Below, in pieces: positions 1-64,000 of a DNA stretch of 64,000 bases. A program made the position numbers and the translations under genes. This stretch comes from Patiria pectinifera (Eukaryota; Echinodermata; Asteroidea; Valvatida; Asterinidae). How positions within the stretch are numbered: the first letter of the stretch is position 1; the number at the start of each line of letters is the position of its first letter. A model generated the notes under the pieces. The model did no database searches and was not told the DNA's origin. It saw only the letters and a program-made list of their open reading frames with translations. The stretch spans positions 24,481,430 through 24,545,429 of the forward strand of contig CM057129.1 of assembly GCA_029964075.1 (NCBI GenBank), read 5' to 3'.

Positions 1-839
1 TGACAGCTAAAAGATTTCCATCAAAAGTCATTGCTGATTGACCAATCCAGTAAGCTGATTCCTTGATGTTTTGACCAATCACAACTAGGATCATGGGCTA
101 CTTGCCTCTCAAAATGTGATTTTGTGGAATCAAGTAACGCTGTTTTTGCTCTGTATTATTGCTTACTATCTCATTAAAACAAATAAAGTTTTGCTACGAT
201 ATTTACGTTGAGCAATGTGGCTCATAGTCTAGCGAGAGCAAGACGTTGTTGTGGTTTGATACGCAATAATCGGCCGCTGTGATAACCTGCCAGGAGAGGG
301 CGTAATCACCCACGAACCGCCAGCAACAACATCTAGGGAATCTCATAAAATCTTCCCCGCGAAAAATGGGGGAAGTAAGCATGGGCTACTTCTGCAGGCA
401 ATTACGGTCTATTTTTAGTCCCACGCATACTAAATATCACAACAGAACTGTTCAGTGAAGTTGCACAAAAGTCTTGCTGCATCTTGTATGCTACTGGAAG
501 AAATTTAAGACTTTGGTTCGGAACTACTATAAATGGTTTTGAATGCGCGCTGCATATATTAGGACAAAGAGGTGCGCGAGCATCACACAGCCGCTACAAG
601 ATATCCAAGATGTTGTTTCTGGCTGTTCGTTGGCGATAGCGGTTCGTCTTGATAACTCCCTCTCACGGCGTTAGGTTATAGCGGCGGTGGTTTATCGCCT
701 ATCTTCAACAATAATATCTGGACCCAAGACTATGTGGTTCATCAATGTGTGTGGTGTAGGTAGTACTAGTAGTAATAGTAGTAGTAATGGAGTCTTATAT
801 AGCGCACGTATCTACCAACAATTAGGTACTCAAGGCGCT
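1..839. other. Non-coding intronic or intergenic DNA
   Basis: No exon with plausible codon content and splice sites was seen. A degenerate TAG/TAA trinucleotide run lies near 760-790. A CG-richer patch at 540-720 contains related GGCGATAGCGG and TTATAGCGGCGG words but no recognisable gene. Confidence 0.5.
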
Positions 840-1383
840 GGAAATTATGTCAATTATTAAAGAAAGGTGTAGGACTCGTGTGTAGTGGTATGTGGGTTCA
901 AAACCTTGATGGGAAACACGGTGCTTGTGTCCTTCGCAAGACAGTTTCACTTTCTCTCATTAAAGCTAAATAGGCATCAACGAAGTTTGGCCACATTAAT
1001 ACTTGAAAATCAGGTGTCTCAAATATTTACATTTAAAGTGTAATTTCCTTTTATTAAATTAATTTCAACTTTGTGACAATCACAATTGCCTCCATCCAAG
1101 AGTACAAGTGGGCACGGACAGGCAGGAATTGTTTACATTGGCTTTATCTAGCTTCCAGACCTATGGTCTTGAAACTCAGTGGTATTTGAGGCCGGACTGC
1201 TGAATGGTAACAAATAGCAACTGATAAAAAATGGTGTGCAACTGAATAGATGTTTTCATCGGATGACGTCAGCCCACCCCAACCTATAAGTAGGTGGGTA
1301 CCTGTGAGGGTATATATGTAGACCCTCTTAGAGTGTATTGATCTCGAGCTGCTGAAACTGGCTTCATGGCCTGATGAAGAAGA
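840..1383 (+). repeat. Composite SINE-like dispersed repeats
   Basis: Positions 885-905 hold a GTGGGTTCAAAACC block resembling a tRNA B-box. Positions 1084-1215 match a second copy at 34478-34590 (shared blocks around GGCTTTATCTAGCT and CTTGAAACTCA). Positions 1287-1380 match the tail of the SINE at 20958-21238 (GGGTACCTGTGA, GAGCTGCTGAA, GGCCTGATGAA). The repeat runs to within about 30 bases of the splice acceptor of the exon at 1413. Confidence 0.55.
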
Positions 1384-1412
1384 CTCTTGTTATTGTCATG
1401 GGCCTTTTCCAG

Positions 1413-1598
1413 GTGAAGTCTCTACAAGACGCTCACATCAAGTTGGCCGAAGCAGAGACCATCTCCACTGAGCTAGAAGTGACAGCAGGACAGCAGTTGA
1501 AGCAACTGGCCAGACAGACGGAGCAGGCCCTGGAAGCAGCGCAGGGTAAACTCAAGAAGATCCAGGCGCAGAATGCAGAACTCCAGGCATTCATCAAG
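1413..1598 (+). CDS. Internal exon of an unrecognised coiled-coil protein
   Basis: The segment is bounded by a pyrimidine-rich acceptor (CCTTTTCCAG) and a consensus donor (AAG then GTAAGT), and is open over exactly 62 codons in phase 0. The peptide begins VKSLQDAHIKLAEAE and is rich in Leu, Glu, Lys, Gln and Ala with heptad-like spacing (QQLKQLARQTEQALEAAQ), so it should form a coiled coil. Composition is clearly more GC-rich than the surrounding sequence. The next plus-strand exon I can support begins at 51516, also in phase 0, and continues naturally after ELQAFIK. The reading frame stays open upstream of the acceptor to 1374, but that part falls in SINE-like sequence and is not taken as coding. 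The family is not recognised; a centrosomal or ciliary coiled-coil protein would be a guess. Confidence 0.72.
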
Positions 1599-1627
1599 GT
1601 AAGTCAGACCCAATCTCTTTAGAGGTC

Positions 1628-1806
1628 TAAAGCCCGGTTCATAATCGGCGTGAAAGCGAAAGCGAACGCAAATTTGTGACGTCGTGGCAAGTATTCGCGC
1701 TGCGAATTCGCAAAAGTTGAACACATTTCAACTCGGGCGAATTACGCAGCCATGACGTCACATTCGCTTTGCATTCGCATTCGCGTGAAGTATGAACCGG
1801 GCTTTA
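1628..1806. mobile_element. TA-flanked MITE with AAGCCCGGTTCATA ends
   Basis: The ends are perfect inverted copies of AAGCCCGGTTCATA, flanked by TA on both sides (1628-1629 and 1805-1806). Subterminal ATTCGC/GCGAAT words repeat inside. The layout is that of a Tc1/mariner-type non-autonomous element. It sits 30 bases inside the intron after the exon at 1413-1598. Confidence 0.75.
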
Positions 1807-1939
1807 TGCGTTAAAGTGGAACCAGGGGGCAGTGGTTTTGTATCACCAGGATAGTTATGAACAAACCTTTTGTGCTTTGATTTTTAGTAATTCGAAATAT
1901 TAAAGAATACCCTCAGAGACACTCGCAACGCATAAGGTC

Positions 1940-2130
1940 TACAGTCGACTCTCGTTAGTACAAACTCTGTTAATACAAAATTCTGGTTATAACAAACATA
2001 AAGCCTTGGTCCCAACTGTGCATTTATGTGCACAATAAATGGGACTGATGTTTCTCTTAAAACAAAATTCTGATATAACAAACAATTTAGCTAGGTCCGA
2101 AAAAGTTTGTTATAACGAGAGTCGACTGTA
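1940..2130. mobile_element. Pogo/Tigger-like MITE, copy 1
   Basis: The termini are CAGTCGACTCTCGTTA and its inverse (CGAGAGTCGACTG), flanked by TA. The interior carries repeated ACAAAATTCTG and TATAACAAAC words. Ends beginning CAG with TA duplication are typical of pogo/Tigger elements; no transposase remains. Confidence 0.75.
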
Positions 2131-2187
2131 TTTGTTTGTGAGGTTAAACTTTGATGTGCAATTGACAGAAAAAACACGGAATAGATG

Positions 2188-2378
2188 TGCAGTCGACTCC
2201 CGTTAATACAAACTCAGCTGGACATACCCAAAATGTTTGTTATATCAGAATGTTTGTATTAAGAGGACCGATGGTCGCATTCATTGTGCACATAAATTCA
2301 GTCGGGACCTTAAGGCCTTTTGTTTGTTATAACCAGAATTTGTATTAACAGTGTTTGTATTAATGAAAGTCGACTGTA
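2188..2378. mobile_element. Pogo/Tigger-like MITE, copy 2 (opposite orientation)
   Basis: A diverged copy of the element at 1940-2130 in inverse orientation, with termini CAGTCGACTCCCGTTA and AAAGTCGACTG and the same TTATAACCAGAATTTGTATT interior. The two copies lie 57 bases apart, so they could pair into a larger hairpin. Confidence 0.72.
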
Positions 2379-4370
2379 CCACATTGGATCCATAGGGTGG
2401 TCAAAAATTAATGGTCATCGTTATTGCAGTTCTTTGTGCGTGCTATTGTATTGCGCTTTGACAAACTTGTTTTTGACCATTTTTCTGTAAATGGCTGCCA
2501 TTTCTTAATGTAGCCTTTATTTTCAACGGTGTTTTTACCATATACCACCAAGATCTTATAGTGTAGGAATATCTTCAAACAATTTCAGCATTTCTCCCCA
2601 ATTTTGAGAAATCTGCGTCTGAATAAACGTAAAAAAATACCACCCCATAGTTTGATGTTGTACTAAAAGGCAGTGTAATGAAAGCAGTGTACATGTAGCT
2701 CTGGTTGAAATCTACTTTCTTGTGTCTGTAAGGTCTTGCTGAGGCCTTAACTGGTCAAACATAAACAGGACACTGTGTCGCTTAAAGTTACACTGTGAAA
2801 TGTATAGCAACTCTTCTTTCAAGGCAACAGTCAGCAGAGAAATGCTTTGCAGTTTTATTTGTGTTGAGTAACATGTGCATGGAGTCCACATTTTATCCTC
2901 AATAGCTTCTATGCTTCAGTCTGAAATTGTATTGCTATTGACATTTGCATGAATATGAAAAAAAAACCTAGAGCTAAATAACAAAACGTTATACCAACAC
3001 ACGTTTTTTGTTTTTTGTTTTTCAAAAAAACGTTATGTTTTACTTTGCATAGAGAGGTATACATTGTATTGAAACATGTTTTTGTTGTTATTTACAGATT
3101 AGGGAAAATCTTATTTACATCTACATAAATAATATTAATGGAATATTAAATCAATTTGTATCAATGCATAGAAACACTAAAGGTATATCTGAAAGGTACA
3201 CTACCAGGGCAATTCCACCGTCACTCACATTACTATACCATGAGGCTACTTTGACTTCTCACTGCTTTAAAAGTATTTGATCTAGCTGAATCAAACCAGC
3301 CATACAGCAACCTTAGGGTAGTTGTGTACTCAGAAATGGAAAGAAAAGTTCAGTCCATTCATTCACATTACAAAAAAAAAGGCATGGACAATTTTCATGC
3401 AATTTTGTTGTTAAAGTCTCCTCAAACTGTAGTCTGCAACACAGAAGTAACATTGTTTTACCTTTCATTCAACCCATAGCTAGATATAAAAGCCCATTTT
3501 GAATCAATTTAGTGTGTATTTTAGATGCAACTTGCAGGGACATTAGATTACAGGGAGGTACCGTCACTCACGTTACGTCACTCACGTTACTTCCTCTTCA
3601 TGGTTTCTAACACGGCATAAAATCTGAATTTGATGAACTGCACCATAATGGAACTATTTTCTTATAATATATTAACCTTTCTCTCTGCCTTAAACACAAA
3701 AAGTCACAATAACACTCACATTTTGCATGTTAAAACAAGATGCCATAATGACTACCAAAAGTCCATGATTTTAGCCAAAAACAGGTTGTTGTTTTTTTTA
3801 CCCCAAATGACACTTAACTACATTCCATGTCATTGGCACATCACTCAAATGAAAGATCTTGTTGTCCCCTTTAATTTGACACCACGTTTATTGATGTGAT
3901 GTTTGTAGTTTGGAAGATTTCTTACATTTTCCACTTTTGCGTGGAATTGCCCAGCAACTGGAAATGTATCAAATTGATTTGAAAATCAAATGTGTCAGCT
4001 TAGGTGTATAGTAATCATGAAATGTGAAACGAATTGGCTCAATCATGTTAATAAGCTGAATAAATAGGTCCCAAGTTGCCTTGTACGTTTGCTCCTCTCG
4101 CACTATTGGCTGTCATTTTTTTCAACAACTCTCCCATTGCTGTCAACAGAGGGCCTCCTTCAGGTTCACAGAGCCATAGATAGAGTTGCGCAACAAGCCT
4201 TTCACGGACACGTAATGGCTTCTAATTTCATTCCGTCATGATCAGTGGCATGCACTCATCAGTACACGCGTGACACGTACATTGTAGCATCCATTTTGTG
4301 TCTGGAAATTTCGACAGATGTTGTCACAACTTCAGCTCTGGTTTCTGAGCTCTCATTAAATGAAATCATA
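2379..4370. other. Long non-coding intronic stretch
   Basis: No exon, RNA gene or convincing transposon boundary was found. The region is AT-rich with poly(A)/poly(T) runs (near 2958 and 3371). A short direct repeat CGTCACTCACGTTAC occurs at 3560-3592. The open frames present are short and have no coding character. Confidence 0.45.
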
Positions 4371-4892
4371 TTAAAGGAAATATACAACATTTGCAAACAT
4401 CAAAAAATAAAACTACCAAATCATTTTGAAATACCTTGCTGGACTGTTAGTGAATGACAGTGTAAAGCATCCTGTAAAATCATGGCACCTGGTATACTGT
4501 CATTTTCAAGGAAAGTGGTATTTTTGTATCAATTTCCAACGCTGATCGGCTGATCAGCGTTGGAAAAAACTGGCTTTTTTTCAAATACTGGCCCCAGTTG
4601 ACCATCGCACTTGTTTGCAATCGATTACACACCTATGAACGTGTACAAGCCAGCTAGACTGGTTCCCTGACCTTACAATTCCCCAATATATGTAAACTGC
4701 TCTGTTTCTTTTTAAATGGAGTCAGGGAACCAGACTACAGGAAAATGATCTTTTTTCTTGGTTTTTATAGCATTTTCGAACCCAAAACCTCAAAAAAGTG
4801 AGTGTAACTATATTTGCTATATATTTCCAACTTCCCAATTCCGTTCATTTCTGAAAATTACAGCAAAAGCAAATGATGTATATTCCCTTTAA
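4371..4892. mobile_element. TTAA-flanked MITE, subfamily 2, copy 1
   Basis: The element begins TTAAAGGAAATATACAACAT and ends with the inverse of TTAAAGGGAATATACATCAT, so a TTAA duplication and roughly 24-base inverted ends are visible. It is closely similar to 54643-55163 over its whole 520 bases. Inside is a near-perfect palindrome (CCAACGCTGATC and its inverse, about 4536-4563) and a nested hairpin with arms TAGACTGGTTCCCTGAC / GTCAGGGAACCAGACTA (about 4657-4740). TTAA targets indicate piggyBac-type mobilisation; no protein is encoded. Confidence 0.85.
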
Positions 4893-6174
4893 CATGTAAC
4901 AAAGGAAAATCCGCTAACTTAATAAAGTTATAATTTTGCTTTTAGGATTAATACATGTACATTTGTATCTGAATTTCAGATAGAAATATGGATGTACATG
5001 TACACTACAACTTTGTCTTTTTACAACATTTACAATTTCAAAATATATTTACATATGGTCTAACTTGTATGCTCTGATTTAAAAATCAAATCAATACAAA
5101 ATATTAATTTTAGTAATAAATACATGTAACTGCAGAGGGTGTGTTTCGCCTTACCCATTCCAACTCATATTTTACTTTTTAAATCAGTAATTTCAGAGAA
5201 ATTAATTTGTCCATTAACCAAATGCACACTCAAGTGCAGGAGTTTTTTTCCTCCAAAAGTTTTCACAAAGTAGATTTATGACCTGAAAAGGTTACTGCTG
5301 AGAAAAGTTTTACTGTGACACAACCAAGGCAAAACAGGCTAATGATGGGTCTGGAATGGTTGCACATGTTTACATTTGTAATAAAAATCCTAACCCTGGC
5401 CTGGATTATTTGTATAATATGCTGGTATTTTTTCCCCCTGGATGAACTCCTACATTCCTTGTAAGAGTGTAGGGGCTTCTCTTTAAGTCATAAATCTGCC
5501 GTGGCTTGGCTCCACAAGCATCTTAGAATTCCTCCTCCAAGCAACATGACCCCAAGAGATGTTTGGATTGTGCCGAATGTTCAGAGCAAGACCGTGACCT
5601 GCACACAGTAACTCAATTGTTAAACCCACTTTCAAAGTTTTTTGAAACCTGGTCATAGGTTTTAGTTTGTACTTGAATTGTGGCTTTGCCCCGTTCTGAT
5701 CTCTATTACCCTCTTAGAGAGGGTTAGATCTTGCACTTAGAACATTGTAGCAAACGACACTGAATGCCGAAGGGTCTGTTTTTGTACAATCTCTTGTCTC
5801 GTCTCGTGGATTTACATGGATTTGGAGTTTCAGTCTGGTTGGGTGTGGTTCCTCGTGGACTTTGTACTTTTTTTTGGAGACTTTTACTTTGGGTAGCCAA
5901 AATGCTCGTATTGCATTTTTATTTTTGCAAAGTTAAATATTCATCATAAGCAGTTTGACATTTAACTGCCAAAAAACTGCCCATCTATTTGACTAAATTA
6001 CCCAAAACCAAATGCCTGACAATGTTGGTGATATGTACAATGACAACAATGACAAAAAGGTCTGTTTCCTGGAAGATGAAAGGGAAGACATTTGTAAACA
6101 TATTTTTTCTTCAAATGTTTCTTCAAGAATTTTTCACCCATCAAAAATAATACATGTATAAGATTTTCCGGTGA
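4893..6174. other. Non-coding intronic stretch
   Basis: No exon was recognised. The open frame near 5764-5949 lacks coding character and flanking splice logic. The region is AT-rich with several TACATGTA words of the sort common throughout the window. Confidence 0.45.
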
Positions 6175-6180
6175 TTTATT
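6175..6180 (-). terminator. Probable poly(A) signal of the 326-residue collagen-C1q gene
   Basis: TTTATT on the plus strand reads AATAAA on the minus strand, about 75 bases after the stop codon at 6255. Confidence 0.5.
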
Positions 6181-6254
6181 AAAGATTTTACATTTAAAAA
6201 AAAAAGTATTAAGTATTTTATAAAGTAGTAAGTATTTTTTTTATAGATTTCTGA

Positions 6255-7235
6255 CTAAAGATTGTAAAGCATGTAACCCGAGAGCCAAAAGTCCATATTC
6301 TCAAAGTAGACCTTTGATAATTCAATTCTCAACCATATTTGATCTCCGGCTCGACAGTCCTTGATAGCCAATAGGAAGCCTGACCCTGTGATCAGAGGGC
6401 TGTAATTATGCATCATCTGAAACCGTCCACCGATATAATTAGTGGCGATCTGCAGCACATAGGTCCCTGACTCCCCAATGGTGTACCGAGACACCTCGTG
6501 GTCAAAGTACCCGCCTATGTTGGTCACGGTGTTGTAGTCGATTCGGAAGGTTCCTGCACTGTGAGACATGATGTTCCTAACCATGAACTCGGCTTTCGGC
6601 AAGCCAGGACCAGGCGTTCCCCGATCACCAGTGTAGCCCTTTTTACCCTGTTCCCCCTGAGGCCCCTTAGGCCCTACTCCAGTTGGTCCAATCCTGCCTT
6701 TGGGTCCCACAGGGCCAGGTTCCCCCCTATCTCCAGACAGACCCTTTCTACCCTTCCGCCTGGTCCCGTTCTCCCCTTTCACTCCCTCCATGCCAATAAT
6801 CCCTTTAGACCCACGGAACCCTTTCAGCCCAATTTCTCCGACTTCCCCAGGATCTCCCTTGAATCCTTTCTCTCCTTTATAACCCGGATCGCCACCTGGC
6901 CCTGTTCTCCCTAATGGACCTCTTGGTCCAAGCAACCCTGCCTGGCCCCGAGGCCCCATCTCGCCTGGATCTCCCTTAATCCCTGCCGGTCCTGGCTCCC
7001 CTTTTGAGCCTCTCTCTCCATCCCTACGCTGTCCCTTCTCTCCCTGTCTGCCTGGCATCCCCCTCCGTCCTGGGTAACCAGGGAAACCGTCCACGCCAGG
7101 CATCCCTGCTTCACCGGGGCAACAGATGTCGGATGAGTTTTGATCTCTTGATGCGGACTCCGTCTCTGTTGGTCTGTCTGAGAGCAGAAGAAGCAGGAGT
7201 AATGAAATGATGAAAAGATTATTGGTTCCCTCCAT
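6255..7235 (-). CDS. Collagen-like protein with C-terminal C1q domain, 326 residues
   Basis: Predicted secreted trimeric protein of the C1q/TNF-related type. Residues 5-19 form a leucine-rich signal peptide core; CysCys lies at 38-39 just before the helix; Gly-X-Y repeats run from about 40 to 212; a C1q-like domain fills about 215-326. The C1q domain shows the family landmarks: Asn-Ile-Gly-Gly-Tyr-Phe-Asp, Gly-Thr-Tyr-Val-Leu, a GDQIWL strand and a final SGYMLY. It has one Cys inside the domain (AIKDCRAGDQIW), unlike the 999-residue paralogue. The helix has two four-residue breaks, both around Arg-Arg (GQRRDG and GTRRKG), and a one-residue break (GVG) about eight triplets before its end. No introns interrupt the coding region; a good minus-strand acceptor (TTATTATCGTCAG near 7325) suggests a 5' non-coding exon upstream. 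It lies antisense within the presumed intron of the coiled-coil gene. The likely role is extracellular matrix or immune pattern binding; the exact orthologue is unknown. Confidence 0.9.
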   Translation of the reverse strand: MEGTNNLFIISLLLLLLLSDRPTETESASRDQNSSDICCPGEAGMPGVDGFPGYPGRRGMPGRQGEKGQRRDGERGSKGEPGPAGIKGDPGEMGPRGQAGLLGPRGPLGRTGPGGDPGYKGEKGFKGDPGEVGEIGLKGFRGSKGIIGMEGVKGENGTRRKGRKGLSGDRGEPGPVGPKGRIGPTGVGPKGPQGEQGKKGYTGDRGTPGPGLPKAEFMVRNIMSHSAGTFRIDYNTVTNIGGYFDHEVSRYTIGESGTYVLQIATNYIGGRFQMMHNYSPLITGSGFLLAIKDCRAGDQIWLRIELSKVYFENMDFWLSGYMLYNL

Positions 7236-8690
7236 GGTAGATCATCGATATCTTGATCCCTCAGTCTCAGTCTCTCAGCGCAGCTTCCAAATCTTAGACT
7301 TCAGCGATTTGCCACAACTTGTCCTGACGATAATAAGAAAGAAACAGAAACACAAATTAGAAATGGCCAAAACCCTAAAGAAAAACCTGGCAATATTGTT
7401 CCCCCTTCACCAAAAACCTTGCCAAATGTCCAAGATTCCTTCACAAGTTACTTGGCGGTGTTTGAGAAGAACGTGCAACATGTGCCAAAATACCTACCCA
7501 TGTAACAGTGGCATGATTTTACATTCTAATTGTTGGACAAAGCTGTTTTCTGTAGGGACCCATGGTCACAAGAATGTTCAAATTGGGCCCAGGTCGTTAT
7601 AAGACTTCCTCGTGCTCCTTGCCATAATTCATTTTCACCACATGCGGTGTATGATTCAGGCAGGAACATCCCCTCCTGTTCAGGGCCTAACATTCATGTC
7701 ACTGGTGAATGAGCTTGGCAGGCAAGTGTGTCGTGGGTTAGTGGTTTGACACCCAAGGCCAACACTTTCACTTGGTGATTGATTTATAAGAGCCTGCTTT
7801 AAACCACTCTAAACGCTCACTGTTACGACCACACAATGGTAGTCATGTACCAGTACACTGTGTGTTTAAATGAACTTCCTTTTCACATCGTAAAGCGAGC
7901 AAGTCAATCAAGAGCTTAAAAACTGAACTTCATTGCCCCTTGGTTACTTCCAAACTTATGCTTAAAAAAAAACTACTAAAAGTTGCTGATCCCAAGCTTA
8001 AAACATGGAGTTAACTTTTGATTTGGAAAAAGCAAGTAATACAACTGCTGCTGACCCGGGCCCTGCACTAACGAAGACCAACAGCCATGACAAGTGTGCA
8101 GTGAATTTGCATATCATATGAATTACTTCCTGAATTTGGAATAATAGAGCCACACAAATTCAAATGAAACTTTCAACCTCAAGTCAAAAAAAAAAAAAAG
8201 TTCTAGATATCTTGAATAACAAGAGTGTCAACGGGGCTGTTAACCTAATGATGACATCCCCTCAAAAAGTTGGGGCTTAAGGTGAAAATGTATTGAACTC
8301 TCCTCTGGGATAGATGAAATACTTGCTGTCATTTCTGTTTCACAGTGAGCTTATCATGTGCCTGTTGGGAAGCCACATTAAACATGACACGCCACCACAT
8401 TCCTCCATTACCCCTAGGAGTCTGGTGGACTTTAGCAAAGGCTGTGCTCTTATAAGCCTTGAAACCCTTGAGCTTTTAAAACATTCATGTGACTGTCAGC
8501 ACATTGCCATGTGCGCTGTTGGTTTTGTTGTAAGAGATTCAGTCTTGACATTGGAATTCAAGCATTAGTACAGTGTAACTGTGCTTGGGAATAGGAAACG
8601 TGCACTGTACTTAAGATCTGTACATTGATACTTTTTGAAAGTAATGTACACTGTACTATGTATTTAAGACAGGTATTTGAAACTTATTAA
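7236..8690. other. Upstream region of the 326-residue collagen gene, no other gene seen
   Basis: Positions 7236-7325 are probably 5' untranslated sequence preceded by an intron acceptor on the minus strand. The rest is non-coding; CACTGTACTT-type words recur near 8570-8660. Confidence 0.45.
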
Positions 8691-9125
8691 TTAATTTATT
8701 GAACTTGTATGGTGCTCTCTCCAGGACCGCCCTGTTCGAGGGTGCATTACATTAAAATTCCTAATTAAATATGATACAAGTACTGGTATACGAGTATACA
8801 AATACCAGAAGCCATTACAATTACATCAACATTCCAAAATAAAAGTGTAACATACAAGTTTAAATACAGGTACACAGGGAGGTAAACAATAACTTATTAA
8901 CCAATGAGGTTAAGAGCACGTCACACATCACCAAATGCTTTCCAACGAAGGAAAGTTTTCAGTTTAGTTTTGAGCAGACTTTGTGAGTGCGATTTTACAA
9001 ATACCGGTATCAGATGGCAAATTACTCCATAAATTGGGCACAGCTGAAATAAAAGCACGGTTTCCTAATAATGACAGCATTTTGCCCTTTGGATATATTC
9101 CAATAAAACTTCACTTGTAGACCTG
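8691..9125 (-). repeat. Dispersed repeat resembling a retroelement 3' tail
   Basis: The block from the TTAATTTATTGAACTTG start to about 9125, with TCCAACGAAGGAAAGTTTTCAG and AATTACTCCATAAATTGGGCACAGC-like stretches, resembles the common non-LTR/SINE tail sequences of marine invertebrates and is analogous to 12915-13240. Read on the minus strand it keeps a short, broken coding-like pattern. Assignment is tentative. Confidence 0.4.
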
Positions 9126-9130
9126 ATGCT

Positions 9131-9430
9131 ACAGGGGCGGATCCAGAAATTTTCACAGGGGGGGGGGGGGTTTCATCAGCAGAAAAATCTGAAAATGTAC
9201 ACAGGTTTTTTTCTCCGGACACTTGGCCTCCGTAAAATCAAAAACTTGGGGGGGGGGGACACCATATTTCAATAGTAGGCGCTGTTCAAATTCGACGATT
9301 ATTAACACTAGATTACAGAATGATGTACTGTATTTTGAACAGGCGGACATTAAACCAGTATAATTTTTTTGGGGGTGTCACAGGGGGGGTTTCGACTTAT
9401 TTTTCAGGAATTTGTATGATAATTTTTTTT
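9131..9430. repeat. Poly-G-bearing repeat with GGGGCGGATCCAG end
   Basis: It starts with AGGGGCGGATCCAG and contains three G-runs (near 9159, 9249 and 9383). The same terminus, inverted, is visible at 60320-60355 (CCCCGGATCTGCCC). This is probably a non-autonomous DNA transposon; the right boundary is uncertain. Confidence 0.5.
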
Positions 9431-10308
9431 GCCTGAAGCCTTGCTTCGTGCGAGGTCCCGTCAATCTCTGCTGTATATTTTCTTAACTCCAGGAATTTTG
9501 TTTTGTTTTTGTTAGTTTTTGTATTTTACTGAAGTGGATACAAATGTATTTTGACATTTTACCTTGCGATGGAAATAATATCAAGTGAAGTTAATTTAAT
9601 TTGCAAATCTCTTTCATTTCATTCACATTGTCCAAATGGCTAAAGAGAAAACCATGAACAGAATACCAAAACATTATTTTATAGGACCAAGAGAAAGCTA
9701 CCAGTGAGATATAGAGTTAACTCTCTTCTTTACTCTCACAAAAGTGTCATCATTACAAATGTACATGCACTTCACTTCACATTTGCTTTACTCATCATCA
9801 ATAACTTGATGCAACTCTGCCGTCCTTGGAGAAAGTTCTGCAAATGCTTAACATACCCCGCAAAAACATTCCACCGGTTCATCTGCAACAGTTGGTCCGT
9901 TCATTAGCGATAATTGGACCCTAAAAATAACAAGTCAGCGAACTTGGCCTGAACAGTTGTCGGAAACCAGACATCCGGTTTTGAAACTCTGGTACACATT
10001 CATGTCACTGATGAAGCAGGGACGTGCTTGTCACAAGGCTCCACTGGCTGCAAATGCAGAAGACACGCAGTGTTTAGATAACTTAACCCTTGGTAGGTTC
10101 GTGCTAGACAAACAAGGTTAGGGGTGTAGTATTTATACAGTGGTTTATTTGTAAGAGACACCAGGTGTCCTGGTACTGACATGCAATGACAGCTCCTATA
10201 TATGTGAACATGTACATTTTTTATATTTGCTTCCGAAATGCAGAAACCTGTATTGCGTACTTTCACATCCATTATATATACACATACATTTGTACATGTA
10301 CATGTTGA
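9431..10308. other. Non-coding intronic stretch
   Basis: No exon or clear element was recognised; short open frames only. Confidence 0.4.
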
Positions 10309-10848
10309 TTAAAGGTAGAGTACATCATTTGCAGCTATCCAAAAAGTAACTGACGAAAATATTGTTGAAAACCATACTTGCTTTAAAGATAGTAATGGCA
10401 CTAAACTCCCTGTGAATTTACTCTTTCTGGCAAGCTGTCATTTTGAAAAAACAATAACAGAAGATCGTTTCCAGTGATGGGTGTAAAGGCCCATTTTTGG
10501 AAATTTCCGTTAGTAGTTCGTTTTTAATATGGCGAAGCCGTAAATGAGTGCACACAACAGTTGACATGACGCAAACATGCGCGCAGTTGCTACAATTCTT
10601 CGGTTCAGTGTGTGACATCGCGTAGCTGCAATCGGCTGAATGAGAACGTGTCCCGGACGCTGATTTCGGGCGCAGTTCAATACATGACTCGGCAACTTTT
10701 GAATTGAAATCGAGATCCTAGAATATTGTTTTCTCGGAATATACAGCATTCACTCAGCTAAAACTTCATCAACAACCTTCTTTAGATTTCGAGCACTTTT
10801 GTTGCTTCAAACGAAAAATTGCACAAATGACAAATGATCTACTTTTAA
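10309..10848. mobile_element. TTAA-flanked MITE, subfamily 1, copy A
   Basis: 540 bases bounded by TTAA at 10309-10312 and 10845-10848 with inverted ends (TTAAAGGTAGAGTACATCAT against TTAAAAGTAGATCATTTG). The interior matches the copies at 14700, 26187 and 39778: CTTTCTGGCAAGCTGTCATT, TAGTAGTTCGTTTT, ACATCGCGTAGCTGCAATCG, and GCTTCAAAC near the right end. Confidence 0.85.
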
Positions 10849-12914
10849 CAAGCAGAATACTGCCAAGCTACACACACATAACATGGAATGCTATGGATAA
10901 GAGCAACTTTTGGATCAATTATCAGCATAATTTGGCTAATTTTAGGCTTAAGTTCCAGACATGGCTGACAGGCCTGATGCTAAAGAAAACTTCTGTCAAT
11001 TTCCTCTGGAATATTCGGAGCGTTTGTGTAGGCTGGGCGACAGGTTTGAAGGAAATGAGAAACATTACATGGATACTGATGATATGGTTGGGGGGGGGGG
11101 GCTATAGGCTACTTGGGTGAAAGCCATTTTATGCAGTTGCACCAGATACAAACACTCCCAAGATTAGAATTTCTATTTGAAACGGAATATTACCCCCTTT
11201 TTTGGGGGGGGGGGGGAAAATTGTGAGCGGTGCCACAATCAGAAGGGAAAGAAGGTTCTGATGAGGTCCAAATGTCTGGCGACAGGCTGCTGTTTTAACA
11301 GAATGAAAACTGAAAACATTTCCTGTGGGATTCTGCAGACACTGTTTGGAAAGGGAAGTTTTCTTTTAAGGAGGCAGGAAAGGAGAAGTAATGATGTCTG
11401 AGGGTATTTGCTCTGGGAAAGGAACTGAGCTGGGAAATTGTTTGGCTTGATGTTAAATTGTTTTGTGAAAGTTTTTAAACGTGCCAGTTCCCCAAACGGT
11501 GCTGTGAATAATGTTATGCATCATACAAGGACTTAAATACTGTTGACGGCTTTGGCCATTAAGTGAGGAATTTTTTTGATCTGTTTTTTTTTCTTTTTTT
11601 CTGAGCTCTTATCTGATGATGAGTGTTTCTGCTGGTAAAGATTCATGGAGTTTGCAACTTCTGAAAGTGGTCGGCTGCATACCTGCATGTTGAATTTATG
11701 CTATTATTCACATTTGTGGTAAATAATTATCTTCAATTTGATTTTAATAACAAGTTTTGAATCTATTCAAGTTACCATGACCCTTTTGTGAACACTACAA
11801 AACAAGCAATGATTAGGCCATAGTCCTCTAACAAAACTAAAAAGCCGACATTTGTGATTTTTGAAAAAAAAAGATTTTTAAAACTTAACACTTTTAAGCA
11901 ATACAGCATACATAAAGCCTTTAATTATGTTGAAATTCAGCCACTCATAAAAGGAAAAGGAATAGAGTGATTACAAAACGGGGTTGGTTATAATAGCATT
12001 GGACGGTGCTCTGTAAAAGTGCTGATATCATTATCAAGTCGGTCACCAGTTGTAAATGAGTCCCTAGGCCTGACAACGTTGGTGGTTCAATCCTGCGATA
12101 GCTTTACCAGACTGGCTTCCGCCAATCATTAAATGGAGATTAGTAGCTCGCTTGCATTTCCCAGCAGACAGTACGTGTCATCACGTCCCACGTTTATCCC
12201 TCAACAGGTCTCCAAAAAAGTATGTCACCGTTAATGTCTCGCGTTGCTCTTGCTGACAGCGTGAATGTGGTTTATCCTGCTGTTTGGGAGCAGGGCCAGC
12301 TGTAAGCAAGACATCAAGGATTTTCTCAACTGATGAGTTCGTTTTGCGGTTTGGCGTTTGTAAAACGATAGCATATTCTTGGGTTGGATGGAGATTCGCA
12401 ACAGCTTTACGTATGTTGTATGTCCAGTCAGTCCCTTTATTAATAAAAGCAAGAATTTACAATTTCTAAATTTAGTACTGGCAGAGAACATGATTTCCCA
12501 CTGTCGAGGATTTTCTTTCAGAGGAGTGAGCACATGGGTTGAGGACAACCCTTGCATGTGTCACTGCAAGTTCGCTGTATTTGGTTTAAATCATTAGTTA
12601 ATATTTCAATATTTGATGATTTTTGTTCAAGCGAATATTCATTTGTTTGTTGCTACGACAAGATGAATTTTGGAGTCAAAGCAATATAAAGTTAATGTCA
12701 TTTCCACATGGCGGAATAATATAAAAAGTATTTGAATTTTCAAATCAAGCAGATGGGGTCAAGAAAGCCAAACAGAATAAAAGCAGTGGAAGATGAATTT
12801 TGAGGGTCAATGAAACAATACCAACTAGGCTACAGTTCATTTCTGATTATTTTTTTTAAAGGATTTTGAATATTCAATAATTGATCGTACATTTGAGTAT
12901 TAATCAACCTTGTC
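10849..12914. other. Non-coding intronic stretch with G-runs
   Basis: G-runs of ten or more lie at about 11089-11100 and 11206-11216. No exon with coding character or splice context was found; an AATAATAATAATAATAA microsatellite lies at 12917-12933. Confidence 0.4.
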
Positions 12915-12934
12915 AATAATAATAATAATAACAA

Positions 12935-13240
12935 GCATTTATAGAGCACTCTTACAAGGTATCACAGCGCTTAACAGCAAAGTAAGTTACAGATACAAAG
13001 ACTCAAAATTAGTGAAAACAGTGAAAGCAGTTAACGATTGAACAGAAAAGTCTTGAGACAGTTCTTGAACCCTTGAAGTGTTTGTGCTGAGCGGATTTCC
13101 CTCGGAAGACTGTTCCAAAGACGTGGGGCATATATGTTTATCAGCATTTCTCTCTCCCATTTGACAAATTTGATTGGACAAGAATTGAATTGGAAGGTAT
13201 CAGATGGAGAAAGAGTTCCTTGAAGACAACTGTATCGCAT
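12935..13240 (-). mobile_element. 3' end of a non-LTR retrotransposon
   Basis: On the minus strand an open frame contains APRLWNSLPREIRSAQ followed by FKNCLKTFLF. This matches the tail of non-LTR (CR1/Jockey-like) reverse transcriptase polyproteins, where APxLWNSLPxxIR and FKxxLKTxLF are recurrent. About 70 codons survive; the rest of the element is absent (5' truncation). The AT-rich microsatellite at 12917 may mark its 3' tail. Confidence 0.7.
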
Positions 13241-13674
13241 TGATTGAATTTCTTAAGTTAACTCCTCACTTTTTCTTCCGAAACCTCATATGTCAAGTAT
13301 TCCCACATCAATTACATGAAATGCCAGTTTGAGTCAACAAGCCTCAAGGTACAGATATACCTGCCAAGGAGCTTTATGATAAATCCCTGTGCCTGTGTTC
13401 CAGCGACATATCAGAATTCAAGGAATGCATTTGTAGCAATGCACATAAGTACAGCCATATGGTATGATTTCTTGTAATTTCTCTCCTCTAGGACATGGTA
13501 TCATGCTGTTGGATATCTCATGTGAGTCGGACCGTTATGCGAAGCATGTCTTTGATTTATCTATTGGTACGGTAGGTCTGGACCATCGCAATGACATTCA
13601 GAAATTTCAAAATTCTTCAAAGTATTTTATAGCTTTGTCACATTGGCCAGTTGATCAGTTGTAAATTGTTTTTC

Positions 13675-13742
13675 AAAGGGAGGACAGATGTGTTTGTTAT
13701 ATTGTGTCAAAGGGAGGACAGATGTGTTTGTTATATTGTGTC
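13675..13742. repeat. Perfect tandem duplication of a 34-base unit
   Basis: AAAGGGAGGACAGATGTGTT and the following TGTTATATTGTGTC occur twice in immediate succession, which indicates a recent duplication. Confidence 0.85.
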
Positions 13743-13915
13743 TTGGATACTGTAATTTTATTGGTCTAGAACGCCCACATTTTCAGTCTATAAAAATGAC
13801 TGTAATAATTCATAAATTCACGGTTTTGCTGTGTGGGATACATGTATGTCATTTTAACCCCCTGGGTGTACACAGTGGCATATCCCACATCACAGCAGTC
13901 AACAAGTGTTAATTA
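13735..13915. repeat. Dispersed repeat, short copy
   Basis: Shares ATTGTGTCTTGGATACTGT, ATTGGTCTAGAACG and CACAGCAGTCAACAA blocks with a longer copy at 26935-27385. The inner part differs, so this copy is internally deleted or a related subfamily. Confidence 0.6.
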
Positions 13916-14699
13916 TTGAGTCAAGTGAAAATTATAGACAGTTGATAATTAATTTTTACCCTCCCAGATCCTGCATAATCTACCAAAATGTTCTTGAAGA
14001 TTTCGCAGGATTGAGAAAGATAGCTACTGTTACTTTACACAGGGCTTGATACCATGGGCACGCCATCACCGCGTTATGGGGAAGTTTTTCATTGTTCGGC
14101 AAATTAGGACCGAGTTATGGGGACTTTCTGCTGTCCCCATATGGTAGCATCTTCGGTCCCCACAGTACCATAGGACAACTCGTTTTTAGTCCCCACAACT
14201 ACGTAACAAGTATGTCTGTACTTCAAAGTGCATGCGCAAAAAACCCCAAAAACTATGTCATAGTTTTCCTCTACAGTAAAGGATTTTAGAGGATTCAGGG
14301 AGGTTTATAGCAATATTGCCAAGGGAGTTAGGGTTAACCTTGGAGCATTGAGAAATATGTAAAATAATCCCACCAAATATGGTTGGATTGGGAAATGTCG
14401 CTATGGGCCATGCGCCATGCCTTACAGACCCTTGAGGGAAGTGGCAACCATCCAAGTCATTTTCCAGGGGTTGCTGCTGTGAACTCAAGACACTTCATTC
14501 ATCCATTTTAAAGGAAAGCTGTTCCATGTGAGTGAAGTTACTGTAAACCGAGTTCCACATTGTGTGTTTTGATATTTCCACAAATCATCAAAATCTCCTG
14601 TGAATGACTGAAGTAGAAGCAGATAAGCACTTGCTGACACATTTATACAGACAACCATAGTGTATCCTTTTACTCCGATGTACAGTTGTTACCTGGTAA
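13916..14699. other. Non-coding intronic stretch
   Basis: No exon was found. 14060-14090 (CCATCACCGCGTTATGGGGA) matches part of the SINE at 60640-60925. 13995-14015 and 14275-14300 contain words related to the GGATTTTGCAGGATTGAGG array at 18785-19137. Confidence 0.45.
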
Positions 14700-15255
14700 T
14701 TAAAGATATAGTCCATCATTTGTAATTGATGCATTTTGTTCGTTTGAAGCAACAAAAGTGCTCAAAATCTAAAGAAGGGTACTGAACAACTAACCTGATG
14801 AATTTTCAGCTCAGCTTCAGCTGTATATTCCGAGAAAAACAGCATTCTAGGATCTCAATTTCAAATCAAAAGTTGCTGAATCATATTTTGAATTGGGCCT
14901 GAATTCAGTGTCCGAGACATGTTCTCACTGAGCCGATCGCAGCTACGCGATGTCGCGCACTGATCCGACAAATTATAGCAACTGCGCATGCGTGTGCATC
15001 GTGCCAATGCTTGCGCGCGCTTTGCCGAATAACAAAATGAACTACTTATTCAAATTTCCTACGGTGCGTCTTTAGAAGCACCGTTGGAAAAGGCTTCTTT
15101 CGTTGATTACTTCAAAATGACAGCTTGCCAGAAAGAATAATTTCACAGGGAGTTTAATCCCCTTACTATCTTTCAACCAAGTACATGTATGTTTTTCAAC
15201 AATAATTACGCCAGTTACTTTTCGGATAGTTGCAATTGATGGACTATTGCTTTAA
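14700..15255. mobile_element. TTAA-flanked MITE, subfamily 1, copy B (inverted)
   Basis: Bounded by TTAA at 14700-14703 and 15252-15255, with ends TTAAAGATATAGTCCATCAT and the inverse of TTAAAGCAATAGTCCATCAA. It is the reverse orientation of copies A, C and D. Confidence 0.87.
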
Positions 15256-16528
15256 CTCCTGCTGATAAAATTATGTTGTTCTCATGTTTTACAAATAGCT
15301 AATAAAACATGAGCATAAGAATACAGAACTACCTGCCGTTTGGCGTTTTTTGGGGGCAGAATTAATACGCCAAAATACTGAGAAATGGAGGAAATTTAAA
15401 GCAACTGTGTTCACATCAAAGTTGACTTGCACACCCATACATGCATCTGCAGCAACTGAGTCAAAATGTAGGGCCTACTGGTACATCATAAAACTGCAAC
15501 TCTAGTACATGGGCTTACCTTTTCACACCTTCACAGTCTGAATGTGGCTGAGATCCTACCTCTCTGCACTCCTTCTGCAGCACTGAACCGCTATGACCCT
15601 TACAATAACATGCTTCAGAAGATTCTACTCTGAAAACTCTCCAGATGGTTTGTTGATGGTAAATTCAATAACAGTGAGCCCTAGCCCCCCCGATTGGAAA
15701 TGCTGGGTAATCATTTGGGCATGGAAGTCATTTTCTCCACCCCCCCCCTCTCTCCTCCCTTCTTCCTTGCACAAGTTCTTCCGAAGCCAAGAAGCTAATC
15801 CCCAAAACACATGTTTAAGATGCATCCCTTACTCACGGTCCCGATGGTACATTGAACTCGAACCCCTCCTCCGAAGGTTCAGCAAGAAGAACTTGACATA
15901 GTCTTGACCGACGTCATTCAGGCTTTTCGGATCCACCAGAGATTTAACCGTAACAACTGAACTAAGCTCCTGGCTCTGTGAATGTCACTGCAATTGGTCC
16001 TGGATATTTGTTGAGATATCTTTAACATCAAAATAAGATCAAAGTATTAACAGGACCGCTTGGTATGTTGAGCACATGTTTGCCAACGTCATCCCAAATG
16101 AAGGATGAATGATCTAAAGACTTGCAGCAATCTGATACCAAGGAATCAATTACCGTACCATCATCCAGGCAAACATTCAGTCTCCCGGCCATGACATCCA
16201 ATTTAATCATTAGTCTATGGTCCTTGTTATTTCATGACCCCCATTCCTGTAATTTCACAGATGATGTACATCCAAGTGGATGGATGCAGGGAAATATGAG
16301 CACTGGATTACCACATGGGTTGTAATAGCTGGCATTTTAGCAGAGAGGGGAAGAAAGTAGGGCAGTGAGGCGGTGGAAGATGCTGATGATGATAATGATG
16401 ATGAGATATACAAGATGGAAGAAAGGATTGAACTAAGAGATAAGAGGATGTACAGGGAGCTAGGAAGCACTCTTGAATCTCCATTCAACACTCGGGGAAA
16501 ACAATTGGCAGATCTAGTCCAAATACCA
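15256..16528. other. Non-coding stretch with possible decayed coding remnants
   Basis: Around 16280-16525 one plus-strand frame reads an acidic then charged peptide (DADDDNDDEIYKMEERIEL, later TLESPFNTRGKQL) and, in the same frame after one stop codon, an upstream MDAGKYEHWITTW block. This could be a fragment of a transposon-derived or retroposed gene. No family was recognised and no intact frame exists. Confidence 0.35.
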
Positions 16529-16760
16529 GGGGCCAATTTCATAGAGCTGCTTAAGTACAAATTTTGCTTAAGTACAAAAAAAAACTTGCTTAATATAATC
16601 AGGTTACTGGCGATGTACACTGCTTTTGACTGGTATTTAGCTGTTGTTCACTTAGCATAACAATCACATGGAGTTTTTTCCGGTAACCTGATTTTACTAA
16701 GCAAGATTTTGTTGTGTTCAAACAAATTTTGTGCTTAAGCAGCTCTATGAAATTGGCCCC
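16529..16760. mobile_element. MITE with perfect 27-base inverted ends
   Basis: The left end GGGGCCAATTTCATAGAGCT (continuing GCTTAAG) is repeated perfectly in inverse at 16734-16760. The element is 232 bases long and has no coding capacity. A diverged relative lies at 58974-59243. The perfect arms suggest recent insertion; the target duplication is not clear, so the superfamily is unassigned. Confidence 0.85.
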
Positions 16761-16829
16761 ATTCTTAAAAACGAATAAACATGAATTTTTTAAGGCTCCC
16801 TCCTACAAATTCCTAGTTTGTTGCTGTGA

Positions 16830-17046
16830 CAAGGGTTGTGGCTATGCTGGCCGGTGCCAGCCGGTGCTATCCGGCATTCCAAATCACCGGCCGGCATTTG
16901 GGGTGAAAATGAAGCTTGCCGGCCGGCAAAATTTTGCTGCATTACATGGCAATTTTGAAGTTTTTACAGAAAAAATGGGCGTAGAAAATTCTAGTACTGG
17001 GCCTAGTTGTAGCTCCACCGGGGAATCTGTTGCCAAGAAATTGAAG
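16830..17046 (+). repeat. GCCGGC-rich block with an exon-like open frame
   Basis: A GC-rich island in AT-rich DNA with CCGG-containing words (GGCCGGTGCC, CCAGCCGGTG, CACCGGCCGGC, TTGCCGGCCGGCAA). The plus frame stays open to about 17067 and reads VFTEKMGVENSSTG then ESVAKKLK directly before GTAAAC, a possible donor. It may be an exon of a hAT/zinc-finger-type transposon protein or a repeat with chance coding. No domain was recognised. Confidence 0.35.
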
Positions 17047-17059
17047 GTAAACAAATTAT

Positions 17060-18784
17060 ATTTCTAATTTCTTGCATTAAATACATCAAGGACTTAAAAC
17101 CTCATAATTTCCTCAAAGATTAAACTTACAGTTAAGCACAACTGCACATGAGTGATGTATGCACAGTGTACATACAATGTATGTGCCCAGTTGGCCCACG
17201 AGAGCACACTGCTCATTCTTTCTAGCTGGTTGTGACTATGTGGAAGCCTGAATCTCTCATTGATGAATATTCTCATCAAGAACTCTAACTGATAATTGTT
17301 TTTTTCTTAAATTGAAATCATTTGTGCTTATGATCATTGTTTTTTCTGCTCAGATTATTTTCTGCTTCCTTGTTATTGTCTGCCACAACTTATTGCTTTT
17401 GTTATTGTTGTTGTATTTATAACTTTTGATTGCTTCCTCTGTCCCAGATGGACTTAAATAGCCCTAATGCCTTTGTATGTCTGATACAAATTGAACATGT
17501 GCCCATTTTCAATTGTTACATCTGGATTGAAACCAAACATGCAAATGTAGCCTGTCTAGACTAAGACACGATTTAATATACTATGTATATTGCAATGTCT
17601 GCGGTTTGTTATGTGGTTTTGGTCCTTATCCAAAACAAGACCAGCTTAAGTAAAAATCATTCATTGTTTTCACAGGTATAGTATTTGGAGTGAAATTGAA
17701 AGTGGTAATTAGTGGGATGTTTATTTGACCATTAGTCTGTTTTCTAGGAGTAGACTTTCTCTTTGTCTGGGTTTAAACAGAAGGCCTGGAGGTTGAAATA
17801 GGGGTGGGGATATGCCAAAAAAGTTTGAGGTTCTGTTTTTAATTCCCCCCCCCCCAACTTTGTGGTCGAAACTAGCTTGAGCAAGTGTTCGAGCGAAACT
17901 TGAGGGTTGGAGTCCTGTTGAATTTTCTGCAGTTGTCTTTAGAGATCGGCAGTGGTTGCGATAACAAACTAGAATTGGAACAGCACCAGAATTGTTTCAG
18001 CAGTTTAAAGATAATTGAATAATGGAAAAAGAATGCTAGCTAAAAAAAAATTGAAATATTGGACAAGTGTTAGATTACCTCTCAGGAAATCTATCTGTTA
18101 CAGAAAATTCCGTAGCTGCGGTTGGTCGAGACTGACACCGAAACACATAATTTGATTTGAACATTTTTTTCGCCTTTAAGTGCCAATGGCTTGTAATTTA
18201 ATTGATTCCACTTGTCAGTGTGTAATCACATCCTGCGCAGCTGTAAATTACTGCCACTGTGGGATTCCGGTGATGTAGCCAGACAATCAGGAACACAACA
18301 TCCTTCTTAACATCTCTCAGATTATACAATATACGAGACAAGAAATTGCCATTGTAAAAACAGAGTCCAGCATTGTTTTTGTACAAAAAGTCTGTGTTAA
18401 ATTTGTGTAGATAAACAAAGAAAGAAGAAAGAAATTTACTGACTTAGTAGAGTTGGTCATTACTTTTTTTTCGGGGGTGGGGGGGGGGGTAGGGTTGGGT
18501 CTACTTCAGCAAAATCTTATCCTTTGGTTTTTAAGTTGTTTTTTTTTAATTTTGGAAGGACCTTTCTTGAAAAAGTTACCTGTCTGTCTGAGCATGTGTG
18601 GCTTTTTATTTGTGCTCAAAAAACTTTATGTATAAAGATCAGTGAACCCATTGGCTCACACAGTCTAAATCATGAAAACATAGAGCAAAACTTAAAACAA
18701 CTTTAATTTGCTCAGGAAAAACCTTTGTGATACTAAATGCATCTAATAAAATGAGTAGTTTCCAGAGTTGTAAAATATTAACCC
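17060..18784. other. Non-coding intronic stretch
   Basis: No exon or bounded element was found. A C-run lies near 17845-17854 and a G-run near 18478-18489. Confidence 0.4.
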
Positions 18785-19137
18785 TAACCTTCCCAAATTT
18801 CCCAAAACCCTCTTTGCAAAATGGAGGATTTTGCAGGATTGAGGTTACATGGCAAAAGTGTGTTGCTGATTTTGGAGGCTGTGTCAAGGTCTTGGGCTGG
18901 ACCTTGTGTTGTTTAAGCTCAAGTTATGCATGAAATCCTCCGCACTGCTGCAGGACGGTCACTGGCTCTGCCTCGATATATTGACAGTGATTGCCGGAGA
19001 AGTTTGCAGGATTGAGGCAGTGGTCACTCCTCCAAGGACCACATTCAAGAAATAACAGAGGATTTTGGAGGATTGAGGCTGCATGCAATTTTTACATGGA
19101 GACAGTTGGAGGATTTTGCAGGATTGAGGTTACATCC
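18785..19137. repeat. Array of degenerate GGATTTTGCAGGATTGAGG words
   Basis: Related words occur at 18822-18846, 18991-19018, 19050-19078 and 19109-19134, variously followed by TTACAT, CAGTGG or CTGCAT. Spacing is irregular (roughly 60-170 bases) and the spacer sequences differ, so this is not a simple tandem repeat. Confidence 0.65.
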
Positions 19138-20957
19138 TAGCAAAAAAGCCTAGGGAGTTGTAAAGAACCATTTCCTAAAGCACTTGAACATGATAAAGCA
19201 CTACGCTGAAACACATCAGAAAACTTGCTATAGATTAATATCATGTTTTTGGTTCCTTGGGTCTCCGTGTCAAAAAATTCAACAAGCTTCCTAACAAAAT
19301 AAACCGTAATTATCCTGTAAGCACTCGCATGGCAGGTACATCTGGACACCCCTGTGATGTTCCCGCAAAGTTTGTTTCAATTTCAATGCCAGTTCAAGAC
19401 CTCACGCAGATCATCTCAGGAATGCTCTTTAAGAAAACAAACTCTGTTTTGCCTCAACCAGCATGTGGGAGTGGGGACTATAAGTTAAGTGTACACACCT
19501 AAAATGCAAACGTGGCACAAAAATCACCTATTTCAGAAATCAGGTCATTTTATTTCCGCTAAACTGTTTTGACAACCACTTGTTTCATGCTGTGTACCAA
19601 TCCAAAACTTTATTTCAAAATCTTTACATCTGTTTGAGACCACTTTTTTTTTACTGCATGCCTTCATAATCTTGGAGGAATTTTCTAGAAATGTGACTGA
19701 CGATTTGAGAAATTTGTCTTGCGACTTTTGTGTTCTCAGGGACTGTTTTTGCTAAATGCTTTCACGACATTGTAAGTCAGAGAATTTTTGGTTCAGAGAC
19801 AACATTAAGCCTGAAATTCTTCAGTTAAAAGATGGGTATGTGACTCACGTCTCATATCTTACAATTCTGATTTATAGATGATCTGAAAAGATCCACCAGC
19901 TAAATGTCAGACTTAGCCCATGAAGTTTCTTAATACTTAAATGTGGGAAAGTAATATTGTTTAGTATGACTCGAGATGCTACTCTGAAGCTGTTTTAGAC
20001 ACATCATGTTCATAATGTTTAAATTTATGAGAAAGCGTGGGATTCGTAACTGATGCTCTGGTCATTTTCCATTTTCTGTCAAAGTCAGTGTTTTGAGTTT
20101 TGGCAACCATCTGTCAACTTTTTTTGGCTATGCCGCAGGCAAAAGCTTTATTCAGTGTTCTTGTTCCGCATCCGCTACCGGTGCAAGGGATGATGGGACA
20201 CCAACTGCGTTGTCATGTCCCCCGTCGAGCTGTCCCTCTAAAACCTTGATCTTTGTAAGTCACCTTCCCTGGGAACCAATTTGCCCAGTTACAAAAATTT
20301 ATCGAAGTAAATGAGAGCCTATTAAGCCTAAATTTGGGCTGGCACCATATCCTTGACTCCTGCTTTGAAGAACGCTTCTTGAAAATGTCCTGATCTAGTT
20401 TTTTCCTCTGCCCGCAAAACCGCCTGAACTGCTTTCCAGCAGTGAGATGTGTTTAGAAAGATCAACAGACACAGGTTGTTCAATTTCTGGTACGTCAAAT
20501 GTCTGATGGGAGAACATTCACATGATTTCAGCAGGTGTATCAGCAGGTGAAGAGGCTAATTGGCATGTCAGTCCTGATCCATGGGAACATATCTGCCGTA
20601 ATCTTTCGGCTCAAGTCCGCTCAACCTCTGAAAACTGTCATATTCTGAACACATGTTATCTCAGATGTGTAGGACATCAAGAAAACTTGTGCCTATTTCA
20701 GACTGGGGTTCCCTAGTCACACTGAACCAATAAACATCTTGGTTTCAAGCAGGTGAACTGTTTATGTATTAATTTTCCATTGACTTGCTGCTGGAGTTGT
20801 TCCAGGTGACAGCAACAGTGGATGTAGTCCCTCCTGACTGTTTCAACATTGGGTTTGGGGCACAAAACTCCCATTTTGCTGGTCTGAATGGATGTGATTG
20901 CTCTTTAGTAGCCCGGGACCACTTCAGGGATTTCAGGATATGATCTCTTTGTGGAGT
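19138..20957. other. Non-coding intronic stretch
   Basis: A single exon-like segment at about 20126-20241 has an acceptor (TATGCCGCAG) and a donor (GTAAGT), but neither reading frame looks like a conserved protein. It is not called as a gene. Confidence 0.4.
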
Positions 20958-21238
20958 GCTGTGGCCCCGTGGTTAAGGGCATTGGATTCGTGGTCTGCAG
21001 GTAAAGCTGCAGGTTGTGGGTTCAAGTCCAGCCTAGGGTTATGGTGCGTTTGCCCTTAGACAAGGCACTTTGTCACGCATCGCTTCTCCAGGAGTAATTG
21101 GGTACCTGTGAAGGTATGGGCCATATGCACTGATATTGAGCTGCTGAAGAAGTGGTCTCGTGGCCTGATGAAAAGGGGTAATAATTATAAAGCGCTTTGA
21201 CACCTTTGGTATAAGGCGCTATACACATGTAAGCACCA
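20958..21238 (+). mobile_element. tRNA-derived SINE
   Basis: The head is tRNA-like: an A-box-like GTGGTTAAGGGC and a B-box-like GGGTTCAAGTCC spaced about 50 bases apart, as in RNA polymerase III promoters. The body holds GGGTACCTGTGAAGG, GAGCTGCTGAA, GGCCTGATGAA and an AAAGCGCTTTGACACC tail. The body is shared with 1287-1380. Confidence 0.72.
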
Positions 21239-21619
21239 CATTGTTATCTCTGTACATGTATGGACTGTTTGCATGCTATGATTTAGATGCTGCTATAACT
21301 TGAGCATTGTATCTTTCTCTGCAAAAGCTATCATTGGGATTTCTGAAATTCAACTATTGTGTATTGTCGAGCTTCGTTATGAAATCCTATGGGAAATATT
21401 GATGAAACCTAAAAAGAAATCTTTTTGGTCTGCAACTTTCTTGAGTCACATGGAAATTAAACTCCTTTTTTCTTTTGCACATGCATAAAGTTTGTAGAAG
21501 GCCAGCTCAATTCTGAAGTAAAAAAATCCCCTGTGACATCAGGAAAAAAAAATATTAAGATGATGAGATGACTTTAAAAATATTAATCTTTTACTGAGAA
21601 TTGCCTCCAAGCAGAACTG
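21239..21619. other. Non-coding intronic stretch
   Basis: Nothing recognisable; AT-rich. Confidence 0.4.
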
Positions 21620-22006
21620 ATCTGAAGCAAAGGTGTAGCCAGCATTCTCACCAAAGGGAGGGGGGGGGGTGAATTTCTGTAGCATCCATGCTGAAAGGTA
21701 AAGAGTTTTTTTTTATCGGTCATACAGCCTCTGTCAAATCAAGAATCGGGTGGGGGGGGGGACACTCTGTCTATGAGAGCAGCCTTCAAGCGGACACTCT
21801 TTGGACAATAGGTGGTGTACATTGTCCAAAGCGGCGCATTTAATGACGTTTGTCGGACGTTAAAAATGGTTTCTCGTGAAAAAAAGGTTGCTTGTGATAA
21901 AAGCACAGACAAATTTCCAGTGGTGGAGCAACAATTCTTTTATGAGGTTGGCATACACTCTCCCCCCCCCAACTCCCCCACCCTTGGCTATGCCACTGAT
22001 CTAAAG
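21620..22006. mobile_element. hAT-like MITE with 8-base target duplication
   Basis: The element proper is 21628-21998. Left end CAAAGGTGTAGCCAGC; right end inverted CAGTGGCATAGCCAAG; flanking ATCTGAAG (21620-21627) and ATCTAAAG (21999-22006) form an 8-base duplication with one mismatch, which is diagnostic of hAT. Three G/C-runs lie inside. No transposase is present. Confidence 0.8.
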
Positions 22007-23827
22007 GCCTGTTGGCCTTGTGAAGATGCTGATTTTGAAGAACGCAAGCAGTACAAGGCACATCAAAGAACTAATCATTTGTGTGTGACATGAAACATTT
22101 TATTGTGGAGTGTATTCTAATTCACTAATCCCAAGATACATTGCTCAGGGAGTATACAGCAAAAGATTGGACCAATAGGCAAGCATAAGCTTGTAATCAG
22201 TAACCAATAAGAGAACACAAACAGCACATATTCACACCAGACATTACTGCAAATGACAATCAAGTCAGCTTGTCAATCGCCGGTTTTTTTTAAGCACTAA
22301 ATTTAAATAGTGATCAAGCAGATGTAGGTACGTACAATTGTTTAAAAACAATGAAGAGTGCAAAATCTGTTTTTAGTATTTACAAATTTTGTTTTGTTTA
22401 TTTATAATCAACTTTTTATATTTTGTGTTCTACAAAATTACAATTGGATATTTTAAAACTCACTGAAAACCACTGCAAAAAGTCACATCTCCGGCATATT
22501 GTACAGGGTTGAATCCTCAGTGGTATAACCAAGTTTATGGATGTCTCAATATGAGAAATCATTTCAGGTCGGCCATCAATTAAGAAAACTGTGTTTCTTT
22601 CCTTGATTTTGGTGGGTTTAATTTCCTGCATGCTGCAAGCTGTCCTGATTTAAATTAAAAAATAAATACATTTATTTTATAAAAATTCTGATCAGAGGTA
22701 GCCTTAAGGGGAAAAAATGAAATTAACAGGTGGAAAGACAAGATAATTGGCCTCTGGAGAGGTAGATTGAGAGAGAAATGAAGACAAAATGGAACAGAGA
22801 GAGAGGTAGAATTAGACGACACATGAAAACGAGAAGATGGAAATAAGTAACCATCAAAGAAATGGACAAAGAGACCTGTAAGATGTTTTGCTTTACATTC
22901 CTCATTTTCATCAGATTGGCTAAGTTGCCTTATTACCAACTCGTATTATAGCTATTTTGCCTGTACTTATATTGTATGACATATAAGTATTAAGCCTGAC
23001 CAAGGAGACAAGAACTAAGCATGAAAAATTGCCTCAAAATATTGAGACAAAAACAGAGATATCCTTTCACATTGGCTACTTTCAGCAGTTAGAGATGCTT
23101 AAGGTTTGAGCATGAATTATTTTCTGATATATGAGAAACGTTTTGTTAACCATTGGACCAAATTTAAAGCTTCCTAGATGAATTTAGGAAAAGCCTGATG
23201 TGCATTTTGCAAAAGCATTTGCTTTCTGTGCCACTGCATTCGCTTGCATTTGATTTGTAAGCAGGGACTCATAAGACTTTCCAGTAAAATTAGGAACAAT
23301 TTAATTAGATATGGCTGGGAGACGGGAAAAATGCAACTTAGGGTAACAGGATGAAATGCTGCGTCAAAGCTTGCACGAGGCAAGAGGAGGGACTAGCCGA
23401 GGCCCGTGACATCCTTTCCACTTTTCCTCCCAGATGTCCAAAGAATTTCCACCTCACAGTGTTAACAATGGATATGGGGAAAAGGAAGAATTTAGGCAGA
23501 ATAAATAGAAGGATAAGGTCAAAAGCACAGGACATTGGAAGTTGAGGGATTTGTAGCTAGGGAAGCAGTCGTCTGTCTGTGCAAACAGGATGAAAATAAA
23601 ACCTAAATAGATCCAAGGATAAACCAACTAAGTATGTCAAGCTGTGTGGAGTATGGAGGGACGATGAGATTAGGAGTTGAAGAAATAATTACTGAGATTT
23701 GTTCTAATGTTATTTGGGTGGTTTTTACCAATGATAAAATAGCCCAAGGTTGGAAAGTGAAAGGTTGAGACAGGGGAGTTATAAATAACAGGAAACAGGA
23801 CTGAGGAAAAAAGTAAATACAGAGTTT
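22007..23827. other. Non-coding intronic stretch
   Basis: No exon or bounded element was recognised. Purine-rich GAGAGAG-type sequence lies at 22790-22815. Confidence 0.4.
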
Positions 23828-24234
23828 GCCAAAACCAGTGCAACATTTAGAAAACAACTAATTAAAACTGTTGAATGTTGTTTTTTTTTCTTCAATTAAA
23901 TTATGTATTACATTAAAGCCTGACTATTTCTCAATCCATTCCTTTTTACCCCATAAATTTTACTTGGCCCTCTCTCACCTGTGATGTCACCAACTTTAAT
24001 GCATATTCAATGCTTAACCCAGATTCAGCATGTCCAGGTGAAAGTGGCCGGCCCGAGTAACATTTACACCCTTACACCTAATTGACTGTATTTCTGGATC
24101 TATGGACTCAAATGGAATGGGGTAAAAAGGAGTGGAGTCAGAAATAGTCAGGCTTAATGTAATATATAACTTTGTTGAACAAAAAGAAATTAACAGTTTT
24201 AATTATTTGTTTTCTGAATGTTGCACTTTTTGGA
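23828..24234. repeat. Long inverted repeat, arms over 100 bases
   Basis: Left-arm blocks AGTGCAACATTTAGAAAACA, TAATTAAAACTGTT, TATTACATTAAAGCCTGACT and CCTTTTTACCCCAT recur inverted and in reverse order at 24117-24234. Arms run about 130 bases with small indels around a roughly 150-base centre. TTAA occurs at symmetric positions (23913-23916 and 24154-24157), so a TTAA-type MITE may be nested in a larger foldback. Confidence 0.8.
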
Positions 24235-24666
24235 CACACTATGTACATGTAGTAGTTAAACCCTTGGAGTTTAAAATGCAAAATGTCCAAACTAATAAAT
24301 ACACACTGATTACATGTAGTACCTTATTTGTATGTTATACTCTTTTGTGTAATACCATACCATATAACCATACAAAGTACTCTGGCACTATTGGGAATAT
24401 TTCCTGCATTAAATATCAATACAGTAAACAAAAATGTTAAATTAATCAAGAAAAGTGCATTAAAAAAATTTGACCTCTTTAGCCAGCTGTCAATTTGACA
24501 CAGCATTGAAATGTCTCTTGCAGGTACATATATGAACTTACATTTCACTATATTTTAAGCCTGTAGACTTTGTTCAAATTATTTACAAAGAAGGCGAGCT
24601 GTTTTTACCATGACTTCATCTTTGGATTGTTTTTGTTATGCAAAGTCATCTTGGGTTCGTGGGTTT
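24235..24666. other. Downstream region of the 351-residue collagen gene
   Basis: No coding content was found. It probably contains the 3' untranslated region of the minus-strand gene, but no canonical AATAAA lies close to the stop codon. Confidence 0.4.
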
Positions 24667-25722
24667 TCAGTGAGCAGTAACGTACAAGTTGTTGGCAAGG
24701 TACTCAAATTGAATGTGCAGGAGAAATCCGGAGAGATAAAAATGTGATTCGCTGAAGTCGCTGTCCTCAACCATGCTCAGCCAGACTTGGTCGCTCTTCT
24801 GCAGCTCAATCACGATACTGGAGAAGCGTTTGGCAACCACCATGGTCTGGCCGTTCTTCACCAGCTGCAGCTTGCCCTTAAAGTCCGTGGTAAAGTGGAA
24901 GACATAGGTGCCTGGGATCGGAGAGATGAATTTCCCTCTGCCGATGTCAAAGTAGCGTCCGATGTTTGTGATGATGTCAGTGAAGGGGATGATCTCATCT
25001 CGGCCGTGGTTCAAGTCGCCGCTGGATATGAAAGCATGAACCATGAAGGCACACTGCATGAGCTCCGGAGCTGGCAGGCCTGGTTCCCCCTTATACCCCC
25101 TGTTACCGGGTAACCCTTTAGGCCCTTGTTTACCCACGCCTTGGGGTCCCTGAGGACCCTGTAAACCCAGCAAACCTCTGTCGCCTCGCCTTCCCTTGGT
25201 CCCAGTGATTCCTCTTTCACCGGGCTCACCACGCTGTCCTTTCGAACCCTTATTCCCTTGTACCCCTTGTACACCCTTAGGACCCGTCGGCCCCTGGTCA
25301 CCTTTCTCACCCGTGTCCCCAAGGTCACCTCTCTCCCCTTTTTCACCCAAATCTCCTTTCAGGCCTGTATTTCCGGGCAAACCTCTTGGTCCCAGTTTTC
25401 CGAAGAAGCCTTTAGCTCCTCTGGAACCATTGTTGCCTTTTGGTCCCATCTCCCCCACCAGTCCCGGTTCCCCCTTATACCCGATATCCCCTGGGTCACC
25501 TCGTGGCCCCCTCTTGCCAGGTTTACCGTCTTCGCCGTGTGACCCCGGGGCACCCGGGGTGCCCGGTATCCCGGCCGGTCCCGAGCAACATGCATCGCAG
25601 AAAGTTTTATCAGTGATCAAGGATGCCGACCCAGCATCGTTAAGCGATGCCAAGAACAGAACACCAAGTCCAACGATGATCGCTTTCCAAATTCCCATCC
25701 TTGCTCCTTCAAGTCCTTCCAA
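24667..25722 (-). CDS. Collagen-like protein with C-terminal C1q domain, 351 residues
   Basis: Paralogue of the genes at 6255 and 46781. The first Met is used here, but Met9 (25698) directly precedes the hydrophobic signal segment (residues 12-26, IWKAIIVGLGVLFLASL) and may be the true start. A CysAspAlaCysCys motif lies at 42-46, Gly-X-Y repeats run from about 48 to 217, and a C1q-like domain spans about 223-340 followed by a short tail. C1q landmarks are ITNIGRYFD, GTYVFHF, SDQVWL and LSGFLL. The helix is unusually regular, with a single-residue break (GVG) seven triplets before its end. Charged KGE/RGD-type triplets are abundant. The coding region has no introns; a minus-strand acceptor (TTCTGTCACAG, near 25830) suggests a 5' non-coding exon. 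It is likely a secreted trimer; the ligand is unknown. Confidence 0.9.
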   Translation of the reverse strand: MEGLEGARMGIWKAIIVGLGVLFLASLNDAGSASLITDKTFCDACCSGPAGIPGTPGAPGSHGEDGKPGKRGPRGDPGDIGYKGEPGLVGEMGPKGNNGSRGAKGFFGKLGPRGLPGNTGLKGDLGEKGERGDLGDTGEKGDQGPTGPKGVQGVQGNKGSKGQRGEPGERGITGTKGRRGDRGLLGLQGPQGPQGVGKQGPKGLPGNRGYKGEPGLPAPELMQCAFMVHAFISSGDLNHGRDEIIPFTDIITNIGRYFDIGRGKFISPIPGTYVFHFTTDFKGKLQLVKNGQTMVVAKRFSSIVIELQKSDQVWLSMVEDSDFSESHFYLSGFLLHIQFEYLANNLYVTAH

Positions 25723-26186
25723 ATGTCACTCCTCCTTTCTGATTGGCTCGTTGAAGGAATCCTAGCCTTGGGATTGGTCAGTTTATGCCATCCGTAGTTG
25801 CCGAAGCATTCAAAGTGTGTTTGATCCTGTGACAGAACAATGGAAACAGACACAGTGAGTTGATTGGTTTGAATTTTCTTACGAGAGAAAATTACTGAGG
25901 ACTTGTGGGTAACCATCAAATTCAAATCTGGCCCAAACAGGTCTTTTTCGTCCAAAGTCTTGATTGTCAGAGTTTTTGAATCTATCAGCATCATGTCTGT
26001 TTCCATTGCTATTTGCAGGGTCACCCACATTCCACATGGCAAATTATAATATTATCTGAAAACATGAGGACACCATTATTTGCAGAGTTATACAAATTCA
26101 CTAATTGTTAATCACTATTCCTAAATAATGAAGACGTAAGTTATGTTTTCCCTCATTTGTGATGATCGTCCCGAATATTCAAATGT
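25723..26186. other. 5' region of the 351-residue collagen gene
   Basis: Between the start codon and about 25828 lies probable 5' untranslated sequence with two inverted CCAAT boxes (TGATTGGC, GGATTGGT). An intron acceptor on the minus strand precedes it. The rest is non-coding. Confidence 0.4.
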
Positions 26187-26702
26187 TTAAAGCTATAGTC
26201 CATCATTTGCAGCTATCCGAAAAGTAGCTGGCGTAATTATTGTTGAAAAACATACTTGGTTTAAAGATAGTAAGGGGACTAAACTCCCTGTGAAATTATT
26301 CTTTCTGGCAAGCTGTCATTTTGAAGTAATGAACGAAAGAAGGCCTTTCCAACGGTGCTTCTTAAGACGCACCGTAGGAAAATGTAAATTAGTAGTTCGT
26401 TTTGTTATTCGGCGAAGCGCGCGCAAGCATTGGCACGACGCACATGCACCCCCGGTTGCTATAATTCGTCGCGACATCGCGTAGCTGCATTCGGCTCAGC
26501 GAGAACGTGTCTCGGACGCTGAATTCAGGCGCAATTCAAAACATGATTCAGCAACTTTTGATTTGAAATTGAGATCCAAGAGTGCTGTTTTTCTCAGAAT
26601 ATACAGCTGAAGCTGAGCTGAAACTTTATCAGGTTAGTTGTTCAGTACCCTTTTTTAGATTGTGAAAATGCACAAATTACAAATGATGGACTATAACTTT
26701 AA
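26187..26702. mobile_element. TTAA-flanked MITE, subfamily 1, copy C
   Basis: 516 bases from TTAA at 26187-26190 to TTAA at 26699-26702. Ends TTAAAGCTATAGTCCATCAT and the inverse of TTAAAGTTATAGTCCATCAT are the best-preserved pair in this subfamily. Confidence 0.88.
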
Positions 26703-26934
26703 ATTATATATATTCAATTGATTGTCAAGTATTCAAATGTTTTTGTATTCAAATTTTGAAAAGATTGTTTAAATATTCAGAAATTAAGAGACAGTTACAA
26801 TACAGAGTGAAGACGGACTTTTTGATATCAGAGTTGTTTGTGTATTTGTATTTAATGAAAACTTGTGTTAAAAAAACAAAAATTACTTGGGAACAGCAAT
26901 ACAAAAGTGAAAGCTACTAAAATGTTCGTAATTA
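26703..26934. other. Non-coding, AT-rich
   Basis: Nothing recognisable. Confidence 0.4.
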
Positions 26935-27385
26935 GAAAAGTTATATTGTGTGCTTGGATATTGTCATTTCATTGGTCTAGGACGGCCACGTGTCTGGACA
27001 ATAAAAATTCATTTCACACACTGAGGGTGATATCGCACTGCGTTCATTGCACGCGTTGTGCGTGCGTGTAGAACCTGCCGGCGCCGAAGCTTTGCGCAAT
27101 GAGAACTGCAACATCAAACACTCAGTCTCATGTCTGGCAGGACATCAGAACATTCAGTTATCAAAGGGTACATCCAAGTGAATTAATTTATTTTTCACAA
27201 AGTAAGTCACAACCATTTATCTTTTTGAGTTATTGGCACGATATAACAAAACAGTTCTTGACTGCTGTGATGTTGACTGCTGTGTTGAACCCCCTCGGGC
27301 GTATAGCACCCTCAGCTTTGCCTCAGGTACTATGCGCACCTTGGGTGTTAAAAAAGTCACAGTACAGCAGTCAACAATTGTTGTT
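26935..27385. repeat. Dispersed repeat, long copy
   Basis: Related to 13735-13915 at both ends. Internally it holds repeated and inverted TTGACTGCTGTG words (27258-27290 and GTACAGCAGTCAACAA near 27362). Confidence 0.55.
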
Positions 27386-28609
27386 GAAAGTGTATATCAT
27401 GCACAGTCATAACTGCTATTGTTATTACACTGTTAATAAAAAAAATCTTCCAGTAAGTTCAATTACTGGTATCAACATACAATGTATGTAAATGTAATAG
27501 TCTAACCGACTTGGCCCTTTAAATATTGGTCACATATTTCACTTCTTTTTCTTGGACACGGACATGCAAAGTGAAAATAGTACATTTGTTCTGAAACTTT
27601 AACCATCCTGATGGGTTATAGACAACCAGTAAAAGTGCTGAAAAACATCCCCTGAAATATCTCTTCACAGCCAGCTGCAAAGAGTTAACTCCTTCCTGGT
27701 ACTGCGTGTATGTCATCGAGCCACACCTGGTGTCCAAAAAAACCCTCTCGTCTTTATCAAACAGTACCTACCTAGCCTCAAACTCACAGTGCAAAAGCCA
27801 AACATGTTCAGGGGGTTGTTATGGGCAATTTCATGAATCATAAAGTCTGTCAGTCGACAGGTGGAATGGTTCGTAGCGGGTGAGATCGTGTCGCGGCAGT
27901 GGTGCGTGAGCTTTCAAGTTCAAAATGCTTCAATTCTTTTACATGAAATTGACAGTGACATGTTTATTTGAACCATTGCACTGTTAAAGGTGGCATTCAG
28001 TGTTATTAATACTGTGATATGACACGTCCTCCTAAACATTTGAAAATTTACAGCCGACTAAACATTTAATGTTTCGTTTTTGCCTGTAAAAGAAAATAAT
28101 GACTTGCTTTCATTGAAAACAGATCGTTTAGCAAACACTTGTATTCTACAATCTTGTTTTAATTTCAAAAAGGTGAATTTTTCTTTGATTATGTATTGTT
28201 TTCATTATTTATTGTAGCAATTACATCTTTTTTTTGGTGGCTTCCAAAGTTGTTGACTTACAACTTTTAAACATTTTAGCAATAATCTACAAAAATTGAC
28301 TATGTTGAACTCAGTTGTTCACAATTTCAACCTAGTTTGTGCTAACCTTGATTAGAAATGGTATAAATTAATGTAATACGGTCAAACAGAGTGGTGTACA
28401 AGCCTTAAAATAAATTGTCCCTGATGCTGCCTTTACTGCAGTTTATGTCTTGAAAAACTTTAGTCTAAAAGCCACATAGAGGAAAACTAACATTGAAGGT
28501 GGTTTTAAAATAGGGTGCAAGCGGAAAACACACTTAGGCTACTTCTGTTTCACGCAATCCATTACGAGACCCAAAAAGTGTGCATACGTTTTCTGTGTTT
28601 CTCAAAATG
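27386..28609. other. Non-coding intronic stretch
   Basis: No exon or bounded element was found. Confidence 0.4.
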
Positions 28610-28745
28610 TATGGTATCTGCTGAGCTGAAACTTCAACAGATAGGGTTGTTATGCATCTACTTAACAATTTTAGTGCTTGTGTTGCTTCAATCAAAAAAA
28701 AAAATAATATGCACAAGAAGCGATTGTAGGATTTACTGACATTAA
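28610..28745. mobile_element. Degenerate right-end fragment of the TTAA MITE subfamily 1
   Basis: GAGCTGAAACTTCAACAG, AGTGCTTGTGTTGCTTCAA and a GCACAAG block occur in the same order as at the right end of copies A, C and D. The terminus has lost its TTAA motif. Confidence 0.55.
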
Positions 28746-31700
28746 AACAGAAAGTTTTATTTAATTTTTTTCATCTGAAAGAGGAAGAAAAACTAGGAAA
28801 AAAGTACTAAAACTGGTGGTTGGATTGAAATCCAGATTTTTTAATATTCGGTTTGAATTCCACTATCCGTTTCAGATTTTGGACACCAGATATCCAAAAC
28901 CAACCTTAAAAAAATTAAGCCTTCCATTTTTGGTGACAAGGGCTAAAGAAAACAACTGGAACATCCCCAATTTGCTCTATGGTCTTTGATTGTAACTGCA
29001 TTCACTTGCTAGTGGTTTCTTGGTTTATGAGTAACCATTCTTATCAGAGAGTTCCCATCCAATTTTTTTCAACATTTGTTACAGCTCTGGAGTGTTTTTG
29101 TAAAGGCCCAGTGGTCAGTGAATGCTGCAAACTGTACCCAGTCGTTGGGAGGACATTTCATGTTGCACCCCACTCGTCACTTTTTGTTTGCATGACTGTG
29201 AGCTGGATGGGAACTTCCATTATTCTGTTTGATAAAAAATTAGGATAACCAGATTTTGAAATCTCCAATTTCTTCTACATAAGTACCAATAAAAAAAAAG
29301 AAGCTCATTCAGCAAGTCGGCAGGCAAAACGCTTAGAATTGGAATTGAATGAACTTGACAACATGTATAAGATTGCATTGTGGTTAGTTTGAAGTATTTT
29401 ATTATCCCCACTAAATGCCATAGTATGGGATTGCGGTCTGACCTTCACATGTGAAACCACTACAAATATTTATCATGTAGTTGATGTTCCAGATGTGTTG
29501 GAGTGAGACTGTATGAACTATGCTCTTCTGCAAACAAATACTGGACATCCCTTCGACTTTCGTTATTAACCGTCCAGACATTATTTATTTACTTTGGGAT
29601 TGTTTTGTTGAGAGTTTTTGTTTTGCCAGGGTTTGGCGTGTCAGACTTACACCGCAGAAAATATACTATTTGTTGAAAGAGTGATTGGTCATTGAGTTAC
29701 TGTTGTAAATTCTGACACATTCCTGTTTTGCGTTTAGACCCTACATGTTTAAATGTGATGCGATCAAGCTACATGAGTCGTTTGTCGACCCTGGTCAAAA
29801 ATTTTGTTATTACAGATTTCAAAAGAGCACAATCTCAGCATTACTGCTGTGAAAACCCCATGCTGATACCATCTTTAGTTCAAAAATTATGGAAGGCCAA
29901 ACACCAAGAGATGTGATGAAGTGATGTGGTGAAGTGGCCCTATTTTGGCCTGTATCTCCACAAAAATTCCTGAAAAAACGACTCGTATAACTTGATCGCA
30001 TCACACATGTTGTCTGAATATAAATATTCCAGTTTCCTGAATAAAGTGGGTATTTTGACCTGAGTGAAACAGCGTCACTTGGCATGGAAATTTGAATTGA
30101 CTTTCTGTTGAGAAAGCAAAGTATATGGGTATTTAGATGTTTGGGCACCAATGTCTTTGCTGTTGTCAGTAAAAGTTTGAGGGGGCATCGCTGTCATATA
30201 GATTTATGCCGAATGGACATATTGAAACAACTTGTTTAATTCACTTTAAAGTGTTACACACCTGTAGAAGATTGCAAAGTGCAATTGTCAAACCAAACTC
30301 TCCAACCAGGCAATGCAAGAATTATTATTTTTTTTTTTTGAATTGAACTATGAACCAATCCAAAACACTGCTCACAGAGAACGAAAATGAACTTATTGCT
30401 GCACCTGCTACAAAAAAAGGAGATAAATTAATCTTACTTCAATAAAAAAAAGGACAAAATAAATCACGCTTACCTGTTAAGTTGTTTGTGTAATTTCTGT
30501 CAACTTTTGCTGAGAGATACTTGGATCGAGTGTCTTTCCAGTCACAAAGCTTTTACTGTTTTTTTTTTCACTAATTACATTGTTCTTGATTTCTGGAACT
30601 TTGAGTCAGTTCGGTTGTTTCAATTGGTTATGTAGCAGTAGCAATACAATTCCAGTCCTCAGTTTTGAAGGTTTTTGGTCCTATGCAAAACTTTAACTCT
30701 TTAGAGAAAGTGCATGGAGTCAAAAGATAAAAAGAGGGTGTTCCACGTTTTAGCAAAGACGAAGATGATGTGAAGTTTAAATCAGTTGACTACGTCACAG
30801 ATTCAGCACATTAATTGGATCATCATGGTAAAACCGTCCTCATCATGTCTTCAGCAATGTGGGCTGTTGCTTGAAAGGTTGGGCAGCAGCGTTCAAAGAG
30901 TTGATCACCAAGATGTTTCAGTCGGACCGAGGAGACGAGTTCATTGGTATCTGGTGTTGGTATCTGGTGTCCAGATCAGCTACTGATGCTCCAAAGAAGT
31001 TCAACAACTTACAATATCTCTGGTCAGATGATGGTTGCGTGTGGTCGTGAAGAACAAAGTCAGGAAATAGTTACGATGATTCCAAAAAGTCTGCCAGTAA
31101 CTTGCAGCACGTGAACGGCCTGCCAAGGCTAGAGAGAGATCGAGACAGCATTCAAATAGCTGTCACTGCTAACTGTGAGCTTGTCATGCACACTCTGACA
31201 TTCCACCGTGGATGATTGGCGCCCATATATCTGATGGAGGCGCTACACACACGTACACATCAAGGTCTTTGGTCCTTGGCAAGCATTTTAGACAAGGGTA
31301 CCGGTGATGTCAGAGACCGACTGTTGTTACAGACCGCGGTCTGCTTGTGGTTGACAGATCAAGTGCAAAGTTAATTGCCTCAAGTTGAAGGCTGACATTC
31401 ATGAGCACAGGTACTTTAACATGTGCACGCCCCTGGCTGACATACGAGTTATTTGCTTCCCTCATAACACGCTAGGGAGGTTGTAGTAACTTGGCTTGAC
31501 TTTGGGGAATTAGGAAACAAACTATATTGTCCTCATTCGACATTGAAGTAATACATCAGTCGGTGGTTAAGTCAGTGTCAAGTTTGCTTTTAAACTTTCA
31601 TCTTTTTTACAGTGCTAATCAGGGGAAAAAAAATTCTTCATGCTTTTTGTGCTGGCAATAATGTTGAAGGTTTTTTTTCAAACCCTTGTTCTTTCTGTTG

Positions 31701-32160
31701 CCAAGGTAACACAGTGATTTCTGCCAAATGTTTTTTTGCCAGGTATTCATGGGGGAACACATGATTGTATGTTGAACTTTGAAGGTTAACTAAATAAACT
31801 TTTGGTTGTACTGTTTAAACTGTTTGCGTGTGAGGTACATGCAGTCTGAGTTTCCCCACATTATGCAGGTGATGGACGGGGACAATGAGAGGGGGGAAGT
31901 ATTCCATACTATATTTTTGGAAAAGGTTATTATTCTGTTTAATTGCTGATCGACTAACAGTGGACCCTTTACATGTAGAGGAAGAATCTTTATGATATTT
32001 TTGTTTGATATTTTCTCTGTCATTCATCTTTGGTTGACACACATGAAAAGGAAACGTGCAAGTTTGGTTGGTCGTGATGTTTCAAGCTTTTCAACTTGTT
32101 TCAAGTTTTCAAGCTGTGTCTTTGTTAAGTGATTTGTGAGTAGCCTTGGATACAAGACTG
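28746..32160. other. Long non-coding intronic stretch
   Basis: No exon was accepted. Around 30890-30985 one frame reads TKMFQSDRGDEFIG, faintly like a retroelement integrase, and a 13-base direct repeat TTGGTATCTGGTG is present at 30944-30970. Evidence is too thin for an element call. Confidence 0.4.
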
Positions 32161-32425
32161 CATGGGCGTCCCGAGGGGGGGGGGGCAAGGGGGGGGGGCG
32201 CTTGCCTTCCCCTGGACAAGCACACAAAAAAAAGGGGGTAAGAAAAGGGGGAAAAAAGAAACTAAGCGCAAAATTATATTGTTGTTAATTTAATGGGGAG
32301 GGGGCGCAAATGTCCCTGCCCAGCCTCCAAAAATGATCAATCGGGAAAACGCTGGAAAATATTGGGATTTGGGGGGGAAAATGGGCTTTGACCCCCTCTA
32401 GAAAAACATCCTGGCGATGCCCATG
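32161..32425. mobile_element. Probable MITE with CATGGGCRTC ends and G-runs
   Basis: Left end CATGGGCGTCCCGAGG is repeated inverted as CATGGGCATCGCCAGG at 32410-32425. G-runs of nine or more follow the left end. The ends resemble hAT-type GGGCGTCGCCAGG termini; a clean target duplication was not found. Confidence 0.6.
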
Positions 32426-34084
32426 TATACAAAAGACAGATACCACTGCAATTTACCACAATTAGGGGGTACTTCAGGTCAACCGATTTGGGTTTTTTTG
32501 GGGTGGGAAGATTTCAGTAAAAGTGATTAATAACACAAAAAATATAAATTGATTTTTCAAAATTAAAATGATTTATAGTATCCGGTATTGCATAAGTCTG
32601 AGACACATAGCCTTGTCAATGCAAAGTATGCAGGGTTTCCCAGAAATCTCAAGTATGTGCAAGTAGTAATCCAGATCAGCTTTGCCTTGACTTGGGCCAA
32701 GTGAACAAATAAACCAGTTTCTAGTCCATGCCTGCTTCCTTTTCTTCCCGGCCTCCTCCTTTTTGGAACCATTTTGTTTATTTCATACTTTTGCAATATA
32801 TATTTTGCACATATATTGTCAATATATTGTTTTTTAAATTTTTTTTCCAACAAAATTGTAGCTATGTAGTATGGGTTATTGCTCCTTTGGATGCTATTGT
32901 TTATCTGCAAAATAGTCGAGAAAATTGAAAAATCCATTCACCATCATTGAAAATCCACTATCTTGGGAGAGAAAAAAGAAGGGAAAAAAACGCCCACCTC
33001 CCTCATTTAAAAAAACCAAAGGCCGGACGAGAAATTAGTCTTTTTATTTCTCGGCCTTAATTGACTCTCCACCTGCTTATAAGGTACTGGACATGGACTA
33101 CGTGCTAACATGTACATTACCTCTAACCATAACTGAAACGCTGCATCCAGCAATTGCACAACATTGACAAGAAAAAAAGGTCTCATGAACTCAAGTAGGA
33201 GTTAGAAGGTGGCTTTACTATACACGCATAGCATTTCAAGACGTGGCGGAGCATTGAAGTTTTTTTATGTTATGCACTGCAGTACTTTTTATTCTATTAT
33301 TAAAAAAATCCTGCACTGTTAAGTGTGTATTTCTTATTGATTCCTGATTAATTCTTTGATCTATGTGGATTTTTGGTGTGGGATGTGTAAACAAAAACTT
33401 AAATTGTTTTGTTTTGCTTTGTTTGGTTGTTTTGTTGCTTTTTTTGTTTCTCTTTATCTTAGAGAAAAATGTTGCTAGAGTCACAAAGCGCTTTACTTTA
33501 CTTTAACCTAAATATTTTACTTGGCAAGTAGAAATAAATTGCTTAAGCTGCCACAGACTGCTTGAAAATTTCTGACAAATATATTTTTTTTTAAGTTCTG
33601 TCATTGTGTAAATAAGGCTAAGACAGGTAGTTGGAAGTGACTACGGCTGCTTCCATAGGTGCATGTGTTATTGTAAGCCGTAGCCAAGTAATGACTAGCT
33701 CTATTGGCCCAAGTTGGTCATTTCATCAAAGCAGTATGTCTTCATCCACTTGAATGCTCAACCTGTATGCTTCAGTGCCAATCAATTAGCAGTCAAATCT
33801 TGTTGCCAGTGTAAAAAAAATGTACCCAATTTACTTGACATTGCCTGTGTGGCCCCTGGGCCTAACAAGGTTCACCTGCTGTGTGGGAGTCGTGTTATTG
33901 AGCTTGAAGCCCGTTAAGTATAATTGTCCTGGACCCGTGCTTGGGAGAAACATGTTTGTCCGTTACTGGATTTCAAAGTTTGCCTGAAGCTTTCCGGTGC
34001 CCATTTCACAGGAGGGTGGTTGGACTTACATACTATTTGGTAATTACCACTGTTTTTTTTTATATTTAAGAGTGGGGAACAAAA
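32426..34084. other. Non-coding intronic stretch
   Basis: A hairpin with arms AAGGCCG(G)ACGAGAAAT / ATTTCTCGGCCTT lies at 33010-33058. At 33640-33695 a fragment related to the MITE at 55170-55287 is present (TAAGCCGTAGCCAAGTAAT). No exon was found. Confidence 0.45.
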
Positions 34085-34152
34085 AAAGCCTAGAGCGGGG
34101 TTTGAACCTACGACCTCTGAGGTACCTGTTCGAGGGTCTCACCAACGGGGCC
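34085..34152 (-). repeat. tRNA-like SINE fragment
   Basis: On the minus strand the segment begins GGCCCCGTTGGTGAGA and ends GTAGGTTCAAACCCCGCTC, a good B-box in tRNA-like position with about 50 bases between the two promoter-like blocks. Anticodon-arm pairing is not convincing, so it is a SINE head rather than a gene. Confidence 0.5.
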
Positions 34153-34449
34153 GTATCATATGTCCGACGCCTCATAAGTCCAAAATTTCGGACTTGTGAG
34201 GCGTCAGACTTATGAGGCATCTGTTGGACTTATGAGGCATAAATTCGGCCTCATAGGTCCGACGCCTCATAAGTCTGATGCCTCATGAGTCTGACAATGG
34301 ACAAATGCTGTTTCGGCCTTATGAGGCATCGGAGCTATGAGGCGTTGGACTTATGCAGGGTCGGACCTCATAAGTCCGACGACTCATAAATCCGACGCCT
34401 CGGACTTATGAGGCGTCAGACCTGTGAGGCGTCACACTTATAAGCCGAC
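34153..34449. repeat. Array of GTCCGACGCCTCATAAGTC words in both orientations
   Basis: Around fourteen variants of the roughly 16-base word (GACGCCTCATAAGTC or inverse GACTTATGAGGCGTC) fill about 300 bases, with direct and inverted copies intermingled and little spacer. It is not a microsatellite, nor a CRISPR (animal sequence, no constant spacers). Confidence 0.8.
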
Positions 34450-35308
34450 CCTTACCAGCAGAGCTCAATCGGTCTTATACATGTAGATGGGTGGGGACAT
34501 CCAGGAATGTTTGGCTTATCTAGCTCCAACACCAATTTTCTTGAAACTCAATGGTTCTTGAGTCTGGAGTGCTGAATGTGGTAAACAACAACACATGAAA
34601 ACTCATGTACTAATGGAAAGATATTTCCATCGGCTCAGTTGCCCATTTTGTAATCCTGCCCTCTTCTATCTTAGCAGACTTATTTCTCAGCATCGTTTCT
34701 CTGGGGTGCTTTTAAAAGCTATTTCTCCATTTAATCCCAACATTATTTGCTCATATACATGTATTTTCATAAGTTTACGCACAGGGCATGAGCGAATGAG
34801 GTCTGACTACATTGTAGCTCCCCCTAAAAACATGAAATAAAGTATTTTTGAGGACTCAGGTTCAAAAGCCTGGTTAGTATTTTTTTTCCCGATGATGTAT
34901 TCTGAAGCATTTTTAAAAGGAATAGTTATGAATTCAGGGGTTGAATTCCTGAGCCCTTCAGCGGTAGCTTTTGGACTCTGGGAGGTTAATAGCCTGCCTG
35001 TGAAGAATTACGAACATCACTAGAAAATCGCTGGCTGCAATCGGCATTTACCGACTTCGTACTATTGACCCAAATTGGTTGACCATTGGGATAACATGTC
35101 CACCCACATGCCTCTTATTATCAAGTCAAGGATCTTGGTTATTAGGTTATTCTAAATTTCAGGAATTTCCTTGCGGGTGATTTGTAAATTGCTTGGACTT
35201 TTCATCTGTCTGTTGAACTCAATGTTAAAAGGTTTTAAAAGTTGGGCCAAGACATGTAGGCACGTTTTAGTCTATTCCTTCCTCCATGGTTTGAGTAATT
35301 GGGATTGT
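34450..35308. other. Non-coding with SINE-like segment
   Basis: 34478-34590 matches 1084-1215. The rest shows no exon. Confidence 0.45.
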
Positions 35309-35698
35309 TTAAAGGCATACAGAATATTTGCTTTCATGATGCACTTTGTTCATTTCCATTGATAACACCACTCAAAATCCAAAGAAAAATGTTCAAAACC
35401 TAACCTGTTGAAGTTTCAGCTCAGAGGATATTACACTTTTCCAGAAAACAGTGAAAAACCATGCACAAGCTTTTGATCACAAAACACGATAAAAGTCTGT
35501 ATTTCCAAAAAAAATCAGTCAAATGATAATCGTTAGAAATCACCAATGTGTCTTGATTTCTTTTACATGACAGCAAGCCAAACAGAAAATTTCACGGGGT
35601 GTTTAATGCCAGTAAGATCTTTAATCCAAGTAAGCTTTTTGATAATAATTTGGTAGGTTACTTTTGGGATAAAAGCAAATGATCCTATATGCCTTTAA
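35309..35698. mobile_element. TTAA-flanked MITE, subfamily 1, diverged copy
   Basis: TTAAAGGCATACAGAATATT at the left and the inverse of TTAAAGGCATATAGGATCAT at the right, with TTAA at both edges. The internal order (AACCTGTTGAAGTTTCAGCTC, TGACAGCAAGCCAAACAG, TTTAATGCCAGTAAGATCTT) matches copy B but with about 165 bases lost from the middle. Confidence 0.8.
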
Positions 35699-36030
35699 GG
35701 CACTAAGCCTTTATGTGGAAACCCATTATGGCAGGGGATTCAGAATTAATGAGCTCAATTGGACTTGTCTGGGTTTTCTTTTTGGATGGATGGAGGAATT
35801 GGTCTAGATAAGGAAACAACCTTTGCCGAAAAGATAAAGCAACTTCAGATTTTCAAAAGTTAAGTCCTTAAAAAGTGGTTTCACATACCTGTACCATGCC
35901 CAGGAAGCTTTTCACTCAAACTTTTGAGTTTGAAAGAAAGTGATTTAATTATCAAACAAACATCTAGGGCTACCATTTGTTTACTTTTTTTGGGGGTGGC
36001 TATCGTGGAAAAAAATGTTCAGCTTCGTAC
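35699..36030. other. Non-coding
   Basis: Nothing recognisable. Confidence 0.4.
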
Positions 36031-37475
36031 AACTTGTGATCTATACACACTCTTGTGCGTGTCTGTGAATTCCTGATTTGCACTTATTTTCACTAAATGT
36101 GCACCTGCCACATCTAACTTTTCTCTCTTCTGATTGAAATCACAATTGTCACTGATTTCATTTTTTTGTCAATTTGATTCTTTTGATTCTGTTGAACTTT
36201 TCAACTTTTGTTCAACTTTTGGCAACGAGCTACAGAAAACAGAAAACCGCGTAAGCGTAAAAAAATGTGGTAATGTTGTCTGTGCAGCTTGTAGTTTCTT
36301 TCATTTTTTGATTTTTTCTTGATTGATTTGATCAAGCATTTCCTTGAAGTGTTCGGCAGCTGTCTGTCTGTCTGTCTTCCTAATCAGCTGTGATCTTTTC
36401 CTCGAAAATCCTGACATCAACTTCTAAAAACGTACAACTTGTGATCTATACACACTCTTGTGCGTGTCTGTGAATTCCTGATTTGCACTTATTTTCACTA
36501 AATGTGCACCTGCCACATCTAACTTTTCTCTCTTCTGATTGGTGCAATATCGTGCTCAGTGGTATGCATGGAATGTGTTGCTCTTGACCTCTGACCTAAC
36601 ATTGAGCAACAGGTGCTTTATCATTCTTATATATACACATCGCTCTTGACCAATCAAAGCAAGTTTAAATGTCACCCTTATCAAATTGCCTCTCTCCACC
36701 CAGCTAGGAGTTTTTACAAAAAAAGTACCAGCTTTAGCTGGGGAGTATAAAACCTAGAGCATCCCCCTCCTCCCACTTTTACATTTTTTGTCTTTGCCGT
36801 CAATTTTCGGATACCCACAACAGAGACATTATGTGCTGTGTCCCTCCACTTTCAGAAACGGTCTGCACTTCCTTCTGCTACCATTCATTTAACCAGATGG
36901 ACTTTCAAATCATCAAAGAAAAGAAATAGTTTCTGCCATTTCGTTCTGGACATGGGCATCGATCACCTCACCTGTTTTGAGCTAATGTAGATTCTCTGCT
37001 GGACTAGAATTGGTCATTATGTCCAGATCAAGGCCATGTGATTTGTTTTTTGCTGACCAACTATGAATTAAATTAATATTAAAATTGAATTGAGATGGGA
37101 AGGTCAGCTCCACGTGAAAGAAAATAACAAATCAGTAAAATCAAATGCCGGGAATTCGATGAAATCCCAATTGTCACTGATTTCATTAGGATTTGTAATT
37201 TGCTGTCAATTTGATTCTTTCAGAGATTTGAACTGTTCAACTTTTGGGGCAAACTGTGCCAGAGCAGGCTACAGAAAAACGTGCCGTTTGAAGCGTAAAA
37301 AAATGCGGATGTGTTGTCTGTGGCAGCTTTAGTTTTCAGTCATTTTCTCGATTGTGAATGGAACTTGATCAAGCATTTCCTTGAAGTGTTCGGCAGCTGT
37401 CTGACTGTTTGTCTGTCTCCCTAATCAGCTGTGATCTTTTCCTCGAAAATCCTGACATCAGCTTCTAAAAACATA
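36030..37475. repeat. Nested direct duplications
   Basis: The roughly 105-base block starting ACAACTTGTGATCTATACAC (36029) recurs essentially unchanged at 36434-36540. A second, roughly 300-base block (36133-36428, from CAATTGTCACTGATTTCA to GACATCAACTTCTAAAAA) recurs with indels at 37166-37470. Neither block encodes a recognisable product. Confidence 0.8.
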
Positions 37476-39777
37476 ATTCTGTAATTCTAAATGTCTCAAA
37501 ACAGAATCCTTGACCTTGTGTACATTTTTACAGATACCACAAAGAAGCATCCATTCAAATTTGAGGTGGGGAGGTTTTCAACATTGGATATTTTAAGCAT
37601 GTAACTTCCACACCCGTCCTCAAACTTTGCAGTCAGTTTGTCATTTGACCCTTGTTTTCTCGATCCTACACTCTACTCTTTGTTAATTCTCTTGCAACTT
37701 AATCCCTTTTGATTTCTGTCACCCTGGTAGGCCGAATCCGAAATTTAGGGGAAAAAACATGAGAATTCTTCCTGGGCTATAAATTCTATGAAAAACCCTC
37801 CCCCCTGTTATTTCAAAATGAATTCTGCACAGGGCACTCTAGGAATGTTTCATGGCACTAAATCATCTAGAACTCCATACCCGTCATTCTCCATCGCCAT
37901 TAATGAAGTTAAATATATCCGTTCGTTCGGGAGGAATGTTTTGGATGGTTGGAAGGTTTGAGTTAATCCCAGGAACGGATATAGCAAGCGGCCCAAGGAC
38001 GTGGTGTTGATTCTGATCTACGTTGACGCATGGAAGAGGCCAGCCAAATTTTAATTAGAGTTGCAAGACGTTTGGTCAAATATATGATTTCACAATTCTA
38101 TGACCGATTGCTCCTCTTGGACAGTGTTTTTTTCCTGGATTTGTTGTCAACTCAGGATGGAATGTTTGCGCAAGATGGGACACCAACAGGCCTGATGACT
38201 TGCTGCCTGACAGAGTTTGAGCAATTTCCTCTTTTTTCGGGGAGGGGGGGGAGGGGGTTCAAATTTAATAAAAAGGAAATGAAAATGATTGAGGGGAAAA
38301 ATGAAACTGAAAGTGACTTTGTTTTTTTACATTCAGGAAATCTTATAAAACGGTTTGCAGAAACCCTTTTTTTGTTGGGGGGGGGGGGTGAAGGAGGACC
38401 AAAATGAGTTCCAAAGCCCAAAGCTAACCGAGGTAAATGTCCTCCATCCCCTCCACTAGTCACTGATGAATAATGAGCCTTTTGATCAAATCTGAAGATT
38501 TCTTGAATCCAAACAGATCTCAGCGGGCTAACCCTTACTCCAGCACATAGCTGTGTATCATGCTGTTCACTGAGAACATAATGTGCACATAGTTGGCATT
38601 CCTTTCATGTGGCTATAGGTTGTCATTTTATAGCTTCAGTTTAAGGGATACGACCATTTTTTATTGGTAGCAATTGGTTTAATTTCCCCCATAGGAGCTT
38701 GGGATCAGGTGGCTGGTTCATATAGCAGTGGGAACCGCAACCAGGCTGGTATTTATAAAGCACACGTCTCCACCAGGACTGGCGCTCACGGCGCTACATC
38801 ATTATTTTGCAACCAAGGGCAAAACCCAATATTGAATTTACACCACCCCAAATTTCATCTTATGAACCAATTCATGTAGTTTCAAGAATCGTTGGAAAAA
38901 AATGTTGCATCCTGACGCCTCTTCAGCGGTTGTGTACAAAGTCTATGGAGAGTCAAGAAAATTTTCCAAGTACTTCCTAACAAAATTGAGAATGTTTCTC
39001 AGTCCCACACTCTTGTCAGGTATGCAACTTTTCCTCAGATCAGCTGATTTCCTCGTTTTTCACTTCAGACTTTTGCCATTTAAAATTGAAAAACACTGTA
39101 CAAAGTCCTGCAAAGATTGAAAATTCCTCGTTTTTTGTTAATTCCAAGTTGCATGCTTGTCTTGTCTTATCATCATTTTTGCAATGACTGACCCTTATTG
39201 AGATGATATGTGAAGAAAAAAAGTGGCGTCAGGTAGCAACATTTTTTTCTAATTGTTTTTTCCATTTAAAAATGTGGTTAGTTTTGAGCAGATAGACAGT
39301 TTTATGGCCCCGCTTGGTATTTGCATGGAGGAATATTCCTTCATGGTATTTGCAAGTATAACTGGACCCCCCTTTCTGTCCACATACTTCGAGCTGCTTT
39401 ATTTTTGGACTCGTTCTTGGATTCCCGAGTCCCTTTAACCAACCTGCAAGGAGCTCAATAAACAGACCCAGCCCAGCCTTGCCCCTGGCTGAGGTCAAAA
39501 GTTAATAGATTACATCCTCCTAGGGGGCTGATCCTAAGCCGCTTTTAACCAGTACTCCCTTTTGACATCATAATATGATATCATATACTTCTCTGTCTTG
39601 TCTTGCCTGTATCAAGTGAGTCAACGGATTAGAATTTGTAATAAAGAGCTATTTCCCAGGTTTGGAGCATCGCTAATGTTGCTAGCATCGTGACTTTGGG
39701 CATGATCCCTGACTACATGACATGCAGGTTTACAGCTTCGGACTAATGCCCTTTATAAACCATAGAGCACGACATAT
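37476..39777. other. Non-coding with repeat fragments
   Basis: 38690-38810 carries a TATAGCAGTGGGAACCGCAACC block also seen at 60940-60960, followed by a TTTATAAAGCACACGTCTCC tail. 39016-39160 has inverted ends (GGTATGCAACTT / AAGTTGCATGC) and matches 55585-55740 in inverse. G-runs lie near 38242 and 38378. No exon was found. Confidence 0.5.
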
Positions 39778-40278
39778 TTGTTGTTGAAAAACATACTTGG
39801 TTGAAAGCTAGTATAAGGAACCAAACTCCCTGTGAAATTGTTCTTTCTGGCAAGCTGTCATTTTGAAGAAATCAACGAAAGGAGGCCTTTCCAACGATGC
39901 GTCTAAAGGGATGCATCGTTGGAAATTTCCGTTAGTAGTTCGTTTTTTATTCGCCGAAGCGCGCACAATTGTTGACGTGATTCACACGCGCGGTTGCTAT
40001 AATTCGTCGGCTCAGTGCCCGACATCGCGTAGCTGCAATCGGCTCAGTGAGAATGTGTCTCGGACGCTGAATTCAGGCTCAATTCAAAACATGATTCAGT
40101 AGCTTTTGATTTGAAATTGAGATCCTAGAATGTTGTTTTTCTCGAAATATACAGCTGAAGCTGAGCTGACACTTCATCAGGTTTATAGTTGTTCATCACC
40201 CTTCTTTAGATTTTGAGCACGTTTGTTGCTTCAAACAAACAAAATGCACAAATGACAAATGATGGACTATACCTTTAA
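39778..40278. mobile_element. TTAA-flanked MITE, subfamily 1, copy D (left end lost)
   Basis: The right end is intact (inverse of TTAAAGGTATAGTCCATCAT, TTAA at 40275-40278). The left about 50 bases are missing; homology begins at TTGTTGTTGAAAAACATAC. The interior is close to copy C. Confidence 0.85.
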
Positions 40279-40344
40279 ACAATTAGACCAATACAAAAGC
40301 CCTGCCCCATGGTGTTCTGCTCATTACAGCTGTATTTTGTGTCC

Positions 40345-40432
40345 GACTGGATTGGGGGACCCCCAAATAACTCAGTTGGTAGATCCCCGTAACTGCAAGC
40401 CGGAGGTTGCAGGTTCAAAACCCGGCTCCAGT
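40345..40432 (+). repeat. tRNA-like SINE head
   Basis: AACTCAGTTGGTAGATCCC resembles an A-box region and GCAGGTTCAAAACCCGGC a B-box, about 40 bases apart. It does not fold into a convincing complete tRNA. Confidence 0.5.
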
Positions 40433-41294
40433 CAACGTCTTTGTTCACCTTTAAAATGATTAAAAGCTTGATAGATTGAACAGGACTCTTGTAATGTGAA
40501 CTGTATAAACAAACTAGTTAACTGTATTGATGGAGGGTTGGCGGAAGTCGGTGAACATTCAAAAGTTTTCCATTTTGTTGTTGTCTACTCAAACTAGATT
40601 CAACATGTGAAATGTGACTTGGTTTGATTCTTTCCACCTGGTTTCACTGTTGTCCTTTTTCCAATAAAAAAAATGGTCCGTTGCAGTCACAAATTGAGTT
40701 TGATACTTTGAATGTGACTTGGTTATGAGTAAGTCTACTTTTGAAGTTTAGAGCGGCAGGTCCATGTTCTGAGAGAGTTTCATGTATCGGTATATATATG
40801 TTCAGCACCTTAATTGTTCCGGAGATGTTTGGGGAAGGGTGTGGAGACATTCTATATCCTGGGACAGAGTGGCTAAGCAAGTATTTGTGCCACAAAAGCT
40901 AAAGTGATGGTATGTGTGAATTTGATGAGATATTTTATTTTGGCTTATGTAGCACGATTAGTCTGTGCTAAGCAATTTTTTGTGTGCTGTGGTGAAATGA
41001 TCTGTCTAGTATGTTGTTTGTTCATGTCTTAAGAATGTATCGCCCTAACCCATCCCTTCAAGGTGTCTTGCCTTAAACTATCAATTCCTCCATGTCAACA
41101 AGTGGGCGAATTAAAGACTACTGCGGAAAATCCGGAAACTTCCACAGACAGGGTGTAATTGGGCTTGATGCCATTCCACACTAGGGAGTGCTGTGGAATC
41201 TTGTATCAATAATGTGCAATTTTTCCATCCACCATTTTTACTGTTAACTGTACATTGAAATACATTTATCAGTGGCTTGGATGTTAGTTGTGTC
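40433..41294. other. Non-coding intronic stretch
   Basis: Nothing recognisable. Confidence 0.4.
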
Positions 41295-41681
41295 TTAGGC
41301 CAAAAAAAAAAATAAGTCGGTCTCTGGTCAGCGCGAGCGTCGATTTTAATCATGCGCGTCGATCTTTTTTTTTCCCAAAATGTTCCGCGGTAGCTCCAAC
41401 AGCGCCCTCTATTTCCGCACCTCCTCAATTTTTTTTACCAAAGAGCACCAAGGAATGGGAAATTGCACCAAGGCAAATGATCGAAAGCACCAAGGCAAAT
41501 TATGGAGGACAGCAATGTACACAAGGACACCAAAACAGCAAAATAGTACCCCACCTTGTCTGTACAATCCAAGCTTGAAGAAAAAAAAAGAAAAGCCAAA
41601 AAAAAAAAAAAAGAAAGCCGCGTGGCCGCGTCAATTCCGGGACTTTTGTCTGACCAGAGAACGATTTTTTTTTTGGCCTTA
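41295..41681. mobile_element. PIF/Harbinger-like MITE with TTA duplication
   Basis: Element 41298-41678 has ends GGCC followed by an A-run and, inside, TCTCTGGTCAG; both are inverted at the right end (CTGACCAGAGA then T-run then GGCC). TTA flanks both sides. Three-base TTA/TAA duplications are the PIF/Harbinger habit. Confidence 0.75.
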
Positions 41682-43180
41682 TTCCACATGTTTTTTTACC
41701 CCATGAACTGTAACAGGTGTTTTTGTTCAGCTAACAAATCTGGAGGGGGGCAATGATCAATGGCCCATCTCTCCCCCCCCCCCCATCAAACAGTGTGTGA
41801 GGAGGATGTATCCTCCCCATCTCCATGGATATATGCCTGTGAACACCATCATGACTTTATAAGCACTAGGGCCTATATCCTACACATCAGAGCCAACGTT
41901 GAAACGGATGCTCTCTCAAATAACGCCCTCTGTTGTGGACTGAGTGGCAAGGGGCAAGCTCCATCTCTTTCCTGTAGCTACAGTGGCGTGACTAACTTCC
42001 TCAATACATTCAACCTAGGAGACGTCTCCAAGAATGTGTCCGTGAAAACATGCACACAGACACACATGCATTATGAATACTGAAAGCCAGTGTGTGTGAA
42101 TACTAAGAAAACCCGTGGTGTTGTTAAAATGGGATTAAAGGGGATTTTATTTTTATGAGAGGTTTCAAAATCACTTAAACATTTACATGTACATTAGATG
42201 TGAGAGTGGACTTAAACTTGCAAACCCTGTGCTCTTCAACAAATTCAATTTTATTTTCTCTATTACTTTTCAACTTTTATCTCTTATTCCAACCAAAAAA
42301 ACTGCAACCCTCAGAGAAAAAAATTATTTTGTTTTGGGCACAAACAGATCCAATTTGCGAGCAAACAGGTCCGTTCATTATCGAAACTGATCGTGGGGTG
42401 AGAACCTTAACCTATACCCCGTTTGAATAACTTTTGTAAAACTCAAAAATGCCAATTTAGAAGGGGAATCTATTTTTCGGGATGAAGCAAGAAATATAGA
42501 GGGGGGTCGCATCTTTATATCAGGACTGCTTCCTGCCATGATGGACTTTGACATTAGGTCAAGTTTAATTAAATGTCAACCTTCTCAGACATAAATACAA
42601 CATAGCATATTCTTATAGCCTGGCCAATCTCGCTTTGTACATATGTATATGAAAAGCTGGAAGGCCATTTCCTGTGCTCACATGAGGACAGGTTCCCAGT
42701 CTATTGCCAATTACAGTCAATTGGTTGACTCGATAGATCGACTATTTAGAACCAACCTACTGGGGTTGGTTGCTTAGCCTGATAACGCGCGCCGCGATAA
42801 CGTACAGCAGAGACAGGAGGATCCATACGCGCAATGACATTTTTTTTTCAGTGCTCGACTAGAGACGTTCACACTTTGCTATAGTGCAGGCGGCGTAAGG
42901 TACGTCACAAATCAACCAATAACTCAGTCTATAAGGTAACCTGGGCATCAAGGACATGCAGCCAATCAAATTCACTCATTCCCTGACCTTATCCTGAGTT
43001 GAGGTCAGTTAAGCCTCAGGTCATGTGGTCTACTTCATCCCCTGGAGAGGAAACAGCAGGAGGTTAATGACTGTAATTGATATGTGGCACTAAATCCCTC
43101 ATGTAGCATGTAGGTTTACATGTAGGCTGATGTTCACCATTACATTGTAGGCTGATGTTCAACACGAAACAGACATATAT
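41682..43180. other. Non-coding with dispersed repeat
   Basis: 42205-42495 is homologous to 51909-52325 (shared CTTCAACAAATTCAATTTT, TTGGACACAAACAGATC-type and GGAATCTATTTTTCGGGATG blocks). A C-run lies at 41771-41781. No exon was accepted. Confidence 0.5.
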
Positions 43181-43258
43181 TTGTTTCAAAATACCATCCA
43201 CATTACATTGCCAGTAATTGTATACCGGCAATGTAATGTGGACTGTACTTTGAAGCAA
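43181..43258. ncRNA. miRNA-precursor-like hairpin (candidate)
   Basis: Arms 43181-43212 and 43227-43258 pair at 28 of 32 positions plus one G-U, around a 14-base loop (AGTAATTGTATACC). The innermost 16 pairs (TCCACATTACATTGCC) are uninterrupted. Size and loop fit an animal pre-miRNA, but a tiny palindromic transposon remnant would look the same. Confidence 0.35.
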
Positions 43259-43398
43259 ATAAGACCAGTTACCTTTTACTTCAGAGATACTGATGGTGTC
43301 CGGCTTGATCAGTGACTTCAGATGTTCTGATTGGTGCACAAAGTGTGGAGAAATGTGTGTAATTTCCCCATGGACTAATTGTTAGTTCATCATACCTG

Positions 43399-43897
43399 TA
43401 CAGTGGAACGCCGCTATAACGAACACCGTGGGATCCACACAAATTGTTCATAATAGCGATCGTTCGGTATAGCAGTTTTAAGGTGGCGATGCTCCGGTAC
43501 TCACTTTTAAATAAATAGCGCTCTTCAGAACCTCACCCTGCACGCCCCGGTATGGGGTCCGTGTGCCAACAAAAGAGGGCGCCCTTTTACAAGATGGTGT
43601 CGGTCGGTCACCCCCAACTGTTCCTTCTTCGCTAGTGAGGGGGTACTTGTGAACGGAAGACTTTGAACTCATCCCGACAATTGAATTATGTAATTACATA
43701 ATTTTTGAGCTTACTACCTACGGCGATAGGTGGCTTTACCCTTCTATTCCTTGGGGAAATGATAGCCACTTTCTGTTTATATTTTTCAACCACAATGTTC
43801 AGTACGTTTTGTACACAATAATCGGGAGCCAAAGACGATGTTCGGTATAGCCGAATGTTTGTTATAGCGGTGTTCGGTATAGAGACATTCCACTGTA
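43399..43897. mobile_element. Pogo/Tigger-like non-autonomous element
   Basis: TA-flanked, with ends CAGTGGAACGCCGCTATAAC and the inverse of CAGTGGAATGTCTCTATACC. GTTCGGTATAG words repeat subterminally. CAGTGGAAC-type ends with TA duplication are typical of Tigger. Its 499 bases contain no transposase frame. Confidence 0.82.
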
Positions 43898-45488
43898 CCT
43901 CAAACACTTTCATGGTGTGCTGTGCTGGAATCCAACATTTCCAACACGAGAACAAATCTGTTAACCAGTTCATGTTGGAGGACGTGATAACATGCACTGG
44001 CTGTTATCATACACACTTACACTGCAGGCACGGCTGACATGTTAAAACGTCAAGATTGCCTCGACTCACCTCCAGGTGACGTCTTAACACGCTAATCCCT
44101 CGTGCCTTTTGTACACACACACACAAAGTCCATGAAGTCTGTGGAGGCAGACTGCAGGTTGATCTTGAATTGGCAGTTGTCTACGGCCTATTGTTCAACA
44201 ATCTACGCTCCAGTGCACACCTCTGAGTATTGAAACACATGAGGTTTTGGCAAGAAATATTGTACAAATACTATTGACATGACTCTTGCGAATCAGTTTT
44301 TGTGGCGTTTGGCTGTGTATCAGAAGTTGGCTGAAAAATTTTGCCTTTTGCGAAAATCAAAATTTTCAGCTATAATAATCTTGGTGCAAAGTGGTTAAAT
44401 GTGTAACCTTTTTGCTTTGCTTTTTTTTTAATAAAATAATTTATTTTAGAGGATTGTTATAGCATATATTGTTAAACTGACTTGTATCATGTTTTGGGCT
44501 TGTAGATGCTGAAAAACAAAAAGAAAACCATCGTGTTCTTGTAGTCTGGTTCCTCCCCCCCTTAAGATGAAACAAAGCAATTAATACACTTTAAGGGGTG
44601 TAAGGTCAGAGAATCAGTCTAGCAAGCTTGCCCTTTCTTCATGTGTGTGATCAAATTGCAAAAAAAGAGAGAATAAAAAAAGTGAAAAAAAAAAGTTAAG
44701 AACAGTGAAAAGTAAAAGTTCCAATGCTGGCTGGTGGCCGAGCCAGTTTGAAAAATACAGTTTCTTTTGAAAATGTCAGCACCGTTGGATAAATTTGTGA
44801 ACAAAATTCATAACTGCAGTTCTTTTTGAAAGCTTTATAGATTTTTCTGCATTGCTAGAAAATAGGAAATTGTAAAGTGTTCACAAAGTGATCCGTCGGA
44901 TACAAGCTCCAAGAGCGATTATGAATAGCAAACTACTTCCCCAGCAAATAAACAAAATGTTTGAAATCTTTCTCAATTGAATGGCAAATTTCAAAGTTCT
45001 GAGGTATCAAAGACAGGGGAAATTCCACATTTATCATAAAATGATCTATACATCGCCTGCATGTAGGCAACTGAGCAGCACACTTATGAATATGGCCCAA
45101 AGTACAAATAGTTTCATCTGATTGGAAACAAACTTTTCAGTTTTGGGTGGCTGTCGGTGGCCATAATAAGTTTTTGAATTCAGCATGGCTGCTGCTTAAC
45201 ACTATGGTCAGTGTAAAGGGTTAGTGGTACGTTCTCCTGCTTGTACATTTGGTTCCCAAAAATGTTATTTGGAAGTGATACACAAAGTATGTAAGCATAT
45301 TTAGATAAATCACAAAAAATTACAAATACAAGAATTCATTGCAAGGTCGTAATTTCAAAACAGTTTATTTTAAAAATATGTCTACATTCATTCATGCACA
45401 CCATATTTTGGATTAACGTGTACAATTGTGATAAAGATATGCATACAAATATTGTTCATTGTTAAAGAATCCTTAACAGTGGGTGATG
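43898..45488. other. Non-coding with short hairpin element
   Basis: 44540-44622 has TGTAGTCTGGTTCC and AGAATCAGTCTAGCA at its ends, related to the hairpin nested in the MITE at 4371. A CA microsatellite lies at 44115-44125. No exon was found. Confidence 0.45.
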
Positions 45489-46373
45489 TAGAGTTGTAAC
45501 GAGTCACTGAATTTTGTGACTCGAGTCAAATCGAGTCATTTTAAGGAAGTGACTCGAGTCGAGTCCAGTCATTAGGTCAACAAGGTCGAGTTAAGTCAAG
45601 TTAAGTCGAGTCGAGTCACAGTGTGGTCGAGTCAAATTTATGCTTGAGTCCATTCAAGTCTCTGATATTTGAGCACCATCTTATAAAGTAAAGAATGGAA
45701 TTAGGAACACAAAGACATGTAAATATGCTGCATGGTACCCAATAGACAGTTTCTGCTGGACGTTTCTACCAAAGATCTACGTTACGGTTAACAAGAAGTG
45801 AAAGTTCGGTTTTATCTCTGGTTTGGCTTCGGGTCTGAAATAGTTTGTATGCTGACAACGTCAAACCAAATTGCAACATACGAAACTCTTTCTGATTAAC
45901 TGATTATATAGAAAATATCAAATTATTTTTTGAAAGCGGGACATGCATTTTACCGGAGTTCTATCAAGGGCTTAAAAAAATCGGCAAAAGTCGATGATGA
46001 AACCAAGAATTAGGAAATGTGTTACACATCTGTTTCCGGGAAAGTATTTTGTGTGTTACATTATAAAACCATGAGTTTGGAGTCCGTGATACAGTGTATA
46101 TTTGTACGCAATACACAGCCACAACTTGACGGTAACGCGAACATAATAAAAATTTGTGCCGGTATCACAGTTTTGGGACTTGCGTGTTATGAGCCTTCGA
46201 CTAGAGTCGAGTCTTCGGATGAGGGGACTCGATTCAGGTCGATTCATTTGCTTGCAGTGATCAAGTCAAGTCAGTTACCCATTCGGACTCGAGTCGAGTC
46301 AAGTCACGTCACCAAAAATTGTGACTCAAGTCGGACTCAAGTCGAGTTTTGGACTCGAGTCATTACAACTCTG
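45489..46373. mobile_element. hAT-like element rich in GACTCGAGTC words
   Basis: Termini are (C/T)AGAGTTGTAACGAGTC and the inverse of CAGAGTTGTAATGACTC. About 150-170 bases inside each end are packed with GAGTC, CTCGAGTC and AAGTCGAGTC words in both orientations, while the centre (about 45670-46190) is ordinary AT-rich sequence. Flanking 8-mers agree at only five of eight positions, so the hAT assignment rests on the ends. Confidence 0.7.
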
Positions 46374-46514
46374 TGATAATGCTCCTTTCTAAATAGAAAG
46401 GGCATTGACTTTAACTTCCTTTTTTTTCCTTTAAAAAGCATGTAGTAAAAATTGCAGAAATTGATTTTTTTTTAATGTTGTAGGAGCCTCCCACCCTCTG
46501 CAAGCTGTGACAAG

Positions 46515-46520
46515 TTTATT
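46515..46520 (-). terminator. Possible poly(A) signal of the 999-residue collagen gene
   Basis: TTTATT on the plus strand reads AATAAA on the minus strand, about 260 bases beyond the stop codon. Confidence 0.35.
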
Positions 46521-46780
46521 CATGATCATTTGAAAATGCCTGTGATGAGTCAATATTACTTCACAAAAAAAAACCAAGTTGTTTAAGATATATTAAAAGC
46601 TTATGTACAAAAAAGAGAAACCTCCATTTTGTGGTAAAACAAGTTGAATATCAACCGATAAAATATAATTTAGAAACCTACATATTTTTTACCTACATCC
46701 TTAACATCAGTAGCAGTTTGCAGTAATTTAAATCTTTTTTTCAACGTGTATCCTACGTGAGAATTTTCAACTGCAGTCTG

Positions 46781-49780
46781 TTAAGAAACATAGAGGAGAA
46801 ACCCACTGAAGTTAACAGCCAATGCTTGAGGCATTCCATCTGTGGTCATCTCCAACCACACCTGATCATCAACGTCCAGCTGAACTGCAGCCATCGCTGA
46901 CCGCTCTGTGGACATCAACTCAATAGATGCCCCCTTCTTGACCAGTTTCAGAAGCCCCTCCCCGTACTCAAGATTGAACTGGAACACATACGTTCCGGCT
47001 GTTGAGGTGGTGAAGGCATCACCTTGGAAGTGCCCCCCAACATTGGAGACAACAACAGCAAACGGCACCCGTTGATTATTGAGATCCACTCTGTTGTGAT
47101 AGTACCTTGCCGTGAAGGCAGATTGGCGGTAGGGAGCTATGGCCACTGATTTTCCAGGCTCTCCTGGAATTCCAGGAGGTCCTATGATACCAATCCCAGG
47201 GGACCCAGAAGGCCCTCCATCTCCTTTGGCTCCAACATCACCTGATTCCCCCTTTTCTCCCTTCTCACCCGTTGGCCCAGTTAACCCTGGTAACCCTGTT
47301 TGACCTTGTGCTCCTTTGACCCCCTCTAGACCCCATATTCCTCTCTGTCCTTTCGCTCCTGGTTCACCAATTTCCCCTTTCTCACCCATCTCCCCATCAG
47401 TACCCTGTTCCCCCTTGACACCTTTTTTTCCACTCCCTTTTGGGCCGGGGGCTCCTGGAGGTCCCTCTGTCCCATTGTTGCCTTTTTCTCCAGTAATACC
47501 CATCTCCCCCATTTCCCCTTTCTGTCCATTGTTCCCCTTTGTACCATTAACACCTTGCATCCCAAGGGATCCCATATCCCCCTTGATCCCATCAACGCCT
47601 GGTTCTCCCTTATCCCCCTTTTCTCCTGCAGGACCTGTAAGCCCTGGATTACCGATGTATCCTCTCAACCCCATAGGTCCAACCATCCCTATGTCTCCTT
47701 TGAAACCCAGCTCACCTTTTAACCCCTTAATACCCGGATCTCCTTTATCTCCCTTATCCCCCATGTCACCCATGAATCCTGTTAATCCTTTTTGCCCAGC
47801 TTCACCCTTCTCACCCTTCTCTGCATCTACTCCATCCTTTCCTGGTTCCCCTTTAGGTCCTGTGGGTCCACCAGCTGGCCCAACGTCACCCTTGCTACCT
47901 TTCGGTCCAGGACCACCGGGGCCCCCAATCTCGCCCTTCAAACCCCATTTCCCAATCGCTCCTTGCACTCCAGGATCTCCTTTCTCACCATTGTCACCTT
48001 GTACCCCTCTTGGTCCTACGTCACCCTTCACCCCTTGTGGGCCTATGGGGCCTGCAGGACCAGGGGGTCCTTCTGGGCCTTGATTACCTTTTGGTCCATT
48101 TGTACCCCATAACCCAGGAGGTCCCTGCTTACCCCTCCCTCCCCTATCCCCCTTGTCTCCCTTAGCACCATGTTCACCCCATTGCCCCTCTTCACCCTTT
48201 TCACCCATTGGTCCCTGTATCCCCATTAACCCAGGCTCCCCTTCTTTTCCTGGCACTCCAACAGGCCCAATATCCCCCTTTTTTCCAGCATGTGCCTGTT
48301 CCCCCTTTGCACCCTTTTGGCCAACAATCCCCACAGACCCCTTATCTCCAGGTGGCCCCCTTGGTCCTGCGATACCTCTCATCCCTTTCTCTCCACTTGG
48401 TCCAATCGGCCCTTGATCACCCTTTGACCCATTCACCCCTTGCAACCCCATCTCCCCTTTAGACCCGATAGTACCATTCTCACCTTTGGCACCTGTATCA
48501 CCCACCATTCCCTTTGCTCCTTGTTCCCCCTTCAACCCTGGTTTTCCATTTTCACCATTTGACCCAGGAATACCCATTTCTCCGACCTCTCCTTTCTGAC
48601 CTTTGTCCCCGTTCTCCCCCCTACTTCCATTTAAACCAGGCTTTCCAATCTCCCCGAGTGGTCCAAGTTCCCCAGGAGCCCCTTTTACCCCTTGTATACC
48701 CTGTTCCCCGGGTAAACCCCTCTCGCCCTGTGATCCTTTCATCCCATCCTCTCCCTTCAATCCTGGATCCCCCTTGGTCCCTCTTGGCCCTGTTTCACCT
48801 TGAGAACCAGATGCGCCTGTCATCCCAGCTGGTCCTGTGTCACCCCTCTCCCCTTTGTCTCCCTTCACCCCATTCCTTCCGGTCGGTCCCTGTTTCCCAG
48901 GTTCTGCATCGGTTCCATTACTTCCCTTTTCTCCTTTCAGGCCTGGCTCACCTCGCAGTCCCTTGGACCCTTCCCGCATCAACTCAAGTTCTTCAGGACT
49001 CGTCAACTGTCCCTGTAGTCCTAGTGTGCTTACAAAACTGACAGGTCCTCTCTCTCCTTTCTCTCCTTTTTGCCCCATCGGTCCAGGTCTCCCGACTTCA
49101 CCAGGCTCTCCTGTAACGTTGGGAGGAGCAGGTCTCCCATCGATCCCTCTTTCTCCTTTGTTCCCTTTGATGCCTCGGTTCCCTTTATTTCCAAGATCAC
49201 CTTTACCCCCCTTCTGGCCAGGCATTCCTTGAGGTCCTGGCTCTCCTACAGGGCCCACTGGTCCAGGCCAACCTTGATTCCCAGGAGCACCTTTGTCTCC
49301 AACAGCCCCTTCAGGTCCTGGAGGCCCAATCAATCCTCTTGGACCAGCGTCTCCAACAAGCCCTCTTGGTCCAACCACAGTCACACTGTCACCCTTCTCA
49401 CCTTTCTCCCCTTTTCCACCGTCAACACCATCCTGTCCTCTGACCCCAGGAGGTCCAACAATGCCTTGCTCTCCTCTCAATCCATCTCGTCCGTGGAAGC
49501 CGTCTCGCCCGGCATTTCCGGGCATTCCAGGCAGGCCTGCTGCACCGGGAGATCCTTGACAGCAGGGATTACATTGTTGATCGTTGTGCTTTGCGCTTGA
49601 CTCTGTGAAGATACCATCTGAAGAAGTAGTCATGTAACTCGGTGCGGGAGTGGCCAAATTTGTCTTTTCTGTCTTGTTAGCTGAAGAGTTTCCGATGTTG
49701 ATGATGGCAAAGCCGACAATAAGCAATGTTGATCGTGTAATGAGATTTTCAGAAGTGACCATGTTGATGAGGAACCACAT
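46781..49780 (-). CDS. Long collagen with C-terminal C1q domain, 999 residues
   Basis: Single uninterrupted frame. Residues 15-30 are hydrophobic (STLLIVGFAIINIG): a signal peptide or signal anchor, followed by a Ser/Thr-rich linker with NSS and NKT glycosylation sites and a Cys-Asn-Pro-Cys-Cys motif at 70-74. The Gly-X-Y region runs from 76 to about 873, close to fibrillar-collagen scale. Interruptions include DSVTVV (about 131-136), a Pro-rich patch with an NVT site (216-223), a helix-free insert of about 25 residues (246-270, containing TSPEELELMREG), and a GIG break five triplets before the end. The last 113 residues form a C1q-like domain (VVSNVGGHF, GTYVFQF, DDQVWLEM, FSGFLLYV) without Cys. 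There is no fibrillar C-propeptide, so it is a C1q-family rather than fibrillar collagen; the C1q domain would nucleate trimers. It is a paralogue of the genes at 6255 and 24667 but nearly three times longer. Confidence 0.92.
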   Translation of the reverse strand: MWFLINMVTSENLITRSTLLIVGFAIINIGNSSANKTEKTNLATPAPSYMTTSSDGIFTESSAKHNDQQCNPCCQGSPGAAGLPGMPGNAGRDGFHGRDGLRGEQGIVGPPGVRGQDGVDGGKGEKGEKGDSVTVVGPRGLVGDAGPRGLIGPPGPEGAVGDKGAPGNQGWPGPVGPVGEPGPQGMPGQKGGKGDLGNKGNRGIKGNKGERGIDGRPAPPNVTGEPGEVGRPGPMGQKGEKGERGPVSFVSTLGLQGQLTSPEELELMREGSKGLRGEPGLKGEKGSNGTDAEPGKQGPTGRNGVKGDKGERGDTGPAGMTGASGSQGETGPRGTKGDPGLKGEDGMKGSQGERGLPGEQGIQGVKGAPGELGPLGEIGKPGLNGSRGENGDKGQKGEVGEMGIPGSNGENGKPGLKGEQGAKGMVGDTGAKGENGTIGSKGEMGLQGVNGSKGDQGPIGPSGEKGMRGIAGPRGPPGDKGSVGIVGQKGAKGEQAHAGKKGDIGPVGVPGKEGEPGLMGIQGPMGEKGEEGQWGEHGAKGDKGDRGGRGKQGPPGLWGTNGPKGNQGPEGPPGPAGPIGPQGVKGDVGPRGVQGDNGEKGDPGVQGAIGKWGLKGEIGGPGGPGPKGSKGDVGPAGGPTGPKGEPGKDGVDAEKGEKGEAGQKGLTGFMGDMGDKGDKGDPGIKGLKGELGFKGDIGMVGPMGLRGYIGNPGLTGPAGEKGDKGEPGVDGIKGDMGSLGMQGVNGTKGNNGQKGEMGEMGITGEKGNNGTEGPPGAPGPKGSGKKGVKGEQGTDGEMGEKGEIGEPGAKGQRGIWGLEGVKGAQGQTGLPGLTGPTGEKGEKGESGDVGAKGDGGPSGSPGIGIIGPPGIPGEPGKSVAIAPYRQSAFTARYYHNRVDLNNQRVPFAVVVSNVGGHFQGDAFTTSTAGTYVFQFNLEYGEGLLKLVKKGASIELMSTERSAMAAVQLDVDDQVWLEMTTDGMPQALAVNFSGFLLYVS

Positions 49781-51515
49781 CAGCTGCTTGGTATATCCGA
49801 TAGTATACGGCTAAATTATTCAAAATGGGGGAAAAAATGCCATCTCTCATTATAAAAAAAGGTAGAAAGGTGTTGCAATAGTCTGTAGCTTTTCTACTGA
49901 TAACAAAAACATGTGTTTGTCTCTAGCTTGAGAACTTGTAAGTCAAATTTCATCAAATTCATCATTTAGTGAAAAAACACCTGAAAATAAATACCACTGT
50001 GGCATAAGGTTGCAGATAGATGCTAATAGACCCAGAATTCCCTACGTGGGCCAATTCACAAATTGCATGCCCTCAAATTCTCAGGTATTAGCACATTTTG
50101 TGGGCCGTGAGCTTTAGGATTTGTAAAAAAGAAGGGTGAAAGCGGCATAGAGGAAGCTCACATTTCTGTGAAATTTGGATGAAATTAGGCCCTAAATTGG
50201 CTCTATTTTGCAATAGAGCAAAGGCGTCAAGTTTCAAAATTGCGATGGGCTTCAGGACTGCTTTTATGGGTCATCATCTTTGCAGTGAATTTTCTCCAAA
50301 AAGTCATCGGTTAACCCTCCAAAAAAGAACAGCAAATGAAAGATGATGAAATAAACTTTTAATTTGATGGTTGTCTCACACACCTTTGAGACTTGTGAGT
50401 ATTTGTAATAATTTTTGGAAGTACGTGGGAGTCAATTTGCAGGTCTGCACCCGTAAGAACTTCCAAGCTTCTTACCTTTTGCACCGGTTGTCCTCTGATT
50501 CAAGTAGCCAGTTCTTCCTTAGCTTAAAAAGTACTCCTAAGTGCCTGTGTCATGTCTTGAAGATCGTTGAGAAAAGTGCAAGTACTGCAGAGCATCTGAC
50601 TAGTCTAGTGTAGTAGTTGACTGTCTAGGCCAATGACCTGCCCTTCCAGAAACACACCCCTCTGGGTTTCAGCATGCAGACTTTGAACCAAATCCAAAAG
50701 CAGGCCCATTAATTAAAATAAAAAAATCCAACCCATAGGTAAAACAAGGATTTGTGTTTTAAATCACAAGAACCACTTTTCAAAACTGTCTGCTTGTAAA
50801 AAAATAATATGGTTCATATGTTTATTTTGCATAAATTTGCATAATTGTTTGAGGATGTATAGTGGGGGAGGTGACCTTTAATTTCCTGCAACACGCAGCA
50901 CCTTACAAATGCCCTTCAGGGCAGTTTCCTGCCGATATATAAGCTAAGTTGGTGTCGGGGTGAACTCCCTCCAGGAAGGAAACACTTGGGCTACAACTTC
51001 CTTGATTTGGGAGACAAGAAAGTCAGGTTCAGTCTGCTCACATGAGTCGAGGAAGTCGCTGCAATCTTTGGATGCCACAACCTCTTGGCATTTTGCCTGA
51101 GTTTTCTCTAACTATACCATGCTTAAAACTGATTTCGAAGTTTTCAGTGGATAAACATTCATGGTAATTGATTTGTGTGATATCAGTCATTATTTGCGGT
51201 CAATATTTTTGTAAAAATTTAGTCAGCAAAAATGTGAAGAGTTGTTGCCATATACTTAGCAGTGAAAAACATGATGGTTATTTGATGAGATGTCAAAGCC
51301 TGCCTTTAGCTTTACAAATTAAACTTTTAAGAACTGTGTTAGGCTTGGCTTCATTTCAAAGATAACAATACATAGACACTAACAGAGTTAGCTCTGTTGA
51401 ATTATTTTCAATGTTCAATCCCAAAAAAAAGTTTCTGGGGAATTTTCATTTTGATGAAATTCACAAATTTGAGATATAGCATAAAAATATTCTTGGGTGT
51501 ATTTCCCTGCATTAG
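49781..51515. other. Non-coding intronic stretch
   Basis: Nothing recognisable except the acceptor at its right end. No clear promoter element of the minus-strand collagen gene was identified. Confidence 0.45.
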
Positions 51516-51722
51516 GGTCTAGCATCCCACCTCCTCAGCCAGACTCAAGATGCTCGGCAGAAGTTGAGACCAGTCCCGAGACAACAAGATCCCAGCAGAG
51601 ATGGTCTGAACGGATCACTGAGTCGAGCTCAGGGCATCGCGTCATCCATTCTCAACATGAGTGCCTCGGACCTGGATGAGTTTATGGCTAGCAGTGAAGA
51701 GGATGGAGACAAGGAGGCCAAG
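51516..51722 (+). CDS. Internal exon of the unrecognised coiled-coil protein
   Basis: Acceptor CCTGCATTAG and donor AAG then GTAAGG bound 69 codons in phase 0. The peptide opens GLASHLLSQTQDARQKL (amphipathic, continuing the coiled coil of the exon at 1413), passes through a polar linker, then IASSILNMSASDLDEFM and an acidic SSEEDGD stretch. The ILNMSASDLDEFM segment looks like a short conserved helix or docking motif. The three exons from here to 56160 are close together and in the same phase, giving a short C-terminal region of about 125 residues. Confidence 0.8.
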
Positions 51723-51908
51723 GTAAGGGGTCAAGGGTCGATGAAGGTGTCACTGATGGACAGACAGTGTCTTATGCTAGTAAAGGGCACAACCGTTGAT
51801 AAAATGTACATCACAAGTTGATTGCAGTTCCTTGTGCTGTGTATATTGGAATTGGCCAATGCAACCAAGCTTGTAAGTTAAGATGTTCAGTAGAAGTTGC
51901 ATTGTGTG

Positions 51909-52325
51909 TGCACTTCAACAAATTCAATTTTTTTTTCTATTCAGAATTATCATCTTGTATGTTTTATTCCGACCCTCCCCCCCAAAAAAACCCCACCTCT
52001 CCCCCCCCCCCCCTTTCAGATGTTTGCAACACCCTGAACAAAAGGTTTTAGTTTTGGACACAAACAGATCTGCTGTGCGAGCAGACTGGCTCCCTGTCCG
52101 TACATTATCGATACTGACTGTGGGGCGGGAACCAGCCTACCCCACGAGAACAGCATTGTCTGGCAGCCAATAAGTCTAAACTGTAAATGAACCATTCCAT
52201 AACTAACATCTGCAAATTTCTTTCAGTCATAGTGTACATGTGTAAAAGTGAGTAACTTTGTATTGCTAGAAAAATAGCAATTTAGAAAAGGAATCTATTT
52301 TTCGGGATGAAACTCAAAAATAGCA
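51909..52325. repeat. Dispersed repeat copy
   Basis: Homologous to 42205-42495; contains a C-run at 51999-52011 and ends with GGAATCTATTTTTCGGGATG. A more distant relative may lie at 55493-55955. Confidence 0.65.
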
Positions 52326-52497
52326 CCAGGAAGGAATGCAACTTTAAGTAGTTGAGGTATTCGTATATTATTCCATCTTTGAAGGGCAAAACCAACTATA
52401 ACATCACCTTGATGCAAAGAGCCATCAAAGATCAGCGATTTACCTTTTCATCACATTACAATTTCATCTTATGAAAAGATTTACCTTTTCTTTTCAG

Positions 52498-52575
52498 AAC
52501 CAAGAAGAAATTGCTGAGAGAAAGCAAGATCAACGCTGGACCAAACAGATTGGCTCAGCTCTCTCATCATCCAAG
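52498..52575 (+). CDS. Small internal exon of the coiled-coil protein
   Basis: A strong acceptor (TTTTCTTTTCAG) and a donor (AAG then GTCAGT) bound exactly 26 codons in phase 0, reading NQEEIAERKQDQRWTKQI and then a Ser-rich end. Both neighbours are in the same phase, so it could be skipped without a frame change. Confidence 0.75.
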
Positions 52576-53477
52576 GTCAGTTTATATATGTATTTCCTTA
52601 CTGCTTTCTCCGTCTTTGATTGAAGGACAGGAAAACCTCAGCCCCCTCAACTCCCACTCACAGGAGGAAAGGGATATAAGGAGACCAATTACTGATCACA
52701 GAAATGTTAAGGACAGTAAATGTTGGCACTGTAAGGACTAGAGAAACATACTGTTTCTCCAGAGGAGAGCAGCATACCCTTTTAATGAGAACAAAAAATC
52801 AAGTGGGTACAAAGTTCTTCTTGAAAGCTTTCAAGAAAACTTGGGACTTTGAAATGACCTTCAAGAAAACGTTGACGTTCAACAAACTTTGTAATTGCAT
52901 TTGTATGTGCACCTGCTTATAGAACAGCCTCGGGATAAAACAAACTGTTTGACTTGACTTGCCTATAATTACCCAATTACAACTCTGTCTAAACAGCAAT
53001 GGCCATGTCATTTCATCCAAAATGTAAATACTGTTTGAAGGCAACACCATCCAAAAATCCGATATCTTTGAGACCCAGCCCCACCAACAGTTTCTCCAAA
53101 AACCTGATCCATATAAGTTTTTTGTATTTATAACGATCAGACCACCGTAGTCGTGGCATGGGTCGTGTTGATGCTGAGGGGTAGCAATGATAGCATGGCT
53201 CGACACCCTGTTTTCTTTACATAGTGTTGAGAGAAATAGAGTTGTTTGCTGGGGGGAGAGTCTGTGTCCTATCGTGTCAAGTTTGACAGGTTTGCAAGTG
53301 TCGTTGGCCAGAAAGAGTAAATCTTGTGTTTGTGGTCACTGTCAGGTGTGACAATTGTGGGGCTTAGCATGCAGCTAGCGCCTGGTGTCTTGTGTCTACA
53401 GAAAGAGACTTTTATTGAAATATTAAAAGTTATGTAATGATTGAATTTCAAAAGGTATTAATTATTCATTAGCCCTA
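52576..53477. other. Intron, nothing recognised
   Basis: A short direct repeat CTTTCAAGAAAAC / CCTTCAAGAAAAC lies at 52828-52870. No exon was found. Confidence 0.4.
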
Positions 53478-53659
53478 ACCCTGCTGAATCCAACATGATC
53501 CAACTATATCATATACCCAATGGAGCCTGTTGGATTGAGCAGGAAACCCCTTGTGTACATTCCTGATGCAGAATGTTGGATTCAGCAGGCAACTGAAAAT
53601 ATAGACACGGTGGATTGAGCAGGAAACTCTGGTTGGACTCTGTTGGATTTAGCAGGGTA
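53478..53659. mobile_element. MITE with CCCTGCTRAATCCAACA ends
   Basis: Left CCCTGCTGAATCCAACA is inverted at the right as CCCTGCTAAATCCAACA. Between them GTTGGATT(C/G)AGCAGGAAAC-type words recur three times, so the terminal motif is iterated through the element. Confidence 0.7.
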
Positions 53660-54642
53660 TTCCTGAGGAACTACTAGGGGTTAGGATTAGGGTATCAAAT
53701 AAATTATGAACATGTTGTCTTCATGAAATGAAGTTTGAAGGGACACAATACTTTTTTCTAATGAATGTCGCCAAAACACAAGGCCGAGGCCACTCAAACT
53801 AGGCCTGGGCTATAGAAGAAGTCACAGTGACAATTTAATTTTTTAGGCAATTCAACTTTTGAAATTTTGATTTGGGTTTTAGATTCACAATCGCCTGTTC
53901 TTTGAGTTTGAAGAAATGTCAAATGTTACTGTTCCCTTATTTGAGGAATCACGCATACAAGATTTCCACTACCTACACAACATGATACATTGAAACCTAG
54001 ACCTTGCTTTTGTTTACATTATTGGATGAATGATTTGCGAGACATTGCACATTGATCAGCCTTGTTGTGGCCAACCTTTGACATTCAGTCACCACAGACA
54101 ACCTTAGAGTTCCCTGCTTGGCACTCCACCAAAAAGATATACAAAATCGCTCAGGAGGGAAGCGGGCATGACTAAGATCAAAATTGCTTAAAGGAAGAAC
54201 TCGGCTCAGTTAACCTAAAAGTTGTATGATTTTTCTTTTACTACGCAATTAATAAATTTAGTTTATCCAGTGACTGACACTATAATGTTAAACAGATTTA
54301 CACCTGTACTAGATTGTATTACATTGTCTTATTCCCTGATGAAACCATGAAAGCCGTATGGTGCCTGGGCGCTACAGGCACTACAGGCGGGGCTTTTATT
54401 GGGAGGGGGGCCGAGGGAGGGGTACTGGGACTACTGAGTTAAACCAACTTGCAATAAATTTATTTAGAGTGGTATCTCTGTCATTTTGACAATTTTTTTT
54501 TAAATTTTAGACCATCCTACTTTTGTACTTTGTATACGTCTCTTATATCTTTTAATTTATCCAAGACACCCTCCCTCTCTTTTCGATTTACAGAAAATGT
54601 GATATACCAAGACTTGTTAACTTTTATGTAGCTAACACAGTG
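53660..54642. other. Intron, nothing recognised
   Basis: A small GC-rich block with GGCGCTACAGGCACTACAGG lies at 54365-54420. No exon was found. Confidence 0.4.
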
Positions 54643-55163
54643 TTAAAGGGAAAATACAACATTTGCAGACATCAAAAAATAAAACTACCAAATCATTTTG
54701 AAATACCTTGCTGGACTGTTAGTGAATGACAGTGTAAAGCATCCTGTAAAATCATGGCACCTGGTATACTGTCATTTTCAAGAAAAGTGGTATTGTTGTA
54801 TCAATTTCCAACGCTGATCGGCCGATCAGCGTTGGAAAAAACTGGCTTTTTTTCAAATACTGGCCCCAATTGACCATCGCACTTGTTTGCAATCGATTAC
54901 ACACCTATGAACAGGTACAAGCCAGCTAGACTGGTTCCCTGACCTTACAATTCCCCAATGTATGTAAACTGCTCTGTTTCTTCTTATATGGAGTCAGGGA
55001 ACCAGACTACAGGAAAATGATTGTTTTTCTGGGTTTTTATAGCATTTTCGAACCCAAAACCTCAAAAAAGTCAGTGTAACTATATTTGCTATATATTTCC
55101 AACCCCCCAATTCCATCCATTTCTGAAAATTACAGCAAAAGCAAATGATGTATATTCCCTTAA
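54643..55163. mobile_element. TTAA-flanked MITE, subfamily 2, copy 2
   Basis: TTAA at 54643-54646 and 55160-55163. Nearly identical throughout to 4371-4892, in the same orientation. Its internal 28-base palindrome (CCAACGCTGATCGG and its inverse, about 54808-54835) is perfect here, whereas the first copy has one change. Confidence 0.88.
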
Positions 55164-55169
55164 TAAGAA

Positions 55170-55287
55170 GCCTGCATCTGAATTACTTGGCTTCGGCTTA
55201 CTATTACACATGCACCTATGGATGTGGCCGAAGCCACTTCCTATAGGCATGTGTGTTACTGTGAGCCGTAGCCAAGTAATTCAGACA
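55170..55287. mobile_element. Short palindromic MITE
   Basis: TCTGAATTACTTGGCTTCGG at the left and its near-perfect inverse CCGTAGCCAAGTAATTCAGA at the right; 118 bases that fold almost entirely into a hairpin. It lies directly beside the TTAA element. A fragment of the same family occurs at 33640-33695. Confidence 0.75.
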
Positions 55288-56067
55288 TAGCCTTACTGTA
55301 GTCTGATAAGGAATACATGTACTATGTATGTCAACTGCAGCGTTCACCTACTGGTATCTATCTGTACAGAGTCAAGTGGACTATTACATTGTGCACTGCC
55401 TACTTAGTAGATTCTTAACACACTTGACACTTTTTAAGTATATCTCATAAACTCTCTGTGGAATGTCATTGGCATCAGCACCAAGTGTGCATCTTCAACC
55501 CTCTCACAAAAAAAAGGGTTTTAATTTTAGATTGCTTTTAAGCACAAGCAGGTCTGCCTTGTGACTGGAACCTTTTCCAGTCCTTCAGGCATGCAACTAG
55601 TAATTTGGAGAAGAAAAAAAAACGAGGAAATTCCAAACCGTACAATGTTTTTCAATTTGTAATGGCATTCATGAGAAGCAAAATAAAAAAAACCCCCAAA
55701 AACTAGGAAATCAGCAGATCCAAGGAAAACTTGCATGCCTAGTCCTTACATATTTTTCCTTGAAATGGAATGGAACCAGTCTACCGTACCTCAACTAAAT
55801 AAATTGAAATTTGTGCAGTAATTATTCCACAACTAAACATGGTCAGATTTTTTGATTGATGTCTCATTCATAAGGAAATGCCTTTTTTTTACCCAAAACT
55901 AGTAATTTGAAACAAAATTCACTTTTGAGGGTCAAACTCAAAATTAGCATGGACAGTACATCTTGAATAAATATATTTTGCCAAGTCCGTGATTGTTGAT
56001 TATGTGCTCTTTGGTTTCGAGAACAGTTTTTTTTCAGATTTTGTTGTTTTTATTTTCGCACCTGCAG
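55288..56067. other. Intron with dispersed repeat fragment
   Basis: 55585-55740 is an inverted match to 39016-39160 (GGAAATCAGCAGATC, TTGCATGCCT). The rest is AT-rich with no exon before the acceptor at 56066. Confidence 0.45.
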
Positions 56068-56160
56068 GTTTTGAGTGGTGATAGACTGTTGGAACTTTTC
56101 CTGAGTAAGCTGGAAGAGAGGGACCAACTTCTGTCCAGAGTACAGCTGACAGAAAGGTAA
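56068..56160 (+). CDS. Terminal exon of the coiled-coil protein
   Basis: The acceptor CGCACCTGCAG is followed by 30 codons and TAA at 56158-56160, in phase with the preceding exon. The peptide (VLSGDRLLELFLSKLEERDQ then LLSRVQLTER) is a strongly amphipathic helix, a fitting end for a coiled-coil protein. AGGTAA at the stop could also act as a donor, in which case the gene would continue, but poly(A) signals follow at 56511. Confidence 0.75.
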   Translation, partial: VLSGDRLLELFLSKLEERDQLLSRVQLTER

Positions 56161-56540
56161 CAGAAAGTGCCATCGTGACCAGCTGAAATCACTCAAGATT
56201 CTCTTGCCTATTATTTAAATAATTTGAAATGTTTGTCCATTAACTTTTATTTGTTACTGTTTTGTAAATATTTTTATTTTCAAAATTTTAGTATTTGCTG
56301 AGCTTTTTAAAGGCCTTTGTACATATGCTGACACAGAATTGCAGATCAAATGAGGGAATTCCAAGTTTTGTGAAGTACTAGTACTTCTTTTTCATAGGAA
56401 ATCAACTGCTTAAAAGAAAAGTTTCTGTACCTGAAGTAAAATGCTTTGAAAATGTAAAATATTTGCATTGTGTCTAAAAGGATGTCCAACAGGGGGCAGA
56501 AATTTAATACAATAAAATGGTTTTGAAATAAAGAGAATTG
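56161..56540 (+). terminator. 3' untranslated region with two AATAAA signals
   Basis: AATAAA lies at 56511-56516 and 56527-56532, about 350 bases after the stop codon. The opposing gene's signal lies only about 160 bases further on. Confidence 0.6.
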
Positions 56541-56689
56541 CCCGTGTATTGATTCATAATGTCAAGTGGTGATTCAATATTAGGTTTTGCCCTTCAACGA
56601 CTTTTTTTTATATATTGAATTTACATCACCCTGACACAAATTACATCTTATGAACAGTCACAGAAGGATGTAGCGAAAGCACAAAAGTT

Positions 56690-56695
56690 TTTATT
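56690..56695 (-). terminator. Probable poly(A) signal of the minus-strand multi-exon gene
   Basis: TTTATT on the plus strand reads AATAAA on the minus strand. It would give a 3' untranslated region of about 1.15 kb after the stop codon at 57846. Several other candidates exist at 57480-57510. Confidence 0.4.
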
Positions 56696-57845
56696 TGTTC
56701 ATTCAGCTGTCAACATCTTACAACTCCCTATGTACACATTTTACTCCTTTACAAAAATATATACAGATAAAAACAAGCTTTTGCTCAAGCAAAATGGAAA
56801 AATCGTGAAATAGTCATGAATTATTGCAGTAGCCATGTCAAATTTGTATCACTCTAGTCACTAGTGATAAAAATACAAATTTCATTTTAAAATGTTCAAG
56901 TATGTTCGCACTGTCAAGCAAGGCACCAATAAAACACCCACGACGCATATTTACACATATTTCAAAGTGGCAATTAAAAAGACCTCCTGACGAAATGTCA
57001 AAAACAGGAGCAAAGTATTAAGGAAACACTTGTTCATACAGGCAACTGGTAGTTGTACTGGAGTAGTACAATTTGTTCAGAAATTCCAAACTTTAAGAAG
57101 GATTTGTTCCTAGATTTAACAGTCAAGTTTGATCTTGGCATTCAGATTATAATTATAATTCTGTTATTTGATTGCATAGTTTGTTTGATAGGCACAGCAC
57201 AAGTCCACACACCCAACACACATTTATAGCTATTTTGTTTGCAAACCGGAAAATCTTGTACAAAGCATCAGCAGTCAAAGATAATATTTCTGGCAGATTT
57301 CTTTCCTGAAATTTGAAAGGGAAAAAGGCAACATTTGGGCTTTGGAGTTGGAAAAAAAACCCACTTTAATACTCAGTTCGGATGTATGGCAACCGTAACA
57401 CAGGTATTAACATTTGAGCTGACACATCGGCTTCTTGTCTCAAGATTTAAAACAAAAAATTGTTTCTGAAGAAAATGTGCATAAAATAATAAAAATATAA
57501 ATATTCAATAAAAAAATTTTCATAAAGAATACCTGCCAGCTCAAGTAATTGTACTCTGAAAAATTCTACTGCAGAGAAGTCCATTCATAGCTGCCAGATG
57601 ATTGGAATCTCAATTTACATACAACTGAGGTTCATCAAACTGACTACCTTGGCCAATGAATAAAAAAAAAAGAGAAAGATTTGTAGCACACATGAGAGTG
57701 TCCTGACAGAAGTTTTTGACATTCATCCAAAAATTCATCAGGAAGAAATTCATTTCTTCCGAGGCAAGCAGGGATAACACATGTGGACCACAAAACCAGT
57801 TGTGATGATGGAGTGATTGTTTAGCGATGATTGAAATGTCTTCCC
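56696..57845 (-). other. Probable 3' untranslated region of the minus-strand gene
   Basis: No coding character. A minus-strand open frame at 57610-57879 overlaps the last exon in another frame; it would be used only if the alternative acceptor at 57889/57890 were chosen. Confidence 0.4.
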
Positions 57846-57894
57846 TTATCGGTTGACTTCCTCTGTGTACTTGTTGCAAGTGGCGTTGTCTGAG
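57846..57894 (-). CDS. Terminal exon of an unrecognised minus-strand gene
   Basis: A pyrimidine tract (CTTTTTTCCCCCC) and acceptor TACACAG precede 49 bases that complete the split codon left by the exon at 58144 and read SSDNATCNKYTEEVNR to a TAA stop. A second AG five bases downstream would open a longer frame (to 57610) of less protein-like content, so the short version is preferred. Confidence 0.5.
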
Positions 57895-58143
57895 CTGTGT
57901 ACGGACTTGGGGGGAAAAAAGACGCCAAATTGAAAAGTAGTCCTAAACTGACACATGGGATATACGGTTTGGTTGGGGGGAAAAAAAGGAAAAGCCAAAT
58001 TCTGGCTAGAAAATAAGAAGGACCCTGTCGCAAAAATTTGACTTATTTTATTTTCTATGCCAATTTGGTTTGTTGTATAGTAATATAGTTTTTTTGTTTG
58101 TAAAAATTCTTTGGCTGTTAATGAATAAAACATGTCCCCTCAC

Positions 58144-58200
58144 CTTGGCTTCATTCCACTAGCGCCCTCTTGTGTCATCATGCTGAAGTCTGGCTCCTCT
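58144..58200 (-). CDS. Small internal exon of the minus-strand gene
   Basis: Acceptor TTCTTTCCAG and donor AAG then GTGAGG bound 57 bases. With the two bases carried over from the preceding exon it reads EEPDFSMMTQEGASGMKP. The length is a multiple of three. Confidence 0.65.
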
Positions 58201-58519
58201 CTGGAAAGAAAAAGAGAAGGTAGCTTATTACATTTTATGAACAATAACCACTGTGGCAAGAGCCTTTCCAAAATGCTGTAAAATAGTTTGTCTCCATCCT
58301 GACCGTCTTCACTGCGAGTTTACTTTCTTGTAAATAGGACATTTATTTCCCTGCATTTTTATATATTTTATAATGTGTAAAATCAAGAAATATGTTAATT
58401 ACAAGATTAGTTACAAAGCTACAATGTACAAAAAGTTCTATATTTAATGAATAACGATTTCAGGAACTATTCAATAAACAAACTCGTTTACAAATTTGGG
58501 ACTGTACCAAGCCTCTTAC

Positions 58520-58641
58520 CTGAGGGGTATAAACTGCTCCTTGTAGCTTCTGTCCGTCTCATACAGAGGTCGCGACCTTCCAAAGGATCGCTCAGGGATC
58601 CTTGATACATCATGTCTCAAGAAACCATCTCTTAGTTGCTC
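58520..58641 (-). CDS. Internal exon of the minus-strand gene
   Basis: Acceptor GTTCTAGCAG and donor CAG then GTAAGA bound 122 bases, entered in phase 0 and left after two bases of a codon. The peptide is charged and basic/aromatic (EQLRDGFLRHDVSRIPERSF, then GRSRPLYETDRSYKEQF), suggesting a disordered phosphorylatable tail. Family not recognised. Confidence 0.72.
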
Positions 58642-58973
58642 CTGCTAGAACAATCACAAACACAAAAAGTAAAAAAAAAGAAAAAAAAGCCACGGCATTT
58701 CAGATTGCTGCTTGTTAAAAAGGACGTGACAGTGAACATTTACAATGAGTCAAGTATATAATGTTGCATCCATTCAAACCCATCTTTCTCAACCATGATC
58801 ATTGGTACAGGATAATCATCATTGCACAGAATCCTGTACACAAATGCAAAATGAATTACTTGATGCATGTCTGCTGGAAATCAGAACTAATCCTTTCTTA
58901 AGCTCTGGAAATTACAGGATTATATTATGGAGATGGGCGCAGGAAATTAAGAAAACCACAGCACCGAGAAAAA

Positions 58974-59243
58974 TGGCCCAATTTGATGGCGCTGCTAAGC
59001 ATGGAATTTTCTGCTATTGAGCCTCTATTTCATGGACACTGTGAGCAGTAAGCACACAAAAGACATGCTAACACCTTGGATGAAAATGTTGCTTAAATTA
59101 GTGACGTAACAGTAGAAATCTCTATGCGCACTGAACTGTAGCACATCCACACCATGAAATAGTGCTTAAGGTTAGAACAATTTTCTGCTACAGTTAGCAC
59201 AACTTTTCTGCTTACTGTTAAGCAGTGCTATGAAATTGGGTCA
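58974..59243. mobile_element. Diverged relative of the MITE at 16529
   Basis: Left TGGCCCAATTTGATGGCGCT and right inverse TGACCCAATTTCATAGCACT correspond to the GGGGCCAATTTCATAGAGCT ends of the other copy. It sits in an intron of the minus-strand gene. Confidence 0.65.
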
Positions 59244-59297
59244 AGGTTATGCCCATGATACAGAGGGAGAGGGGGGAGGTGAAAGGATGGAGCTTAC

Positions 59298-59447
59298 TTC
59301 CTCGTCAGGATAGGCCCGTCTGCAGGCCGCATTCAGTTCCTCCTTCATTGTTGCAATGTGCTGCTTGTGGGATGCGATCTCTGTTTCCAAGGCAACCAGA
59401 CGGGATAAAGCCGTTTGTACCGTATCCACAAATGCTGCCACAAGACT
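59298..59447 (-). CDS. Coiled-coil exon of the minus-strand gene
   Basis: Acceptor TTTTTTTTACCCAG and donor GAA then GTAAGC bound exactly 50 codons in phase 0. The peptide SLVAAFVDTVQTALSRLVAL followed by ETEIASHKQHIATMKEEL is a clear coiled coil, ending in NAACRRAYPDEE. The gene's upstream exons are not seen: the 500-base gap begins 146 bases further on. The GPCR at 61222-62417 lies on the same strand upstream and could be nested in an intron of this gene or separate from it. Confidence 0.75.
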
Positions 59448-59593
59448 CTGGGTAAAAAAAATTGATTTCAGTAAATATGTAAATGCACTTGCGATTATTA
59501 TGTTAACTGCTACCATAAAGAATTATTTTAAACTGTTCATGACTGCAAACAGTTATTTGCTAGGAGATAGTAGTTAGTTCCACCCTTATTGCT

Positions 59594-60093
59594 NNNNNNN
59601 NNNNNNNNNNNNNNNNNNNNNNNNNNNNNNNNNNNNNNNNNNNNNNNNNNNNNNNNNNNNNNNNNNNNNNNNNNNNNNNNNNNNNNNNNNNNNNNNNNNN
59701 NNNNNNNNNNNNNNNNNNNNNNNNNNNNNNNNNNNNNNNNNNNNNNNNNNNNNNNNNNNNNNNNNNNNNNNNNNNNNNNNNNNNNNNNNNNNNNNNNNNN
59801 NNNNNNNNNNNNNNNNNNNNNNNNNNNNNNNNNNNNNNNNNNNNNNNNNNNNNNNNNNNNNNNNNNNNNNNNNNNNNNNNNNNNNNNNNNNNNNNNNNNN
59901 NNNNNNNNNNNNNNNNNNNNNNNNNNNNNNNNNNNNNNNNNNNNNNNNNNNNNNNNNNNNNNNNNNNNNNNNNNNNNNNNNNNNNNNNNNNNNNNNNNNN
60001 NNNNNNNNNNNNNNNNNNNNNNNNNNNNNNNNNNNNNNNNNNNNNNNNNNNNNNNNNNNNNNNNNNNNNNNNNNNNNNNNNNNNNNNNNNNNN
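59594..60093. other. Assembly gap (500 N)
   Basis: Exactly 500 undetermined bases, the conventional size for a gap of unknown length. It may hide 5' exons of the minus-strand gene. Confidence 0.99.
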
Positions 60094-60360
60094 AAAAGTG
60101 TGTCCAAAAACATTACGGCGTTGGGTTCGGGGCCCGATTATATAAGGTCCCCGAAAAAAAATGTTGGTTTCTAAGATGCTCTGTGGTGCGCGCGATCTGA
60201 GGCAATTTCTGACTACTTTAACCAATGTTTTGTTTTAGGAAAAGATGCTGGTGCACCTGCCTTTATTGCGAAGTCACCTAAAAAAAAAATTGATTCTTTA
60301 GGAGGGGGGGGGGGCATGGCCCACTCCCCCCCCCTCCCCGGATCTGCCCTTGCTCCAAAA
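60094..60360. repeat. Poly-G-bearing repeat abutting the gap
   Basis: Ends with the inverse of GGGGCGGATCC-type terminus (CCCCGGATCTGCCC) and has G- and C-runs near 60302 and 60326; related to 9131-9430. Its other end is in the gap, which may explain why assembly failed here. Confidence 0.55.
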
Positions 60361-60639
60361 ACATCAACTGCAGCTTCACAAGCTCCCGCCAAACCCGAGG
60401 CTATCAGGGCGGAAATCATTCAACATTTTGCACTGTAAACACAATCTGTAATTTTACACAGGTCCAAGCTGTGATTAATTTTTTCAGCAATGTTCATGTT
60501 AAGACTTCACTAAAAATTCCCTTTCTTGCACAGCATCGGTTGTAAATATGTCTACAATAAAGGACCGTCTCTCTGAGTTGCACACTTCTCATTATACGCA
60601 TGCGTGTTTTCAACATTGGGTTTGGCCCTTCAACCACGT
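60361..60639. other. Non-coding
   Basis: Nothing recognisable. Confidence 0.4.
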
Positions 60640-60925
60640 GTTTTTATAAACAATGAATGGGAGGTTTGGGCTAATACCATGTGAATGAAAGATATCTCTT
60701 AATGAGTTAACAGGGTTCTGAGAATTAAGAACGAGTTGGTTTTGGTCAATCTTCGGGACAGACAGACAGACCGACGGAAAGACATACCGACCACCAAGTG
60801 GCATGTAGATGCTCCTGCCAAAGCTTAAAAACTTCCCCATAACGCGGTGACGGTCCGATCCCCGCCCACGTGCAGGCGTCTTACCATTCGACCACACCAC
60901 CGAGCTTGAAAGGGTCGGCTGGCTG
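60640..60925 (-). mobile_element. tRNA-like SINE
   Basis: On the minus strand the head reads GGTGTGGTCGAATGGTAAGA (A-box-like) and later GGGGATCGGACC (weak B-box), followed by a body with GTCGGTATGTCTTTCC and GTCTGTCTGTCTGTC. The block CCGCGTTATGGGGAAGTTTTT recurs at about 14068-14090. Confidence 0.5.
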
Positions 60926-61221
60926 GTTCGAATCTGATATAGCAGCGGGTACCGCAACCAAATTATGCTTATTTCGTTTCATAAAACTTACAGAAATAAT
61001 GCAAAGAAAGTATCTGATTTTCAGAAGAAATTCTGGGACATTTTTAGGTGCTATTTACGTCTTAGAGGAGCATGCACAACACTGTAAAATCTAATACGCG
61101 AGTGTTGTTTTACATTTTTTTTCCGGGGGTGGGATGCGTGGGCCCAGTTGAGAGTATGTCGTGGTCCCACCGGACTCTCCTGATGTTTTGAAGAGCGATT
61201 CAGCAAGTATCGTCAGACATT

Positions 61222-62417
61222 CTATCGAGATCTGAATTTTCGAAGGCATCCAGAGGGTTCAGGCATCATGTGGTACCGGCACCGCAACATGTGACGGAAC
61301 ACCTCCTTGAAGTGTGGGTGTTTGGCCCCGTAGATGATCGGGTTGACAGCGCTGTTGAAGATGATGATCATCCCGGTCCATGGAATGGCTGGCTGGCTGG
61401 CTGGGTGGTATCATGAGGGTGATGGCGAAGGGAGACAGGCAAACAACGAAAGCACAGACCACGTAGAAAAGGTTCTTAGTGATTTCCACCTGTTGCTTAC
61501 TGAAGCTGGCAGGTGGATTCTTGTGGAGCTGTGTGGTGCTTGCTGAGATGCGAAGTATCTGTCATTTCAACTCCCTTGCCTTTCCCCATCATCTTCTTCA
61601 TGTGGCCTGTGATGTGGCGGTAGATCTTAAAGTAGCACACGAAGACGACTATCAAAGGGATTGGGTAGATCAAGGCAGAGGCAGTATGACTGAGGATGGC
61701 ACTGGTTTCGTGGGATGTGTCTTGGGTGCAGGTCTTGTACTTATCCGAGTAGCCTAATTTACCGACTCCGAAGAAGACAGGAAGGCAACAAATCAGAGCA
61801 GGGTAAACCCATGTGAAGGCCACCATAGCTGCAATCTTCTTAGGTGTGTAGATGGAGCGGTAGGTAGATGGTGTCTTCGTGATGAGGACATACCGGTTGA
61901 TCGAAATAGAAGCCAAGGTCAGGATGCTACAGGCAACGCCAATAGAGGTGAAACCAGACATGATGGCACAGACGATTTCTTGCATAGGCCAACCAACCTT
62001 GCTGAACAGCGCGACCGCAGTGAAGGGCGTAGAGGAGCACGTCAGCAGGTCAGCTACGGCCAAGTTGACGACGAAGACGTTGGTGCGTGTTTGGAGTTTC
62101 CTTGACAAATTGACAGCCAGGAGGACCATGACATTACCCACAAAGCCAACGACGTTCACCAGACAGATGATAGTTGCCATGATGGCTCTCTGAGTGTAGT
62201 CTTCAAATCGAAAGCCTTGATGAGGCCCTTCAGTCGTGGCTACAATCATTGCAGCAATTGTCATGTTCTCGTTGAGAAATTTGTTTGATGTCACGAAAGA
62301 ATCGGTAGAATTTGCAGACATGGTGGAGAAGACTGTCTCACTGTTTGGTGTCATGGTGGACATCATCGTGGCAAATTTATCGGTTGTCATGGTGGCTGAG
62401 GAAACCAAAACCTCCAA
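61222..62417 (-). pseudogene. Rhodopsin-class GPCR, melatonin/moody-like, with two frame breaks
   Basis: Seven-helix receptor on the minus strand, start Met at 62417. Visible: an N-terminal Ser/Thr-rich tail of about 75 residues with NST and NMT glycosylation sites; TM1 with GNV (about residue 95); TM2 LAVADLL; Cys150 at the top of TM3 and Cys230 in loop 2 for the usual disulfide; NRY (174-176) in place of DRY, as in melatonin receptors and the insect moody/Tre1 group; TM5 with Tyr-Pro-Ile-Pro; TM6 CAFVVCLSPF, lacking the usual CWxP Trp; TM7 NSAVNPIIYG; and a short basic tail ending at 61222. The first frame stops at 61497 within intracellular loop 3; TM6 continues in a second frame; after TM6 a (GGCT)4 run at 61387-61402 shifts to a third frame carrying TM7. 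One tetranucleotide unit fewer would account for the second shift. Conserved residues on both sides argue for a recent lesion or sequence error rather than an old pseudogene. The ligand cannot be predicted. Confidence 0.8.
61387..61402. repeat. (GGCT)4 tetranucleotide repeat in the GPCR coding region
   Basis: Four perfect units at the point where the reading frame changes between TM6 and TM7. Confidence 0.9.
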
Positions 62418-62794
62418 TTCGAAGGATAGATTATCTCAGCTATTTGAAGGCTAGAGATGGTATGTTCGTAGATCTTCTGCACTTATCTCTCAAGCACGTA
62501 AGTTCCCTCTCCTTACCTAGATTTAGAATGGAATATTGACTCTACACATTTTTATGTTTTATATCGTCCTGGCCACATGGTAAACACACCCGAGGCCATC
62601 TATCACCAGATCCTAGTATGGACCATAGTACGTCCTTCAGAGGGGGTGTCAGTCTTGTGATCCTACTGGAGGGGTTGAAAATTGGCGGGAAAACCCTGTG
62701 TGCTTGTGCACATTTACATAGGCTTGTGTACAAATGCACTATAAACATTGGGATTATTTCGATCACCCCTGTGACCAAAATGGAATGTCCAATG
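62418..62794. other. Upstream region of the GPCR
   Basis: Non-coding; no promoter element was confidently identified. Confidence 0.4.
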
Positions 62795-62834
62795 GGGTTA
62801 TGTCTGGGGTTATGTCTGGGGTTATGTCTGTTTG
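62795..62834. repeat. Three-copy 13-base tandem repeat
   Basis: GGGGTTATGTCTG is present three times in a row. Confidence 0.85.
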
Positions 62835-62837
62835 GGG

Positions 62838-63368
62838 CCTGAGAGCAACCTCGTCCCCAGGGTGTCGAGCAGTACGCGCCCACCACTACCTGCTCTCTCA
62901 CCCTGGTATTGGATCATTTGCATGTGCAAGATTTTTGCACACGTATGCAAATGAGGAACAGTCTGGTGCCTGGATATGCGGTACACATTAGCGTTTGTTT
63001 TTGTATGCGGTGTCTGGGGTAAAAACAGAGTCAATTCGTAGCAGCGCGAGCACGGCGTGAGTTACGAAAACACGATTTTTGAAATCAAACTGTTACGATC
63101 TTATCGAGGCAACATGCAGCATCATATTTCATATTAATATGAGCAAATTGGAGAGGAAATTAGTATTTTCGAGATGGCGTGGACGAATGATCGCGAAAAC
63201 ACGTACTGCACGTTGTGAATATATAGCACCAAGTACACGATAAAAATCCATTACTAGCCAATTGCGGTATCCAATCAGGATACAGGAAGAAAGTTTCCTA
63301 TCCAGGGTTTACTATTGGAAACACGGTTGGAAATAAAGTAAGCACTGGGGACGAGGTTGGCCTGAGAG
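62838..63368. mobile_element. Possible MITE with CAACCTCGTCCCCAG ends
   Basis: CTGAGAGCAACCTCGTCCCC at the left recurs inverted at the right as CTCAGGCCAACCTCGTCCCC. The ends agree at about 17 of 22 bases; the target duplication is unclear. Confidence 0.5.
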
Positions 63369-64000
63369 ATACTCCAGACATGCCAGAGGTTAATCAGGGT
63401 GATTGTGAGGGTCGGGTGGATCAAATTACAAGTTGTGAAGTTGACATTCCATACAGTCACTGGATAGTAAACATTAAAGGTGCTCGCTCCAGCAAGAGGA
63501 ATGTTTAGCCCTACCCATGCGTGTGTGTCGGTGCCTAGGTGCGTGTGTGTGTCAAGTTTGGATGTTTTTACAGTGTCAAATGAAAATAATACACACTCTA
63601 TCGTTTGATCTGCATCCGGTCTTATGGGGAAGTTCTGCTATGATATTCGGCTCAAAATGAGGAATAACTTATCAGGATAAACGTCATTGCTCGGCCAAAG
63701 AAAATATTTCCTCAAGAAATAAAAATGCAAAGTTCAAAAATTTGAAATGTTTAATTTGCCTCCACAGAAGGAATTATCCCCCGCGTTAAATTGATGTTAA
63801 ATTTTAACTCGTACAAAAACGTGCTTTATCGATGCTTCGAGATGTAAGTCTATGGCTTAAACCCCATACAATAATCAACTTGAAGAACCAGCATACATGT
63901 ATGAATAGACACAACTTGAAATACGAATGGGCATGCCACGAAATGTCTGTCGCTTTCGATGTGAACAACTGGTAAGACATTATAGGTTTCAACCAGAACT
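63369..64000. other. Non-coding to window end
   Basis: Nothing recognisable; GTGTGTGTC-type simple sequence near 63520-63550. Confidence 0.4.

Follow-up and report, generated by a model that had tools for sequence, protein, structure and literature searches.

A cluster of three antisense collagen-C1q genes within a 50-kb intron of a probable centlein gene in the starfish Patiria pectinifera

The window (i.e., the whole 64-kb stretch of Patiria pectinifera DNA that was analyzed) contains a cluster of three collagen-C1q genes on the minus strand, placed between two plus-strand coiled-coil coding exons (Table 1). The initial annotation had described these exons as sharing a phase and reading on from one to the other. 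This was confirmed by canonical splice signals at both intron borders, by the phase (phase 0 in both exons), and by the 49,917-bp stretch between them, which is free of gaps. The sole assembly gap in the window (59594-60093; exactly 500 N) lies outside the host intron. Approximately 15% of the host intron matches flanking sequence and 10% matches itself; thus, repeats do not explain its length. Scans of the window for tRNAs and for Rfam families (at the gathering thresholds) found none, and none of ten open frames of the host intron exceeded a Pfam cut-off (one gave a weak KilA-N match; E = 0.014). A short sequence that contains GTCGACT and TTGTTATAAC words recurs at positions ~1940 to 2390 as imperfect inverted copies, noted by eye, which resemble a small mobile element.

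TABLE 1 Features of the locus, in window positions (negative positions denote fetched sequence upstream of window position 1)
Feature	Position	Strand	Description
Host exon upstream of the window	-182..-3	+	Part of the joined host protein
Host (centlein-like) coding exon	1413-1598	+	186 nt, phase 0, ..ttttccag/GTG...AAG/gtaagt; upstream intron border
Host intron	1599-51515	+	49,917 bp, no N; three nested genes within
Nested gene 1	6255-7235	-	Signal-like start; CC motif; collagen of 55 Gly-X-Y triplets; C1q domain (divergent); 326 aa counted from first Met
Acceptor-like site, gene 1	7324-7348	-	88 nt before ATG; score 7.45 (crude home-made score)
Nested gene 2	24667-25698	-	CxxCC motif; collagen of 56 Gly-X-Y triplets; C1q domain; 343 aa counted from first Met
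Acceptor-like site, gene 2	25827-25851	-	128 nt before ATG; score 7.15 (same crude score)
Nested gene 3	46781-49780	-	CxxCC motif; collagen of 252 Gly-X-Y triplets; C1q domain; 999 aa counted from first Met
Host coding exon	51516-51722	+	207 nt, phase 0, ..tgcattag/GGT...AAG/gtaagg; downstream intron border
Host coding exon	52498-52575	+	26 codons; splice signals, translation, alignment to the centlein query
Candidate host terminal coding exon with stop codon	56068-56160	+	30 aa; within joined-protein alignment
Rhodopsin-type GPCR frame	61497-62435	-	7tm_1 E = 1.4e-39, profile positions 1-189 of 260; last helices outside frame

The nested genes occupy intact minus-strand open frames, which extend from stop to stop over positions 6255-7241 (328 aa), 24667-25725 (352 aa), and 46781-49810 (1009 aa). 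The Pfam Collagen model scored above its cut-off in genes 1, 2, and 3 (E = 6.7e-24, 1.5e-28, and 1.7e-115, respectively). The Pfam C1q model did so in genes 2 (E = 1.3e-13) and 3 (E = 3.7e-9) and fell below its cut-off in gene 1 (E = 0.52). The gene 1 domain is C1q-like by its predicted fold (mean pLDDT, 78), for which the first PDB matches were cerebellin-1 and C1QTNF5 (E = 2e-6 to 4e-6). The gene 2 domain matched complement C1q, cerebellin, and adiponectin chains by sequence (best E = 1.5e-14). All three genes therefore exhibit the collagenous C1q architecture of the C1q/TNF superfamily (i.e., Gly-X-Y repeats with a C-terminal C1q domain, recognized in gene 1 by fold only), and the earlier description of three complete, antisense, coding-intronless collagen-C1q genes between the exons holds with that proviso. 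When the three proteins were searched against the window (tblastn, E up to 0.1), all rows fell inside the three genes, including weak ones from other reading frames of these genes (E = 0.006 to 0.1). By sequence, the predicted products of the nested genes have hydrophobic starts; they would be secreted, probably as trimers.

The collagen of each of the three genes, with triplets counted in runs of at least 4, is longer than that of each of 31 other collagen-bearing loci (17 to 47 triplets), and the triplets of gene 3 fall in 10 such runs. The gene 3 frame is the longest among the matches listed in two large searches of the starfish's own genome (150 of 292 and 150 of 234 candidates scored; exons unjoined), followed by frames of 491 aa (which holds N) and 401 aa. 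C1q domains are greatly expanded in this genome, as noted at many places on G000:C1 (0.1 to 11.7 Mb); at least 150 matches were scored, and the window's own contig holds many of these. On contig C22, two loci located ~337 kb apart on opposite strands (L002 and L003) have identical C1q domains and represent either a recent duplication or an assembly duplicate.

The two exons that border the intron most likely belong to one gene, centlein (CNTLN). As a query, we used an uncurated vertebrate centlein sequence, not a database entry, and as a target the window together with 180 kb of flanking sequence. Eight stretches of the query gave collinear plus-strand matches between -18522 and 51869, with E values from 1.9e-9 (best) to 0.38 (weakest). 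The search gave ten rows, and the two remaining ones (E = 9.5 and 12) were out of order and were read as chance; the best match of the control, a reversed query, had an E value of 12. The window exons had been seen before the centlein query was written down, while the upstream exons had not been displayed beforehand, apart from short chance flank matches. A host protein joined from five exons (-182..-3, 1413-1598, 51516-51722, 52498-52575, and 56068-56160) was aligned with the centlein query; in this two-sequence comparison, the alignment covers 239 residues at 33% identity (E = 1e-37) and is ungapped at the 1598/51516 junction. Exon 1413-1598, which had no row of its own in the tblastn search, aligns within this joined protein. 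Measured against the centlein query, collinearity extends to the C terminus, and the whole coding regions of the three nested genes lie between two coding exons of this one host.

The terminal exon was chosen by eye among 29 mechanical candidates for its likeness to the C terminus of the centlein query, and the other 28 were dropped as unlike it. With the frame completed by this candidate exon, the host would stop short of the receptor gene (61.5 to 62.4 kb). The query before its residue 111 found no match in the window and the 180 kb of flanking sequence, and the 5' part of the host is thus unplaced. No curated Pfam family model reached its cut-off for the host. A Relaxase_C match on the joined host exons (E = 3.4e-4; 21.3 bits) was rejected as falling under the Pfam cut-off of 30, and spike-derived chains returned by a PDB search with the same exons (E = 0.28 and 0.3) were dismissed as chance coiled-coil matches.

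If exons 1413-1598 and 51516-51722 were parts of two separate plus-strand genes, the collagen genes would be merely intergenic. In favor of this, the intron is 3.9 times as long as the largest of the other gaps separating matched parts of the host (501 to 12,685 bases; some of these gaps may hide undetected exons). However, the joined protein is collinear with one known protein and ungapped across the junction, the phases of the two exons match, and the intron frames scanned with Pfam, 5 of the 10 being on the plus strand, gave nothing over cut-off. We consider two genes very improbable, and the single-gene status that the initial annotation had offered as an inference is supported by the collinearity with centlein, with the splice itself predicted. 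A different question is whether two or three collagen-C1q genes reached this intron separately. Domain identity is low (29% between genes 1 and 2; 36% between genes 2 and 3), and genes 1 and 3 have no direct match to each other at an E value of 0.1. Gene 2 scores slightly higher against an outside locus (C1:1253968; 41.0 bits) than against gene 1 (39.4 bits), and the highest plain identities of genes 2 and 3 in the alignment used for the tree are with outside loci (36% to L049 and 34% to L035, respectively). On the other hand, gene 2 is the best match of both of its neighbors, being the sole other genomic match of gene 1 at an E value of 0.1 or less and the best other match of gene 3 (E = 2.6e-10; next, 0.0014), and gene 3 is in turn the best other match of gene 2. 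When placed in a tree together with 32 further C1q domains from the same genome (loci drawn from top matches, not at random, and without vertebrate sequences), the three window genes group at 97/91. The remaining window genes stayed together when gene 1 (93/75), gene 3 (99/91), or gene 2 (97/87) was left out, and all three did so without four long outside rows (94/76). Genes 1 and 3 sit on very long branches, and the tree program warns of long-branch joins; therefore, the grouping reflects likely, not certain, kinship. Since the three genes group in the trees, and given their shared strand and long collagen, a single nesting followed by local duplication is likely and separate entries are quite unlikely.

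The initial annotation had suggested an ancestral insertion, perhaps by retroposition, followed by local duplication; the duplication stands as likely, and retroposition is not supported as the cause of the intronless coding regions. That explanation would have a spliced collagen-C1q mRNA reverse-transcribed into the centlein intron, where it became a gene and then duplicated, and single-exon coding regions are what it predicts. However, collagen and C1q lie in one frame at 31 of 32 other loci of this genome chosen from top matches (all 12 distinct loci of a first set outside the window and 19 of 20 loci of a second set, with C1q alone at L045; L034 repeats L008, and the window's own L027 to L030 were left out of the count). 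Among the 18 tree rows that lie closest to the window genes, 17 carry collagen, all 17 with a start codon in the same frame. A DNA-level copy of such a locus gives the same result as a retrocopy. A processed retrogene lacks introns that its parent family has in the coding region, and the nested genes do not show this contrast; having one coding exon is usual among their nearest relatives, so that retroposition is not needed. At the 17 loci, an AG ends 0 or 1 base ahead of the start codon (by eye), suggesting that in the nearest family an intron of the 5' UTR directly precedes the ATG; a crude acceptor score reached 5 in 11 of the 31 loci with collagen. At 7 of these 31 loci, no signal-like Met in frame turned up in a crude scan; thus, some relatives may have a short extra first coding exon, a point in favor of retroposition. 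Acceptor-like sites also precede genes 1 and 2 (Table 1; sites scoring 7 or more are expected 0.17 times per 600 nt scanned), while the 5' leader of gene 3 has no strong one. As the host's own four acceptors score from 0.1 (the one at 51516) to 7.25 on this crude scale, these sites are a weak hint of a 5' UTR intron, one that speaks against a retrocopy. Flanking direct repeats of 14 nt were found at 0 of 3 genes, of 12 nt at 1 of 3, and of 11 nt at 2 of 3; random intron spots had a 12-mer in 26.5% and an 11-mer in 73% of cases, and the gene flanks are not above this background. The 3' flanks were read by eye only for a poly-A remnant, and an ancient event would have lost such marks. Retroposition is, in our judgment, unlikely.

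The preferred reading is that of a starfish centlein-like gene carrying a nested tandem trio that arose by one entry and subsequent duplication and that encodes separate secreted trimeric products (probability of the whole reading, roughly 0.85). A gene of the large collagen-C1q family, with closest relatives that were already single-exon in their coding regions, would have entered the 49.9-kb intron between the fourth-last and third-last coding exons of the host. It would then have been duplicated locally on the minus strand, and the copies would have diverged. The host transcript would be spliced across the nested cluster, within which the three genes are most likely transcribed as separate units. 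In each product, the C1q head would start trimer assembly and the collagen part would form a rod. A far-reaching extension, which we regard as a long shot, is that an echinoderm collagen VIII/X-like system has its regulatory home in the centlein intron and that this home is old and conserved. Gene 3 would then be a long network-type collagen accompanied by two short partners; shared intronic enhancers would keep the three together, and their transcription would occur at times or places other than those of the host.

Such a clean nested tandem cluster makes the age of the nesting, interference with the host, and co-regulation testable in an echinoderm. The locus further corrects the natural inference that single-exon nested genes are retrocopies; they need not be if their nearest family is single-exon. 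C1q/TNF-related proteins combine a short collagen part with a C1q domain, and genes 1 and 2 are likened to them. The layout of gene 3 (252 triplets and a C-terminal C1q domain) suggests a starfish counterpart in form to the short-chain network collagens VIII and X, which also join a long collagen to a C-terminal C1q domain (PMC10381214); gene 3 differs in its several collagen interruptions, and the likeness is one of layout. Section 2.1.3 of the same review of the echinoderm matrix, which covers network-group collagens, reports collagen IV homologues only, and this layout is absent from it (PMC10381214).

Several known systems resemble the starfish locus in part. A literature search over titles and abstract starts of the best-ranked papers returned no report of this cluster. 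Nested genes typically make up 5 to 10% of all genes (PMC10282587), and in humans ~63% of them are antisense and ~41% are single-exon (PMC3192792). Among echinoderm C1q-domain genes, the crinoid lectin OXYL likewise lacks introns and has several paralogues, but it is described as a 158-aa secreted globular-head C1q protein without a collagen part (PMC6409975). The LRRTM genes in alpha-catenin introns are also antisense and intronless and lie in large introns (~50 to 450 kb in human), whereas each host is described as having a single nested gene and no tandem cluster (PMC3933685). The TipE/Teh cluster, in which several related genes are nested in the last intron of insect CG18675, is similar in that a single intron houses the related genes and the host gene is unrelated to them, conserved, and single-copy (CG18675 span, ~20 to 100 kb), and this nesting is kept in most insects compared (PMC3240667). 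Those genes encode ion-channel subunits and occupy both strands (PMC3240667), in contrast to the starfish trio, which lies entirely on the minus strand. Genes nested within genes, also as clusters, are therefore a known arrangement, of which the starfish locus is a clear further example.
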